A stretch of DNA of 64,000 bases from Massariosphaeria phaeospora. Its lineage: Eukaryota > Ascomycota > Dothideomycetes > Pleosporales. The notes below the pieces were generated by a model. That model did no database searches, was not told where the DNA came from, and saw nothing but the letters and a program-made list of their open reading frames with translations. This document shows positions 1 through 64,000 of this stretch, in pieces. The stretch covers positions 67,001-131,000 of the forward strand of contig JAADJZ010000005.1 of assembly GCA_011032825.1 (NCBI GenBank). Reading direction: 5' to 3'. Each line of letters opens with the position of its first letter. Positions within the stretch are counted from its first letter, which is position 1. A program made the position numbers and the translations under genes.

Positions 1-607
1 GCGTCCGCTCGTAGGCGAGGGAACCGGAAACCAGGTAGGAAGTGGGGTGCTTGAAGGCTCTGCTGGGGGTCTGGATGTACTGCGGAGCACTTTCGTTGGA
101 TCAGATGAGGGTTAGATAGCGCAGTTCGAAATTGTTTGTACCAAGTCGGTAATGGCGGATTGTATTCAGCGTCTTGAACTTTGCAGAAGGTAGCCCTAAT
201 AGTCAGATCTGGAATCCGTCATTGTATGGCGACGCGCTCAAGAAGTTGGCCAGCGATTGAGGTGTCTCTTTGGAGCCCAACATCTTCATGAAGGTAGATA
301 TTAGCGCCAAGGTTGGATTGCACGATGAGACTGTCCAAGACACAGCCTCTAGACTATATTGAAACATTGCGAAATATCTCCTCTCGATACGAACCGGTAG
401 TTAACATATGAATACAAGAACTAAAATCTTTGAAATTCTCTGACCAAGCAAGAAATGTGAAGCGACTAACGTGAATCAACGAACATGAACAGAGGAACTG
501 AAATCTCTCTGACCTATTAAGAAACGTGAAACGACTTAAAACTATCGCCTCAGGACAATAAAATCACCCTTTAAAGCACACTAATCCTAACCTCCCATGT
601 CCCCCAT
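1..607. other. Non-coding left edge with a short direct repeat
   Basis: I see no convincing gene here. Two diverged direct copies of a segment of about 45-50 bp lie at about 418-469 and 494-537. Both contain GAACTRAAATCT, CTCTGACC and a GTGAARCGACT ending, with a period of about 76 bp. The stretch lies downstream of the minus-strand gene that ends at 608 and probably holds its 3' UTR and terminator. Confidence 0.5.
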
Positions 608-2061
608 CTAGTAATAATACGGCTTCTCCGGATCCGACAAATCAAAAATCACCGCGGAATGCGGCTTCGCACCCCCCCTCTCGGGAAACGCCCTTGCAAA
701 ATCAATCGAGCGATTAAACGCCAAGCTGCCATCCTCCGCGATATCAATCCACAGCGCCTTGAAGTCCGCGGGCGTATTCACGACGCCGATATCGCCCGTC
801 TGCACAAAGTAGTCCGTAACGAGCAAGTTCTTCTTGTCGGGCGAGATCTTGACGTAGTGCGGGCCGACAATGCCCTGGTTGGCGTCGGGGTCGTCCAGCC
901 GCTTCACGTGGCTCAGGTCCGAGATGTCGAGCGCGGCGACGTGGTTGCCGAGCGTTAGCGTGAAGTAGGCGAATTTGCCGTCGGCGCTGATGTCGCTGTA
1001 GATGGCGAGGTTGTCGCGCGCGCGCGGGCCGAGGTCGAAGAGCAGTTCGGCGACGCCTTGGGTGCCGGACGCGGCGGTGCGGAACGGGTAGATGATCCAC
1101 ACTTGGCCGGGGCCGACGGCGGTGGCGAGCGCGGCGGACTCGGGGTTGCCCGGGATGAACTTGACGTCCTGGATGCCGGCGCCGTTGGGGATGGTGATGG
1201 TCGAAATGATCTTGCGGCTGTCGAGGTTCCAGAGGCGGAGCGTGTTGGCGCGTTGGATGCCGAGGGCCGAGGCGGGCTTGAGGATAGTGACGGGGACGAC
1301 AAAGTCAGAGGTGAGAATTAGTTTCTTATTCCAGTCGATGGAGAGGCCGTGGGGCGAGAACTGCTCGCCGAGGATGTTGAGCGTGGATTCGACGTCTTCG
1401 GGCCACTCGTGGATGATGTTGAAGTTGGCGTCGGTCTCGACGAGACGGCCGGGTGAAGTACCGGCTGCGGAACCCATATAGGTGATGAAGAATCCTCCAT
1501 CCGGTTTAGCGCGGATCTCGTCTGTGATGGAGGACAAAAGGGCTCGGTTGCTCTTCTTGAACTTTGGCTGGTACGGGTTGGTGGTGTCAAAGTAGTAGGC
1601 AGTGTCCTGGTGGCAGTGAGTCAGCAATCAAAAGTAATGCAGCGACTGAGTTAGAGACTTACCTGTGTCTTCAAAAGAGACAAGAGCCCACCGCCGACTA
1701 GAGTCTTACCATCAAGGGTGGGGCCAAGATGGTGAGGGCTGTTGCCACTGGATGGAACATCGGTAATGAAGAGCAGTTCACCGAAAGTGTCGTCGTCGAG
1801 AGAGTACGTGGCAAGGAAGTCCTTGTGCACATTATCTCCAGCGGCAGTCCAGAAATATCCAATCTTCTTCGGCTTGATCTGCGTGTTCACCTGATGCGGT
1901 GGGCTCGCAAGAGGAGGCGTAGGAATCTGTAGGATGGGAAGAGGTGGAGCGTTGCTAGCAAGTGGCTCAGTGACTCCCGGAATGGAAGGGATGAGAGGTG
2001 GTAGCGTGATGGCACTGGCCAACGAGGCCAGCACTGCAGACAAGAGGACCTTTGAGTGCAT
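608..2061 (-). CDS. Secreted SBP56 / methanethiol oxidase-like protein (2 exons)
   Basis: Spliced CDS on the minus strand: exon 1 is 2061-1663, exon 2 is 1606-608, with a 56-nt GTAAGT...CAG intron between them, giving 465 aa. The start at 2061 is chosen because it opens a clear signal peptide (MHSKVLLSAVLASLASA); an upstream in-frame ATG at 2157 adds only a non-hydrophobic tail. The rest looks like a beta-propeller of the 56-kDa selenium-binding protein family. Recognisable stretches are PKKIGYFWTAAGDN, SPHHLGPTLDGKTLVGG, RAKPDGGFFITYMGS, FSPHGLSIDW and VGPHYVKISPDKKNLLVTDY. Length fits the family (about 450-480 aa). Some members oxidise methanethiol; the activity of this secreted fungal branch is inferred. 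A TATA-like TATAAG lies about 110 nt upstream of the start. Confidence 0.75.
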
Positions 2062-2168
2062 CCTGGAACGTGGAGTTGACCGAGTAGAGAGGAGTAAAAG
2101 ATGATCTGAGAAGCTTTGAGCGAGCTCTGAGCTGATTCCTGTCGGTTGGACGTACATCTGTGCCCATA

Positions 2169-2175
2169 CTTATAG
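2169..2175 (-). promoter_or_regulatory. TATA box of the SBP56-like gene
   Basis: The minus strand reads CTATAAGT about 110 nt upstream of the chosen ATG at 2061. This is a normal distance for a fungal core promoter. Confidence 0.4.
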
Positions 2176-3537
2176 TCTCCCTGTCTCCCGCGAGAATATA
2201 ACAGTCCACCCGTTTCAATTCGAAATCCCCACCCCATTCCATGTGTCGAACACCCTCATCTCTGGCCCGACTGAAGGATGATGCTATCAAGCCCCCTCAT
2301 CACGACGAATATCGAAATTTTGCTGGAAGTATCGAGCGGACCGACAAGAGCAGGAGGTCGAGTGAAGGATATCGCCGACCTGACGTGTATTGCAGTCCGC
2401 GTATTCGCTGACTGTTAGTCGCATCAACACCCAAAGGAGTAACCCAGGGGCAACAGGGACTACCAAAGTCATGAAGATCGTCGGCGTGCATGTGTTTACA
2501 TGGATGCTAAGACCGGAAGAGGCAGTGAAAAGGGGTCCCAATCGCAATTGCGGCAACGAGCCACCACCTGGCTTTCTTCTTTTGGGCACATCAGAGGTAA
2601 AGGTGTGGCACCTGATGGTATTGGTAGCTGTTGTTGAGTAAGAGCTAAGTCGTTCTAGGAGGTAAGGCGGAAGGAAATAAAAGGATCGCTATGGCCGGTC
2701 CCCGAGAGCATCACGGGTGTCGAAACATTACTTGCTAAGGTGGTGGGGTCCGGTATGGATGCATCATGCATCCCAGTATAAGCTCAGCGGCCCAGGCACC
2801 CCTTTCCATTTCGCAACCCGTGAACACAAGGCTGAAGTCTCGTCGGCCTTGTAAAGGTGTATTACGCCAGGCGTTACATAATCCCCTATACAACTCAGGA
2901 CGGCGATGAAGCTGTATCCTCAAGCGTCGCAATACCAGGTTGTATCTCATCACAGACAATGTCAAATCATGTCCCGCAATCCAATGGAAGATGTCCTGCA
3001 GATCGATAGGGGCTTAAGAAGATCCTATGCATTGACAAAGCTTAGCGCAACGTCCCGGTCTTTGGTTACTCTTCGAGCAATTGGATACGAAAATGGTGAC
3101 ATTTCTTTCCGGTCCCGGGAAAAGCATGGCCCATGTTCATCCCGCACCTATTCTAAATTTAATCCCAGCATCGATCATAGGAGTGTGTCGTGACAGGGCC
3201 GTTCGCGGTGCGGATCGGCGTGTTTAACACCGTAACGCCACATCGCCAAGTATCACGAAATGCTTGGCACCGATTGCGAACATGTGCTCGCCGACAATGC
3301 TCAGTGCAGCAGGCTACAAAGATCCAAGCGTTGAAGGCTGTTGTAGTGGTGGTGTGCGGCGATCGTTGTGGATGGGCCGCGCCCTTGTCAGGCTCAGGTG
3401 CAAACGGGTGTACTGTCCAAATCGGGTCGATCTGTTTGCAGGTTGTTCAAATTTCCGCACAGGAACAGGGTTCGGGCGGCTAATCTCCTCTTCAATGAGT
3501 AAGGAATTGCCGTCATCGGGGGTAGTAGGTGAGGGAA
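2176..3537. other. Intergenic region between divergent SBP56-like and oxalate decarboxylase genes
   Basis: About 1.4 kb without a supportable gene. Open frames on both strands are short, mutually overlapping and lack domain-like sequence. The region carries the two divergent promoters. Confidence 0.5.
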
Positions 3538-3544
3538 TATAAAG
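3538..3544 (+). promoter_or_regulatory. TATA box of the oxalate decarboxylase gene
   Basis: TATAAAG lies 86 nt upstream of the ATG at 3624 and is followed by a pyrimidine-rich stretch (cttttctcctctactcc) just before the start codon. Confidence 0.45.
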
Positions 3545-3623
3545 ACAAGGTGCCTTGGTAAGATGTCGAACTGACACCTGCCTAACCACCCCACGATCAT
3601 TCGCTTTTCTCCTCTACTCCACT

Positions 3624-5056
3624 ATGAGGGTGCAAATTCTTCCCGCCACTCTTTGTATTGCTCTTGCACTTGCTGGTGTCGTCAAGCGAGAGGCTCAGTT
3701 CCATGATGGCCAGCCAATTGACGGAAAAGGCAAGGGCGCGCCGATCTTGGGTAGGTTCCCCAGCGACTCTTGCTACCTAAAATCGAACGCAGCTATTAAC
3801 CTCTTCTAGGCGGTACTGATCCTGAGGTTGACAGGAATAATCCCTCCAACCTCGGCGAACAAAGCACCGATTCCGGAACCGTACCTAACCTGAAGTGGAG
3901 ATTCTCTGATTCCAAGACGAGAATCTTCAATGGAGGTTGGGTTAGGGAACAAGTCGACAACGATCTTCCTCAGAGCCATGACATCGCTGCGGCTCAACAG
4001 CACTTAAAGAAAGGCGCCATTCGTGAACTTCATTGGCACAGAGTGGCTGAATGGGGGTTTGTCTATGCTGGTCGAGTTCGCGTGTCTGCCGTTGATGAAA
4101 ACGGCAAATATCAGGTTGACGAGCTCGGATATGGAGATATATGGTACTTCCCAAAGGGCCAGGCCCACACACTCCAGGGTCTCGATGATGAGAGCGAGTA
4201 TCTGCTAGCCTTCGATGACGGAGACTTCGACCGGACTGGGTCAGTATTTGTGCAAATCGCAGGGGAATCACATGACTGACTTACGATCAGCACTACTTTC
4301 AACATCGACGACTGGATCGCTAAAACTCCGAAGAGCATCCTGGCCAAGAACTTCGGAGTTCCCGAGGCCGTCTTCGACAAGATACCAAAGACGAATCCCT
4401 ATATTCTGAACAGCACTGTCAGCACACGCAAGGTGACCGGCGGTAATGGCGAACTCACGGGCAACAGCTCGTATGTCTACCACACGTTCGATCACCCATC
4501 TGAACCAGTACCTGGAGGTGGTGGTGTCTTTTACAAGATCGATTCCACCAATTTTCCGGTTGCGAAGACCATTGCGGCGACATTCGTAATACTGGAGCCG
4601 AAAGGTTTGCGAGAGTTGCACTGGCATCCCACTGCGGAGGTTAGTATAACCTCTTTCAAAGCCGAGTTTCGTCTAACCTAACGACTTCCAAGGAATGGCT
4701 CTACTTCCACGAAGGCACGGCTCGTGCCACAGTCTTCACAGGCAACGGCAATTCGCGTACATTTGACTTCCATGCTGGAGATACAGCAATCTTTCCTGAT
4801 AACAGCGGTTAGTCATATTCCGAGATGTTGGTTGTCACTGCTAACAGTCCATGAAGGGCATTATATCGAGAACACATCCGAAGACAAGAATCTTACTTGG
4901 ATCGAGATCTACAAGAGTGATCGCGTTGCGGACATCTCTTTGAGCCAATGGTTAGCGCTGACTCCTGCCGATGTTGCAGCTGCGGTGCTTAACATCCCAA
5001 TTGAGGTTGTGGAGGACATTAAGAAGGAAAAACAGGTGTTGATCAAGGGTAATTGA
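3624..5056 (+). CDS. Secreted bicupin oxalate decarboxylase (5 exons)
   Basis: Exons 3624-3750, 3810-4239, 4291-4639, 4693-4807 and 4857-5056 join in frame to 406 aa; the four introns of 49-59 nt have GT...AG ends. Residues 1-20 form a signal peptide followed by a KR site (VVKREAQ). Two cupin barrels follow. The first carries the metal motif RELHWHRVAEWGFVYAGRVR and the second RELHWHPTAEEWLYFHEG, with the H-x-H...E ligand pattern of Mn bicupins. FNGGWVREQ, SHDIAAAQQHLKKGAIRELHWH, YGDIWYFPKGQAHTLQG and the C-terminal LALTPADVAA helix are typical of fungal oxalate decarboxylase. It would convert oxalate to formate and CO2 outside the cell, raising pH. Oxalate oxidase activity cannot be excluded from sequence alone. 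Confidence 0.9.
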
Positions 5057-5332
5057 TTTTCATGTACCTTGTTATTCAAACGCTGGTCATGGCTTGATAG
5101 AGAGGCTCGGGGTTAGTTCGGCAGTAGAATTGCTAAGCGGAGATTGCTCGGAGGGCGTGTCATAATTAATAAGCTTTCGACTGCAGAGGGAAAGTGAGAA
5201 GATAAACCTGTTTAAGGACCTATACAACTGTCAATAAAAAGCTCAACACAATTAGCAGATCAATCGCACCAACTTACTTTCAGTACTACGCATTATCATC
5301 GATTCCCGTTGCCACATCCTCGACCATCAAGT

Positions 5333-6535
5333 ATGAAAGCACTCGTTCTGGATGCGCAGGAGCGTACGGCCAACACGCAAGAAATCCCGCAGCCTATGCC
5401 AGGAAAGGATGAGATACTAGTCAGAGTCCACGCAATTTCGCTCAATCCCATCGATCCTCTCTACGTCGGTCAACCTCTCGCGAGCTCGGGACGAACAATA
5501 GGGAGCGACTTTGCAGGTACAATCGAGTCTCTCGGATCCTCAGTACCCGAATCCAGCACCTTGAAACTTGGAGATCGAGTTTCCGGATTCTTGCAAGGCG
5601 CTTGCAGTGTGAACGACCGACCCGGCGCGTTCGCGGAATACCTTGTTGTCCCCTGGGATCTTGTCTGGAAGATACCAGACCACGTTGCGACTGGGGGCGC
5701 AGCCGGGGTGAGTTTGGTGGCTTTGACAGCAGCACAGAGCATTTGGTACCGACTTGGGCTGGCCGCCCCGTTCTCATACGACCGAGAACAAGTTAAGACT
5801 GAGCATCCGGAATGGGGTCTGAGCAACACTGAAAATGACGAGAAATCGGCGACGTTGAACGTCTTCATCTACGGCGCATCGACATCTGTGGGCTTGTATG
5901 CAGCGCAGATGGTCCGCCTGAGCGCAAGAGCAAGTGGAAAGACTCTGCATTTATTTGGCGCGGCGAGCAAAGCAAGATGGGATATGCTCAGCTTGGAGCC
6001 GTACGCATATGATCATCTCGTAGACTATCGAGACAGAGATTGGCCGCAGCAAGTTCGCAAGCTCTCCGGTGGCGTAGGGATAGACTACGCGTACGACTGC
6101 ATTTCCGAAGCAGATTCGGTTGCACGCGTATCCTCGACGTTGGCTCCTAAAGGAAGAACCGCAATTGTGAGATCCAGAGCTGGTGGAGCCTGGAAAGCCG
6201 AGAGTCTTCCGTTCGAACCGATTTATGGTGCTGTTTGGGAAGGTCTCGGGGAGATGGTCCAGTACCAGGGGTTCACAGTGGAGCAGTCCGCGGCTGCAAG
6301 GTCCTTCGCTGTGGAGTTTTACAGATGGCTCAGTAATGCAACGGGTTCTAAGATGGTGCTGAATCCGATTAGACTGATGCCAGGGGGTTTGGAGAGAGTG
6401 ATTAAAGATGGTTTCAAGCTGCTTGGCGCAGGAAAAATGGATGATAGGCAGATATCCAGGCCGGAAGACTGGATGAGACCTGTGAGCGCAGAGAAGTTGG
6501 TGTATAAGATTGCAGGGCCGGGAAAAGAAACTTGA
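5333..6535 (+). CDS. ToxD-like zinc-type alcohol dehydrogenase / quinone oxidoreductase
   Basis: Intronless, 400 aa. The first ATG (5333, MKALVLDAQERTANTQEIP) fits the usual N-terminus; the frame is open a few codons further up but without an ATG. Medium-chain dehydrogenase/reductase fold: a GroES-like N-terminal part (EILVRVHAISLNPIDPLYVGQ, IGSDFAGTIESLGSS, GDRVSGFLQG), then a Rossmann half with the nucleotide-binding motif FIYGASTSVGLYAAQM, GVGIDYAYDCIS and a C-terminal LMPGGLERVIKDGFKLLGAGK. The Cys/His ligands of true zinc alcohol dehydrogenases are absent, so an NADPH-dependent enoyl or quinone reductase of the ToxD/LovC-like class is likely. The substrate is unknown, and no polyketide synthase gene lies nearby. 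Confidence 0.85.
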   Translation: MKALVLDAQERTANTQEIPQPMPGKDEILVRVHAISLNPIDPLYVGQPLASSGRTIGSDFAGTIESLGSSVPESSTLKLGDRVSGFLQGACSVNDRPGAFAEYLVVPWDLVWKIPDHVATGGAAGVSLVALTAAQSIWYRLGLAAPFSYDREQVKTEHPEWGLSNTENDEKSATLNVFIYGASTSVGLYAAQMVRLSARASGKTLHLFGAASKARWDMLSLEPYAYDHLVDYRDRDWPQQVRKLSGGVGIDYAYDCISEADSVARVSSTLAPKGRTAIVRSRAGGAWKAESLPFEPIYGAVWEGLGEMVQYQGFTVEQSAAARSFAVEFYRWLSNATGSKMVLNPIRLMPGGLERVIKDGFKLLGAGKMDDRQISRPEDWMRPVSAEKLVYKIAGPGKET

Positions 6536-7187
6536 GCATAGTAGGCGTTAAGACACGATGACGTCGGTTCCGCGGCGGTGTGTTTGCCGATTGTGTTGAG
6601 CTGAGTCGATGACTACGGCACAAGTAAACTGTAGACAAGATCAATCAAGAGGGTGCCTTAAGCAGATTCGGTGCAGTATGTCGATGTCGGCGAGATGACG
6701 ATGGAAGTGAAAAGGGCTGAGAAGGATGAGAGACGTGCGCTTGGCATCGTGTCCGACGTGATTGGCTGCTAAGCGATGGCGATTGTCACCCCTTGCTTTC
6801 CCTTCCAAGTTTCCCACACACCAGTCTCCTGCCATCATTCCACCATCAGTTTGCTAACGTCAGGCGACGGGACCAATTCTACGCCGCTCTCATGTTTCGC
6901 ACCGCTCCCACCGATTGCTCCTGATCCTCTTCAGACAACCAAGATGCTCCCATCGGTTACAGTAGGACGAGTCAGCAAACGTGAAGGCGAGACATCTCTG
7001 CTCAGCTGTGCAAGGCGCAGTTTGGGACAACTTCCATGCCGCATCCGCCTCAGATGACCAAAGCGTGCCACTGCGCTGGCGTCTTCCCATATCTGGCATT
7101 CGAAGAATGCGCCATATAGTTCGCGCTCCCCCGTTGTTGGACGTCTTTCCTTAACATCTTTTCATCGCCCAAACTTAATACCATGCG
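6536..7187. other. Intergenic region
   Basis: About 650 bp between two co-directional genes. Open frames here are short and show no protein-like features. The right end is the promoter and 5' UTR of the membrane-protein gene. Confidence 0.4.
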
Positions 7188-8423
7188 ATGATTGTGTCTC
7201 TCGAAAAACGCCAATTGCAATCCTGCCCAAATGGAAGCTTGTGGTATACATGTGGTCTCGGTCCATACGCAGGATGTTGCGAGATTGATCCATGTGCGAT
7301 GACCGGAGGCTGCCCAAAGCAAAAAGACCGTACACCACAAACTGGTATGTAGAGCCCCTTATGGTTACACCTCACGCTGCCAGTCATTCTTTGCTGCGTC
7401 TGGATAGGTAATCGCGTCTTGGTTGAGGCTTTACCACATTGCTTCCCTCTTCTCTTCTCTCCAAACCTATGCGCAAAGCTAACATCCCCCAGCGACTGTT
7501 TCCAACGGTGCATCTTCTTCTGTTATCTCGCCCACGGCTGGTCGATTATCCACCGAATCCTTCCCCAAATCTGAGATAGACGTCATCACATCAGTGCTGT
7601 CCGGACAGACCATAGTAGCCACCGTCACCCATTTCATAACACCTTTGGCTGGACCAACCAATGTTCCTTCGTCCACACCGCCATCTACGAACACCGGAAA
7701 GACCAGTAACACACCAATAGGACCAATCGTCGGAGGTGTGATTGGTGCAATTGCTCTACTCAGCTTGGTATCTGTCTTGTTGCTCTTGCGCCGGAAGAAG
7801 CAGATGAAGGAGCGCACGCAGTCAACTCTTCCACCCCCATACACGGACGCGGACATGTCAGAACATCTCACCGGTAAGTGCACCAACTTTTCTTATCTCT
7901 GATCGATTGCGCAAATGGGTTCAAGCGCGCTGCTTTAATCGAATTACTGTGTCTGTGAAAGGGTACCGAGAGAAGCCGCGCGTGCGCAGTTGCACTTGCT
8001 AACAGTGGCACAGGTGCAACCACAACATCCATGTCGGACTCAAAATCAGCGGCCGCCGCTGCTTCCGTTACGACCGAGGGCCACGGCGTAGAAACTGTGC
8101 CGCAACTCGACAGTACTATGATTGTGGCACCGAGTGAGATGAGCAGCGATCCGCTTGGCAACATTCCTGAGCTTCCTGCCACTCCGGCGCCCATAAGCAA
8201 TCCGTTTGGTACGCCGAAAATAGCGGATATCGATTTACCCGGGAAGGAGTCGATCCGGTCGGCCCGGAGAAATCGGGATGCTGGGGATAATGTCCTGAGC
8301 TGGGCGCAACTCAGTTCTACGAGGATGCAGGACCGTTCGGCAAGGCTGTCACAACCGCATGGTACTCCGGCGCCCTATTCTGATGGCTTGTGGGCCAATA
8401 TGAGTCCCGAGAAGGAGAAATAG
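7188..8423 (+). CDS. Cys-rich single-pass membrane protein (3 exons)
   Basis: Exons 7188-7344, 7493-7873 and 8014-8423 join to 315 aa; the introns are 148 and 140 nt, longer than others here, and the second has a GCTAAC branch site. The ATG at 7188 is used because the ATG at 7183 runs into TGA after one codon. A short Cys-rich head (C-x6-WYTCGLGPYAGCCEIDPC..GGC) is followed by a Ser/Thr-rich stalk, a hydrophobic segment (GPIVGGVIGAIALLSLVSVLLLL), a basic stop-transfer RRKKQMKER, and a cytosolic tail with PPPYTDAD and Ser-rich parts. This layout is common in uncharacterised fungal proteins that resemble WSC/mucin-type surface sensors. No signal peptide is visible, so membrane insertion would rely on the single TM segment. 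Function unknown. Confidence 0.75.
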
Positions 8424-8893
8424 TCGCAAGTTGACGTGCTTGGCTCGGACGAGTTCGCATATGGCTGGTTGTGTTGGCTTGCTTGCGCCTTTATCGTGTA
8501 ATATTACCTACTTCTTGGGGATAGATCTGGGATGAGACCCCTCTGGTTTCCGTCAACTAGACGTCCAGGATGTTGCTTTGTTGCGACGATACCTGGGGAA
8601 TACTTGCATTCTTGATCCCGCAAGTGGACCAGGGCGGTACATAGCTGGGCGTGGTTCTCGGGCATAAGCTCCGAGGTTGCTGTGAACTTCAGCATCCCAG
8701 CATACACGTTGCGTCTTCGTATTGCTTCCTCCTAATATCATCGTGAAGTACGGCGCGATGACCCCGCCTTCGCTGCCCAACAGCCCCGCTGACGTCATCG
8801 CCGGGTCCGTGGTGGGCGGGGCAAGCGCCTCGGGGCCAACGTTCCGAACACGCATCAATTCCCCACGATCGTCCTAGGCACCTTCCAGCAAAC
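8424..8893. other. Intergenic region
   Basis: 470 bp holding the 3' end of the membrane-protein gene and the promoter of the LanC-like gene. No gene seen. Confidence 0.4.
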
Positions 8894-10045
8894 ATGTCCG
8901 AAGAAGTCGCTACCACCGCGGGCGCGCCTGCTCCCATCCCGCGCTATTTCCGGAACGACGCCGACATCACCAGAAGAGACGCACACAAACAACTGCTGGC
9001 GTCGCTGAACCGCCTGATCACCGACTACCCCCCTCACCATGTGCCGCCAGGCGGGGGCCTCTACTATGGGCCAATTTCTATCGCCTATCTGTTCTACGCT
9101 CTTCATAGAGTATACCCGGATCTTACTCTGGACGAGTTTCCCATGAACACATGGAGCGCAGCCTACCTCGAGCAAGCACAAGCCAGCATCAAGGAGTTTC
9201 CCCACCCTACTCCAACCAAGTGCGGCGTGAGCAACGACATCATGTCTCTTATCGCCCTGTACGCCGTAACCGCCAAAGATCCAGATACAGTCAAGGAGCT
9301 TTGCGACTTTGCTGCCGTCACTCTCGAAGAGAACGCGTCCAATGAATGGCTCTACGGACGCGCCGGGTTCTTGTACCTCTTGCGACTTGTTCGTGGAGCG
9401 TTCCCCGGTGACAAGCAGACGCTAGAACTCATCGAAGATACCGCTGACGAGGTGATTGACAACATCATGAGTAGTCCCCGTCCCTGGAAATGGCATGGCA
9501 AAGCCTACGTGGGCGCTGTCCACGGCGCTATTGGAATCATCACTCAGATCGTCCTCACCGACTCTTCGTGGGCACCGAAGCTTGAAGCGGAGCTAGGCGC
9601 CCTGCTCAGCTACCAATACGAGAGCGGCAACTTCCCATCTTCGCTCCCGCCTGGGCGGGACCGTCTCGTGCAGTTCTGTCACGGTGCGCCCGGTGTTGTG
9701 GCTTCGCTCCTCTCCATCCAGAAGTATTTCCCTAATCTCCAGGAACGCATTGATAGAGTGATTGCCAAGGGCCGCGAGTGCATTTGGGAAAGAGGACTGT
9801 TGACGAAAGAGCCGTGCCTCTGTCACGGAATCTCGGGCAATGCGCTAGCGCTTGATGGCAAACAGTTCGAACACTTTTTGACCTACACAACCGGCCACGA
9901 GATCAAATCCATGGGGAAAGATGGCATGTTGGAGAAGTCGGACGACCCATCGGCACTCTGGTGCGGAGAAGCTGGGCGCGCTTGGGCCTGGGCAGTTGCC
10001 GACATGGGCTTAGAGAAGAGGTTCCTGGGCTATAACGACGTCTGA
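8894..10045 (+). CDS. LanC-like (LANCL-type) protein
   Basis: Intronless, 383 aa, MSEEVATTAG... The alpha/alpha-toroid LanC signature is visible as repeated GXXG-type turns (PGGGLYYGPISIAYLF, YGRAGFLYLLRLVR, VGAVHGAIGIITQI, CHGAPGVVASL, CHGISGNALAL, CGEAGRAWAW). The zinc site is intact: C262 in FCHG, then C310 and H311 in CLCHG, matching the Cys/Cys-His ligands of the NisC family. Eukaryotic LANCL proteins add glutathione to dehydroamino acids in damaged phosphoproteins. No lanthipeptide precursor or dehydratase gene is near, so a housekeeping or stress role is more likely than natural-product synthesis. Confidence 0.88.
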   Translation: MSEEVATTAGAPAPIPRYFRNDADITRRDAHKQLLASLNRLITDYPPHHVPPGGGLYYGPISIAYLFYALHRVYPDLTLDEFPMNTWSAAYLEQAQASIKEFPHPTPTKCGVSNDIMSLIALYAVTAKDPDTVKELCDFAAVTLEENASNEWLYGRAGFLYLLRLVRGAFPGDKQTLELIEDTADEVIDNIMSSPRPWKWHGKAYVGAVHGAIGIITQIVLTDSSWAPKLEAELGALLSYQYESGNFPSSLPPGRDRLVQFCHGAPGVVASLLSIQKYFPNLQERIDRVIAKGRECIWERGLLTKEPCLCHGISGNALALDGKQFEHFLTYTTGHEIKSMGKDGMLEKSDDPSALWCGEAGRAWAWAVADMGLEKRFLGYNDV

Positions 10046-11154
10046 ACGCGGTCAAGAGGGGGCGCGAGCTATATTAAGCATGTAATCTGACGAGGTGCAC
10101 GATGACACGATTCACGGCCGGGACGAACGGTAGTCGTCGTATGGGAGGGATTCCTCGATTCCGGTGGGTGCACAAGAGTAGCAGCGACGGTTAGCTACCT
10201 GGCGGGAAGTAACCTGGGCATCACACCTGTCACTCATACTAAAGACACCAACTTTCAGTTTTCAAACGTCTTCCCCTTCAACGTGTCACGTAATCTATGG
10301 CGAGGGTATACAGCCGGATAGTGGACCCGGTCCGGTTTTTCGTATCTCTGTCAGCGTTCCTCCAACCTAACATTCCCTGTCTCTTTCCTAGTCAGTGTGT
10401 CTCAAGTATGCAGGGAGCCGTTCGGCACGCGGTGCAGTGATAGACAGCTCGCGAAGCCTTCAGCGCTAGATTCACGATCCCCACAGGCCTGTAAGCGGGG
10501 CTCTGGTTAAGTATAGCAATGCCCGTGAAACTGATTGTTTGGTGTGTCTGTTCAACGCCGTGTCTCTCCCGCGGTCGCATGCGTCGATTGCATCCCGCTC
10601 TGTTTACCCTACGAAGCGTGTCCACGGTGTGAAGACGTAGTGCGAGGCAGCTATCCACCGGCTGCACCCAGCAAGCGACAACTCGTGGAAGCAACGCTTG
10701 ATGGCTGGCGAGCGCTCGCGGAAGGCGTGACGGGCCACCTGGGCGTGGGAGGGAAAGCACGACTCGTCCACGTCAGCGGCCGCCCTCCAGGGCTCCTACA
10801 ACCGCACCTGCAGTTCCCCACGACAAGCCTGCCGAGGTCTTGCACAGATCTTGAGACGCGGTGAAGCCGCGTATCGTCGCTAGCATATGGTGGGTGCGCC
10901 TCCTCCGCCACCTCTTTCACTCTTGCGAGGACCGCTTTCCCCTTCGAGCACCCCGCTGACCTCACACCACCGCGACCTAGTCCGCCAACCAAGCCACGCG
11001 CGCTCCCCGCTCAGCAGCTACTGCGACAGACGCTCACTCTACAGCCTCCTGCACACGCTCGTTTGGCGCTTGGCTGCCTCCACTCTTTCACTGACTGCAT
11101 AGCTCGAAGCCACTCGTTTAGTTTCCTACTCCCGCCCGCCCGCGTATATAATCT
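10046..11154. other. Intergenic region upstream of tyrosinase
   Basis: About 1.1 kb. Overlapping open frames on both strands (for example 10535-10864) lack any domain, bias or splice context, so I do not call a gene. The right part is pyrimidine-rich promoter sequence. Confidence 0.4.
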
Positions 11155-11162
11155 CCGACCTC
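11155..11162 (+). promoter_or_regulatory. TATA box of the tyrosinase gene
   Basis: TATATAAT lies 73 nt upstream of the ATG at 11228 and is followed by a duplicated CTCCGACC and a pyrimidine-rich leader. Confidence 0.5.
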
Positions 11163-11227
11163 CGACCTGAGTCGCTCCTTCATCTGCCTCAACCGTACAG
11201 AAAATCGCTCCTTCAACCACCGTCGCC

Positions 11228-13417
11228 ATGCGCCTCCTTACGTGTGTCGCTGTCGCGCTTGCTTCGTTCGCCCTCATGCTGGTTGAGGCGCGACCCTCCA
11301 ATCGAACCGAGCCCGACTGTCCTGACGAAGTTGCAGGTGGAAAAGTGCTCACTACGGGCGTGACTTGGAAGGATGACCGCGGTATGTGTTCGTGATGTTT
11401 AGACGGCGAACTCTCCTGCTAACGGTAGAAAAGGTTACGTTGCTGTCCGCCACGAGGTCCGCGACTTGAAGGAAAACTTCCCCGACCAGTGGGTTCTGTA
11501 CATTCTGGGCCTTTGCTCGTTTCAGCAGATGGACCAGACGGATGTTGTTTCGTACTACTCGATTGCAGGTGAGCCAAGAATCCTTATATAATCACGGAAA
11601 ACATTCTAACGACAGCGGGTAGGCATTCATGGCGCGCCCTACAAGGTCTGGCAAGGTGCTGATTCTCCAAATCCTAATCCGAACCAGGGGTACTGTCCGC
11701 ACAACAATGACTTGTTCTTTGGTTGGCATCGTCCGTATCTCGCTCTGTATGAGGTAAGCTCCCACGAAGAACATCTTCGTCTCCCAGTATCTGAAGGCGA
11801 TATCTAGCATGTATAAGGCTAACAGATCAACAGCAAGAACTTCATAAGCATGTTCAGAAAGTGGCGCGCCAAGCACCGGAAGAATCCCGAAGTCGATACG
11901 CAGCGGCCGCAAACGCTTTTCGCATCCCATATTGGGATTGGGGATTGGGGCAGAAAGGTGGGCCTATCCCGGACTTCTTTGTGTCGCCGACACTTCAAAT
12001 TACAGGTCTAGATGGGGTAGTGAGAGCGGTCGCCAATCCTCTGCATCGCTACGCATTCCACCCTCTTATCCCGGACGACTTCAGGCAACTCAATGAGAAC
12101 GAATCTTGGACGTTCACCCAATTCAGCCAGTACAACCATACCATCCGCTATCCTACTACTCGTACGCCAGACGCCGTGCCGCAGGACGACAAGTTCGTAG
12201 CACATTTCCTGAAGAGCCGTCGCACTTGGATGGATCATTTGAGCAAGGCGTTTGCTGCACCGTCGCCCAAGTCTATGAACGTGTTTAGGAAGACGCTTGA
12301 GAACATGCATGGTTGGATGCATGGATCCATTGGAGGCTTCGAGGACGAGCCACTCAACAACAAAAACCCTGGTCATATGTGGCCAGTGCAGTTCTCTGCA
12401 TACGAGCCACTCTTCATGCTCCACCACGCGTACGTACTACCCTTATCACCCACCCCGTCCTTTTGAAAACAATCTAACAGCCTCCCAGTAACGTCGACCG
12501 CATCTTCGCGCTCTGGCAAGCCATCCACCCCTCCCTCTGGCTCGACCCCAGCAGCACCGGCCAACAAAACAAATTCCTCGCCGCCAACACCCTCGTCGAC
12601 GCAACCACGCCCCTCCTCCCCTTCTACAAAACCTCCTCCACCTTCTGGACCACCAACGACGTGCGCAACACCACCGCCCTCGGCTACGCGTACCCGGAAA
12701 CCCAGTCCTGGAACTACGCGTCCGCGGACGACTACGGCGCCGCCGTCAACGCGACTATCGCCCGCCTCTACGTCTCCAGCGCGCGCGACCGCCTCGAAGG
12801 CACGGGCTCGGGTGAGACGGCTGGCGATGCGACGAGGTTGCTGAGTGGCGAGGGGACGTTTACGGACTGGACGATCAATGTTGAGGCGGCGCAGGGGGAG
12901 ATGCCGCCTACGTTTCGCGTGCAGTTCGCGCTTGTGGGCGAGTTCTCGTCGGACAAGGTCACGGATGTGGGGGTTTGGAATATCTTGATGCCGTCGGATC
13001 ATCACGCTAGGACGCATACGAAGAGGCCGACGGGCAAGCGCGCCAGTTCTCTGGAGCCGACGCTGAAGGGCTGGGTGAGCTTGACGGAGAGTCTGCTTGA
13101 TGTTATTCTGGAGGGCGGGCTGGATACCCTAGATGCGGCGGATGTGGTGCCGTATCTGAAGGAGAAACTGACGTGGAAGGTCTACGCTGTGAGTTTTGCA
13201 CCATCCTCTCTATATATTATCTTTCGAAAGTTTGCTAACGATAACCGCACAGGGCGACGGCTCGCTCATCTCTCGCACCAGTCTCAGCCTCGCGAGCCTC
13301 AGCGTCGAAGTCGTGAGCAGCGAGGCGTATATCCCTAGCAATCCGGAGCGCGCGATCGTGTATAGTGCGGAGGTGACGAAGTATCCGGAGGTCACTGAAG
13401 GGAAAGGGGAAGTCTAA
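11228..13417 (+). CDS. Secreted tyrosinase (6 exons)
   Basis: Exons 11228-11381, 11434-11568, 11623-11753, 11834-12429, 12489-13188 and 13253-13417 join to 626 aa; all five introns (52-80 nt) have GT...AG. The signal peptide is MRLLTCVAVALASFALMLVEA. The type-3 copper site is complete. CuA: H99 (GIHGAPY), H123 (YCPHNNDLFF) and H132 (GWHRPYLALYEQELH). CuB: H299 and H303 (MHGWMHG), plus the HHANVDR motif split by intron 4 (H337/H338). A C-terminal domain (WKVYAGDGSLISRTSLSLASLSVEVV) follows the core, as in latent fungal tyrosinases activated by proteolysis. Expected role: oxidation of phenols and o-diphenols, for example extracellular melanin or phenolic detoxification. A catechol oxidase would look alike. 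Confidence 0.9.
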
Positions 13418-14445
13418 TCTTGCACACGGTTTGGTTTTCGCTCTCAGGGCAACCAGTTCTTTTCACGGGAAGAATCTGTGGGGTTCTGGCCGTGCGTGCG
13501 TAATCGTAATTTGATTGGATGTCTGGCGGCCGTTGTTAGCTAGCTAGCCTTTTTGCATCTAATCTGACTTGACTCTGGTAATATGAGTTTACGGTCTGGT
13601 GCGGTTTTGTTTCTTTGTCTGGAATTTCTGGTGGCTGGTCTTTTGGAAGGTGAGTGGTCGGCTGGTCGGAGAGATACATGGACAAGGAGAAATCGATGCT
13701 TCTAATCTCTTGTGTGGATGCTGAGTGGAGTGGAGTCGTACATGGTAGTCACGGATCGACTAGGTGGACGCCGGAGATGTGTTCGGAGAGGGCATGGTAT
13801 GACATGGCATGGTATAGCATGGCATGGGAGAGTATAGTATATCTATCCTATCTGCCCATACCCCCCAACTCTTACTACGCAAGATACAAGAGGTTTATAG
13901 ACACTATAGTGCAACGCAGTGCAGCGCAGCGCACCGCGCTGTCCCGTCCCGTACTATCCTATCTCTCCTATCCTATCCCAGTCCACCCTCTTCCTTCCTA
14001 CAAATACCTTCATACAAACCCCCCTATTCAACGCTCCGTTAACCTACGTGCTCGTCGCAAACATCTATCTATCCATCTATCTAACTCCTACTTCAGTATA
14101 TATACCTTCCAGTAATAATCTGCTCTAGCAACACTCTGCATGGTCTTGTAGTAACAGCCTGTAAGCGTTTTGCATAGATGGATAATGCCTTACGGCTTAC
14201 AGCTTAGGCTAGTTAGAGCAGGAGCAGAGGGAACTGAACTGGCGTTTGGCTTTGACGTAACTAGTACTTCCTTTATAAGTACTGTGCAAAGGATGGGTTC
14301 GGGTCGACAACGGGCTGGAGTCTGTCCACAATCTAGGAGAGGGCTTGCTTTGCTCTCACCAGATTGACTTTGGATTTTTCTCTCCTCTCCTTGCTCAATC
14401 ATCCATCATCCATGCCCCTTTTCGTCTCCTGCTTCTTTCACTTCC
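13418..14445. other. Intergenic region with simple repeats
   Basis: About 1 kb between two convergent genes. It holds a short minisatellite of CATGGTAT/CATGGCAT units (13791-13829) and TATCC/TATCT-rich tracts. No gene seen. Confidence 0.5.
13791..13829. repeat. CATGGYAT minisatellite
   Basis: Five diverged copies of an ATGGCAT/ATGGTAT unit in a row, consistent with slippage. No function implied. Confidence 0.7.
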
Positions 14446-15964
14446 TCATTCCCCTCCCGTCCTCGTCGTCATATTTCGTCCCATCTGCGTATCACCAACC
14501 ACGTAGGGAGTCTGGCAGTACGGCTCCCTCGTAACGGTACCGCCCAACGCCTGCTCGTACTCGGGCACCAAGCTGTCGACATAGGCCGTCACCGCACCCA
14601 GCGCAGCCGGGCAATCAAGCACCCCGTCCGACGTCCTCGTACTCACCTTCAGAAGGATGCGATACTCCCCAATAGTGAGGCCCACGAAATCGTTCACGTT
14701 GCAATGGCGGCCCTTGTGCTTCCATATCGTGCCATAGATGAAGTCGCAGCAGTTCTTGGCTTCAGTGCTGGCTCTCTCGAGAGCGCCGGCGATGGTGCCG
14801 ATCATGAGGCGGCGCAGCGGCTCGTTGCTGCCGAGGTACGAGTACTCGACTTTGAGTTCGAGCTTCTCTTGCGTGAGGGTGAAGTCGTCGAAATAGACGA
14901 CGGTGAGTGTGTAGACTTCCGGGCGTCGGTCGTGGTGATAGCGGCATTCCTCTGCGCCGGCGGGGCAGAGGTACTCGAGGGCCTTGTAGATGGAGCCGTA
15001 GAGGGCGGAGCCGATAAGGACGCCGACGTTTTGCTTCTCATTGCCCAGGGCGAGGATTATGTTGCCACCGCCGTTGGCTTCGAGGTCTCTCTCGTTGACG
15101 TTGGTACTGCACATCGTCTCCTGCGTGACCTTGCCCGCCACCGGCTCCATCGACATGCCATACTGCGAGAGCAAACGCCGATCCACATACGACGACACCG
15201 CGTGCAGTATAGCCGGACAGTCGAACACGCCTAGGGCCGGCCGCGTGCTCAACCGCAGGAAGAAGGTATTCTTGCCGATCTTCAGGTCCACGAAATCACC
15301 CACGTTGCAGTGCTCGCCCAGCAGCTGCTTCTCCCACCCGTACTTGAACGTGTAGCAGTTCTTGCGGTTGATGGAGGACTGCTCGAGCGCAGCCGCGACC
15401 GTCTTGATTATGGTGCGGCGCAGCCGCTCGGCGTCGTTGGCGCCGCCATAGTATGAGTGCTCGACTTTGACGTCGAGGTTCTCTTTGGTGACGTCGGATC
15501 CGTCAAAGTGAAGGACGTTGAGGCTGTAGACGTCTGTGCGGCATTGCGTTGTTCCGTACGGGCAGAGGTAGTCCAGGGCCTGGTAGATGGCGTCGTAGAG
15601 GGAGCCGTCGACGATGCCGACGTTCTGCTTCTTGGTACCGAGGCGGATGACCAACTGGTCGCCATTGCTTGGGAGGGCTCCCGCCGTGGTTTCGTCGGAG
15701 GTGGTGGTGCTAGGGTGTGTTAGTGAAGGTACGTCTACACCGAGGACGGAAACGTACACGACGTCTACGGTCGGGGTTTCGGCAGCAGGTGCGGCGGGAG
15801 ACTGGCGGGCAGTGTCCTCTCCAGCGGTGAGACCTGCCTTGTGTCAGATGTATTTGGGGAATGTGCGTGTCGTTGTACTGACCATGGTCCTCGCTGACGT
15901 CAACTACAGGAGCTCCGACAGCGAAAGCAGCAAACGCCACTGCAACGCAGACAGAGAGCCTCAT
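14446..15964 (-). CDS. Secreted protein with a duplicated Cys-rich domain (2 exons)
   Basis: Minus strand: exon 1 is 15964-15883 (signal peptide MRLSVCVAVAFAAFAVGA), exon 2 is 15833-14446, with a 49-nt intron, giving 489 aa. I recognise no named family. After a Ser/Thr/Pro linker the protein contains two copies of a domain of about 170 aa. Shared landmarks in copy 1 / copy 2 are QNVGIVDGSLYDAIYQALDYLCP / QNVGVLIGSALYGSIYKALEYLCP, LDVKVEHSYYG / LELKVEYSYLG, RLRRTIIKTVAAALE / PLRRLMIGTIAGALE, HCNVGDFVDLKIG / HCNVNDFVGLTIG, and VFDCPAILHAVSSYVD / VLDCPAALGAVTAYVD. Cysteines sit at matching places (LCP, QC/EC, NCY/NCC, HC, DCP), suggesting conserved disulfides. It is probably an extracellular or wall protein; an effector-like role is possible but untested. 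Confidence 0.8.
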
Positions 15965-16966
15965 TGTCCTTGAGGTGATGGCGTGTAGTGCAAGCGTTGA
16001 TTGATTGCGAGTGGGCTGAGGCTGGTTGAGTTGAGAAGCGAGGGAGAGAGTGAGAAGCAAAGTCCAGAAGGGCAGGCAGCCACCATCTTACGTAGGGGCA
16101 GGAGGCAGGCAGACCGCACCTGCCGCGTGTGAGCCGGGCCCACCGCCTTCACCTTCCCCTTCCCCTTACCTTACTCCCGGCGGTGAGGCAACCAGACAAT
16201 TTACCAATGCCTAAGCGCAGACTCGTTCAGCAAGTAGAATCGCACTGAATACTGGAAGACTCATTCGACAGCGACCGGAAAGTCTGGTGAAATGAGGGGT
16301 GCGTGCTTGCGTAGGCGCGAAGATATATCCCAAGTAGGCAGTGGCTACCCACTCACCCATCCACCCGTATCTTTCGCATAACACGGGCACATCCCCGGCA
16401 ATGGCTCTCCATTTCATTTCAGTCTCTTCTCACCTCAAGACCTACCTGATTCGATAGAGCCCCAACAAGTTCAGATCTCTCAACCGCGAAATTGGAAGAA
16501 GCTAGTAAGAGTAATTCCCGGTCGATGCCTGAGAAGGGAGGACAAATGCAAAGGACGGAATGTCCTGTATAGAGTAGAGCAGGAGTGAAAATTCACGTCA
16601 AGGTGGTAACCACAGGAGTCGAAAACCCACAATCGAGGTGAGTTATTGATTAATATCATCCGTGGGGAGAGGCGTGGCAAGCATCTCGTGGTATCGCAAA
16701 AGAGCAAACTCCAACCCACGTACTAAATACAATCATGTGCGAACCGCCCGTCAGGCCAACCGTAAAAGCTTCGATCTCTGGTCTAGGAGGACTATGGGTC
16801 GGTTAGACCGATCGTCTCACGCCATTCCTTCAAAACCTGTTCGACGATGGATTCAAAAACGGGTGCTGCATTAGGTCTCACTCGCGTTGCCAAATTACCG
16901 GGGTTACTTTCTGTGTTTCTTGCAGATTGTTAGCCCACTGGCAACTACAGCAGCATGTGCAGCGGT
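15965..16966. other. Intergenic region
   Basis: About 1 kb holding the promoter of the duplicated-domain gene and the 3' flank of rpb4. Open frames are short and unconvincing. Confidence 0.4.
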
Positions 16967-17651
16967 CTAGATGAACCGGTCCTCTGTCAGATGTGTTAGT
17001 ATGGGGTGACAGTTCGGGAGATCGACTTGTGCTCACGCAGCTTCTGTATCTCGTCCAACAGCGGTTGCAACTCTTCATCGCTGAACTTGTTCGCGAGCGA
17101 CGGAATGAGCGTCTTCGCCTCGTCCGCGCTGTCGCAGGTCAGGGATCCTGCATGCTTGTTAGCAAACAGACTCCCAGAGTGTGAGATGCGATGAGGTACC
17201 CAGCAGGGCCTTCTCGACCGGAGAGAGATCGGTGTGCGAGTCGAGGAGACCGAAGAGGACGTTGAGGTTATCGATGACCTTGAACTTTGAGAAATTCTCC
17301 AGGTACTCGACAAACTGTGTCACGGTTCTGCAGTGCTGTCAGCCAGTTTTCCAGACTCCATCGAGTGGCACGTCCCGGGCTCACTTACTGCGAGTCGTTG
17401 TGCGCCCTGTCGCGGCCGAGCGGGTTGCCTGGCGGGCCTGTCTGCTTCCTCTTCTCGTGGATGGCGCTGATGACGGCGCGCGCCTCGGAGACGGACAGCG
17501 GCTGCACATCCTCGAAGTCGCCCAGCTTGTTCTCAGGGCCGAGCTCCTCCTCCAGCTGGATCTTGGGCTTGGGGCGCGACACCATTCTCGGGGCGCGGAA
17601 GGTCGGCGGCTCCGCAGGCGCGCGGATGATATCGCGAGGCTCGTCCTCCAT
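16967..17651 (-). CDS. rpb4: RNA polymerase II subunit Rpb4 (4 exons)
   Basis: Exons on the minus strand: 17651-17389, 17327-17200, 17147-17037 and a 17-nt last exon 16983-16967, giving 172 aa. The start MEDEPRDIIRAP is followed by LGDFEDVQPLSVSEARAVISAI, the HRDC-like core TVTQFVEYLENFSKFKVIDNLNVLFGLL, and DEAKTLIPSLANKFSDEELQPLLDEIQKLR, which are typical of Rpb4. Rpb4 pairs with Rpb7 to form the stalk of Pol II in initiation and mRNA export. The tiny last exon is inferred from a good GTGAGC...TACTAAC...CAG intron and gives a C-terminus LRQDRFI. If that intron is retained, the protein instead ends LREHKSISRTVTPY at 16996. Confidence 0.85.
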
Positions 17652-19093
17652 GGCGGGCAGTGTGGCGGCGCGTAGTGAGGGGCGGGTTGCGGTTGGGAGA
17701 GGGCGTCGTGGGAGTGGGCGGTGGGTGGGGTGCTGGGTTGGGGGATAAGGCTACGGCGGGCTTTGTGGTGAGGGCGCGTGAAAGACGGCAGGTCCCACCC
17801 AGTGCGTAGGGCCTTTGTCGCGCCGCGTCGGTGGCAGAAGGCTGGTCTGGGTCGGACAAGTGAACAAGAGCCCGCCGAAGGTCAGCAGTCGGTGATTCGT
17901 GAAAAATAATCAATCTTGAAGTCGCTGGGAGAGCCAAGAGATGCCGCGCTAGCCTCAACGGCCCCGCAGCCTGCAGGTGGTCCTCGTCCTCTTCTTCCCC
18001 GGGCCGTGGGCTGCGAGCTGGGGCGGCCATCGAGGGGGGTGAGATCGTATGTGGGCGGCGGGCGCCAGACACCCCTCCTCGACGACGGGCTCTCGCAGTC
18101 TGGCTTACTCTGCGTCTGCAGCGTCAATTGGCCGTTCGTAGGCAAAGCTCTGCCAGCTCACTTCAGCGCACGTTGGGGGGCATCGATTTCCAGTCATGCG
18201 CACGCGCGCACTCGCGCTCAAGGGGTCTCACGCTCACGCTCACGCTTACAAGCTGTCTCTACACATGTGCGCTCTGCCGTCTAACAGCAGGCCCGGCTCT
18301 CGCTGCTGCACTGTGATGATGCTGACAGCAGCGCGCTGAGATGCGGATCGTCGTCTTTTAATTTTGGCTGCTGCAAGCGGCTTAGCGCCGACCTGGCCTG
18401 CAACCCGGCAGCACCAGCACCAGCAGCGAGCACCTCCACAGCACCACAGCAGCGCACCACCACAGCCCTCCCCAGACCTCCGCAACAGCAGCCTCGCACG
18501 CCTCCTCCTCCTCCTCCTCCCCACGCCGCTCGTCCCCGCTGGCCCGCCCCGACCTCTGGCGCCCGTCGCTGTTCCGCTCGCGTGCTGCGACCGCCGTCCT
18601 GAGCTGCGCGCTGCCGGCTCACCTGGCCCTGTTTCAGCCTCTCTCCAGGGTGCCAATTCCACCCCCGAGCCCGCCAGCGGCCTCTGTGTCGACTCGAGCC
18701 ACTCCGCCTGTCCTCACCACGACGCATGCCGCCGACCGCGCGCTCGAACGACATCTGCAGACCCGCGACGACGCTGTTGCTCCTCGCCGACTCGCGCGCC
18801 GCCCCGTCTCGGGCAAAGAGCGGTCGCCAACGCATAGCCGCCCCTCTCGCCATCCCCTCGCCTTCGACGTCCAGACCGCTGCTGTAACCGACCCCCGTCC
18901 CGGTGAACGGCCTTTTGATATACCATTCACCGTTTGTCGCGCCAGCAATCGTTGTTAGTCGCACCTCGGCCATTCCTGTCCGCAGAGTCGCCCAGTCAGT
19001 ACACACACGCAACCGTCAACTGCTCCCCGCCGCTGTCGCATTTACACGTGCTTTCGGTCGCTGTTGCTGCGTTCCCTGGTCACATAGATCAGC
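17652..19093. other. Divergent promoter region and long 5' leader of the LIM-RhoGAP gene
   Basis: About 1.4 kb, GC-rich. The half near 18.4-18.55 kb is full of CAG/CAC and CTC triplets, giving long but low-complexity Pro/Ser/His or Arg/Gly-rich open frames on both strands. I treat it as regulatory or UTR sequence, not coding. Confidence 0.4.
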
Positions 19094-22000
19094 ATGGGCA
19101 CTCCAGTGGAGGGGCCGCCTTCACTGGACGGCCATGGCGCGTCACAGCAGTACGGATATGACCCGCGCAGCAACGGTCTCGCGAGACAACCCACAAACCC
19201 CCTCGATATGCAGTCCTCGCAGAATCTGTCGCCCCAGAAGCAGCCCGAACGGCCGACGCGGTCGTTAACCGACCCGGACCAGCAGCAGGGAGATCCAGCC
19301 GTGCGCGAGAAGAAAACTCGCACTGGCAAGACTTGCGGAAAATGCGGCGAGGGCCTGACTGGTCAATTTGTCAGGGCACTGGGCGATACCTACCACCTGG
19401 AATGCTTTACATGTCACGTACGTATCCCGTCATTCTCCCATTGTCGCGCACGAGATTGGTTCGGCGAAGAAGAGGAGGCCCATGCTTTGAGACGTTTCCA
19501 CCGTGCGGGGCTAGCACCACCACGCCAACTCTCGCAACTCACCCGTGGTTCCTTTGGCGTGCCTGATCGCACGCCACGTTGTACATCTATCACAAGTATA
19601 CTGATGCTCCATAGGATTGTGGCAAAATAGTGGCCTCGAAGTTCTTCCCGGTCCCGGAAAAGCCGCCTGGCCAATATCCGTTATGTGAAACCGATTACTT
19701 CCGACGGCTAGACCTGCTATGCCATGACTGCGGTCAGGCCCTTCGTGGATCGTATATCACAGCCTTAGACCGAAAATATCACATCGAACACTTCACATGC
19801 TCGGTGTGTCCGACAGTCTTTGGAGCTTCGGACAGCTATTACGAGCACGAAGGCAGCGTATACTGCCACTATCACTACTCGACCAAGTTTGCGCAGCGCT
19901 GCAATGGCTGCCAGACTTCAATATTAAAGCAATTTGTGGAGATTTTCCGGAATGGCCAGAACCAGCACTGGCATCCGGAATGCTACATGATCCACAAATA
20001 CTGGAATGTTCGCCTGCACTCCACGGGACAGCCAATTCTCGACCGTCTGCATATCGCTGAGGAAGATGCCACGGACGACGTGCGCGAGACGGTTCGGAAG
20101 CAGGAGGAAGAAATCGAGGCGAAAGTCAACTGGATCTGGAAGACGCTATCCGCATTTGAAGAGAAATCGGCAACTTGCATTTCCGACATGCTTCTGCACG
20201 TGAGCAACGGCGCATATATTGATGGAGTAATGGCCGCGCGCAAGTTTATTATCCATGTCGAGCTTCTGTTCTATGCCGCCGACGACCTTGACACCCAGCT
20301 TACCACAAACACACCAAAAGGGCTTACTTACTCGCGCGAGGCCAAATTGCTTTGCAAAAAGGTGGTCGCCTTTTTTGCCCTGCTTACCCAATCCCAAGGT
20401 ACGGGTGTCAGGCGGCTTGGCGTTACTCAAGAACTCCTATCACTCGTCACTGGTCTTGCTCACTACCTCAAACTACTTATCAGAATCTGTTTACAAGGTT
20501 CACTTAAGCTCGAGCGTGAGACTCGCAGCTCGAATGGGCTTACGACTTTTCTCTCGCAGGTCAACGCCCTTGACGCGCGATTGGAAGAGGAAGCGCAGAA
20601 GGATCAAGCAACCGAATCCGCAATCCTTGTTCCGCGGTGGGCGGATGCCTGCCCCATCTGCGATGCACAGGTCGAGGATAAATGCTTGCATCTGAACAAT
20701 ATGTCATTCAACTACGGTTGCATGGTCTGCCGCGGGTGCGGGACTGACTTGCGCAACGATGCTAAAAGCGCGTACTGGAGCAAGTCCATGCAAAGGGTCT
20801 TTTGCCCAGCCTGTGCTGCCGGTTCAGCGGATGCGGAGAATGGCTTCGTAACAGTAACCAAGTTACGCCAATACGTCCATCTATTGAAAGTAGCGCACGC
20901 CCGCCTAATGGCTACGCTGCGGTCTAGTGGTGCGCTACCACACACTTCAGGTACGTTACTCATCATCCCGTGCCCGGCACCAATGCCCACCTATCCTCTT
21001 CTTGACACACCTACCCAGATGCTTTCGAACGCTTGAGGTATCTTCTTCTGGCTAACGATCTTTAGATGATCCTAACCTCACGGGTTACGACTCTACACAG
21101 GGTCACCGTCTTGGCAATGCTGGGTCTGACCTTGAGCCGCCCCACTTGCGTGCTGAATCTCGCTCAAAATCTTTCGGAGGATCGTCAGGTGTTGACGCTC
21201 AAGCTACCTCGACTGCGGCGTATGAGCAGTCCATGACTGATATCAAACGTTTGCGATCGACCCGCCTGGACAAGCATCTTTCGAGCAACCAGAAGCGTGC
21301 TCGCACCTCGAGAATAATAGACGGTCCACAGGATGTCGAAGGTGGCGGGGAAGCACATAGTCGCGGTGGCATGCAGATTGTGCAAGAGCGCGAGGTTCCA
21401 AGCGATACCGACAACGTCACCCTGGCCGTCAACTCTCTTGCTTTGGATGACATCGCACGGATGGCCGCCCTAGAGCAACAGAGAGAGCAGCGTCCTAATG
21501 CCTTCCGTGCTGGTGGAAGTGCTCTTCTTGGGCGCGATCAACCGAAGCTCGTCAATGGTCATCACCGCCAATTTTCCGGAGGTAGAGAACTCGAGCAGGT
21601 GTCAGAAGGCCGTCCCCGGACTTACTTCTCGGAACTTTCTCCTCTAGAGTACTTCAAACTGAAAGGCCTCGCTGTTCTTCAGCTGGGACTATTGCTCGAC
21701 GAGGGCCAGTACAATCAAGGAGAGTTGCTAGATCTTATCGAGACGAAAAGATCGAACTTTTGGGGCAAGATCGGGTTCGGGAAAGCTTTTAAAGGCGACA
21801 AAGTTAAACCAAAGAAGAGCAATCAGGGGGTTGTCGAGAAACCGGTATCTGACAAGGCCACATTTCGACAGTCGCTAGAATGGCTTGTTGAGAAATACGG
21901 TGCTGAATGCACCGAAGGTGTGGGTCCAGGCACGCTTCGGGTTCCCGCTCTGCTTCAAGACTCAATCACAGCGATGAGAAACATGGATATGTCCATCGAA

Positions 22001-23014
22001 GGCGTGTTCCGAAAGAACGGAAATTTAAAGAATCTACGAGAACTCGAAGTGGAGATCGATGCCAAAGGCATTGAACAGGTCGATCTCAACAACAATAACC
22101 CGGTGCTCCTAGCCAATCTTCTCAAGCGCTTCCTCCGGTTAATGCCCGATCCTGTCTTGACCTTGAAGCTATATAGACTGTTCATGACAGCCCATGGTGG
22201 GTATCTGTCTAGCTTCCCTGGCGTACAGGAGAGTGCTAACTTCTACAGATATCGAGGATGAAGCGTTGAGGAAGAAAGTGTTGCACTTGGTTTGCTGTTT
22301 GCTCCCAAAAGCTCATCGCGATACCATGGAAGTGCTGTTTTGTTTCCTCAATTGGGTTTCGTCTTTCCACACGGTTGATGAAGAAAGCGGAAACAAGATG
22401 GACACCTGGAATATTGCAACGGTCATGGCTCCTAATATTCTACGCGAAAGCAATGAGAAAGAGATGAAGAGCGTAGACCAGGGCGCTGTAAAAATCGTTT
22501 TTGATCTGATCGAGCACAATGATGAGTTCTGCGAAGTAAGTTCAGTGATGACATTCATTGTTTTAGCTAACATGTGAAGGTACCGGAAGAGATAGTGGAC
22601 CTTCTTAACAGCGATAATTCACAAGAGCTGAGCACGAAAGAGATCATGCGTGTCTGGGAGGAGCGAGGGAAGAACCCAACGACCCCTGGACGATCGACCT
22701 CGCCGAGGAACCAAAACGGGTCTTCAGCAAGGAAAGACCAACGCAACGCTCCGCTCATCACTCAGGCCGACAACAATCCGCAGGCGTGGTCAGGCGAATC
22801 CTCAGTCAGACATGTTCCCGGTGGAGGCGGCCACCACTTCACCCCATCGAGCACCCACAACACCCCTCCCCAAGGCTACGATCTCGCCACGCCGAATCTC
22901 CCCTACAGCCAGCCCGCTCCCGGCTCTGCAGAAAGCAACCGCACCGGCTCACCGCACCGGCACAGCTATCGCTTTCACAAACAAACGCCGCTAGGTGCCG
23001 CCGGCGCTGGATGA
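19094..23014 (+). CDS. rga1: LIM-domain Rho GTPase-activating protein, Rga1 type (5 exons)
   Basis: Exons 19094-19417, 19615-20950, 21066-22196, 22249-22535 and 22580-23014 join to 1170 aa. A Gln/Pro-rich N-terminus is followed by LIM 1 from C81 (CGKC...HLECFTCHDC, split by the 197-nt first intron) and LIM 2 from C144 (CHDCGQALRGSYITALDRKYHIEHFTCSVC), then a partial third LIM-like segment (CNGC...HWHPEC). A further CPIC...CMVCRGC...CPACA zinc-like cluster occurs near residue 450. The C-terminal RhoGAP domain holds GVFRKNGNL with the expected arginine finger, then NPVLLANLLKRFLRLMPDPVL and MDTWNIATVMAPNIL. In yeasts, Rga1-type proteins switch off Cdc42/Rho at polarity sites. The gene symbol is by family resemblance. 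Confidence 0.9.
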
Positions 23015-23866
23015 CCGATCCGCCGCTCGGCAAAACCGTCTTAAAAAACCTGCATTGGAGTACAGCGGAGTTAAGTTGGGATCTAACGAGTCTTTACGTT
23101 TTTCTCAGAGCACATGGATGGGCGCGAAAACGGATATCCAAGTGGACGACGCAGTGGTTGATACCTACCTTTCTATACGGCGGCGAAAAAACTATGTTTC
23201 TGCAGCACTTTACAACACTACCCCTTCCGCCTGGACGGCTTTGCATGTCTGTTTTTCCGAGCATGACGTACGGACGCACAGCATTGGGCTGGGTTGGGCT
23301 TTTTTACGACTTTGTCCTTGTTCTTCTTTTTTTTTCCACTCCATAAAGGAAGGACCAAATGACGCCCCCCCCCTTTTTTTTTTCATCTGCGGCATTTGGA
23401 AATCGGCGTTTTTCGAGGTCCGTCTGGGTAAAGTCACATTTGCCATGTTTCTTCACAACATCTGGCGTTTGGCTTTTGTGCTTTTTTGTGCGCGTTTTTT
23501 TCTGATGAGGGGCGTGGTGGGGCGCGTTTGCTGCTGCGGCTTGGATGCGCGTGCGACTTGGATGCACGTGCGACTTGTCATGAATTAGCGTGGAGGCTGG
23601 CTGCGTGTGTGTGGGGGGGATCTGTTTGCTGCATTTGGAATGATGGCGTGTGTTGGAAATGTGTTGGTGCTGCTGTCAGTCAGTCGGTCGGTCGGTCGGG
23701 TCAACGAAAAAGACTTGGGTGCGTGCATACCAGACCAGCGCGGCGCGACTATGCTCGTTTCGTTTCGGTGCCGACGGCGACAACGCAACCTTGGTATACC
23801 ACGGACGGGATGGGATGGGATGGGATAAATAACTCGCGCCCCCTCCTCCTTTACTTTTTTGGTTTT

Positions 23867-23890
23867 CCAGCCAGCCAGCCAGCCAGCCAG
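23867..23890. repeat. (CCAG)n microsatellite
   Basis: Six consecutive CCAG copies. Confidence 0.85.
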
Positions 23891-24389
23891 AGTGGCCCAA
23901 GTGCGATGGGATGAATGAAGTGGATAATGTGTGGGGATTGGTGTGTGTGTAATTGGGGGATGGGCAGCGGAAAGCCGAACGATGAATGGAGAAGGCTTGC
24001 TGTTTTTATTGATTGGGGTGGGCTAAGGGCTTACTTGGCCTGATGTGGCTTCGCCTGGCTTGTGCTATGTAATATGAGAGAGACAGAGACACACACAGAG
24101 AGAGAGAGGTGTGGCAATGATGGCTGAGGCTGTTCTTCTTCTGGATATGATGAACATGTGCGTGTACTTGGTGTGTGTGACGTGGCGTGCCGTGGCGGGG
24201 CGAGAGTCGAGGGTAGTCTCGCATGGGCTGGGTGCATGGATGAGAGGAGAGTGTGCATGTGTATGAGACTAAGGACCGGGAGGGAGGGAGTGAGTGAGTC
24301 AGTGAGTGAGTGTATTTGTTGGGTTGGGCGAGAGAGGAGGCTTTCTAACACGGATAGAGTACGGGGAACTAACTAACTGACTGAAAGGC

Positions 24390-24442
24390 TTGGAACGGAT
24401 TGGAGGGGATTGGAACGGATGGAACGGATGGAATAGAACGGA
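24390..24442. repeat. GGAACGGAT minisatellite
   Basis: Tandem, slightly diverged copies of GGAACGGAT / GGAACGGATT in the repeat-rich spacer. Confidence 0.6.
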
Positions 24443-24900
24443 ACTGTGCTGGGACACGCGGGGCGGGGTTTGTGTCCGCGTTTTGATTACAGAGGGAGGT
24501 ATGTAAGCAGGTATGTGGTAGGTAGATATGCTGAGATCAAGAACAGTAATTCGGTGTCCAGTGAGTGCCATGTACAGTCATTGAGTGTACTTACACAAGA
24601 CATCCAACTAACTAACTAAGTATATATATATAATAAACGGCTCCTCATGCACGGTAAGCTAAGTCAATCTCAACTTAGAGTTTAGACTTTGCTAGAAATA
24701 CCGTTTTGGAATGCGCATGTAGCTGTAGCTGTGTGCGTTAGTACTGCAGAGTAGCTTTCTGGGAAGACGGCCAGTGATCCCCTGGCTCTGGCTAGCTAGC
24801 TACGTACTCTCTGTTTGTTATATACGTGCATCTCCTACTTCCCTACTTTCCTCCTTTTCCCCCCTTCCTTACTTCTCCACTTCCTCCCTCGCTTCCTCAC

Positions 24901-26001
24901 TTACTTCCTCACCGCCACGACAAACAACCTCGGATACGCCAACAACACACCCCTCCCCTCCCCCACCCTCTCATACCTCTCCCCCACCCTCCCCTCATAC
25001 TCCGCCAAAAACCCCTCCTTCGCCCGCTCATCCCCCTCCAAGCGCTCCAGATACGGCATCAGCCCGCTGCCCCGCACCCACGCGACAATCGCCGCCGCGT
25101 CCGCCAGCTCGTGGTAGTACGTCGTGTGCCAGACGCGCACGCTGGACGCGTGCGGGCCGAGCGCCGCGATGATGCCGTGCGGCGGCTCGATGGGGTCGAG
25201 GTCTGGGCGCGTGGCGCAGGAGCGGTCGTGGATGCGGGCGGAGGCGAAGTGCTGGGTCCAGGGCTTGTGGGGCAGGAGTGCGGTGCGGCGCATGAGGGCG
25301 TGCGTGGGTTGCGTGAAGTTGTCGGGGACTTGCAGCGCGAGGACGCCGCCGCTGCTGGTGCTGGTGCTGGTGCCGGGCCGCAGTGTGCGGAATAAGCGCG
25401 TGATGGTGGCGAGGCGCTGCGGGCTGCGCAGCCAGTGGAACGCTGCGTTGCTGAATAGTAGGTCTGGCGGCCGGTCTTCGCCATCCGCCGAGCGCGGGTC
25501 AAACGTCGCGAGATCCGCTTCCACGAAGTCGATGTTCGGGCGCTGCAGCGACGCATCCCCGCGCGCTTTCTGCAGCATGTCGCTCGAGGCGTCGATGCCG
25601 GTGAGGCGCGCGGTGGGGAATGCGGAGTGCAGCACCGCGGTCGAGTTCCCTGGGCCGCAGCCCAGGTCGAAGATGCGGAGGGGGGATGCGGAAGAGGAGG
25701 GTGGGAGCAGCGGCGTGGCTTGTGCGAGGAGGTCGTGCACGGGGCGGGTGCGCTCGGCGTGGAACTTGAGGTATTGGTCTGCGGACCAGGTGGGTTTTTT
25801 CTGGGGGTCGTCGTTAGGTGTGGGGGTGGTGTGGAAAAAGCGAGTGGTTGGCGATGTGCTGGTCCGTGGGAGGGGGCGAGGACTGTGGTGTTTTGTCCGT
25901 GGAGATGTCGGTACGGTGGATTTGGACGTCGGGGTGGTTGTTCGAGACATCGATGTCGACATTGATGTAGCTACTGATCCTAACGCTCCCTTGGAGAACA
26001 T
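24901..26001 (-). CDS. SAM-dependent methyltransferase, trans-aconitate methyltransferase type
   Basis: Intronless on the minus strand. The class I methyltransferase core is clear: motif I IFDLGCGPGNSTAVL, then TARLTGIDASSDMLQKAR, IDFVEADLATF, DLLFSNAAFHWL (with the FHWL typical of Tam/Tmt1) and LPYLERLEGDE-like C-terminal helices (written GLMPYLERLEGDERAKEGFL here). Expected reaction: methylation of trans-aconitate, an aconitase inhibitor. The start is uncertain. The frame is open to an ATG at 26133, but I prefer 26001 (MFSKGALGSVATSMS), which opens a Ser/Thr/Arg-rich, acid-free N-terminus of about 60 aa ending TRFFHTTPTPNDD that looks like a mitochondrial presequence. Confidence 0.75.
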   Translation of the reverse strand: MFSKGALGSVATSMSTSMSRTTTPTSKSTVPTSPRTKHHSPRPLPRTSTSPTTRFFHTTPTPNDDPQKKPTWSADQYLKFHAERTRPVHDLLAQATPLLPPSSSASPLRIFDLGCGPGNSTAVLHSAFPTARLTGIDASSDMLQKARGDASLQRPNIDFVEADLATFDPRSADGEDRPPDLLFSNAAFHWLRSPQRLATITRLFRTLRPGTSTSTSSGGVLALQVPDNFTQPTHALMRRTALLPHKPWTQHFASARIHDRSCATRPDLDPIEPPHGIIAALGPHASSVRVWHTTYYHELADAAAIVAWVRGSGLMPYLERLEGDERAKEGFLAEYEGRVGERYERVGEGRGVLLAYPRLFVVAVRK

Positions 26002-26133
26002 CCGGCTCGTCACCATCGTCGATACCATAGATGGTCTACAGCCCCAGACCCCACGACTAGGACTAGACAGCCCGCTAACCGCGCAGCGCCCTGTTCTCTT
26101 CACACAGCTCTTGCTCATCCTGCAGCAATGCAT

Positions 26134-27077
26134 GATATCTTCAAAGCAGGCCGCGCCCTGATCTCTTTATTCTCCGGGAAGACGTTTCGGCTCGGAGCTA
26201 ATAGGGGAACTTGGCACAAGGACTGATACAATAAGCAAGCTCGCACTGTTGCTGGAGATGTAAGTGTTGTTGTTGTTGTTGTTGTTGATGTTAAGAGTGA
26301 CGAAGTGGTGAGGTCTAATTCCCGAGATCGAGATCTATCGCCAAGCAGCCAATCAGGAACACGGAGCGGGGCAGCCTGCTGTAAATAGACCAAGCGGTAA
26401 AGTCGTCATCTATGCAAGCTCAAGAGCCGTCGTGAGACAGCGCATATTGTTACCAGGAACCAAGCGCCGCAGCTGTCTAGACAGAACAAAACAGGGCAGG
26501 ACAGCGCGCCGCACCGCACCGTGGCGTCTACAAAATCTGGGTATCTTTCATGTCAAGTGTTTAGGTGCCTGGGCAAATAGATATTGTACCTTATTATACC
26601 GTGATATGTCCTTGAAAACCTCATATAGGCTGGGCTGGGTGTGCACTGGGCGTGGGCTGCGTACGGACCGAGCTGTGCAGCGCTGGCTATTGTATTGTTC
26701 GTGAATTCAGGGTTGGGACGGTTGATCTAGATGATGCATAATGCGCGCTTTGGAACGCACGGCGAAGGGGAGCTTTGCGTAGTAGAGGAATTACCGGCGC
26801 GGTGATGTGATCGAGGGGAGAGCATGGCTTGCATTATAGAGTTTTGTGGGCGTAGAGGCTGAGTTACCTGGGTTCGGTATCCGTAGACGCCGTTGTAATC
26901 GTGAAAGCTTACGCAAAATCATTGTGCGATTTGCAAACGATCGCTTACCCGCCCCGCCCCCCACACATCTGTAAATTCCTACCCCGCTTTACCCCTCTCA
27001 CTTTCACTTTCACTTTCACTCGCCCCCACAGCCTATAGATACGTCTCATTTCCAAAATTTTATCACGATCTGAAAAA
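26134..27077. other. Intergenic region with a (TGT)n run
   Basis: About 0.9 kb. It contains a TGT triplet run at about 26265-26287 and a CTTTCA hexamer run near 26999-27020. No supportable gene. Confidence 0.45.
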
Positions 27078-27183
27078 GCTTCCTTGGTGTAGTTGGTTAT
27101 CACGTCGGTCTCATACCAAGACCATGACTGCTACTAAGTAGCGGGACATCCGAAGGTCGCCAGTTCGAGTCTGGCAGGGAGCA
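27078..27183 (+). tRNA. tRNA-Met (CAT), elongator type, with a 32-nt intron
   Basis: The full cloverleaf can be drawn: acceptor stem GCTTCCT / AGGGAGC with discriminator A, D arm GTGTAGTTGGTTATCAC, anticodon stem/loop TCGGT-CTCATA...ATCCGA with CAT at 27112-27114, and T arm GCCAG-TTCGAGT-CTGGC. A 32-nt intron (27116-27147) interrupts one base 3' of the anticodon, the canonical tRNA splice site; the mature length is 74 nt. The CTCATA|ATCCGAAGGTC anticodon arm matches eukaryotic elongator rather than initiator tRNA-Met. A T7 run at 27188-27194 is the Pol III terminator. Confidence 0.95.
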
Positions 27184-27187
27184 GAGA

Positions 27188-27194
27188 TTTTTTT
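27188..27194 (+). terminator. Pol III terminator of tRNA-Met
   Basis: Run of seven T residues four bases after the tRNA 3' end. Confidence 0.85.
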
Positions 27195-27960
27195 GGGCAT
27201 GTCGGTGGTCATGATGAGGGTACATGCTTTGGGTTGGGGCTTTTTTTTTGGAGGGGAGGGGATGCGTGCTGGGGGTTTCTGGAGCAAGACGAGCGGAACA
27301 CGGCACTCTTAGTCGGGTTTCTTTTGTGTGCTTCAATGGGGTTGAGGTTTATTATTGTAGCTTTTGAATTATCTCGCATGGGTGAAAACAGTTCAGAAAG
27401 CACGCTATGGTAGATTACTTGCAGGACAATCTAGGTGGGACGGAACGTTTGTGTCGACGTTGTGGCAAATAGTACAATTATTTAACTAAGTTAATACCAT
27501 AGAGGAGTGCTAGATCTCGATAGCCTGAGCCATCAACTAGTATCATTTACAAAGTTTCGCTAAAGGTCCTTCTTCTTCTACGGCTAATACTGCTGTGCAA
27601 ACAGGCCTTGCCAACACCTGGGCTCTTTCACCAGAACTAAACTGCACCACAGAGAATAGGTCGGAGCGGTGGCGGCCCCGGCATTTCGACCGCCTCGTGA
27701 TGACTGTATGCCTCCGCTCGGCGGCGGTCTTGGCTGCCTCGCTCGTGCAGTGTTTAGTTAGTGAACGCGTAGGACAAACATCAGCTGGGCACGGTGCCGC
27801 AGCGCTGCCGCCAGAGTACACTGGCCTTGCTTATATGCACAGACAAAGCTCTCCTACAGCTAACCAACTGCCCTGCCTGTCCGACACTACCCTAGCCGCT
27901 GGCAACTCCATCGACACAGTCCGGACGCATCGGCAACCACTACCCATCACAGCATCGAGC
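27195..27960. other. Intergenic region / 5' leader of the RING gene
   Basis: About 0.77 kb. The RING frame stays open upstream to about 27595, but that part contains no domain and I read it as 5' UTR. Confidence 0.4.
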
Positions 27961-28614
27961 ATGGCGAAACTTCCTAGCAAGGACGAGTTCATTGCTAATC
28001 TCGGACCACTGTACATTACCTCCGAGTGTCCCATTTGCCAGGAACCCTTCGAGCATCCGGAGCATTCGATGGTGCCGTTGCCTTGCGGCCATGTGGTCGG
28101 CGCGCATTGTATCGTCAAGTGTTGCGAAACCGGCACCCCGAACAACAGCCGCTGTCCGGAATGCCGAGGTGAGTTCTTCCGGTTCGAGCGTCCCAATATC
28201 AACCACGACATCGACGAAGCGGCTCGAAGAGACCTTGACTTGAACTTCGGGGATGACCGGAGTCCAGAACTTCGTGCCGAGCAAGCCATCCAGCGCGCAA
28301 TTGCGCTCGCTGGGCCGCTCCAGAACAATCAAGGTGCTCAAGCCGGTCAGGGTGCCCAGGTCAATCAGCGCGTCCAAGGTGATCAGCACGTCCAAGCGAG
28401 TCGGGCCACACGAGACAATCACGGCCAGGTGGATGAGGAATCGTCGAATGAGGTGGAACCCTTTGAGGATGAGACGGACGCCTCCGATGATGAAACTGAA
28501 GCCAGTGAGATGGAAGAAGATGGCGGAGACCATGAAGATGAAGGAGATGGCGAAGACGCCGGCGAGGAACAAGAGCCAGAAAATGGGCACACGGGACTGC
28601 GCAAGTCATCGTAA
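27961..28614 (+). CDS. RING finger protein with acidic tail
   Basis: 217 aa from the ATG at 27961 (MAKLPSKDEFIANLG). Residues about 23-75 form a RING-like zinc finger: CPICQEPF...VPLPCGHVVGAHCIVKCCETG...RCPECRGEF, so an E3 ubiquitin ligase role is likely. Then come a Gln/Gly-rich repeat (NNQGAQAGQGAQVNQRVQGDQHVQ) and a strongly acidic tail (DETDASDDETEASEMEEDGGDHEDEGDGEDAGEEQEPE). The frame ends at TAA 28612-28614. An equally acidic open frame continues directly downstream in another phase to 28735, so the real C-terminus may be longer through an unseen intron, a frameshift or a sequence error. Confidence 0.75.
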   Translation: MAKLPSKDEFIANLGPLYITSECPICQEPFEHPEHSMVPLPCGHVVGAHCIVKCCETGTPNNSRCPECRGEFFRFERPNINHDIDEAARRDLDLNFGDDRSPELRAEQAIQRAIALAGPLQNNQGAQAGQGAQVNQRVQGDQHVQASRATRDNHGQVDEESSNEVEPFEDETDASDDETEASEMEEDGGDHEDEGDGEDAGEEQEPENGHTGLRKSS

Positions 28615-28735
28615 AGACCTCGGCTACCATGGATACGATTTCGGCGACGAGGAAGACTACGACATGGAAGACGAGGAGGCCTATGACAGCGACGATGACT
28701 TCTTCGAAGATCACGAGCATGACGACAGCGATTAA
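28598..28735 (+). other. Acidic C-terminal reading frame in shifted phase
   Basis: Immediately after the RING stop, a second phase reads RKDLGYHGYDFGDEEDYDME followed by a DEEAYDSDDDFFEDHEHDDSD ending and TAA at 28733-28735. Its composition matches the acidic tail upstream and looks coding. No convincing GT...AG intron with a branch site restores the frame, so it may be a natural frameshift or a base-call error. Confidence 0.45.
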
Positions 28736-29592
28736 GTGTCGAAGTATGCCGTCCACGACCGGATCTTCTTGGATTTGTATGCCCTGACGGTACACGATCA
28801 AAGGGTTTTGCGAGCTCATTGCGAGCCTGGTTTATTTTCAGCGTAGGACGATGTCGCTGTATTGCAGGGAGACTACGGTGTTTGGTATTCCAGAAACTGC
28901 ACTGGACAGCGTTGATTTTACGCTCGATTGAGCGGAGACCCAATACGGGTGACATGTTGCGGCGATTCTTGGTTGCGCCGTGCCTCTGAAGAGGTAGCTT
29001 TTCACCACATGTCGGTACAATTATGTTTACTAGTTAGCATGCAATACTATCCAAGCCAAAATGAAAACGTGTGCATGGTACTGCAATGTAGGATGTAGCG
29101 TCACGTATGGGACCTATTTCAATCGATCCGAGATAACTACTCCCTGGTGCGCCCGTTGTCCTCGTTGTTGCCCCCACGAGACTGCGAAACGAGTGTCTTC
29201 TTGATGCCAGCCTCCAGTTGAGTAATCTCTCTCAGCCATTCCAGTCGCGTGGCCATTGGAGTATACTCCGTTAGCAAGATGACATCGTACTCGGTATGGC
29301 GTTCATGTTTGCCCTCCACAATGGCAGCTCGGAAGTGATTGCGATGAGCTCTCTCGTATGCTTGCTTGCAGTGATGGTGGCATCAGACCCAGAGACAAAA
29401 CGAAACAGGCGGCTTTCGGTTGGCGGTGAGAGGGGAAGACGAAGTCGGTGTCGGTGCTAAGACGGCGGATCTCCGTGTTTCGTGCGCTAGCTTGTCAGCT
29501 ATTAGTCATCCTGTGACCGACTGCTGTTGCCTACACGCCGTGCGGGGCATCCATCATCCATCCCAACACTCGCCACTACACGATTCTTCATC
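28736..29592. other. Intergenic region
   Basis: About 0.86 kb between the RING and F-box genes. It includes a possible minus-strand coding remnant, listed separately at 29137-29385. Confidence 0.4.
29137..29385 (-). CDS. Possible 3' exon or gene remnant
   Basis: The minus strand is open for about 80 codons with balanced composition (HCKQAYERAHRNHFRAAIVE..., TEYDVILLTEYTPMATRLEW, LREITQLEAGIKKTLVSQ). There is no ATG at its head and no recognised domain. It could be the last exon of a small gene whose upstream exon I cannot place (the F-box promoter lies there) or a relic. Weak call. Confidence 0.25.
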
Positions 29593-30959
29593 ATGGACCA
29601 CATCCACCATCTTCCCGACGAACTTCTTGGAGAAATAACGTCAAACTTCGAGCACGATCGGTTGTCCTTGTCGAGACTTGCCCTCGTCTCGCAGCGTTTC
29701 CGCCGACTCGCCCAGGAGTTCCTCTTCCGGCATGTCGATTTCGTCCCTGATACCAATGCCCAGTCTATCAACACACTCAATGAACCTCCACTGTGGAGGC
29801 ACCACCGCCTCTTGCAACGCACCTTTAAAGAAACCCCGCAATTAAGAAAGTGTGTTTGGAGTTGTGGGCCTATCTCACTTGAGGATGGGGATTACGATGA
29901 CCTGAGATATCTCGCAGGTTTCCGAAATCTGAAAACCCTCTTGCTCCGCAGCATCAGTGGTGACCCTGATGATTATTCAGCTGATGGTTCTGCGCACCGG
30001 ACGAAATTGGATGGCGACGCGGTTTTGTCTTTGCCAATTCTTCAACAAATCACATCACTCACGCTACATAATGGTCCATCCATCGGCACGATTGCGTCAT
30101 GTATGTTACTACAAAGTCTACGCGACTTGACGGTCGACTCAGTCAATGATTATACTGCTTCCAAAAACCGACACCCCGTACCGGACCGGACCGGCAGTTT
30201 GCGCAGTCTCCGGATTTTGCGCTCAGATTCTCGTCTGTTCAGACCGGAAGAAGGTTACGGACTGAAGACTGCATCTCTTTGTCATATTTTATCTCGTGCT
30301 CCATTGCTCGAAGAATTCCGGTATAACCTCATGTTCAACTGTACCTTGGCAGGATTTCCGCCACCGGAATTCGACTTTTCTAGCGAGGGAGCATTGGTCG
30401 CTTTACGACCTATCCGAAACACGGTGAGGGTGCTACAGCTTAGTCTGTTCACTCTCTTTATCTCTCACGTAACTGGCTTTTTCCCACTGGATCTGTCTGA
30501 GTTCGAGGCGTTACGACATCTTACGATCAACGCGTTCTTCTTGTGTGAAGCCTTCAAAGTTCCCCAGCCAGATCGAGAAGATATTTACCAATATATGCCA
30601 AAGCATCTCCAGTCACTACAGGTGCAAACCCCGCTGTCCTATCTTCAAACTTAGTAAGATTAACGTATGTCCAGATCGAATTCCCATCTCAGATCGGAGT
30701 TTTCTACTGGGATGGAGAGCAGGACTTCAGTTTCAAGAGCAATGGAGATTACAAGATTCCACCGGAACGATTCGCATGGCTCTTTCAATTTCCGAGGCAG
30801 AAGGAGAGAGCGCTGCCTAACTTGAGGAGGGTAGCCTTGCTAGACGGCGAGCAACCAGGTCGCCGCGGCGAACTCGTTGAATGGCAGCAACCAGACGAAG
30901 TCAAAGACGCGTTCAAAGCAGCTGATATCGAATTAGTAGTTCAAGTGAACATATTTTGA
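29593..30959 (+). CDS. F-box protein (2 exons)
   Basis: Exons 29593-30621 and 30675-30959 join to 437 aa; the 53-nt intron (GTGCAA...CAG) removes the stop that would end the first exon, and exon 2 carries the same reading style (IEFPSQIGVFYWDGEQDFSFKSNGDYKIPPERFAWLF). The N-terminal F-box is MDHIHHLPDELLGEITSNFEHDRLSLSRLALVSQRFRRLAQEFLFRHVDF, followed by leucine-rich segments (LRYLAGFRNLKTLLLRSI, LPILQQITSLTLHNG, MLLQSLRDLTVDSV, FEALRHLTINAFF). Likely a substrate adaptor of an SCF ubiquitin ligase; the substrate is unknown. It neighbours the RING gene, which may be chance. Confidence 0.8.
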
Positions 30960-31249
30960 GGGCTAGGCCAGGCCGGTCCCCTGTACAGTAAATCTGAACC
31001 CATGAAGCACGATCTCTCCAGACTCCGGATCATACCATTCAGGGATATAACAACGGTCCATCCATATTTGCATGGCATTTGCGGACTGTTTTGCACCCCC
31101 CGGCTGTGCTGATCAAGACAATTTCCTAAATAGATGCATGCTTTCAGAGATAGGGGCTCGCTAAAAGAGACTAGCGCAGATCCGTCGATGCCCAACGACC
31201 ATACACTCCAGAAGCCTGACATCTGCCCTTCTGTACACAGCGCTTTAAC

Positions 31250-31591
31250 ATGGTTGTCTACCGTCAAAATATACACCAGCTCACGCGACGATATACCCAT
31301 TTCCAAATCGTGCGCCAATATCGTGGACTGGAAGCCTTGGCCTACAACAAACCCAAACGAGCAACATTTACCGCCTTAACCTACCGCAAGCCTAAACAGG
31401 CAACATCTACCTCGAAAGCTTCCTCGCTGTTACATAGCCGAGACATCCCAGCAAAAGAATGGGATGCTATCAAAGACGTCGATGTCGGCAAAGTTGAAGA
31501 AATGATGAAGGGTCGGTTCGGTGAGCCGGGAACTTGGAGTAAGAAGGCGTTGCATGAGCTGGGTTTCAGTATGCCTTCTCCCTTTCGCTAG
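31250..31591 (+). CDS. Small open frame of unknown nature
   Basis: 113 aa, MVVYRQNIHQ...; the second half (LHSRDIPAKEWDAIKDVDVGKVEEMMKGRFGEPGTWSKKALHELGF) looks protein-like. It ends nine bases before the ATG of the next, damaged gene in another phase. It may be a separate small gene or a displaced 5' exon of that gene. I do not recognise it. Confidence 0.3.
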   Translation: MVVYRQNIHQLTRRYTHFQIVRQYRGLEALAYNKPKRATFTALTYRKPKQATSTSKASSLLHSRDIPAKEWDAIKDVDVGKVEEMMKGRFGEPGTWSKKALHELGFSMPSPFR

Positions 31592-31599
31592 TGCCCATC

Positions 31600-32163
31600 A
31601 TGTCAAAGGCCTCTGTCACAGTTCAAAGTGGTAGAAGCACTAACCTAAGCGCAGTGGATCGCCCCACACCATTTCTTACCGGGATACACTTCATGCTCTA
31701 CGTGCTGGGAGGATCCTTGCCGGGAAACGGTAGACCCTCACTACCCTTGTGGCACCGTGATGAAGTCCAAACTCTGGATCGTTTATTAGATCATCGGATC
31801 CGCGAATTCGCAGCGAAGAAGTCGTTCGCTACCGTCTGGTTCCCCGCTCGTCTGCATCCTATAAAAGCTAAGATCTGGAATGGAATGGTACCCATGAGTC
31901 GTGCCAGATGGTAGGAGAAGAGGCTGCAGGAACCGAGGAATCTAAAGCAATTCTGTGAATTAGCAGGAGATATCTTTGATGTTTTCCATCATCTTAATGA
32001 CGAGGTGGCTAGACGAGCAATGCAAGAGGCTTTCGGGTGATTCTCGGAGAACTATGATGAGCTCGAAACCACCGTCAACCTTCGCCGTAAACAGGCTCGC
32101 ACCGCTGAGACGCTAGATCTCACTACATTATGGGCTGAATATTTTGATGCCATAACGACCACC
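31600..32163 (+). pseudogene. 5' part of an unrecognised gene, interrupted by two in-frame stops
   Basis: From the ATG at 31600 (MSKASVTVQSGRSTNLSAVD) the frame runs without any length shift into the intact frame starting at 32164, but it is broken by TAG at 31912-31914 and TGA at 32038-32040. Between and after the stops it stays coding-like (EKRLQEPRNLKQFCELAGDIFDVFHHLNDEVARRAMQEAFG, then FSENYDELETTVNLRRKQARTAETLDLTTLWAEYFDAI). This suggests a gene of about 586 codons that is decaying, or two point changes in this isolate. No splice pair removing both stops was found. Confidence 0.5.
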
Positions 32164-33360
32164 ATGTCGACACGCACACATCAATGGCTGATCGATCGCG
32201 TCGAAGAGATTCAAAAGAATGCCCACACCGAGTACGAAACTACTCTCCACGCTGCGGGAAACGACCAGGAAGCTACATTAGCCGCTGGCAAGGATTTCTT
32301 CGCGCGAATGCGAGACCTCAATGGTATTTTAGCGAAGGCCGATACATATATCAATGTTCCTACACAAGCTACTAATAATGGGATACAAAACCTTTCGATC
32401 CAGGATCGTCAAATTGCCTACGATAGACTAAGCCAAATAAAGTCGTGGGAAAACCATCAACCATTCGCCAACCCTAGTACGTGGGAAAAGTTGTTCCAGG
32501 ACCACGACGCGTTAATGCGTATATACCACGAAGGGATTTCGAACCGCGCCTTGATCCGGAGAGAACTCCGCGGTGAGCCGAAAGAGCTCGGGGAAGAACC
32601 GTGGATCACAGCTCTCAAAGTGCGTGATCGGCAGAGCGGTGGTAAATCTTCTCAGCGATATTGGGGCTTTGTGTGCTACCGCCTCACGTACAAACATACG
32701 GATGAGGAATGGGCCGAATTCAAGCATAAGTTCGAATCTGACCTGCGCAAGCCCCGCGAGTGGATCCAAGGTGCGGAGGACGTCATGGACAAGGCGGGCG
32801 TGTACTGGGCCGATGGCCAGCGCGCCGGCATCCCCGAGGGCGACATCGACGCAGCCAAGAAACATTTCGTTTCGACCATGCCAACCGTCCTCGGCGCAGA
32901 GTTGGCTGATATTTGGCATCTGGATTTCCTCGTCGTCGACGCAGCCTCCTACGCCTCCTACGCCAAGCCCATGGAAGACAACCTCGCGCCCTTTGGTGAC
33001 ATGGGCGGCTACGTGCAACTCGTCGACGTGGCCCGCGATATGACTGCAGCTGAGGGCGCTCCTGACACATTTTCTGCTGACGCAGCATCTACTGGCTTTT
33101 CAGGGACCCTCACGGTACAGACAAGCTTGCTGTTTGAGGACGTGTATCCACTCTTTTCGGGCCATACGCTTAGGCCCCACGATCTGTGGATCTTGGCACG
33201 GTTGCATCCGCAGCAGGTTTATGTGGGGCATACGGTGGCTAGCCAAGAGGAAGAGTGGGAACGCCAGAGGGAGGAGCTACACTCTTATCTAGATGGGTTC
33301 TTCACGTCGATTAGGAAGATGCAAGCGGAGGGGAAGAGTGGCACGAGTGGGGAGGAATGA
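32164..33360 (+). CDS. Hypothetical protein (intact 3' part of a damaged longer gene?)
   Basis: 398 aa intact frame, MSTRTHQWLIDRVEEIQKNAHTEY... I recognise no family. It is mostly helical and charged, with several Trp (EEPWITALKVRDR, RYWGFVCYRLTYKHTDEEWAEF, WHLDFLVVDAASYASY, LRPHDLWILARLHPQQVYVGH) and an acidic helical C-terminus. No signal peptide or TM segment. The frame is open upstream apart from two stops (see the 31600-32163 entry), so 32164 may be an internal Met used only by prediction. The GC-richer 3' half looks well conserved as coding. Confidence 0.6.
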   Translation: MSTRTHQWLIDRVEEIQKNAHTEYETTLHAAGNDQEATLAAGKDFFARMRDLNGILAKADTYINVPTQATNNGIQNLSIQDRQIAYDRLSQIKSWENHQPFANPSTWEKLFQDHDALMRIYHEGISNRALIRRELRGEPKELGEEPWITALKVRDRQSGGKSSQRYWGFVCYRLTYKHTDEEWAEFKHKFESDLRKPREWIQGAEDVMDKAGVYWADGQRAGIPEGDIDAAKKHFVSTMPTVLGAELADIWHLDFLVVDAASYASYAKPMEDNLAPFGDMGGYVQLVDVARDMTAAEGAPDTFSADAASTGFSGTLTVQTSLLFEDVYPLFSGHTLRPHDLWILARLHPQQVYVGHTVASQEEEWERQREELHSYLDGFFTSIRKMQAEGKSGTSGEE

Positions 33361-33539
33361 TGACGAGAGTTATCAATTTGTCGCTCTTTAAGACATCTTG
33401 ACATTCGTGCATTATCCTTGCGGTCCTGGGTTGGAACTATACTCTTGAAGCCTATGTGTGCGAACAATTACTTAATCCACGTGTCGCCCACTACGCGGAA
33501 CACACCTCACCAATCACGGTTCAAGAGCAGAACCCCCGT

Positions 33540-36240
33540 CATACACCAGGTTCTCCCAACACATATATAAGTCCCACTCTGCTTTCCCTACACCTTTTCT
33601 CGCACATTCCGGCGACGCATCAAAGGTGCATTAAAAAAAATGTCGAGTGCAATGTGCATGCTTGTGGCCTCGCGGCGATTAAAAACCTTCACGGCAAAGA
33701 CCCATGGAGCCCTGTCAGTGCTTGAAAGGGGAATGAGAGTCTCGCCGGATGCGGGGGGTTTGGCTAAAACTGCGGGTTGATGAGCTACATGGGTGTGCGT
33801 GTGTTCTTGTTTTGAAAGAAGAGTAATATGGCTGGGGAAGTTGTACGGTGTGAGACGCACAAGATAGACAAGGAATGATTGCCGAGGGGGTATATAAGCT
33901 TCCTCGATACCTCCCTTTTTGTTACTGCGCAAATGTCTGGGAAAGTTGGAGGATTTACAAATGACACGGGCATCGACTATGGGCTCGGTCCGCGGGACTA
34001 AAACCTAGATCAGATACTTGGATGTTGTGTCGACGAGAGCAGCATTTCACAATAAAAAACCTATTCGCCATCCAGCACAAGCTAATGATGATCACCACCA
34101 TCTACCCTCGCTCAGCTTCAGCAACTCAAACGCATCGAAGGATCGCATAAGTTTTCTTGTTCCATCATCTTGCTGATTTTGCATCAAATTTTCCACCGCC
34201 AGAAACATCGCGGAGTCGTCAGACATTTTTAAGAGTTTACCCGCAACCATAAGTCGTTCCCATCAGCATTTTGATGTTATTTTGGGACTTGGGAAGTGTG
34301 GAGGATGTTTGAGAGTGGGCGGTGGAGCTTATATAGCACGAAGATTGAAAGTGGGTGATAGCTGTAGGTCTCGTGATGCGCGGACCACATAGAACAGTCC
34401 AATCGCTCTTTTCGAAGAAAACAACGAGCATGCGCAGTTATTCCTAATGTCTGTGGACGGAACTAAGCTGTTTGCAGAGTTCAAAGCACAACACATGCTC
34501 TGCCTCTATGTTTGTTTTTAGAAGCGCTAACGCAGCCATTTGTAGCCCAGGCTCGTGATTTTAGTTGAACCGCTTGGTTGCAACTTGCGGATGGGAGACT
34601 GAGAGAGGAAGAAAGGGAAAGGGAGAGGGGGCTTATATAGGCGCGGAAGTACGAATCGAGGTCAGGAGTGTACACTGCAGATTTTAAATAGCTTGGTTAC
34701 GTGGGCACGTTATCGAAACTCAGCGATGATGATGATGATGCCCCGCATCTGAGAATCGCAAGAGGGAAAACCGGGCGACGCACGCATCAGATGTGATCTT
34801 ATAAATTTTGGGGCAAAACAAGAGAACATTTTGGAGAGGTTTTGTGGTTTTCTAGGCCTGTTCAGTTGCTCGCATGGGAGGTGGTAGAAGAGAGGGAGAG
34901 ATGGCTTATGTAGTAGTCGAGGGGAAAAAGCATCGAGAAAAAGGACGAACTTGGAGATATGGGTTGAGAAGAGAAGTAGTTCACTATTCAGTGGTGATGG
35001 TGACGACCCGCATCCAAATACCCTGACCGAGTCCCCTGAAGGCGCACATCATGAGTATACGTCAAAAAGTTTTCAGAGGCCAGCGAAAGAACATGTGGAT
35101 GCCTCGTTGATTTTTTAGTTCCGTCGAGAACGTTCGTCAAGTGTAGTGAGGAAGTATTAGAAGACCGAAAAGAGGGCTTATATACCCACCTCACAACGGA
35201 GCGCCAAGAAATCGTCATGAAGAGAATGTTGTATTTGACAAATTCATCACATGATCTGATAACGATATACATCTCAGCGCAGCGAAACACACATTCTACG
35301 TCATCATGTTTAGTTTTTTGTTTCCCAGACACACATAGTCGGGGCCTAGTGTCATTTTTAGTTCTCCGATGATTGCTCGCGGAGTGTAGTACGAGGAGAG
35401 TTCGAGAGGTCGGGAAGGGGGGTTTTTATAGCCACGTTTGAAGAATTAAGAAACAAATGGAGATGCAGGACGTAGCCATTTGTTTCGGGCAGCTTTTCCT
35501 CCGCTGCTTTACAGTGATGGTGATGAGCATCTCACAACGAGAAAGAAATGCGAAAGAAACATATTCACGGAGCCCCATTGTGTTTTGGCGGCACCGCTGG
35601 CCACACACCATGCATTTCGCTCGACTAAGGTTTTAGTTGCGAGATCGCTCGCCATCGTTGCAGTGTAAAGAGAGAGTTAGAAGCTCAATCAAGGGGCTTA
35701 TATATGTAGACACAGACTACAAACCTGAAAAGCAACGACGATGATAATCACTACTATCTATCCCCACACACCACAGAAGCCGGACTCTCAGAAGATCGCA
35801 AACATGACACGGTGCTGTACACGTTTTCGAAGTCACTCGCCAACGCATGGTCGTGGTTGACGAAGGTTTTTATTCAGGATATCTTGAGGGGTCAAGGGTA
35901 AGGAAGGAAGGCTGTAGGAAACTGAAAGAGGGCTTATATACGTACCCACGAGCGCGGAAACTAGAAACACGACGGCGAGTGCATGTGTATCTCACTTCAG
36001 GTTGCGATTCATCATCCATCATTCTGTGATGATTCCAATCATCATCATCGTTATCCAGTACGCCCAATAAAACCAAAACCAACAACCCTATGATGAGTGT
36101 CCCTTACAATTTTAACTCAACCAGAACCAACGCAGCTATATCGGGCATTGAGAAATAATTTTACATACGACCTTGCGAAGTATGGTGTAAAGGAGATGGT
36201 AGAAAGTTGAGGGGGAGGAGGCTTATATACCGTTGATGAA
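33540..36240. repeat. Promoter-unit array, block A (about 10 units)
   Basis: Tandem, diverged, non-coding units. TATA cores on the plus strand are at 33564-33571 and 33891-33898. TATA cores on the minus strand (CTTATATA as written) are at 34328, 34632, 34905 (CTTATGTA), 35176, 35423 (degenerate), 35697, 35933 and 36222. Spacing is about 236-304 bp on the minus side and 327 bp on the plus side. Each TATA is followed by a pyrimidine tract and CTAAAA-type boxes (for example minus strand TTCAACTAAAATC then CTTCTAAAAAC downstream of 34639). Upstream of most lie TGATG/CATC half sites (35517-35538, 36029-36052). The two plus units and eight minus units face each other around 34.0-34.1 kb. No long conserved frame occurs. 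Confidence 0.7.
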
Positions 36241-37655
36241 TGCGTGACTGGTACGCGGCCGACACGTGCTATTATGTTGAAGAGAGGATCACTTGTAGCG
36301 GGAATGATGATGAGTATCAGCGAAAGTCGTGGATATCGGACAGCTTTCACACAGCCGACAAATGCACATGTCAGCCATGCAAATGAATCAAGCCTGGGGC
36401 AAGGCTGCACAGAGTCACGAATCCGTCGAGGCCAACACTCGATCGACTGGTGTCTGTGTACCACCGAGGTTCCTCGACAGATCCACATCAGCAGTAGCCA
36501 ATAATCACGTGCATGTGGTGACACCTGGCGCAGCCACTCACGTGAACTCACCTTCCTGGCAGTGAACTCCAATCCTCTTCTCGGTACATCCCCAGAACCA
36601 AAAGCCGACGCAGCCATCCCACCAAGCTCCTCCTCCCGCACAAGGCCCGCACCGTCTACCAAGCCATCCCCGTGCCCCCGCCTCCAACAATCCTCCCCTT
36701 AAACCGCTCAAGCCCCAACTACCACCTACCACCAATGTACGATGGACTTTCTTTCGCCGATCGCCGCAGTGTCCGACAACTGACTCGACTCGACTCCGCG
36801 CTATCCTGATGATCGCTCGTTCATTCATCGGAGGCCCCGACGTCTACAATCAACACTCCATTCGACACCACTTCCGGACCTCATCGTCAAAGCTTCGCGC
36901 CTCACGACTGACAAGCACTTGCGGCTTGTCAGCCAGCCGCCCAAAAAGAAATCAACGATCATGATGATCTTTCCCGCACGGGTCGGTGATAAGCGAGCCG
37001 GGATATCCCCGAGCGGGATCAAGCCACCAACACCTTGAAGCAGGCAAGAGATCCGCCCAGAATCCAGGGTCCCGCGGCTTTGTATCTTGGCTGGCAACGG
37101 TGTTCTTGGTTCTGTTGATCTGTAACGCGCTGAGTGATAAAACATCAGAAATGCACATGTCGAAAACTCGACCTCGGGGCCGACAGAGCGGAGCGACCAC
37201 CATGTTTTCTATACAGAAAAACCCCCCAAATTCTTCAAGCATTGCTTCTAGCGGCAATACTAGAGAGAACTCACCTGCAGCCCCCGGCCTAGCCCGCAGA
37301 GCATCCCGCGTCTCGTGATTGGTCACTAGGCGCTGATTGGCTCAGAACCAGGAACGGGTCTGATCCATCGACTTTCTTTTGCACGCAGGGACGCGCGACA
37401 TCTGACCGATATTTCTCCACGCGTGCAAGAAGGCGACCTTCGCAGAGGTTGGCGACGGGCGTAGAGGGCGCGGGTGGCATATCTCGACAGTATGTCGCTG
37501 ATAACGTTACCCCGGCTAGCCCAGGTACCTGGTTCCCGTTATATACCCTCCGTCGAATGATCGATGCTATGTACAAGCTTCGCGTTCGATCCACGTTCTG
37601 ACGTCTCCTCGACATCTTCCTTCCTTGTCTTCCGAACCTTGAGTCTTGAGCGAGG
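36241..37655. other. Intergenic region between array block A and the rhodopsin-domain gene
   Basis: About 1.4 kb. The first part may contain eroded array sequence (TGATG/CATC motifs near 36305 and 36958). Open frames on both strands are short and overlapping. No gene is called. Confidence 0.4.
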
Positions 37656-38988
37656 ATGGTAGAGCTCCAGGTGCCCATACTTGTCGTGTGCGCTCTTTCC
37701 GTCTTCATTGCAACATTCGCCATCGCGTGTCGGGTTCTGGCGCGTGTGCTCACGCACAAACCATGGCAGGCCAACGACTGGCTGATGTTGGGCGCATACG
37801 TATGATCCGTCCTCGGAGCGCAATGGTGTATACCGACTGACTGTATCGGTAGCTTGCGACACTGGGGATGCTGGTTAACGCGATGGTGTTTGTCTTCAGA
37901 GATTACTATGGAGTCCATACCTGGGATATACCGCTGGAGGATCGCCTGCGGATCAATCGACACCCGGAAGTGAGTAGTCAATCATCAGCAATGCGAGTAC
38001 ATTGTAACTAATGCCGTACTCAGAGTCGCTTTATCTTGACCACTTTCACGCTGAGCGCCAGCGTCTTCTGCAACCTCTCCATCACAGTGCTATACATGAC
38101 CCTCTTTCCACACCGGCGATTTCTCATAATGTGCAGAGTTATGTTGGTGCTGGTAGCGGGTTATTGGCTCACGTTCTTCATCGTGCAGTTTTTCTCATGC
38201 CCGCGACCGAAAGGGCCGAACAGAGTCGCAATGGCAGCGAAATGCGCGGAGAACATCAGAACAATATGGGTTTCCGCAAGTGTTATTGGCATGTTGCTGG
38301 ACCTGGCGAATTTGCTGCTCCCAATGCCCATCCTATGGAAGCTGCAAATGGCCTTGAAAAAGAAAGCTCGGCTAATTGTACTGTTCGGATTGGGATTTTT
38401 GTAGGTCGATTGGATCCTTACTGAGATCGCATGCAACTAACTCATCCTAGTATCGTTGGGTTAACAGCAGTGAGGATATGCTTGTACAGGAAGCTGGATG
38501 CCCAGGACTGGACGTACCACACCGGACGGATAATACTGTGGAGCGGCGCCGAACCCGCTCTTGGAATCCTCGCTGGTTGTCTGCCGATCATGTCGCCCTG
38601 TTTCCGCTTCGCGTCCAACAAGCTGAAATCGTCTTTTAAATCGACCGGTATCTCCAGTACTAAGGCCTCATCACAACCTGACCAAGTGCACCCGCCGACG
38701 ATAGGCGCAGCCAAGCGTTTTTCTATCCGTGGGATGGGGATGTCGATTTCAGCCACAGAGACAAATGCAGGCTTCAGCAGAATAGAGAACGACGGGTATC
38801 CGCTGACGACGATCGGTACCCAGGATGGGAACAGAGAGACGGATGATTGTGAGAAGGGAAACGCAAGGCATACCGAAGCCGATATGGCCGTATGCGCGAC
38901 AGGCCCCATATCTGAAACCGATCGCATTCGTCTCGAACGAGACGTCAATGTACAGGATAGTCCGAAACAAGGTCCAGGGAATAGGTGA
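37656..38988 (+). CDS. Seven-TM rhodopsin-domain integral membrane protein (4 exons)
   Basis: Exons 37656-37799, 37853-37969, 38024-38400 and 38451-38988 join to 391 aa; the introns are 50-54 nt. Seven hydrophobic segments are visible: VPILVVCALSVFIATFAIAC, WLMLGAYLATLGMLVNAMVF, FILTTFTLSASVFCNLSITV, FLIMCRVMLVLVAGYWLTFF, WVSASVIGMLLDLANLLLPM, LIVLFGLGFFIVGLTAVRIC and ILWSGAEPALGILAGCLPIM. A cytosolic Ser-rich tail follows. This matches the fungal rhodopsin-domain family (PTH11-related proteins without the CFEM head). Such proteins are candidate surface receptors; ligand unknown. The WSGAEPALGILAGCLP motif at TM7 is characteristic of the family. Confidence 0.85.
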
Positions 38989-39547
38989 CAGACAGCCAGT
39001 GACTATATTGGAACCTCCACACCATGACAGAGGGTCAGCTTCGTAGTGCCGTCCTCTGCCTCACGGAATCGCCCTCTGTACCGAATGTCACATTTGTTCA
39101 AGGCGCACCAGAATGCCCAAACTCGTGACTGCGTAGGCATCTCTGTCCGATGGGAACCCGAGGAGACAGGACAACGCGCGGTCGCCGAGGAATCCGCGGG
39201 TAACCTTTACGGTCATCTTTCAACCGGACCTGCAATGCGCAATGTTAAGTCGAGAATCCGAGGCTCTTAATAGAAGATGCGAGACGGAAAAGTAACACAG
39301 GTTTTCACCTATCGAACAGGGTCGAATCTGGATGTTCTATGGAGAGGATCGATATCTAATTGAGTTACCCTCGTGGAACGGGATACGACGATGGCCGCAG
39401 GCTCTGCGCTGTGATGGAAGCCACTCCCATCGACAAAAATTCGTTCGGATATCTGTCGGACCCTCGTCTGCACGTAGGTCGTAATGAGAACCGTATACTC
39501 AAAGGCGTCCGGCTAGATGCAGTGCAGCACCTGCGGGTCTGGTAGCA
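38989..39547. other. Intergenic region
   Basis: About 560 bp between convergent genes; nothing recognised. Confidence 0.4.
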
Positions 39548-40490
39548 TTACACGATATTGACCGTGAACGGAAGCGGTTGGCCACTCTGTTCGGCTTGTT
39601 TATACCCCTTCACAACAGATGTCGGCCATTTTAACGAGTGGTCTTTATCTTCACTAGGAAAGTTCTGAGCAATCCGGTCCGTTATGCCAATGCATAGGCC
39701 CGAATAAGTCGCTTCAATACAGGATTTGGCGTTGCCTGCGTTGCCTCTTGTCTCGACTGTACCCCAAAAGCGCCCATTGTCCATCTGTTCGGCGTATACG
39801 TCAATCGGTTTGACTGCGATCATGTTTAGGAGATCGACATTGTTTCGTACCACCGCCGGGTTGCTGCTATGCGGTACCCAAGAGTTCATCGAGGTCTGTG
39901 TAGCACTTGTCAAAGGAAGTAAGAGCGAACCTTGCTCAAGACTTGATGGCCCTATGGCATAGTCGAATGCACGATCCCTCACCGAAGGCGGCTCCTTTAA
40001 ATTCCCAGGTTCCAATTGTACGATAGCAGTATTCGTTCGGTAAAGGATGTCGATCAACTCTGTTGTGATGGCAGAAAACGTATTGGTCAATTCAGCTCCA
40101 CTCTTATCAAAAGTTGTCACCAACCACTTTTGCCCATACTCCGGTGTGCACTCGAACAGTGCATCTTGCCTATAATCTGGCGAGTCCCTGAACAGTGCGT
40201 TTATAGCCCATGCAATAATGAGAATGCGTAGTGGGTCTTCCCAGTGGCGCAAGGATTCAGAGCCTTGATTGACCATAAACGTCTCAATCAGCACGCTCAG
40301 CAATCGGACATCCCTGGAAGGACATATGTCCTGGAGAATTGCGTTGTTTATGCGTTTTGAAGATGGAGGGTGCGCCTCGAGATAGAAATTTTGCGCTAGA
40401 GGTAAAAGCAATGTGGCAGCTGAGGACTTGCCCGGAGTAAGAGAGTGTTCGGGGGGCTTTACAACCATAGAAATACTCCGGCCATATAGA
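39548..40490 (-). CDS. HET-domain protein, C-terminal part in shifted frame
   Basis: Minus-strand frame of about 310 codons (GLYGRSISMVVKPPEHSLTPGKSSAATLLLPL...KQAEQSGQPLPFTVNIV), open from the G6 run at 40491-40496. It continues the HET gene upstream in a frame displaced by one base and has the length and helical character of the usual C-terminal half of long HET proteins (LRILIIAWAINALFRDSP, DYAIGPSSLEQGSLLLPL). It has no start of its own that makes biological sense. I read it as part of the same gene, separated by a one-base length change in the homopolymer. Confidence 0.55.
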
Positions 40491-41814
40491 CCCCCCAAGG
40501 GTTTAACCAAGAAACTCCCAGAACGTCACGGCCGTCATCAACTTGTGAGGTGAACAAGGTACACGGCAACACGGACATGGACGTATACTTCGGACTCGTA
40601 GATTCGACGAGCCAATCAAGTGGACGTGCCGATAGGAATACCTTTTTTGTGTGGACAGCTGCAGGCTGTTTTCGTTCACACTCCTTCCAGAATATATCGA
40701 CTCCAACTGGGATCTCCTGATGACAATTGGCAGAATCATGAGACAGTAAGAGACCAGGAGGTCGTGCGTGACGCTCTTGAGACCAATCCGGAATCCAAGA
40801 TGGGAACATATCACCTGTGGGGGCTTGCAAAGATCCGAATTCGTATAAGTGAAGTATCAAATCGCGCTGTGAGGGACTGTTGACAAGAGCAACGGCGTAC
40901 TGTGTGTATATGTCTTGATAGCGTGCTTGGTAATCTAGTTCGCGTCGCATGCAAGAGGGCTGAAGTCCGCATAGCGCAGCTATCCGATCTCGCTTGTCGA
41001 AGCAAGCAGACTGGTGAAGATTCCAAAGAAGTGTATAAATATCGCAGTCTTTTTCGGTCAACGTGAGTGCCATCCGTACTCCATAACTGTGGTGGGCGGA
41101 GTCGAGTTGTTGGCATGCAGCCACAAATGTCGAATATGGAATCGAGTGACTACCGCAGAATATCGTTGCGTAGCGTGAAAGCGCTACTTCCTGTAGTATC
41201 CAGCGCCTGAAGAACCAGGGACGCTGGAAGAAGAGGTTCATCTCTTTCCGAGCGGATTCGTCATCGTCGAATATGTCTGACATTGAGAGTCTCCCGGGAA
41301 CCAGCGCCCGCGCCCGAAAAGCCGCGAAAACCTTAGCCACATCGTGCCCGTCTTCGACGCCTAGCCAAAAGTGAACTTTGTCGGCGAGTCCGTATATGTC
41401 ACCCATCAAGGGGATCTGTTGCCCTTTTTCTGCATCGTCCTTCTGGTTAAGACAAATTGCATCAATCCAGAGGAACCTCTTCTTGTGAGGCCTTCGAAAA
41501 TGCTGTAGCATGACCTGGACTTTCTCGGTGATTGGCAGATAGCAGTCACTGTTCAGCAAAAGTCGCTGAGAGAAAATGGGTTCACCCCATGTGTATGAGA
41601 CAGCGTGGTACTTTTGACGACCATTTACTCTGGCAAGCTCCTCGTATCTGTTGATATGGATGATGGAGGCTCGAAGAGGTAGCGATTTGGTTCCCGCTGG
41701 ATCAAGGCAGAGAATGCGCAGCGTCGCGGAGGACTGCAGGGGTTCATACTGGTACAAATGACGACCTTCGCCCTCGTGAGATGGGAATTGTCGTGATTCT
41801 AGACCGGCCATCAT
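40459..41814 (-). CDS. HET (heterokaryon incompatibility) domain protein, N-terminal part
   Basis: 451 codons from the ATG at 41814. The HET domain occupies about residues 60-210: YHAVSYTWGEP, RFLWIDAICLNQKDDAEKGQQIPLMGDIY, VHFWLGVEDG and PWFFRRWILQEVALSR are the classic blocks. Family members trigger cell death on non-self fusion. The frame stops at 40459 shortly after a G6 run (40491-40496 on the plus strand as C6), whereas the sequence just downstream continues in the adjacent frame, so the full gene would span 39548-41814 (about 750 codons). Either this is a recent frameshift, common in HET genes, or a sequencing error. Confidence 0.85.
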   Translation of the reverse strand: MMAGLESRQFPSHEGEGRHLYQYEPLQSSATLRILCLDPAGTKSLPLRASIIHINRYEELARVNGRQKYHAVSYTWGEPIFSQRLLLNSDCYLPITEKVQVMLQHFRRPHKKRFLWIDAICLNQKDDAEKGQQIPLMGDIYGLADKVHFWLGVEDGHDVAKVFAAFRARALVPGRLSMSDIFDDDESARKEMNLFFQRPWFFRRWILQEVALSRYATIFCGSHSIPYSTFVAACQQLDSAHHSYGVRMALTLTEKDCDIYTLLWNLHQSACFDKRDRIAALCGLQPSCMRRELDYQARYQDIYTQYAVALVNSPSQRDLILHLYEFGSLQAPTGDMFPSWIPDWSQERHARPPGLLLSHDSANCHQEIPVGVDIFWKECERKQPAAVHTKKVFLSARPLDWLVESTSPKYTSMSVLPCTLFTSQVDDGRDVLGVSWLNPWGVYMAGVFLWL

Positions 41815-42352
41815 TCTCGAGCGGGAGGTGACTAGTGATGAAATCTAGTCCCAGTCTGAGTCTGGTGGTGTTGAGATGACGTTATTGCTGCTGCCTGATC
41901 GCGCGGGGTTGCTCATCCAAATTGGCCGGTAACCGAACCAATAAGCGACCCATGTCTCTCAGCACAACACCACACCAAAAGCCACTCTGTCCTCCGGTAA
42001 CACATCAAAAATGTGTCTCACGGATGCATTGTGGCCGGTTCCAAAAATCATTCGCTGCCGTCTGACCTGCGCAGAAGGTTTGTGATGAATCTGTGAAGTT
42101 CCTTTGAAGCGCTCGTGCAACATGGACGTCGACGTCATCGACAAACCAACGGCAAGCCACATCCAGCCCGATTCATGACATCGCGCGTCAGTTCCCAAAT
42201 CGCGCTTCATCCACCGACACCCTCGCGTTTGATCTTGCTTGAGCGGTCTCCTCTCGCTCTTTTTTAACCGCTTGTAGAGTCCAGACAATAGCTACAGCCT
42301 CTTACTGACGCGACGCGCGCCGCCATACCCATAAACACTCCTTTAGCCGATC
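41815..42352. other. Divergent promoter region
   Basis: About 540 bp between the HET gene (minus) and the AlkB-like gene (plus). No gene. Confidence 0.45.
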
Positions 42353-43360
42353 ATGTCGAAACGCGGAGCCCTGGATTCGTTCTTCAAGCCCGCTGCGCCT
42401 AAGAAGGCGAAGTATGAAGCTTCAACGGAGAAATCAGTCCACGCAACATACCCATATGCTGTACCCCATCTGCCCGCGTCAATCACGGAGTCTTTGCAAT
42501 TCTCGCCGTCCGAGGAGGGCAAAGTCATGAACGAACAGTTGGACCTCGATCTGGTGTACTATCAACCGTATGTTTCGCCTGCTGTTTCGGGAAGCATGTT
42601 TGAGTTCTTGCGCCAGGAGTTATTCTTCTATCGCGTGCAGTATAAGATCAATCGGGGAGGTGTCCAGACGGTGATCAATACGCCTCGTTTCACAACAGTA
42701 TTCGGGGTTGATGCGACCAGCAAGTTTGGCGACGGTGGAATGGTTCTAGATGCGAAGACGGGGAAGAAGGCGGAAGCGAGTCGGTACAAGTGCAAACCGC
42801 GACCCATACCACAATGTCTGGATGTTTTACGTCGCATGACCGAGGCCACAACCGGAGAGGCGTTCAATTTCTGTCTCGTTAACTACTACGCCAACGGCCA
42901 AGACTCAATATCGTACCACAGTGACGACGAGCGCTTTCTAGGCCCCGACCCCGCAATTGCGAGCTTCTCCTTTGGCGCAAAACGAGATTTCCTCATGAAG
43001 CACAAACCGATCCCTCCCTCGACCTCTCCAGCACCTCAGCTAGAGCCAAAGCCGGTCAAATTGCAGCTTGGATCTGGAGACATGGTGCTCATGCGCGGGA
43101 AAACGCAGTCCAATTGGCTACATAGCATCCCGAAGCGGGCGGGGCCTGAGGCGCATAAGGGGAGAATCAATATCACTTTTCGAAAGGCTATGGTGAAGGC
43201 GGGGACGGAGAACTATTATCAGTATAACGTGGGGACTGGGGGGGTGTATCGATGGGACAGCAAAGAAGAGAAGATGGCGGCGTGGTTGCAGGACAAGATT
43301 GCGGATTCGGCAAAGGGAGGAGAAAAGGATGAACAAAATACTGGTAAAGAACAAAGTTGA
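42353..43360 (+). CDS. AlkB-type 2-oxoglutarate/Fe(II) DNA repair dioxygenase
   Basis: Intronless, 335 aa. The double-stranded beta-helix motifs of the ALKBH2/3 group are complete: H189 and D191 in SYHSDDE, distal H257 in WLHSIPKR, and the 2-oxoglutarate Arg in GRINITFR (R271/R277). VNYYANGQDSISYHSDDE and IASFSFGAKRDFLMKH are family hallmarks. The enzyme removes alkyl groups such as 1-meA and 3-meC from DNA. The N-terminus MSKRGALDSFFKPAAPKKAK combines a PCNA-binding PIP-like motif (L7, F10, F11, with Arg in place of the usual Gln) and a basic nuclear signal, fitting a role at replication forks. Confidence 0.9.
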   Translation: MSKRGALDSFFKPAAPKKAKYEASTEKSVHATYPYAVPHLPASITESLQFSPSEEGKVMNEQLDLDLVYYQPYVSPAVSGSMFEFLRQELFFYRVQYKINRGGVQTVINTPRFTTVFGVDATSKFGDGGMVLDAKTGKKAEASRYKCKPRPIPQCLDVLRRMTEATTGEAFNFCLVNYYANGQDSISYHSDDERFLGPDPAIASFSFGAKRDFLMKHKPIPPSTSPAPQLEPKPVKLQLGSGDMVLMRGKTQSNWLHSIPKRAGPEAHKGRINITFRKAMVKAGTENYYQYNVGTGGVYRWDSKEEKMAAWLQDKIADSAKGGEKDEQNTGKEQS

Positions 43361-44654
43361 GGACACTTCAGCGTAGCTTGTAATATGTATAGGTAACAGG
43401 AAAAGGATTCACACACTACTTCGCTGAGGAAAATGACGTTCAGCAGCAACTGGTGACATTCATGATAAGATGAAATAGCAATTCATCCTATATGCATCCA
43501 GCGCATTGCCCAGAGACGTAGCAAAAGTGATTGTGATATATCGAAATCCAGTCGCCTTTGATGGTGGTGAGGCGGTGAGCCGCTCAAGGTGGCCTGGGCT
43601 TTGGGACCCCGCCCTGACGAGAGGAGTTTTACGGGGAAGGCATGCGGCGATGAGGGGATTACAAGGATGTTGATAGTGTATAGACCGCACAAGAAGTGTG
43701 AGTCAGACGCGCTTCTGCTGCAGCGTGATTAGTCAGGATACAATGTGAGGAGCAGGGCGTAATGGTGGTGGTGGTGGTGAGTATGTCCTTACTTGGCGCC
43801 CGCTTCCTCGAGGCATGAACCCGTCCCGGACTTTAGCAACCGTCACCTCCACCACGACCACCCCGACAAGCTTGTGAGCACACGCAACTGTCGCCCAAAC
43901 GTGTGTGTTCGCGCATTTGCTCATCCCACACAGCCGTCGGCGCTCCCTCCCCGCAGCGACGCCAGACATCCAGGGTCAAAGGGATCGTGCGCCAGAACAG
44001 AGTTTGCGACAACAAGAGTACGTCGCAGCCCCGAGATTCGTCGCGACACCATCGCTGATTGCGCTTGTCCAGTTTGCCGCGAAAGACAGCACGTCCCCAT
44101 TCCGATTGTTACTCCAACATCGCCCTCTCGATCGAATCCGAACGCCCTGGTGTGCCCATCGAGCGGGCCTCGCACGTCGGAACGGACGCTGAACCGGACG
44201 AGCAGATCATATCCCTGTTTTTTCACCATCTGAGTACACTGGACGAGACTTGTTACACATACATACTGGAGGATTTAGTTGGAGGAAGGTCAGGCCAACG
44301 CGACACAACCAGCGAGCGAGCGAGCAAAGCGCAGGGAGAGACAAGAACTGAGAGCAGGCGCAGGCTTTCAAGAACGCCAGACTGCTCCGCTTGGCGCTGG
44401 AGTTACGACGCTCCTCCGACAGATTTAAGGCCGCGTTGCCCGCGTTCCGGCAGACTTGATTCCTTCGACCTTCTTACCCACTCGCACTCTGCCGTCCGGT
44501 AGTCAGGGTGCCCACCTCCGCGCCAATCCCGCCTTCCACGGAGTACCCATTTGTCATCTAGACAGCCACCAGCGTGGAGCATCACATCTTGTCTTGTCGG
44601 ACTTAACTCCTAAACTCCGATCGCGCCGCGACGACGACGACAGCTGGTGTAACC
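43361..44654. other. Intergenic region and probable 5' leader of the Zn2Cys6 gene
   Basis: About 1.3 kb. Overlapping open frames (for example 43793-44233) are compositionally biased and show no domain. Long leaders are common for fungal regulators. No gene is called. Confidence 0.4.
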
Positions 44655-47395
44655 ATGCCTCCAACGCCGCCCTCGACGACCTCGTCGAACTCCGGACAGT
44701 CGCCACCAGATGCGCAGTTCCGAGTGGTGCGCAAGAGGAACCGAGTCCCTCTTTCGTGCGGGCCCTGCAGGCACCGGAAGTATGTGATACTTCCCACACA
44801 ATTGTATCCCAAGTGTGAACGCTGACCAAGGCAGGCTGAAATGCAACCGCGGCCAGCCCTGTGACAACTGCACGAAACGAGGAGATGCGGGATCATGTAC
44901 GTACGCTACCGCGGGCAACCGCAAGAAGAGCGCCTCCAGCTCAGGCTCTGCCGCCACCCCCGATGACATGCAAAACCGCATTGACCGCCTAGAAGGACTG
45001 GTTCTCTCGTTGATGACCAATGGCCCTCAAAGCGCTGGACCTGCTGCTGCTCAGGCCGCCATCGCGGACAGTATGGCCAACAGCTCGCCAGAAAACGCTC
45101 TCGACCTCGGCCCGGAATCGATAATAGAAGAAGATGCGGGCGACGAAAGCGAAGTCGAGCATGTCACGAAGTCGATTGGTGTCATGAAGGTGCACAACAA
45201 CCACGCCGTATTTGCATCGGAGGCGCATTGGTACGCGATCTTGGGAGAGGTAAGTGTATTATTGATACTGGTGTCGCCAAGCTGACAGATTGTAGCTTTC
45301 CGAAGTCAAAAACTACTTCAACGCGCACAAGAAACAATATGAGGAGCAGCTAAAACGATACCAAGCAAATAGGCCTGATGAGGCGGGCCCTGGCACCGCT
45401 TTCCTTTTTGGTGCACAGCAGCCCACTTCGTATGCCGAAATATTATCTCGATTCCCCCCCAAACCGGAGGCCGATATACTTGTCTCGCGATATTTCAACA
45501 CCTACGATCCGGGAATCCACATCATACATGGTCCAAACTTTCAGAAGCAGTACGACAAGCATTGGCTCAATCCTCAGGACACGCCTGTGATATGGCTTGG
45601 AATGGTGTATGCAATGATGTGCATAGCCCTCCAGTCGTATACTAGAGCGGGGGATGAGCCGCCTGAGTACAGAGATAGATCTTGGAAGATGTCGAGCGAC
45701 TATCGAAGCCTAACAGCGCAATGTCTAGTAATGGCCGACATCACACAGCCAATCACTAATATGCTAGAGACGCTTGTTCTCCATATATACGCGGATTACG
45801 CTCGTAGCAGAGACGCCGAACCGGGAATTATGATTAGCACTGGAATCATCGTACGGCTTGCGATGCGAATGGGTCTGCATCGCGATGCCGCCCCGTATCC
45901 AGGAATCAGCGTCTACCAAGCTGAAATGCGTCGTCGCCTCTGGGCTGCGATCCGGTCTTTCGATCTCTTGTTCTCGGCACAAGCAGGTCTACCTCCGATT
46001 GCACGTCCTCGCGACACCAACACGGAAGTTCCCCGGAACATTTATGATGACGAGCTGTTTGAGGAGATGAAGGTGTTGCCGCCATCAAGGGCGGAGGACG
46101 AAGCGACACCTACACTATACTTGATTAATCGGACCCGGCTGGTTTATAAGCTGGGTGAAGCTGTAGAGCTGACCGAGTCCCTAACCTGCTCCTCGTATGA
46201 CGAGGTAATGAAGCTCGACTCACAGGCGAGGGAGCTCTATGAACGGATTTCACCACACTTGAAGATGCGTTCGATGGACGAAGCTGCGCGAGATCCATCG
46301 ACCCTCATCATGCAGCGATTCACCCTCGATCTGCTGTACCTCAAGATTATCTGTGTGCTTCACCGCAAATATCTCGCGACGGCTAGGGTCCAATCGAGGT
46401 TTAAGTATTCACGGCATACATGCATTGATGCATCGATGACAATGCTACAGCATCAAGCGACTTTGCACCGGGAATGTCTGCAAGGCGGCAGGCTACGGAA
46501 TGTCAAGTGGTTCATTTCCTCCCTCACCACAGTCGATTTCTTGCTCTCGGCCATGATGGTGGCTTCGGATCTTTACCACACGGCGCGGGCAGAGCGCCTA
46601 GGTCGTGCACCGCCTGAGGATACATACCCCTGGAGCCACGAACGACGCGATGCCATGCTCAATGCCATTGAGACAGCAGTCGGGATCTGGGATACGCTCA
46701 AAGATCAGTCTATGGAGGCGTATAAGGCGCATGGCACATTGAGTGTGATGCTGGGTCAGCTAAAGCAACATCAAGCGACGAGGCAAGCACGTGAGCAGAG
46801 TTTTACTGCGACGCCGTCTACATTTGCACCAGTCACCGCTATGGACGAATCGAACGTTGCGCCCGAGCATTCGGCGGCGATGACTTTGGGCATGCTTAGC
46901 ACAGGTGGCATGGCCCCTAACTCGGCCAACATGTTCGATACGCGGTACCCGGCATCTATGGCCAATCTGCTGAATGACCCTATTCCGCAACAGCAGCCCT
47001 CTGGGTTGGCTCCACAGTTTAATGCAGGACCAAGTAATGGGGTGGAAAACGCGCCAAGCCCATTCTCGAATCTTTTCGGTGCTGGCCTCGGTTTCCAGAA
47101 CATGGAATTGCCTAGCACCGACAACATTGACTGGGTAAGTAGTCAGCGCTGCATCTACATCAGTTACTGACAGTTGCAGAATGCATGGGACTCTTACATC
47201 CAGGGCCCAACCATGGACACGTCGAACTCGTTCTTCCCGATGGATCTGGGAGCAATGCCCATGCAGACCGACAGCCCCAACGGGCTAGCTGAAGCGCCCA
47301 TTGCAAATCACAACAATGCCAACGCATTCAATGCAGGCGTGAACGGCGGGGTTTTTATGGGAGTGAGCACTCCACCATCTCACAATCTTGTCTAG
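44655..47395 (+). CDS. Zn2Cys6 transcription factor (4 exons)
   Basis: Exons 44655-44779, 44835-45249, 45296-47134 and 47180-47395 join to 864 aa; introns are 45-55 nt. The binuclear cluster is split by intron 1: CGPCRHRK|LKCNRGQPCDNCTKRGDAGSC, six Cys in C6 spacing, followed by a short coiled region (DDMQNRIDRLEGLVLSLM). The fungal_trans regulatory domain lies in the middle (LVSRYFNTYDPGIHIIHGPNF, ETLVLHIYADYARSRD, IIVRLAMRMGLHRD, RRRLWAAIRSFDLLFSAQAGLP). The C-terminus is Gln/Asn/Met-rich, a likely activation region. Targets unknown. Confidence 0.92.
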
Positions 47396-48406
47396 CGCGA
47401 ATTTTAACGGCTACATAGGGGGACCCGAAAACGACGTCTGGCGAGGGCTACGCAATGGGATTCATGATTCCGAAGTCGGACTACAAGGACGTGAATCAGG
47501 CGCTGGCGAGCAGACAGCAGACGAATTCATGATGGACGAGCGGAGCTGTTGTAGGTTCGAAGAGGCGCGCGTGAGCTCGATGGATCGTGAGCGGCATCGG
47601 TACTGGCTGAGGGCACGTTGGAATGAATAGCATATGAGTTGATGATTTTGGGAAGAAACCTGTACTATATCGCTACACAGCGAAGGGGCAAACATACAGA
47701 CATGGTCATGCATATTCATCGGCTACATAGGGCAGGTGGAACCGGAGCAGGGGGCTTTTGCACTGCCCCGCGTCGCGTCACTTCAGCTGGATCGGATCAA
47801 ACACCAACTTCCCCACTCTTCTCTCGCTCCCTCCCTGTCCATGTCTTGCGCATCTCCTCTCATCCCATCAAACTGTCTTCTTTGCGATCCAAGCCGCAGT
47901 TCGCAACAGGCCCAGGTCTTCGCTGTCCAGAATCCCGCTCCAGGCATTTAGGCTTTCGACGCTCGCTGCGGTTTACCCCGCCCGCTACTGCAGGCCCCAC
48001 TCTGCGGCGTCGCGGCTCAGCTCTGCCTTTCTACCTAGCAAGACCCTGAAATAGAGGGCGCTGAGAAAGCAGGCAGAGAAGAGGTGCGCGTTGAGAAGCA
48101 GGTCGACGTCACACGAGGCTGGAGGCTGGAGGCTTACGCTGGCTCGGGTGTTTGTTTGTCCGTTGGGCTACGTGGTTGGCTGTGCGACGAGCTGAGCTGA
48201 GCGGAGCTGTTGGAGCCTAACTTCGAATTTAGAGTTTACTAGGTGGTACACTACTTTCACGACTCTCTGGATATCGCGTTAAGCACACGGAAACGATATT
48301 CTAACGGACGATCGCGAAGTATACTTCTAGCAGCGAACACTTCGAACGCACGAACGAACGATCGAACGAACGAGCGCAAAGCGGCACAGCACAGCACCGC
48401 ACCACA
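47396..48406. other. Intergenic region
   Basis: About 1 kb. A CGAA/GAAC tetranucleotide run sits at about 48341-48376 just before the next start codon. No gene. Confidence 0.45.
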
Positions 48407-48989
48407 ATGACCACCCCGATCTCTCTCGACACAACCACCACTACCACCACCACCGCCTCTTCCACCTCTCCTCCCCCCTCTCACCCCATCTCCCCAATCT
48501 CCCGCTCCGGCTCGTTCCCGCACAAGACGTCGCTCGCCGTCGCCACCACGCGCCCCTTCATCGAGATGGACACCCCAGCAATCAACGCGGATCCAGTAGA
48601 ACTAGACGGCGCAACGGCGGCATCCTTAGGCGATGAGCCGGGTAGGGGCGCAAAAGGTGGGAGTGTCAAGAGGACGGAAGATGGCGAGGGCGTGATGATT
48701 AGTCCTGGCTTGGGCGAGTCGGATGATGTGGATGAGGAGTTTTTGGGCGAGGGCGGGAGGGGCGCGGGGAGGGAGGTTAGGGAGGTGAGTACTTTTACTT
48801 CTTTGCTGCTGTTGAGAATAGGAGACGAGTGAGGATGACGCTGATGCTGAAACGTAGAAACGCGCTGCTGTGCTTGCGACGAGGAGTAAAGATCCTAGCG
48901 TTATTGTTGATGTGCCGCAGGAGCCGACGGCGGAGGAGGTCGAGGCGGCGAAGAGTGCGGATGGGACGGTTACGCCGGCGGTGGGTTGA
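48407..48989 (+). CDS. Small Thr/Ser/Glu-rich protein (2 exons)
   Basis: Exons 48407-48784 and 48858-48989 join to 169 aa; the intron of 73 nt has GTGAGT...TAG. The protein is low in hydrophobics: a Thr run (TTTTTTTTASSTSPPP), a Ser/Pro-rich head with ISPISRSGSFPHKTSLAV, an acidic middle (ESDDVDEEFLGEGG) and a mixed tail (KRAAVLATRSKDPSVIVDVPQEPTAEEVEAAKSADG). It is predicted disordered. No recognised domain; the short SPISRSGSF patch could be a phosphorylation or docking site. Function unknown. Confidence 0.6.
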
Positions 48990-49339
48990 GATGGGCGGAT
49001 AAGAGTCGATGTCATGGATTTGTGATGGTTGGGGGTATGGGCTCATGATGATCTGGGATGTCTAGGCGATGGGCGCACATACAGTGTTAGAGGTACTGGG
49101 AGATTATGGTATGATATGTTATCCTCGAGTTGGCGTGTCCATCATTACTATTTGTTAATGATGATATCCACCACCACACCCACAGGTCTCCCAGTCTCCC
49201 CTCCTCCCCTCCCTCCCCGACACTAGCCGGCGCTCTGAGCCCTTCTCCACCGCATACACAAGCCCCTCGTTTCTCTCCCTAACCATTTTCTTCTTTACAC
49301 TTCGGCCTTCGGGCATTAAACTGGACATGACGAGCTGGT

Positions 49340-49357
49340 ATGTCTTGTGCTGTCTGA
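49340..49357 (+). other. 18-nt micro-ORF in a block B unit
   Basis: ATG plus four codons and TGA (M-S-C-A-V), inside the conserved ATGNCTTGNGCYGTCTRA element of the first block B unit. Equivalent 18-nt frames occur in other units (see the entries at 50518, 50886, 51251, 51942 and 52499). Confidence 0.4.
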
Positions 49358-49635
49358 AAACAGGGCATCGTGAAGTCTATGGTGTTTCTTGGATCAAAAA
49401 TTGCACGGTTCAGAGCGATGGGCGGGATGTTTTGGTGTGTGGGAGGGAAGATTGGAGGGTATTAGAGAGGGTGGTGTAGGGGGTGGTGATGGAGGTGGTG
49501 ATGATGGTCGCCATCTCTTGATGATGATGATCTCTCTTCACCGCTTCACACCACGCAAATTCTTAGCATCGCAACTTTCTCAGCATCGCAATCTCGACCG
49601 CCCACTCACGTGTTCCCCGCCTCCTCTCTACTACA

Positions 49636-49680
49636 TATATAAGCCCCCCAATCTCGACGTTTCTTTCTTTCTTCACACTG
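49636..49680 (+). promoter_or_regulatory. Core promoter of a block B unit
   Basis: TATATAAGCCCC followed by TTTCTTTCTTTCTTCACACTG, a textbook TATA plus pyrimidine-rich initiator. The probable start region is at about 49675. It is one of the best-preserved units. Confidence 0.65.
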
Positions 49681-49880
49681 GCTTTGTGCTTGCCTTCCCG
49701 AGCTATAAAATCATGAGCTTCTTAGCCCACGGTGGGCACTGTCTAAAAAGAAATGTTGCTCGAGCCCATGGTGTGGGTGCGTATTCGTTCTGCGCGGGAG
49801 AATGAAAAAGCTGGAAGAATTGGCCGATGGGACGGGGTGTGGGTGCGTGGCAGAACGGGATGTGGAGAGGGGGCGTAGTG

Positions 49881-49891
49881 GTGATCATCAC
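49881..49891. promoter_or_regulatory. Palindrome GTGATCATCAC upstream of a unit TATA
   Basis: Perfect 11-nt dyad (GTGAT-C-ATCAC), about 120 bp upstream of the TATA at 50010. One member of the TGATG/CATCA family of sites found before nearly every unit. Confidence 0.55.
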
Positions 49892-50009
49892 GGTCTCCGG
49901 GGGCTGCTTCTTCTCATCACTGCTTCACCCCGCTATTCTTCTTACCACTAGATCTTCTCCATGGAAGCCTACAACTACGTATTCTCATCTACCCCTCCTC
50001 TCCGCCGCA

Positions 50010-50060
50010 TATATAAGTCCCCCTTCCTTCCTCCTTTACTCTTCTTTCCTTCTTCACACT
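50010..50060 (+). promoter_or_regulatory. Core promoter of a block B unit
   Basis: TATATAAGTCCCC, then a CTTCC/TTTAC-rich tract and CTTCACACTTG about 46 nt after the TATA. Same layout as the unit at 49636. Confidence 0.65.
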
Positions 50061-50418
50061 TGCCCGGTGCATCCCTCTCTAGTCTATAAAATGCATGGAA
50101 TGAGGTGGAATGGCGGAGGCTGTTTCTAAAACCAGTGGTTGAGAAGCTCAATGGTGTGGGTGGGTGGGTGTGTTTTGCGCGGAAGAGACTGGAAAAGCTT
50201 GAAGAGCTGGCCGATGTGCTGCGGGTTTTGGGTTTTGGGTGGTAGACTAGGAGATAGCGAAAGGGTGTGGTGTTGGCATTACCACGGCCGCTTGGTGATG
50301 ATACTCTCCACACTGCTTAACTGGCGAGTCGTTCGCATTCATTTCCTTTTCGACACTACATCGTATCTACACGTTTACCTGCTTATTTCTTCTCTGCTTC
50401 CCCCTCTCTCCTCGCACA

Positions 50419-50470
50419 TATATAAGCCCCGCTTCCTTCCCCTTTCAAACTTCTTTCTTTCTTCACACTG
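50419..50470 (+). promoter_or_regulatory. Core promoter of a block B unit
   Basis: TATATAAGCCCCGC, a TTCC/TTTC-rich tract, then CTTCACACTGG starting about 42 nt after the TATA. Confidence 0.65.
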
Positions 50471-50517
50471 GTTTATACTTCCCTTTTGGGGGTTTAAACC
50501 CTACAGACGTCACCAGC

Positions 50518-50535
50518 ATGGCTGGGGCTGTCTAA
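50518..50535 (+). other. 18-nt micro-ORF in a block B unit
   Basis: ATG-GCT-GGG-GCT-GTC-TAA (M-A-G-A-V), 99 nt after the unit TATA. Confidence 0.4.
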
Positions 50536-50885
50536 AGCCACTGAGATGGGTTGTATGGCCTGGTTGGGTGCGTGTCTAGGGTTTTGCGGGTTAAAAAATC
50601 CAGATCGAGAGGGAGAATGGGTGTGCTTGTGCTTGGAACTGTGAGCGTGTGTTCGGGGGCCGGGCCGGGCCGGGCTGGACCCTGATGAGGCAGTGATGGT
50701 TATCATCATTACTCTGCGGTGTCGTCTCCTCGTCGCGAGTGTGCTGGATATATCGGAACGTCTACACTCACGTGCTCACTCGCTCTCTCTATCGCAAATA
50801 TAAGCTCCTCCCCCTCTATGCTTCCTTCTTCACAGATGCCTTGAGCTTCTCTCCTTCAGCTATAAAGCTCTCCTGGGTGAAGCGG

Positions 50886-50903
50886 ATGGCTTGGGGAGAC
50901 TAA
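50886..50903 (+). other. 18-nt micro-ORF in a block B unit
   Basis: ATG-GCT-TGG-GGA-GAC-TAA (M-A-W-G-D), 89 nt after the unit TATA. Confidence 0.4.
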
Positions 50904-51015
50904 AATGAAAGCTTGGACCACTTCATGGTGTGCGTTCTGCGTGGGGGAGTAAAATCATTGACGGGGAGCGGCATGTGCGGAGTGTGTAGTGTGAAGAGCG
51001 TGGGTGTCTGAAGTG

Positions 51016-51023
51016 CTTATATA
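51016..51023 (-). promoter_or_regulatory. Oppositely oriented TATA inside block B
   Basis: CTTATATA on the plus strand (TATATAAG on the minus strand) between two plus-oriented units. The minus strand downstream reads CTCTTCACACTACACAC, so it may be a complete reversed core promoter divergent to the TATA-less unit at about 51165. Confidence 0.45.
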
Positions 51024-51250
51024 CATAAATAGAGAGAGAACACGTGAGTGTAACACTTCCGAGTCCAGATCCAAAAATACAGATATTCAAAACTCTGCAG
51101 TGAGAAACGAGAATAATAGCAGTGGAAAAAACATCAAATAGAGATGGGGATGCTCATCACTACTTCCCGCTGGTCTCTCTTTACTACAGTTTTCTCTTCA
51201 CAATTGCGCAAATCACCTCCATGGGCTAGAAAGCATTTGACAAGCTCGTG

Positions 51251-51268
51251 ATGGCTTGCGCCGTCTGA
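51251..51268 (+). other. 18-nt micro-ORF in a block B unit
   Basis: ATG-GCT-TGC-GCC-GTC-TGA (M-A-C-A-V), in the unit that lacks a clear TATA. Confidence 0.4.
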
Positions 51269-51941
51269 AAACCGTTCTGCAACGACTCCATGGTGTTCGG
51301 TTTGTTCTGCGTGTCGCGGGCTGGAAACAGGAGTAGATGGAGAGTAAACGTAGTACCTGAATGTGGTTCCGGGGTGATGGCTATCTTCATCTCTCGTTGA
51401 TGCTTGAACCCGTGATACAGATGAGGCCCCCCTTGAGCATTCGCGCAAACTTTTATTATGCCTGAACCCGGCTGATCTTTCACTGTTTCTCATCAATCCT
51501 TCCCAGCTACTCGTGTATATAAGTCCCTTCAATTGATGCCTTTACTTCCTTCTCTACAGTTCCCTTGCAATTCTTCTATGCTCTTCTAAAACGTGTTGCA
51601 AGACGACAACATGGCGTGAGTGTGGTGTTTGAAAGGAACGATGGTGGCTTACTGTTCGCTGGGAAATCAAGAACATGAAGATTGCGAAAGATGTAAGCTT
51701 GCTCTGTTTGTGACAGTGGTTCACATGTGTGTATCGAGCTGCAAGAGTGGCGAGTAGCCACGATGATGATGATCATCCCCACTATCCAGCCGCAATCGAA
51801 AGATTTCTCAAATACATGCTACCCAGAAAACCTTCCACTACCGTCTCTCGCCGCCGCACTCTTATATAAGTTCTCGATCAGTCTACCGTTCTTAATCTAC
51901 ACCTACTTCGTTAATAGTGAAAAAGAAATTGGAACGAGCCT

Positions 51942-51959
51942 ATGGCTTTCGGAGTCTAA
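51942..51959 (+). other. 18-nt micro-ORF in a block B unit
   Basis: ATG-GCT-TTC-GGA-GTC-TAA (M-A-F-G-V), 79 nt after the unit TATA at 51863. Confidence 0.4.
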
Positions 51960-52498
51960 AAACAGACCATGGACAACCCATGGTGGGGCGTTTTCACATA
52001 CTGCACGTCAATAAAAGCTCACTGACATAGGCAGTAGTATGGCCATAGGGAAAAGGGGGGGCGTGTAGAGAGAGGTTAAGAGTACATCAGCGTAGAAGCG
52101 ATGCACTGTAGTGGTGACGATGATCATCTTGGATCGATAGCGGGTCCCCGCTTGCATCTCCTTCCTTCGCTTCTATCTTTATCTAAGCTCCTTCTTTCTT
52201 CGTCCTTGTCTTTCTTTTGCAACCTCTCTCTCCCTCATGTCTACTAAAAGTTCCGGGAAAGATGTTCATGCTTTTGCGGGTGTGGAAAACTCCGGAAACC
52301 AGTGCTATGGCTTGGTGAAGTGAGTGTGTCAAATCTCAGAAGATAACCATAACGATAGGTGTTGAAGCCTGGATTTAGTTTGAAGGTACGCTAATTAGGT
52401 GGTGTGGAACGCATAGGGATGCTATCTTCTAGTTTATGTTTCTGTTCTACATCATCCTTCTGTCTACATCTACTAAAAAGATTATAGCTGAAGAAGTC

Positions 52499-52516
52499 AT
52501 GTTTTTGCGGGTGTAA
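52499..52516 (+). other. 18-nt micro-ORF in a block B unit
   Basis: ATG-TTT-TTG-CGG-GTG-TAA. The neighbouring unit at 52268 has ATG-CTT-TTG-CGG-GTG-TGG, where the stop is lost. Confidence 0.35.
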
Positions 52517-52620
52517 GAGGAGGTTATAGAAACAACCATGGTGTCGTTCGCGCATTTGTTACACGCTATGCCATAGTATATGCAGAGTGTCAAATATTAT
52601 CAAAAACATGTTGATCGAGG

Positions 52621-52720
52621 GTAATGATGCGCGTGCTTCTGGACTTTCTCCCAGTCCTTGTCTATAAAACCCTTTTTATCCCATAACTCAATCTTTTTCA
52701 CAATCTTAACTATTTGCTAT
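52621..52720 (+). promoter_or_regulatory. Promoter of the embedded regulator gene, resembling an array unit
   Basis: A TAATGATG half site near 52622, TATAAAA at 52663-52669 and a CTTTTTCACAATC start-like element about 35 nt later. The same order (half site, TATA, CT tract with CAC) is seen in the array units. It lies about 290 bp upstream of the ATG at 52957, so a 5' UTR of about 250 nt would be needed. Confidence 0.4.
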
Positions 52721-52956
52721 TTGAATCTTAACTCGAATACGTGTTCACTTGCAAGATGCTGATTACCCTTGACCATGGGGCCGCCATATTCACGTGATCG
52801 CGCCAAGCCGCCAGGCGTCCCCTAGGCTGTCGGTTCGGTCTTAGTGTGCTTATCGCCGCTGTCTTTCGCACCTTCAACCTTCGAAACTTCCTCCGATCTC
52901 CTCACTTAGATAGATCAACACGTTCCACCTACAACGGCCACCATCGGTTCAAACTA

Positions 52957-54520
52957 ATGTCGTTCCAGTTTGTCGATAACTCTACCATCGACCGGAGAGT
53001 GCGTAAGGTTATCCGTAGCCATGTCATGAAAGGTCGTAACGCCGGTAAAACGGTCCCCAGAGCTTCGAAGGTCGCGCATCTATCATCCCAACTTAGAGAG
53101 AAGCAGTGGCTGCAAGTTAGATTCGAGAAAGAAGATGATACAGATGAAGACGAAAAGATTTTATCGATTTATAATCGAGTTGGTCACGAGTACTCTGCCA
53201 TTGCGATTGCCTCTAAACTTTCACGGGACACAAGAAAGACCATCCACCAGTGTAAGTTCTGTCGAGGTTTTGTTCAAATTATGTTCTAATCAATCTCAGT
53301 CTTCTCTGTTGTTGGCGAGGCCATTTATCCCCACGAATACTGCAATCCATTTGATAGAGATAAGTCTCGATGGTTGCGATATATGTCCACCGACACAGCA
53401 TGTAGGTTCGCATCGCCTGCTGCATCGAAAGTTATTAACGATACTATCAGACTTTCATGTTACACTCTGTTTGATGTCCGCGACCAGCGATTTTTACTTG
53501 GAGCAGTCTAGCCGGTCGGCATCGGCCCTCGTGCATCTCTCACACACCCTTCGATTAATCAACGAGAGGCTCTCCGGCGAAGGAGCCTTGTCAGATATGA
53601 CGCTAGTGTTAGTGACCGGGCTTGTCGTTTATTCGCAGCTCCGAGGCGATACACAAACCTGGCGCACCCATATGCAGGGACTCCATGATTTGATCAGATT
53701 ACGTGGAGGATTAGGAAACTTCTCGAGTGATTCGGCTCTACTGCAGAAGATATGCAGGGCTGAGATCGATTTTGCTCTCTCTGAGGGCTGTTCGACGCAG
53801 TTCAAGCTGCACGAAATACCATTCTCACACCAATCTTGGAAGCTTATCTGCTACCCTAGCCACACCTCCTTGTCGCCTCTCCCATCAGCATTCTTGGAAC
53901 TTCATCCTTCCTTACGGGAAATTGCAACGGACACCATGGTACTTGCCAATGTGCTCAGGACCCCTCCCAAAGGACAGAAGATTGATCCGAGCATATTCCA
54001 GCAAGCCTTGATAACAATCTGTTATCACCTGATACAACTTGGCGAAGCTATCGGGTCCGCGAATGAGTCTAGTCTCGACTCTTGTTGCCATTTAGGCCTG
54101 ACCGCTTTCATGACCACGCTCACGTTCCAGATGGGCCGCCGACGGCTTCTGCGTCGAGAGTTTCTCGCAGAGCGCCTGAGAATACTCATGCAGCGTTCCG
54201 TGCAGCATCTTCAAACGTCCGATGGTTTATTGTTATGGATCTTGTGCCTTGGGCGCATCGCTTTATGCGGCAATGCCGACGACTCATGGCTGCTTCCTTT
54301 GATTGAGGTGGAAGTCCGGAGACTTGGTATCACGGACTGGGAAAGCCTGTTGGAGTCACTCAACCAGTTTCCCTGGATCAATGGTCTTCACGGACCTACG
54401 GCAAAAATAGTTTGGGATAGTGTTCTGGAAAGGAAAACCGAAAATCCTAACGTGATCGGCACATCAACGCATCAGCAGTCACTCGATGGTATGGGATACT
54501 CGGGCCTCGTGTCATATTAA
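52957..54520 (+). CDS. Fungal transcription-factor-domain protein without zinc cluster (3 exons)
   Basis: Exons 52957-53251, 53300-53401 and 53451-54520 join to 488 aa; introns are 48 and 49 nt. The start MSFQFVDNSTIDRRVRKVIRSHVMKGRNAGKT is the N-terminal signature of a large fungal family (FxF...RSHVMK) that carries the fungal-specific transcription factor-type middle region but lacks a visible Zn2Cys6. The core is recognisable: YCNPFDRDKSRWLRYMSTDTAYFHVTLCLMSATSDFYL, ALVHLSHTLRLINERLSGEG, LVVYSQLRGDTQTWRTHMQGLHDLIRLRGGLGNF and LLWILCLGRIALCGN. The gene sits exactly between the rightward array block B and the leftward block C, with the last block B sequence only a few hundred bp upstream. 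A role as regulator of the array is an attractive guess, not shown. DNA binding by this family is itself unproven. Confidence 0.8.
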
Positions 54521-54989
54521 TGGTCCTCCCATCCTCTGGTCCAGTGACCATTGAGGTTGAGGCGTAGAAATTACGTTTGGATCAGTCGATCTGTCCCCCA
54601 AGCCACACCCCATCGATACATTCCAAGGGCCATTCTATTACCGCCAAAGTCCCATTACGACGGCCCTTTGCAACATTGTGGGAGTAGGTGATACCCATGA
54701 ATGTGTGTCAAACAAGGAAATAACTGGAGAATGAGACTTATGTACTTACACTTCCTCTACTACGTGTTCTCCCATTTCTGCGACTCAAAGATGCGGATCA
54801 CCAGCAACTGTATCAGTATCTTGGTCCTGAAATCCGGGATTGGCGGCAATTATGCGACCGCCTACTAGAGACCTGATGCAAGCATTTAGGATATGGTTTA
54901 TTAACGCGCGAGTCTCAAGCAACACCATGCAAGGGTGTCATGATGAATTTTAGAAAGACCTCAGTGTTTATTCACGGTGTGGAGAAGAA
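54521..54989. other. Spacer between regulator gene and array block C
   Basis: About 470 bp. No gene and no clear array unit. Confidence 0.4.
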
Positions 54990-57327
54990 GGGAAGTGCAG
55001 GGCTAGAGAGCGGGCTTATGTACCCCTTCCCTCTTCACTCCACGTTCGGAAATTCCACAGCTCTAGGCATTATTCCTACACTTTCAATAAGTTTTGTTTC
55101 TTCCGGAGCACCTCAAACAACCAAGCATATGCTATCGAAAACTTTCCGTTTTCATAGCGCTTCATCTATGCGTCCGCTCGCACACCATCAAACCTTGTCC
55201 TCTCATGATTTATTAATGAGCTAGGCAAAGCAGCTACACCACATCGACAAGGTCCATTGTGTTTTAGAGAGCTCTTGGGTGGTAGTCGCGGACTTTAGAG
55301 AAAAAGAAAAGCTGAAAGTATTCTAGGGCTTATATACCCACTACCCTCTTGGTCTTCATCCATCCCGATCTTTCTCCCCATCACTAAACATCGACTATAC
55401 GCAGCACCATTATCGCTCCGCTTCACATCAACCCCGTTCCCCCATCTTTATACCCGGAATCCTCCACATAAATCTGAGACTTTGTCGAGAGATCTGCATT
55501 TTACACCCTTAACGCCTAACTCACCTGCACACGCATAATACTCTTTCTTGTTCAGTTCTGTTAACAGAACAGTCGCTGCGCTACCCTATATGTTTCGGAA
55601 CGGCGACCTTTTAGAGTAGCCTTAGTAAAAAATGAGGAGTGTGTGAAAGAAGAGGAGGGCAGGGTACGACAGGAGGGGCTTATATACTCTTCCCGTCCCC
55701 GCTCAACGTTCTAGGGTCCGAAATTCCAGGACGTGCAGCATACCTCCTGCCGTGTCATCTTTTCGAACTTTGATCCCGCTAGCGCGCCGAAATCTCTGAG
55801 AACCATTTTTGACTTACCCCCAATGGACCATATCATGCCAGTTTCGACGTTTCTTATTACTTGCACATAGCTAAATCTACACATATTTGTAACACTTCCA
55901 GTTCTTTTTACACCCACTCCTCCAAGCCATCATAATGGTGTCCCTCGGATTCGATATGATCAATCAGATTACTCATAGCGAGAATTGCTATTGGTTTTAT
56001 TTTGATAAGTTGAAGTCCAACCCGGCTTACTCCATGAAACCTTCGCTGGATGCTTTTATTCCAGTGGAGAAAAGTACTTGCGAGCAAAGTGTAGAGAAAA
56101 GCAAACAAAGAGTGAATTACTTCGGGCTTATATATCTGGCCGCGGACGTTCCAGCGTCATGGTCGAGGCGATAGTGGTGAGCATCAGCACAACGCCTAGC
56201 GATCACAGTTTGAACAGTTTTACTCACAACGACGAAACTCCAGGCGCACTTGCTTCACGGAAGATAAGGTATCCTTTTCATATTACTTAGATGGTGTTTT
56301 TGTACAGTGTAAATGAGAAGACGTAGAAGACAGGCACACGGTGCTTATATATGCGGTAGAAGAAATCACGACAACAGGGCGTAATGCTGCTAAACACCAC
56401 CACGTGGATATTGCAAAGCAAGAACGAAGCTTGACAGAAGACATCTATCATAGCCTTGTATTTTTAATCTGCGGCAAGGTCCACGCGCAGCTTACTCCAT
56501 GGGGTAGGACATGGAACTTTCTTAATCAAGTAGCGGAAAGCACTTGATAGTGTGAGAGAAGAAAAAGAGGGCAGGTAGGGAGTGTTTATATACCCCCTAG
56601 AAGACGTCACGGCAGAGTTTCATGGTAATGGTGATGTTGCTGCTGAACATCTATACATCAAGATCAAGAAAGGGACCAAAGCCTATAAAAATACACTCAA
56701 CGTTGAGCACGGCCTAGACGTTTGAATTCGTGACGAGGACAAGGCAGAGCTTACCCATGAAGTGTTCTGCATGGCAGTTTCAATCAAGTAGAGAAAAGCT
56801 CATGAGAGTGTGTAGTGAAAAGGTATATTGGAGGTAAAGAACAGAGTGCTTATATACCCCCCGGAAGACATCACAGCAGAGGATCGTAGTGATAGTGATG
56901 CTGCTGCTCAACATCAACATAAGAAGATAATGAAGCAGTAAATGATTCTGAATAAACGCAACAGACATGACCGCGATTTCAATATTTTCCGGGGCAGGGA
57001 CCACGCGGAGTTTCCTCCATACATCTGTTCAAAGAGCGATTTTAATCAAGTAGAAAAAATCTCTACTAAGTAAAGAGAAGACAAAGAAGAGTAGGAAAGT
57101 AGTGCTTATATACCCTTCAAAGGATGTTAGGGTGAAGTAGCGTTGTGGTAACGGTGCAGAACACCAGCCCAAGAAAATCTTGAAACGAGGAAGAATGTCA
57201 TTACACCGTAGTCAACCTCAAACAGCAGGCTATAGGTTTTAATCACATCGAAGGTCCGCGCGGAGCTTACTCCATACCTCCGTTCGAGTAGTTTTTTTCT
57301 TCAATCGCCAAAATGAGCATGCTCGTG

Positions 57328-57346
57328 AGAGAGAGAGAGAGAGAGT
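57328..57346. repeat. (GA)n microsatellite in block C
   Basis: Expanded form of the purine tract (pyrimidine on the transcribed sense) that lies between TATA and the presumed start site in every block C unit. Confidence 0.7.
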
Positions 57347-57667
57347 AGGAACGCCGGACTTATATAGCTATCTTCGAAAATCGTCCACGTGACCTATAGG
57401 GAGCGTACTAATTGACTAATAATGGTGCTGATTGTCAACATATGTGGAGACCTCTATAATAGACTACATGCAGATCCTAGCCACATGAATAATAACCTTG
57501 ACCTTTTTATTCAACGAAGGCCCACACGGAGCTTACTCCATGCGTCATTTCCAGCGTTATTTTACTGGAGTCGAAAGCACTTCCGAGTGTGAAGAAAAAG
57601 AAGAAAAGATTAGGATCGCGGGGCTTATGTGCCCTCTCTCCTGCCAACCACGCTGCCGCCTCAGTCA

Positions 57668-57684
57668 GTGATGCCGAGCATCAC
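57668..57684. promoter_or_regulatory. Dyad GTGATGCCGAGCATCAC upstream of a unit TATA
   Basis: Perfect 6-bp arms (GTGATG / CATCAC) around a 5-nt centre, about 40 bp upstream (minus sense) of the degenerate TATA at 57624-57631. Confidence 0.6.
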
Positions 57685-58342
57685 CACCAGGGACATGAGA
57701 ACATAGCCACCAAAATCCCGCACCCTCCACACACCCAGTCAACACCACATCAAACACGGCCTTGAAGTTTTAGAAGTCCCGCGCAGACCTCGCACCATCG
57801 AAAACTGCCATTGTCCCTTTTAGTCCACCCAAGGAACACACTCGCCTCGTGCAGAGAGTGGAAGAGGAGGATTGAGGAAGGGATAGGGACTTATATACTC
57901 TCCTTCCCTTCTCTATCTTCTAGTCGCCTTAGTAAACCGCATTCAGAACCAAATCACTACCAGGGTAGGTGATCTTGGTCGCGCCAATGTGCGATTATAA
58001 CGGCGAAGCCCGCCCAGGCTCACTCCATAATGTTGAGGTGTTCGAGGTTTTTAGTTACTTAGAGAATTCGATATGTGTAGTGTAGAGAGAAGAAGAAGTG
58101 CATTAAGAAACGTGGGGCTTATATAACCTCCCTCCCTTCATACCATCCCTTACTACCATGTCGCCCTAGTTACTGCTGAACATCACTACTAGCAGGAATA
58201 CGTACAAGGCCACTATAACCTGAACCCTCGTAAAACACATCGATCAACGGGCGGCTAATCTTATACGATTCACGTCCGCGCGGGGCTCACTCCATGGATT
58301 GCCGCCATGGGGTTTGTGGTAGAGTAGAGGATCAAACCCGTA

Positions 58343-58393
58343 CACTGTAAAGAAAAGAAGAAGAGAGAGAGTAAGAAACGCAGGGCTTATATA
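58343..58393 (-). promoter_or_regulatory. Core promoter of a block C unit
   Basis: Minus strand: TATATAAGCCCTGCG, a CTCTCTTCTTC tract and TTACAGTGTACGGG about 45 nt after the TATA. Representative of the central block C units. Confidence 0.65.
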
Positions 58394-58664
58394 CCCTTAG
58401 AATAGGTGATACGATAGTAGCGGCGGCGGCGGTGGAGAATCTTGAAGTAATAATAATGCTGCTAAGCATTACTTGAACCGTACCAACCGCAGTCGCAGCC
58501 GTATCTAGTCACGACGCCACAACGGGGATCCGCGCGGTGCTCACTCCATACCTTGTTTGACTTTTACGTTTTTTGTTGAGGAGAGAATTGAACTCGTACA
58601 GTGTAAAGAGAGAAAAGAGGGAGTAGAGAAAGAGAGGACTTATATACCCTAAGCATGGACAGTA

Positions 58665-58690
58665 AAACAGCGGCGGCGGCGGCGGCGGTG
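58665..58690. repeat. (CGG)n run beside a unit TATA
   Basis: CGG triplets immediately upstream (minus sense) of the TATA at 58639-58646. Similar shorter runs occur at 58421-58435 and 62070-62088. Confidence 0.7.
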
Positions 58691-59729
58691 AATCTTGAAG
58701 TGATGATGTTGAACATCACTCATCGCCACAAAAGAACCAGCATATCGACGCCTCGGCAAATTCTTACTAAACGCAGTTGGAACAGCATCGAGCACAGTCT
58801 CCTGGTTTTAATCGCAACGAAGACTGCACAAAGCTTCCCCATTTGGCATACTTCTTTAAATTTTTAGTCAAGCACAGATTTTAAACCAGTGCAGTGTGCA
58901 GAGAGAGAAGGATGTAGAAAGTATAGGTTTGAGGGCTTATATACCCCAAGCATGGAGAGTACGGTAGCGGCAACAGTAGTGGCGGCGGAAGGGCATCGGA
59001 GTGGTAATGCTAATGAACATCACCATGCAGAAACGACATCAACAACGCCACGCAGTCAGCATGCAGGACCACAGCTTCTCTTTTTTATCGCGACGACGAA
59101 GGCCCGCACAGGCTCACCCATGAAGAGATATTTTAACGTCTTTTAGTTGAGTAGAGGATTAGTCCCGTACACAGTGTAGAGAAGAAGAAGTAGAGTAAGT
59201 AGATGTGAGGGCTTATATAGCCCTAGAATATGCAGTAGAACAGCGGCGGCGGGGGTGACGGTGATGGATATGCAGTAGGACGGCGGCAATAGTGGTGATA
59301 GTGACGGAGCTTTGGAGTGATATAGCAATGCTGCTAAACATCACCGCGAATGAACATGCACCTAGCTACCTAGTGAAAATCGCATCGATCATAACCTGAC
59401 TAATCTTTCTCTACGGCACCACATGTCAATTATAGTCTAAATCTTTTTTGTTTTTTATTTTAGTATAGACTTAAACTTATATAATAGAGGAGAGAAGAAG
59501 AACGCAAAACGAGAAACGCGGTACTAATATATGTAGCGGAAGTAAAGAAGCGTCGTAGTAATTCGAAAGTGATGCTGAACACCACTATGGAAAAAACACG
59601 TACCCAGCGCCTCAAAATCACATTGCCCATAGCCTCAGCATGTTTCAATCAGGAGGCGGCTCCGCACGGAACCTACTCCATGCATTGCTACCTTAAACGT
59701 TTTTAGTTAAGTATTGACTTGAACCCGTA

Positions 59730-59781
59730 TACTGTGGAAGAGAAGACAAAAAAGCAAAATGAGAAACGCGGTGCTTATATA
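59730..59781 (-). promoter_or_regulatory. Core promoter of a block C unit
   Basis: Minus strand: TATATAAGCACCGCGTTTCTC, then TTGTCTTCTCTTCCACAGTA followed by TACGGGTTCAAG. The spacing matches the unit at 58386. Confidence 0.65.
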
Positions 59782-59818
59782 TGCAGCGGCAGCGGATAGG
59801 CGTTGCAGTGGTTCGAGA

Positions 59819-59835
59819 GTGATGCTAAACATCAC
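59819..59835. promoter_or_regulatory. Dyad GTGATGCTAAACATCAC upstream of a unit TATA
   Basis: Perfect 6-bp arms around CTAAA; the near end lies about 38 bp upstream of the TATA at 59774-59781. The best match to the block C consensus GTGATGCTGAACATCACC. Confidence 0.65.
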
Positions 59836-62454
59836 CAAAAGGCTTACGTACACTACTACTCAGTCAAAGCCCTATCAAGCCACCTAGCAACATAGTCGAA
59901 AATGAAACCCACATCAATCGCAGCTATGAGAGTTTCGAATTCGCTACAACGAACGTCCGTACAGGGCTCACCTCATCTGTCGAATATATAGGTTGTTCTA
60001 GTCGATTAGGCTCAGACCCGTACACACTGTAAAAAAAGAAGAAGAAGAGAGAGTGAGAAACGCAGGACTTATATGTAGCGGCGCGGCGGCTGAGCAGCGT
60101 TGCAGTTATACGAAAGCGATGCTGAACATCACCGCAAAGATAACATGTACACAGCCCTTAGTCAAAAGCAGCAGCCTAACAGTCCTCCAAGTCGCGACGA
60201 CAAATATCCGCACACAGCTCCCTCCATGATATCGCTTGACAAGTAGTTTGTTTTTAGTTCAGTACAGGCTCTAACCTGTACGTTGTGACGAGAGAAGAAG
60301 AGGAGAGAGCGAGCAATGTATAACTTATATATGCGGCAGCCGCCGCAGCTAAACACTGTTCGAGAGGAAGTGCTGATGAACATCACCACGAGGAAAACGC
60401 ACATAGCTACCCAGTCAAGATCTTAAACCCGCATCAAGTTCCATCAACGGCAGCGTTGAGAGTTTTATCCTCGACGGCGAAGGTCCGCACACGCACACGC
60501 TTACTCCATGTTGTGATAATAACATATTTTTTTAGTCGTGTACAGGCTCAAACCCGTACACCGTAGAGAAGAAAAGAAGAGAAGCAGAGGAGGTAAGAAA
60601 CGCGGGACTTATATACCACACCACACCCCTGCGTTAGAAACTGCGCCATACCCAAATTGACTCAAGTCCAGTCCACTCCGTGCATTATACCGATATTAGT
60701 AATGCAGACCACCACTAGGCGAAATATACATTATCACCAACGTTGATAGTGAACTAGAAACGAAGTCTAACCGGCCCCGTGCTGAAATCCCATGGAATTG
60801 ACTCGTTGCGGTTTTATTGTGCGAGGGAGAAGGCAGACGCGCTGCCATCATAGAGTAGTGCAACATTCTTAGTTGTGTTGAGGAATAGGAGAGCGAAGTG
60901 TAGAGAAGAAGAAGATGAAGAGGAGGGAGGAAAAGGGGGCTTATATATGGGTCTGGCGGCGGCAGCAGAAAACCACGAGACTAACACTGTGCTGTGCATC
61001 ACCACCGAATTCGACGTTAAACCCACATTGACTGCAGCCCTAAAAGTTTTTAAACAAAGGTCCGCACACAGCTCCATGGCATGCCGTATCCGATATTTTT
61101 GGTCGTGTACAGAATGAAACCCGTACACTGTGTAGCGAAGAAGAAGAAAACTTGAGAGTGAGAAACAGGGGGCTTATATACCCTCAAAAGATATGACGTG
61201 GCGGCGGCGACGGCGACGGAGACGCGCTCAGTGATGGTCAGCGCCACCATCACCACCCAGCGAAGCACAAACCAAACCAACCAACCTTGCATATTCACCA
61301 AAGGCGAGTCAGAATCAGATATATTGTGGACTGATGGTTTTTATCGCGTTGCCTGAGGGAAGATCTGGACGCGCTTCCATCACAAAGCATCGGAAACAGT
61401 TTTAAATGTGTGGGAGCTATGGAGAGAAGAAGGAGAGTGAAGGCGAGAAAGTGGGGGCTTATATACCCCTCAGAAGTACAACACCGTAAGTGATACCTAC
61501 CTACCTACCTAGTAGCAGTAACGCTGCACATCACCATCACCATCCCCCCCTCTCCCCAAAAACACCCAGCGAAGCAAAACCCAGCTTTACTCGTTCACCA
61601 AGCAACACGAGTCCGAACCCCATGGGACTACCACATTGTATTTTTAATTGCATTACGCAAGGGGAGCTAGACACGCTCCCATGAGTCAACATGCAGACCG
61701 GTTTTAGATATGTAGGTCAGTGTAGAGGAAAAGGGAAACGAGAGTGAAGGGTGAGGAACGGGGGCTTATATATGTCAGCGGCGACGGTAGCGGAGAATCA
61801 TTCCAGCGATGATCACCACCACCATCACTCCCCTTCCAAAAATACCCAGCGATCTAGAAACCAACCTTGCATGTTTACAGCAACGCGAGTCCGAACAGCA
61901 TAATAGTAGTTTCGAGAAGTTTTCTTTGCGCGAGAAGAGGCGGACGCGCTCCCATCATCTTTTGGTGGGTGTTTTTAGATGTGCTAGAGCAGGAGGGCGA
62001 AGTGTAGAGAGGAGAAGAGGAGGTAGAGCGTAAGAGGAGGGGCTTATATACCCTCAAAGAGCGTATGACGCGGCGGCGGCGGCGGAGGAGTGCACAGTGA
62101 TGGACACAGGTGGTAATGCTGCCCATCACCACACCATCACCATCACCATCACCAGAAAACAAACACCCCGCGGAACAGAAACATAACTAGGAGAAGAGGG
62201 AGTGCGGAGTGAGAGGAGGGGGCTTATATAGATGGATGGAGAGAGTGAGATGTGGCGGTGGAGAAATCCATGTCATGGTGATGATGGAGAACATCACAAC
62301 CAAGTACTGATAAACTGGAAAAAAGTAAAACGAACTGAATCATCGATAGGAATTGCGCATTGACGTTAACGTTAAGAAAACCCAGGTATGCCAAACCCCA
62401 CCCAAACTATATACAACCCCGAAGCGAATCAATCCCACTCTTCCACCTCCCCCA

Positions 62455-63579
62455 CTAACGCACCATGCTCTTCCCAATCTCGCTCTCCCAATTATGCGCC
62501 CGCTCAAACCCATTCGAATGCGTCTGATAATCGCGCATGGCCTGCATAACCTCATCGCGACTCGTCACCACAAACGGCCCATACTGCACAATCGGCTGGT
62601 CGAGCGGCATACCCGCGACAAGTATAAACCGCGCCTCGCGCTCAGCCGTCGGCTCAACCGACGCCTCGATGCTGTCGCCCGCGGCGTCAAACACAACGTT
62701 GTGGTACTGGTCGACGGGCCGCGAGACGCCGTCGGACGAGAACACCGTGGTGCCGTTGAGCGTGTACGCGAAGGCGTTCCAGCCCTGCGGCAGCGCCTGC
62801 GTGACGCGGCCGCCGGGCTGCACGGTGAAGTCCAGCAGCCACACGGGCGTGTAGGCCAGCTCCTTGAGCGACTCGGTGCCGAACGCCAGCCCGCTGATGA
62901 CCTTGACGCGCACTTTGCCGGCGTCGGCGGTCGCCTCGGGGATCTCGGCTGCGCGCAGATCGCGGTAGCGCGGCTCGCACGACTTGAGCTCTGCGGGCAG
63001 GTCGACCCACAGCTGCATGCCGACGTTGGGCGCGCCGTCGGCGTTCTGCTGCGGCATCTCGGCGTGCACGATGCCGCGGCCGGCTGTCATGAACTGCAGG
63101 TCGCCGGCCGCGATGGTGCCTTTGTTGCCGGCGAAGTCTTCGTGGTCGACGGCGCCCGAGAGCAGGTATGTGATGGTTTCCTGGCCGCGGTGCGGGTGGT
63201 CCGGGAACCCGGCGCCCGGCGGGATGGCGAAGTGGTCGAGCATGAGGAAGGGCGAGAAGTTGCGCAGCTGCGGCGTGCCGACGGACCGCCGCACTTTGGC
63301 GCCGGCGCCCTCGGACTGCTCGATGGCGAGGAACGACTTGGCGATCTTGCGCGGGGCCGTCGTCGTCAGGCTCTCGCGGGGCGGGATGACGGGCAGGCCG
63401 CGGAAGGTGCTCTGGGGCCCCGTCGCCGACATGGTGCGCGACGAGGGTTTGAAGAGGGCGATGGTGGCGGGCTTGATCTGGCGGGTCAGCTGCGAGAGGC
63501 GCGACAGCATGTACTCGTTGTTGTAGCCGGCGAGGGCGAGGGCGGCGAGGGCGATGAGGATGGAGGAGAGCGTCTTCAT
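62455..63579 (-). CDS. Pirin family protein
   Basis: Intronless on the minus strand, 374 aa from 63579. The bicupin pirin fold is clear: LRNFSPFLMLDHFAIPPGAGFPDHPHRGQETITYLLSG with the metal-binding His pair, GTIAAGDLQFMTAGRGIVHAEMP with His and Glu, and a C-terminal cupin ending GPFVVTSRDEVMQAMRDYQ. Pirins are metal-dependent quercetinases or transcription cofactors. The N-terminus is uncertain. The first Met gives a hydrophobic MKTLSSILIALAALALAG, but a TATAAG at 63597-63602 lies only 18 bp upstream of it. Met24 (63510, MLSRLSQLTRQIKPATIALFKPSSR) would then be the natural start and looks like a mitochondrial presequence; Met50 (63432) gives the bare pirin. Confidence 0.88.
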   Translation of the reverse strand: MKTLSSILIALAALALAGYNNEYMLSRLSQLTRQIKPATIALFKPSSRTMSATGPQSTFRGLPVIPPRESLTTTAPRKIAKSFLAIEQSEGAGAKVRRSVGTPQLRNFSPFLMLDHFAIPPGAGFPDHPHRGQETITYLLSGAVDHEDFAGNKGTIAAGDLQFMTAGRGIVHAEMPQQNADGAPNVGMQLWVDLPAELKSCEPRYRDLRAAEIPEATADAGKVRVKVISGLAFGTESLKELAYTPVWLLDFTVQPGGRVTQALPQGWNAFAYTLNGTTVFSSDGVSRPVDQYHNVVFDAAGDSIEASVEPTAEREARFILVAGMPLDQPIVQYGPFVVTSRDEVMQAMRDYQTHSNGFERAHNWESEIGKSMVR

Positions 63580-63596
63580 GGATCGGGGGCGGGCTA

Positions 63597-63602
63597 CTTA
63601 TA
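63597..63602 (-). promoter_or_regulatory. TATA-like element near the pirin start
   Basis: TATAAG on the minus strand. If it works as a TATA box, transcription would begin near 63550-63565, inside the longest open frame, favouring an internal start codon. Confidence 0.35.
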
Positions 63603-64000
63603 CCGGTGCCGCGGGTGGTGGAGTCGAGAAGGTTCGAGGGCAGCGAGAGGGCGAGTCGAGCAGCACACGGCCATGGCGAGCGGTGGGCGACAATAAGAAT
63701 GGGTAAGGTGTTAGCAAGCGGCGGCGAGGTCTCTAGTTGCTGGCTTGGCGGGGAATCTGCTTTGACGAGCCTGACCAAGCGGTCGGCGGGCTGGGTGGAA
63801 CGTTGCAATGTTGGGGCCGCTCATCCGCCAGCTTTCCTGTCCCAGCCAGCGGAACTGCAGCGCCGGCAGTTGCAGTTGCTTCGGATCGGCGGGGCGCCAA
63901 GCCCGGCACTTGGTCAGCCCTCGCTCTCACGAACCACGAACCCCGGCTTGACAAGCAGCAGCGGGAAGGGATTGGTGAGCAGTGTGGATTCTCAGCGAGA
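63603..64000. other. Right-edge intergenic region
   Basis: About 400 bp upstream of pirin, GC-rich; nothing recognised. Confidence 0.4.

Follow-up and report, generated by a model that had tools for sequence, protein, structure and literature searches.

Clustered units with a CTAAAA–N18–19–ATGG spacing rule in Massariosphaeria phaeospora: putative short non-coding RNA genes with a possibly guide-like insert

Introduction

C/D box guide RNAs, which include eukaryotic snoRNAs and archaeal sRNAs, carry short boxes (RUGAUGA and CUGA) that frame variable segments, and they are often clustered. In CRISPR arrays and pre-crRNA, variable inserts of a set length separate the conserved parts. Argonaute guides usually measure 22–24 nt.

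Three blocks of repeated units in a 64,000-nt stretch of the Massariosphaeria phaeospora genome (the window) are compared here with these systems. The units are led by a promoter-like stretch with TATA, carry a bipartite box signal often twice and sometimes three times, and contain no conserved protein frame. The preferred reading, with a probability of roughly 0.4, is that the blocks are arrays of putative short non-coding RNA genes in which a box pair frames a guide-like, exchangeable insert. A literature search covering titles and the openings of abstracts returned no description of such arrays.

Results

A sequence-only reading of the window had proposed about 47 units in three blocks, recognized by a recurring 8-mer. 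The 8-mer is confirmed: 39 exact copies of TATATAAG lie in the window, 38 of them within 33.5–62.3 kb, against a mean of 0.58 and a maximum of 4 in 100 dinucleotide shuffles of the window (51861 − and 51863 + are a single overlapping site read on both strands). The three-block layout also agrees, and the blocks have an orientation in addition (two + units followed by − units in block A, + in block B, − in block C). Counting by hand gives about 44 units, close to the number proposed, and 37 have a scored first module, a module being (W)CTAAAA–N18–19–ATGG, present once to several times per unit. The row at 59478 + is considered a false unit, its strand being opposite to that of its neighbors; it is kept in all counts and omitted from the units located below.

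Block A opens with two + units (33564–34025; TATA at 33564 and 33891), which hold modules at 33680 and 33765 and at 33999, respectively; its − units occupy 34205–36229, with TATA or TATA-like sites at 34328, 34632, 34905, 35177, 35697, 35933, and 36222. On this strand, the unit with TATA at 34632 extends to box Y over 34536–34639 (variable insert 34540–34558), followed by those with TATA at 35177 (35091–35184; insert 35095–35112), 35697 (35608–35704; insert 35612–35630, which has no other match in the genome at ≤1 mismatch), and 35933 (35845–35940; insert 35849–35867).

Block B (49636–52502, all +), several units of which hold three modules, begins with the units with TATA at 49636 (49636–49830; inserts 49711–49728, 49749–49767, and 49809–49826) and 50010 (50010–50217; inserts 50092–50109, 50132–50150, and 50197–50213). 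It continues with TATA at 50419 (50419–50521; insert 50499–50517), a TATA-like site at 50797 (50797–50889; insert 50868–50885; modules at 50901 and 50950), TATA at 51516 (51516–51614; insert 51592–51610) and 51863 (51863–51983; module at 51957), and a TATA-like site at 52180 (52180–52271; insert 52250–52267), with a TATA-less module at 52474.

Block C (54925–62230, all −) lies downstream of a pirin gene. Its lower-numbered part contains a unit with a TATA-like site at 55015 (54925–55022; insert 54929–54947), followed by units with TATA at 55329 (55241–55336; insert 55245–55261), 55679 (55586–55686; insert 55590–55608; ATAG as box Y), and 56127 (56032–56134; insert 56036–56053; second module 55999), a TATA-like site at 56585 (56497–56592; insert 56501–56519; second module 56466), and TATA at 56849 (56755–56856; insert 56759–56777), 57105 (57017–57112; insert 57021–57039), and 57359 (57272–57366; insert 57276–57294). 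A unit with a degenerate TATA (CACATAAG) near 57639 (57483–57646; modules 57564 and 57509) precedes those with TATA at 57890 (57795–57897; insert 57799–57817, unique in the genome at ≤2 mismatches; second module 57772), 58118 (58025–58125; insert 58029–58048), 58639 (58546–58646; insert 58550–58569), 58936 (58839–58943; insert 58843–58861; second module 58810), and 59212 (59118–59219; insert 59122–59140; second module 59087). Beyond a degenerate unit at 59524 (59421–59531; insert 59425–59444) stand units with TATA at 59774 (59678–59781; insert 59682–59700), a TATA-like site at 60068 (59973–60075; insert 59977–59995), and TATA at 60608 (60506–60615; insert 60510–60529; second module 60467), 60940 (60845–60947; insert 60849–60866; second module 60816), 61173 (61074–61180; insert 61078–61095; second module 61052), 61458 (61377–61465; insert 61381–61399), 61765 (61679–61772; insert 61683–61701; second module 61646), and 62043 (61952–62050; insert 61956–61972).

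Like units also lie outside the window, where they form clusters on other contigs. Regions L009–L017 and L021–L040 were fetched for their own motif matches, so that units are expected in them by construction; parsing of the window, L009–L014, and L021–L040 (L001–L008 and L015–L020 being omitted) yielded 198 units, and 196 remained after two minus-strand rows of L036 were dropped as artefact. A CACA-type start site, searched from 25 nt past the start of TATA, is present in 115 of the 196; in these the TATA-to-start spacing has a median of 41 nt (10–90% range 34–50), consistent with the spacing first described. The palindrome said to be always present (defined as GATG N0–6 CATC, ≤160 bp upstream) occurs in only 7 of the 37 window units and in 25 of all 196, an enrichment over the 4.2 in shuffles. 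By eye, many units of blocks B and C show the GCGCGG element, which is not general. A search for the palindrome plus TATA gave 0 matches, and a start pattern with fixed spacing gave 2 and was of no use.

The earlier list of parts was right about CTAAAA and ATGG, over-generalized the palindrome and GCGCGG, and missed the main rule, which is that the two boxes form a pair at a fixed distance. Near exact TATA sites, TAAAA-to-ATGG distances of 23, 24, and 25 occur in 6, 13, and 3 of 38 window units (none above 2 in 60 shuffles) and distances of 22, 23, and 24 in 2, 8, and 3 of 33 units on contig 1, and TAAAA-to-ATG distances between 8 and 44 nt, counted without parsing units, fall at 22–25 in 46 of 93 cases in the blocks vs. 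6 of 49 in 72 kb outside; these tests reuse the discovery data, since the ruler was first noticed there. The counts of second modules (101 of 265 at 21–24 nt) and third modules (30 of 92), which played no part in unit picking, extend past those data, as do the genome-wide pattern counts. Insert lengths in the 196 units are 18 (n = 77), 19 (n = 75), 20 (n = 22), 17 (n = 20), and 21 nt (n = 2), a table that is partly selected because each unit requires a scored first module (16–21 nt, with penalties outside 18–19); free of this selection are the distances from TATA sites, the second and third modules, the N13/14 control described below, and the comparison of blocks with outside. Logos of the 196 units read WCTAAAA and ATGK; G or T follows ATG in most units, and the W preceding CTAAAA is conserved though absent from the scoring.

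Genome-wide, TATATAAGCCC has 257 matches vs. 9 for its reversed control. CTAAAA–N18/19–ATGG likewise has 257 (reversed pattern, 107), and the same boxes at N13/14 have 68 (reversed pattern, 117). Among the 100 N18/19 matches listed (contigs 1–13), 69 have another within 5 kb; the corresponding figures for N13/14 are 2 of 68 and, on contigs 1–13, 0 of 24. Ten genes beside arrays were compared (five with a Pfam domain over the cut-off, two with sub-threshold hits only, three with no hit), and a common gene family adjoining the arrays was rejected.

Tandem Repeats Finder reported six rows in the window, none of which holds the units; the sole row touching any block is a CCATCA run at 62123–62154. 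Copies are not alike over the whole unit, as they would be in an ordinary tandem satellite, and likeness within clusters differs from one part of the unit to another. The arrangement in arrays and the strong divergence of the copies, together with RIP-like composition elsewhere in the genome (composite index 1.4–1.9 in L015, L017, L047, and L048), could be taken to mean that the units are a relic satellite, i.e., old, functionless tandem duplicates that drifted under RIP or mutation bias. That is hardly credible: drift would not hold a spacing of 18–19 nt around free sequence, and the three blocks lack a RIP signature (composite index −0.49, −0.43, and −0.05), so that RIP was rejected as the cause of divergence.

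An 18–19 bp distance between boxes might also suit paired DNA contacts, the boxes then being bound by a DNA-binding protein at a separation of two helical turns and the arrays being regulatory DNA or decoy promoters. Such a DNA-level element is improbable, given that the spacing between TATA and the first module has a spread of over 20 nt, that a module shares its strand with the nearest upstream TATA in 37 of the 41 cases that could be decided (5 could not), and that modules without TATA are numerous in one array region (L012), where they form a run in which the flank after ATG is kept and the inserts change.

The non-coding half of the earlier interpretation, multi-copy promoter-led short units of no described family, is retained; its micro-peptide half is unsupported because stops come equally soon in all frames (mean of 23.6, 24.2, and 24.0 codons to the first stop in 187 units), the spacing is blind to frame (second-module boxes in the three frames, 37, 27, and 39 of 103), and differences are even over codon positions 1, 2, and 3 (69, 60, and 65 in 41 close pairs; 185, 177, and 190 in 89 pairs). 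No kept reading frame was found, and in block C, 8 of the 21 minus-strand units that have ATG reach a stop codon after only two residues. These counts leave very little probability for micro-peptide or degenerating protein genes with ATGG as start codon, despite the G or T that comes after ATG in most of them. Some clusters appear by eye to repeat short peptides. Changes that looked synonymous in L033, L010, and L012 were considered, and coding was rejected on the flat codon-position counts.

When 56 units were roughly aligned, RNAalifold found 0 pairs. Compared with shuffles, the sequence ahead of box 1 folds slightly more stably (−0.72 kcal/mol, se 0.15) and that between modules equally so (0.00, se 0.23); covarying hairpins are not general, because in 7 of the 37 window units the sequence ahead of box 1 has a folding energy of 0.0 kcal/mol. 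Hairpins flanking a box, as in H/ACA snoRNAs, were not seen: there are no consensus pairs, and downstream of ATG folding is the same as in shuffles. An Rfam scan of the window gave no snoRNA at gathering score, and neither the RUGAUGA and CUGA boxes nor a model match marks the units as C/D box snoRNAs; below gathering score, 13 kb of the window and eight loci gave snoZ40, sR2, sR5, and sR28 at E values of 0.42 and above. Antisense runs against the assembly's one 5.8S match, a copy in AT-rich, RIP-like DNA, equal shuffles. U6 (RF00026) has six genomic matches, all of them outside the window and the fetched array regions, and an origin from U6 was rejected on sequence difference.

When related pairs are compared over 12 pieces, excess identity is lowest in insert 1 (0.015, se 0.008), between adjoining pieces at 0.107 and 0.135; the leader is conserved between related units, and upstream pieces have 0.030–0.075. 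Insert 1 is not clearly lower than far-upstream DNA (0.030, se 0.007), and lack of constraint therefore explains it as well as diversification does. Some inserts are partly shared (13 nt in common between units 2900 and 3211 of L022), and some L012 modules resemble each other.

Insert length is held while sequence is free, which would also be expected of a ruler that carries no guide: a scaffold or decoy RNA for a two-domain RNA-binding protein, with the insert as single-stranded linker. Repeated modules per RNA fit multivalent binding, and target searches speak for it as well and against the guide reading. Inserts 35612–35630 and 57799–57817, searched genome-wide at ≤2 mismatches, returned themselves and one 2-mismatch site; the 196 inserts had no full match in 0.32 Mb of fetched DNA, where shared 12–14-mers were somewhat above shuffles (12-mers, 52 and 73 on the two strands vs. 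about 32) and partly CCA repeats or sister units. However, insert 2, whose boxes and length are the same, is conserved (0.112, se 0.025, 37 pairs), which a linker does not need, and this explanation is judged unlikely, if one to be reckoned with.

The box-to-box distance of 22–24 nt and the U at the left box edge in 82% of units would also fit a small-RNA precursor, from which an RNA of 22–24 nt (e.g., U-AAAA-N18) is excised at the boxes and loaded into Argonaute like milRNAs. Against this, the insert has no special partner in its own unit when own and swapped inserts are compared (downstream, −11.75 vs. −11.96 kcal/mol; leader, −6.98 vs. −6.89; upstream, −11.34 vs. −11.30), nor was a hairpin with a small RNA in one arm found, and such processing is quite improbable.

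Discussion

If the units are guide-like RNA genes, as preferred here, RNA polymerase II would transcribe them into RNAs of about 200 nt, whose two boxes would act as a ruler for a protein complex, and the first insert would serve as an exchangeable guide pairing with a target particular to its unit; new specificities could then arise when a unit is duplicated in tandem and one 18–19 nt stretch changes. A bolder and rather doubtful proposal is that the arrays belong to an undescribed eukaryotic guide-RNA system in Pleosporales, with 18–19 nt guides between CUAAAA and AUGG diversified by duplication and insert replacement, perhaps directed against foreign or selfish RNA.

Should the arrays make RNA, they would constitute a large family of non-coding genes whose definition lies in a spacing rule and not in sequence or fold, and because of that definition homology searches and covariance models would miss it. 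Should the first insert guide, this would be an RNA-guided system of a eukaryote that carries its own repertoire. In both cases, the rule is a simple searchable grammar that can be applied at once to other fungal genomes.

Among known systems, fungal milRNA loci share with the units a small-RNA length, here that of the box spacing; unlike them, the units give the insert no pairing partner. U6 snRNA genes are similarly TATA-led and short, and those of this genome also contain CATGG, whereas the six U6 matches, in the stretches shown, have neither CTAAAA nor the ruler. The L012 run of modules with changing inserts behind one promoter partly reproduces the repeat/insert pattern of CRISPR arrays; the differences are a eukaryotic host, conserved parts that diverge greatly between clusters, and a TATA of their own in most parsed units. 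None of the five Pfam-assigned genes among the ten array-adjacent ones encodes a CRISPR-like effector or acquisition protein. The units differ from C/D guide RNAs in their boxes (CUAAAA and AUGG) and in the 18–19 nt insert, and no Rfam snoRNA reached gathering score where searched. The family matches no RNA family tested, and its layout, judged from sequence, appears to resemble that of guide RNAs: as with C/D guide RNAs, the units are multi-copy and clustered, with boxes around a variable, length-constrained segment.

Distribution of the Units

The window contains 39 exact copies of the octamer TATATAAG, against 0.58 in shuffled sequence, and 38 of these copies fall inside the region in which the sequence-only reading had reported its recurrence. 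None of the array units is among the Tandem Repeats Finder output for the window; thus the copies have motifs in common rather than overall sequence. The plus strand carries block B and the two units that open block A; the minus strand carries the rest of A and block C. A pirin gene precedes block C, and an open frame (32041–33360) precedes the first block A units, each upstream on the same strand. The window also encodes an F-box-like protein (29527–30654), a heterokaryon incompatibility (HET) domain protein in the gap that separates block A from block B (40459–41814, minus strand), a 2OG-Fe(II) oxygenase (PF13532; 42353–43360) and a fungal transcription factor, the ORF of which matches a Massariosphaeria phaeospora protein at 100% identity over 98% of its length. 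Directly to its right (regions L019 and L020; contig 45, 131–151 kb), lies a group of six or more related open frames, each 351–528 codons long, with ~31–36% identity in long alignments.

In the assembly as a whole (42.08 Mb), matches to TATATAAG number 1534 vs. 1371 for the reversed pattern, and those to TATATAAGCCC 257 vs. 9, with clustering common among the 100 of these 257 matches listed. Regions were taken around clusters, nine on contig 1 (six used, L009–L014) and 20 on eight other contigs; 196 units were parsed from 27 sources including the window, several of which gave one unit only. The array starts downstream of a same-strand gene in ten loci (L009, L010, L011, L012, L021, L025, L026, L029, L032, and L033), the ten genes having been chosen by that very position. 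These genes are unrelated (NIPA, PXA/sorting nexin, MATE, Sec20, RTC4; 5/10 without a Pfam domain over the cut-off).

Promoter-Like Start and Box Spacing

The median TATA-to-CACA distance is 41 nt, in line with the proposed TATA-to-start spacing; together with the pyrimidine tract, these elements suggest that the units would be transcribed by RNA polymerase II. Within 160 bp upstream of the unit TATA boxes, the half-sites GGTGAT (55 of 196 units; 13.4 in shuffles) and CATCAC (34 units; 9.2 in shuffles) are enriched, a possible shared activator site.

When units are set side by side, the gap from CTAAAA to ATGG is nearly constant. Measured independently of parsing, the TAAAA-to-ATGG distance is 23, 24, or 25 in 6, 13, and 3 units around the 38 exact window sites, where no distance rose above a count of 2 in 60 shuffles, and 22, 23, or 24 in 2, 8, and 3 units around 33 sites on contig 1. 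Considering distances of 8–44 from TAAAA to ATG, 46 of 93 cases within the blocks (both strands, 14,250 bp) fall at 22–25, compared with 6 of 49 outside them (72,000 bp). Genome-wide, CTAAAA-N18/19-ATGG has 257 matches vs. 107 for the reversed pattern, whereas the control spacing CTAAAA-N13/14-ATGG has 68 vs. 117; a neighbor within 5 kb accompanies 69 of the 100 N18/19 matches listed vs. 2 of the 68 N13/14 matches. Second and third modules, which played no role in unit selection, follow the same rule (101/265 and 30/92 counts at 21–24). An anchor-free scan found 45 modules in the blocks vs. 4 in the remaining window, and of the 46 modules at 33.0–62.5 kb, 37 lie on the same strand as the closest TATA upstream of them, 4 lie on the opposite strand and 5 are undecided. 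The ruler might act at the level of DNA, but this reading is weaker because the TATA-to-module distance varies and modules occur without TATA; in L012, a contig 1 region, a series of TATA-less modules follows a single promoter. In the favored reading, a protein complex would recognize the box pair.

Coding Capacity, Known RNAs and Composition

As the sequence-only reading held, the units keep no conserved protein frame: among 187 units with ATG, the distance to a stop is much the same in every frame (23.6, 24.2, and 24.0 codons). Second modules are spread over all frames (37, 27, and 39), and differences in 41 close pairs carry no codon-position signal (69, 60, and 65 over positions). No array unit of the window exceeded the Rfam gathering score, the sole match there being a tRNA (27078–27183, plus strand; 106 bp, 50.7 bits), perhaps with an intron given its length, and absent from ARAGORN output under the bacterial code; relaxing the threshold added three matches across 13 kb of the window and eight across eight loci, none of which reached the gathering score. 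The six genomic matches to U6 differ from the units. One of these (L046; contig 48, 1900803–1900900) is interrupted after ACGCTCAA and resumes at TCAAAGAGAA; with GTACGT at its start, CTAAC inside and GCAG at its end, the interruption has the look of an mRNA-type intron.

No consensus base pairs were found in 56 units, the alignment of which is rough outside the boxes. Weak excess folding occurs solely before box 1, where structure is absent in 7 of 37 window units. The blocks are without RIP signature and AT-rich loci are strongly marked; regions L015, L017, L047, and L048 have strongly RIP-like composition (GC 0.28–0.31, composite index 1.4–1.9).

The Insert and Its Possible Targets

The logo of 196 units reads TATATAAG-CCC, W-CTAAAA, a stretch of near-zero information, and ATG with G or T as the next base. 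Units of one cluster resemble each other in the flanks but not in the insert: three units of region L030 share 71–95% identity on each side of the module vs. 42–47% in the insert, compared with 46% for unrelated inserts aligned in the same way. Pairs were ranked by how closely all pieces other than the one measured are related; in the top 10% (of 1150 pairs), excess identity among the 12 pieces is lowest in insert 1, at 0.015 (se 0.008), against 0.107 in the 19 nt before the box, 0.135 in the 19 nt after ATG, 0.112 in insert 2, and 0.075, 0.038, 0.041, 0.030, and 0.031 in the upstream pieces. Insert 1 varies as freely as far-upstream DNA and more freely than all nearby pieces, which fits mere freedom or driven change; because the second insert is conserved, the modules arguably differ in role. 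Among 17 L012 modules in fixed register, box X (pairwise identity, 0.66) and the 25 positions starting at ATG (0.63) are far more alike than the insert (0.33) and the sequence upstream of the box (0.27); chance gives 0.25. Exceptions are 13 nt of insert common to units 2900 and 3211 of region L022 and likeness among some L012 inserts.

The first insert may serve as a guide. Its main rival, that the insert is only a linker, fits almost as well. Special pairing of inserts with their own unit was not found, and when two inserts were compared with the full assembly, allowing 2 mismatches at most, the matches were the inserts themselves and one 2-mismatch site. Between the 196 inserts and 324,581 fetched bases, 52 and 73 12-mers (shuffles, 32.0 and 31.7) and 3 and 11 14-mers (1.4 and 1.6) are shared, the longest match being 15 nt; CCA repeats and sister units account for part of this short-word excess. 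The sole 5.8S rRNA match (contig 23, 1474287–1474440) is AT-rich, damaged and in RIP-like DNA, a poor template for an rRNA-target test.

Comparison with Known Families

The units combine a promoter-like start, a fixed-distance box pair that is often repeated and a free first insert in otherwise conserved copies, with no frame. They had been described as unmatched to any family, and the RNA-family tests run in this analysis agree; nothing resembling the array grammar was found in the open-access full-text literature at the level of search results. We know of no family with such a box-and-spacing grammar, and a guide system is the boldest reading compatible with the evidence.
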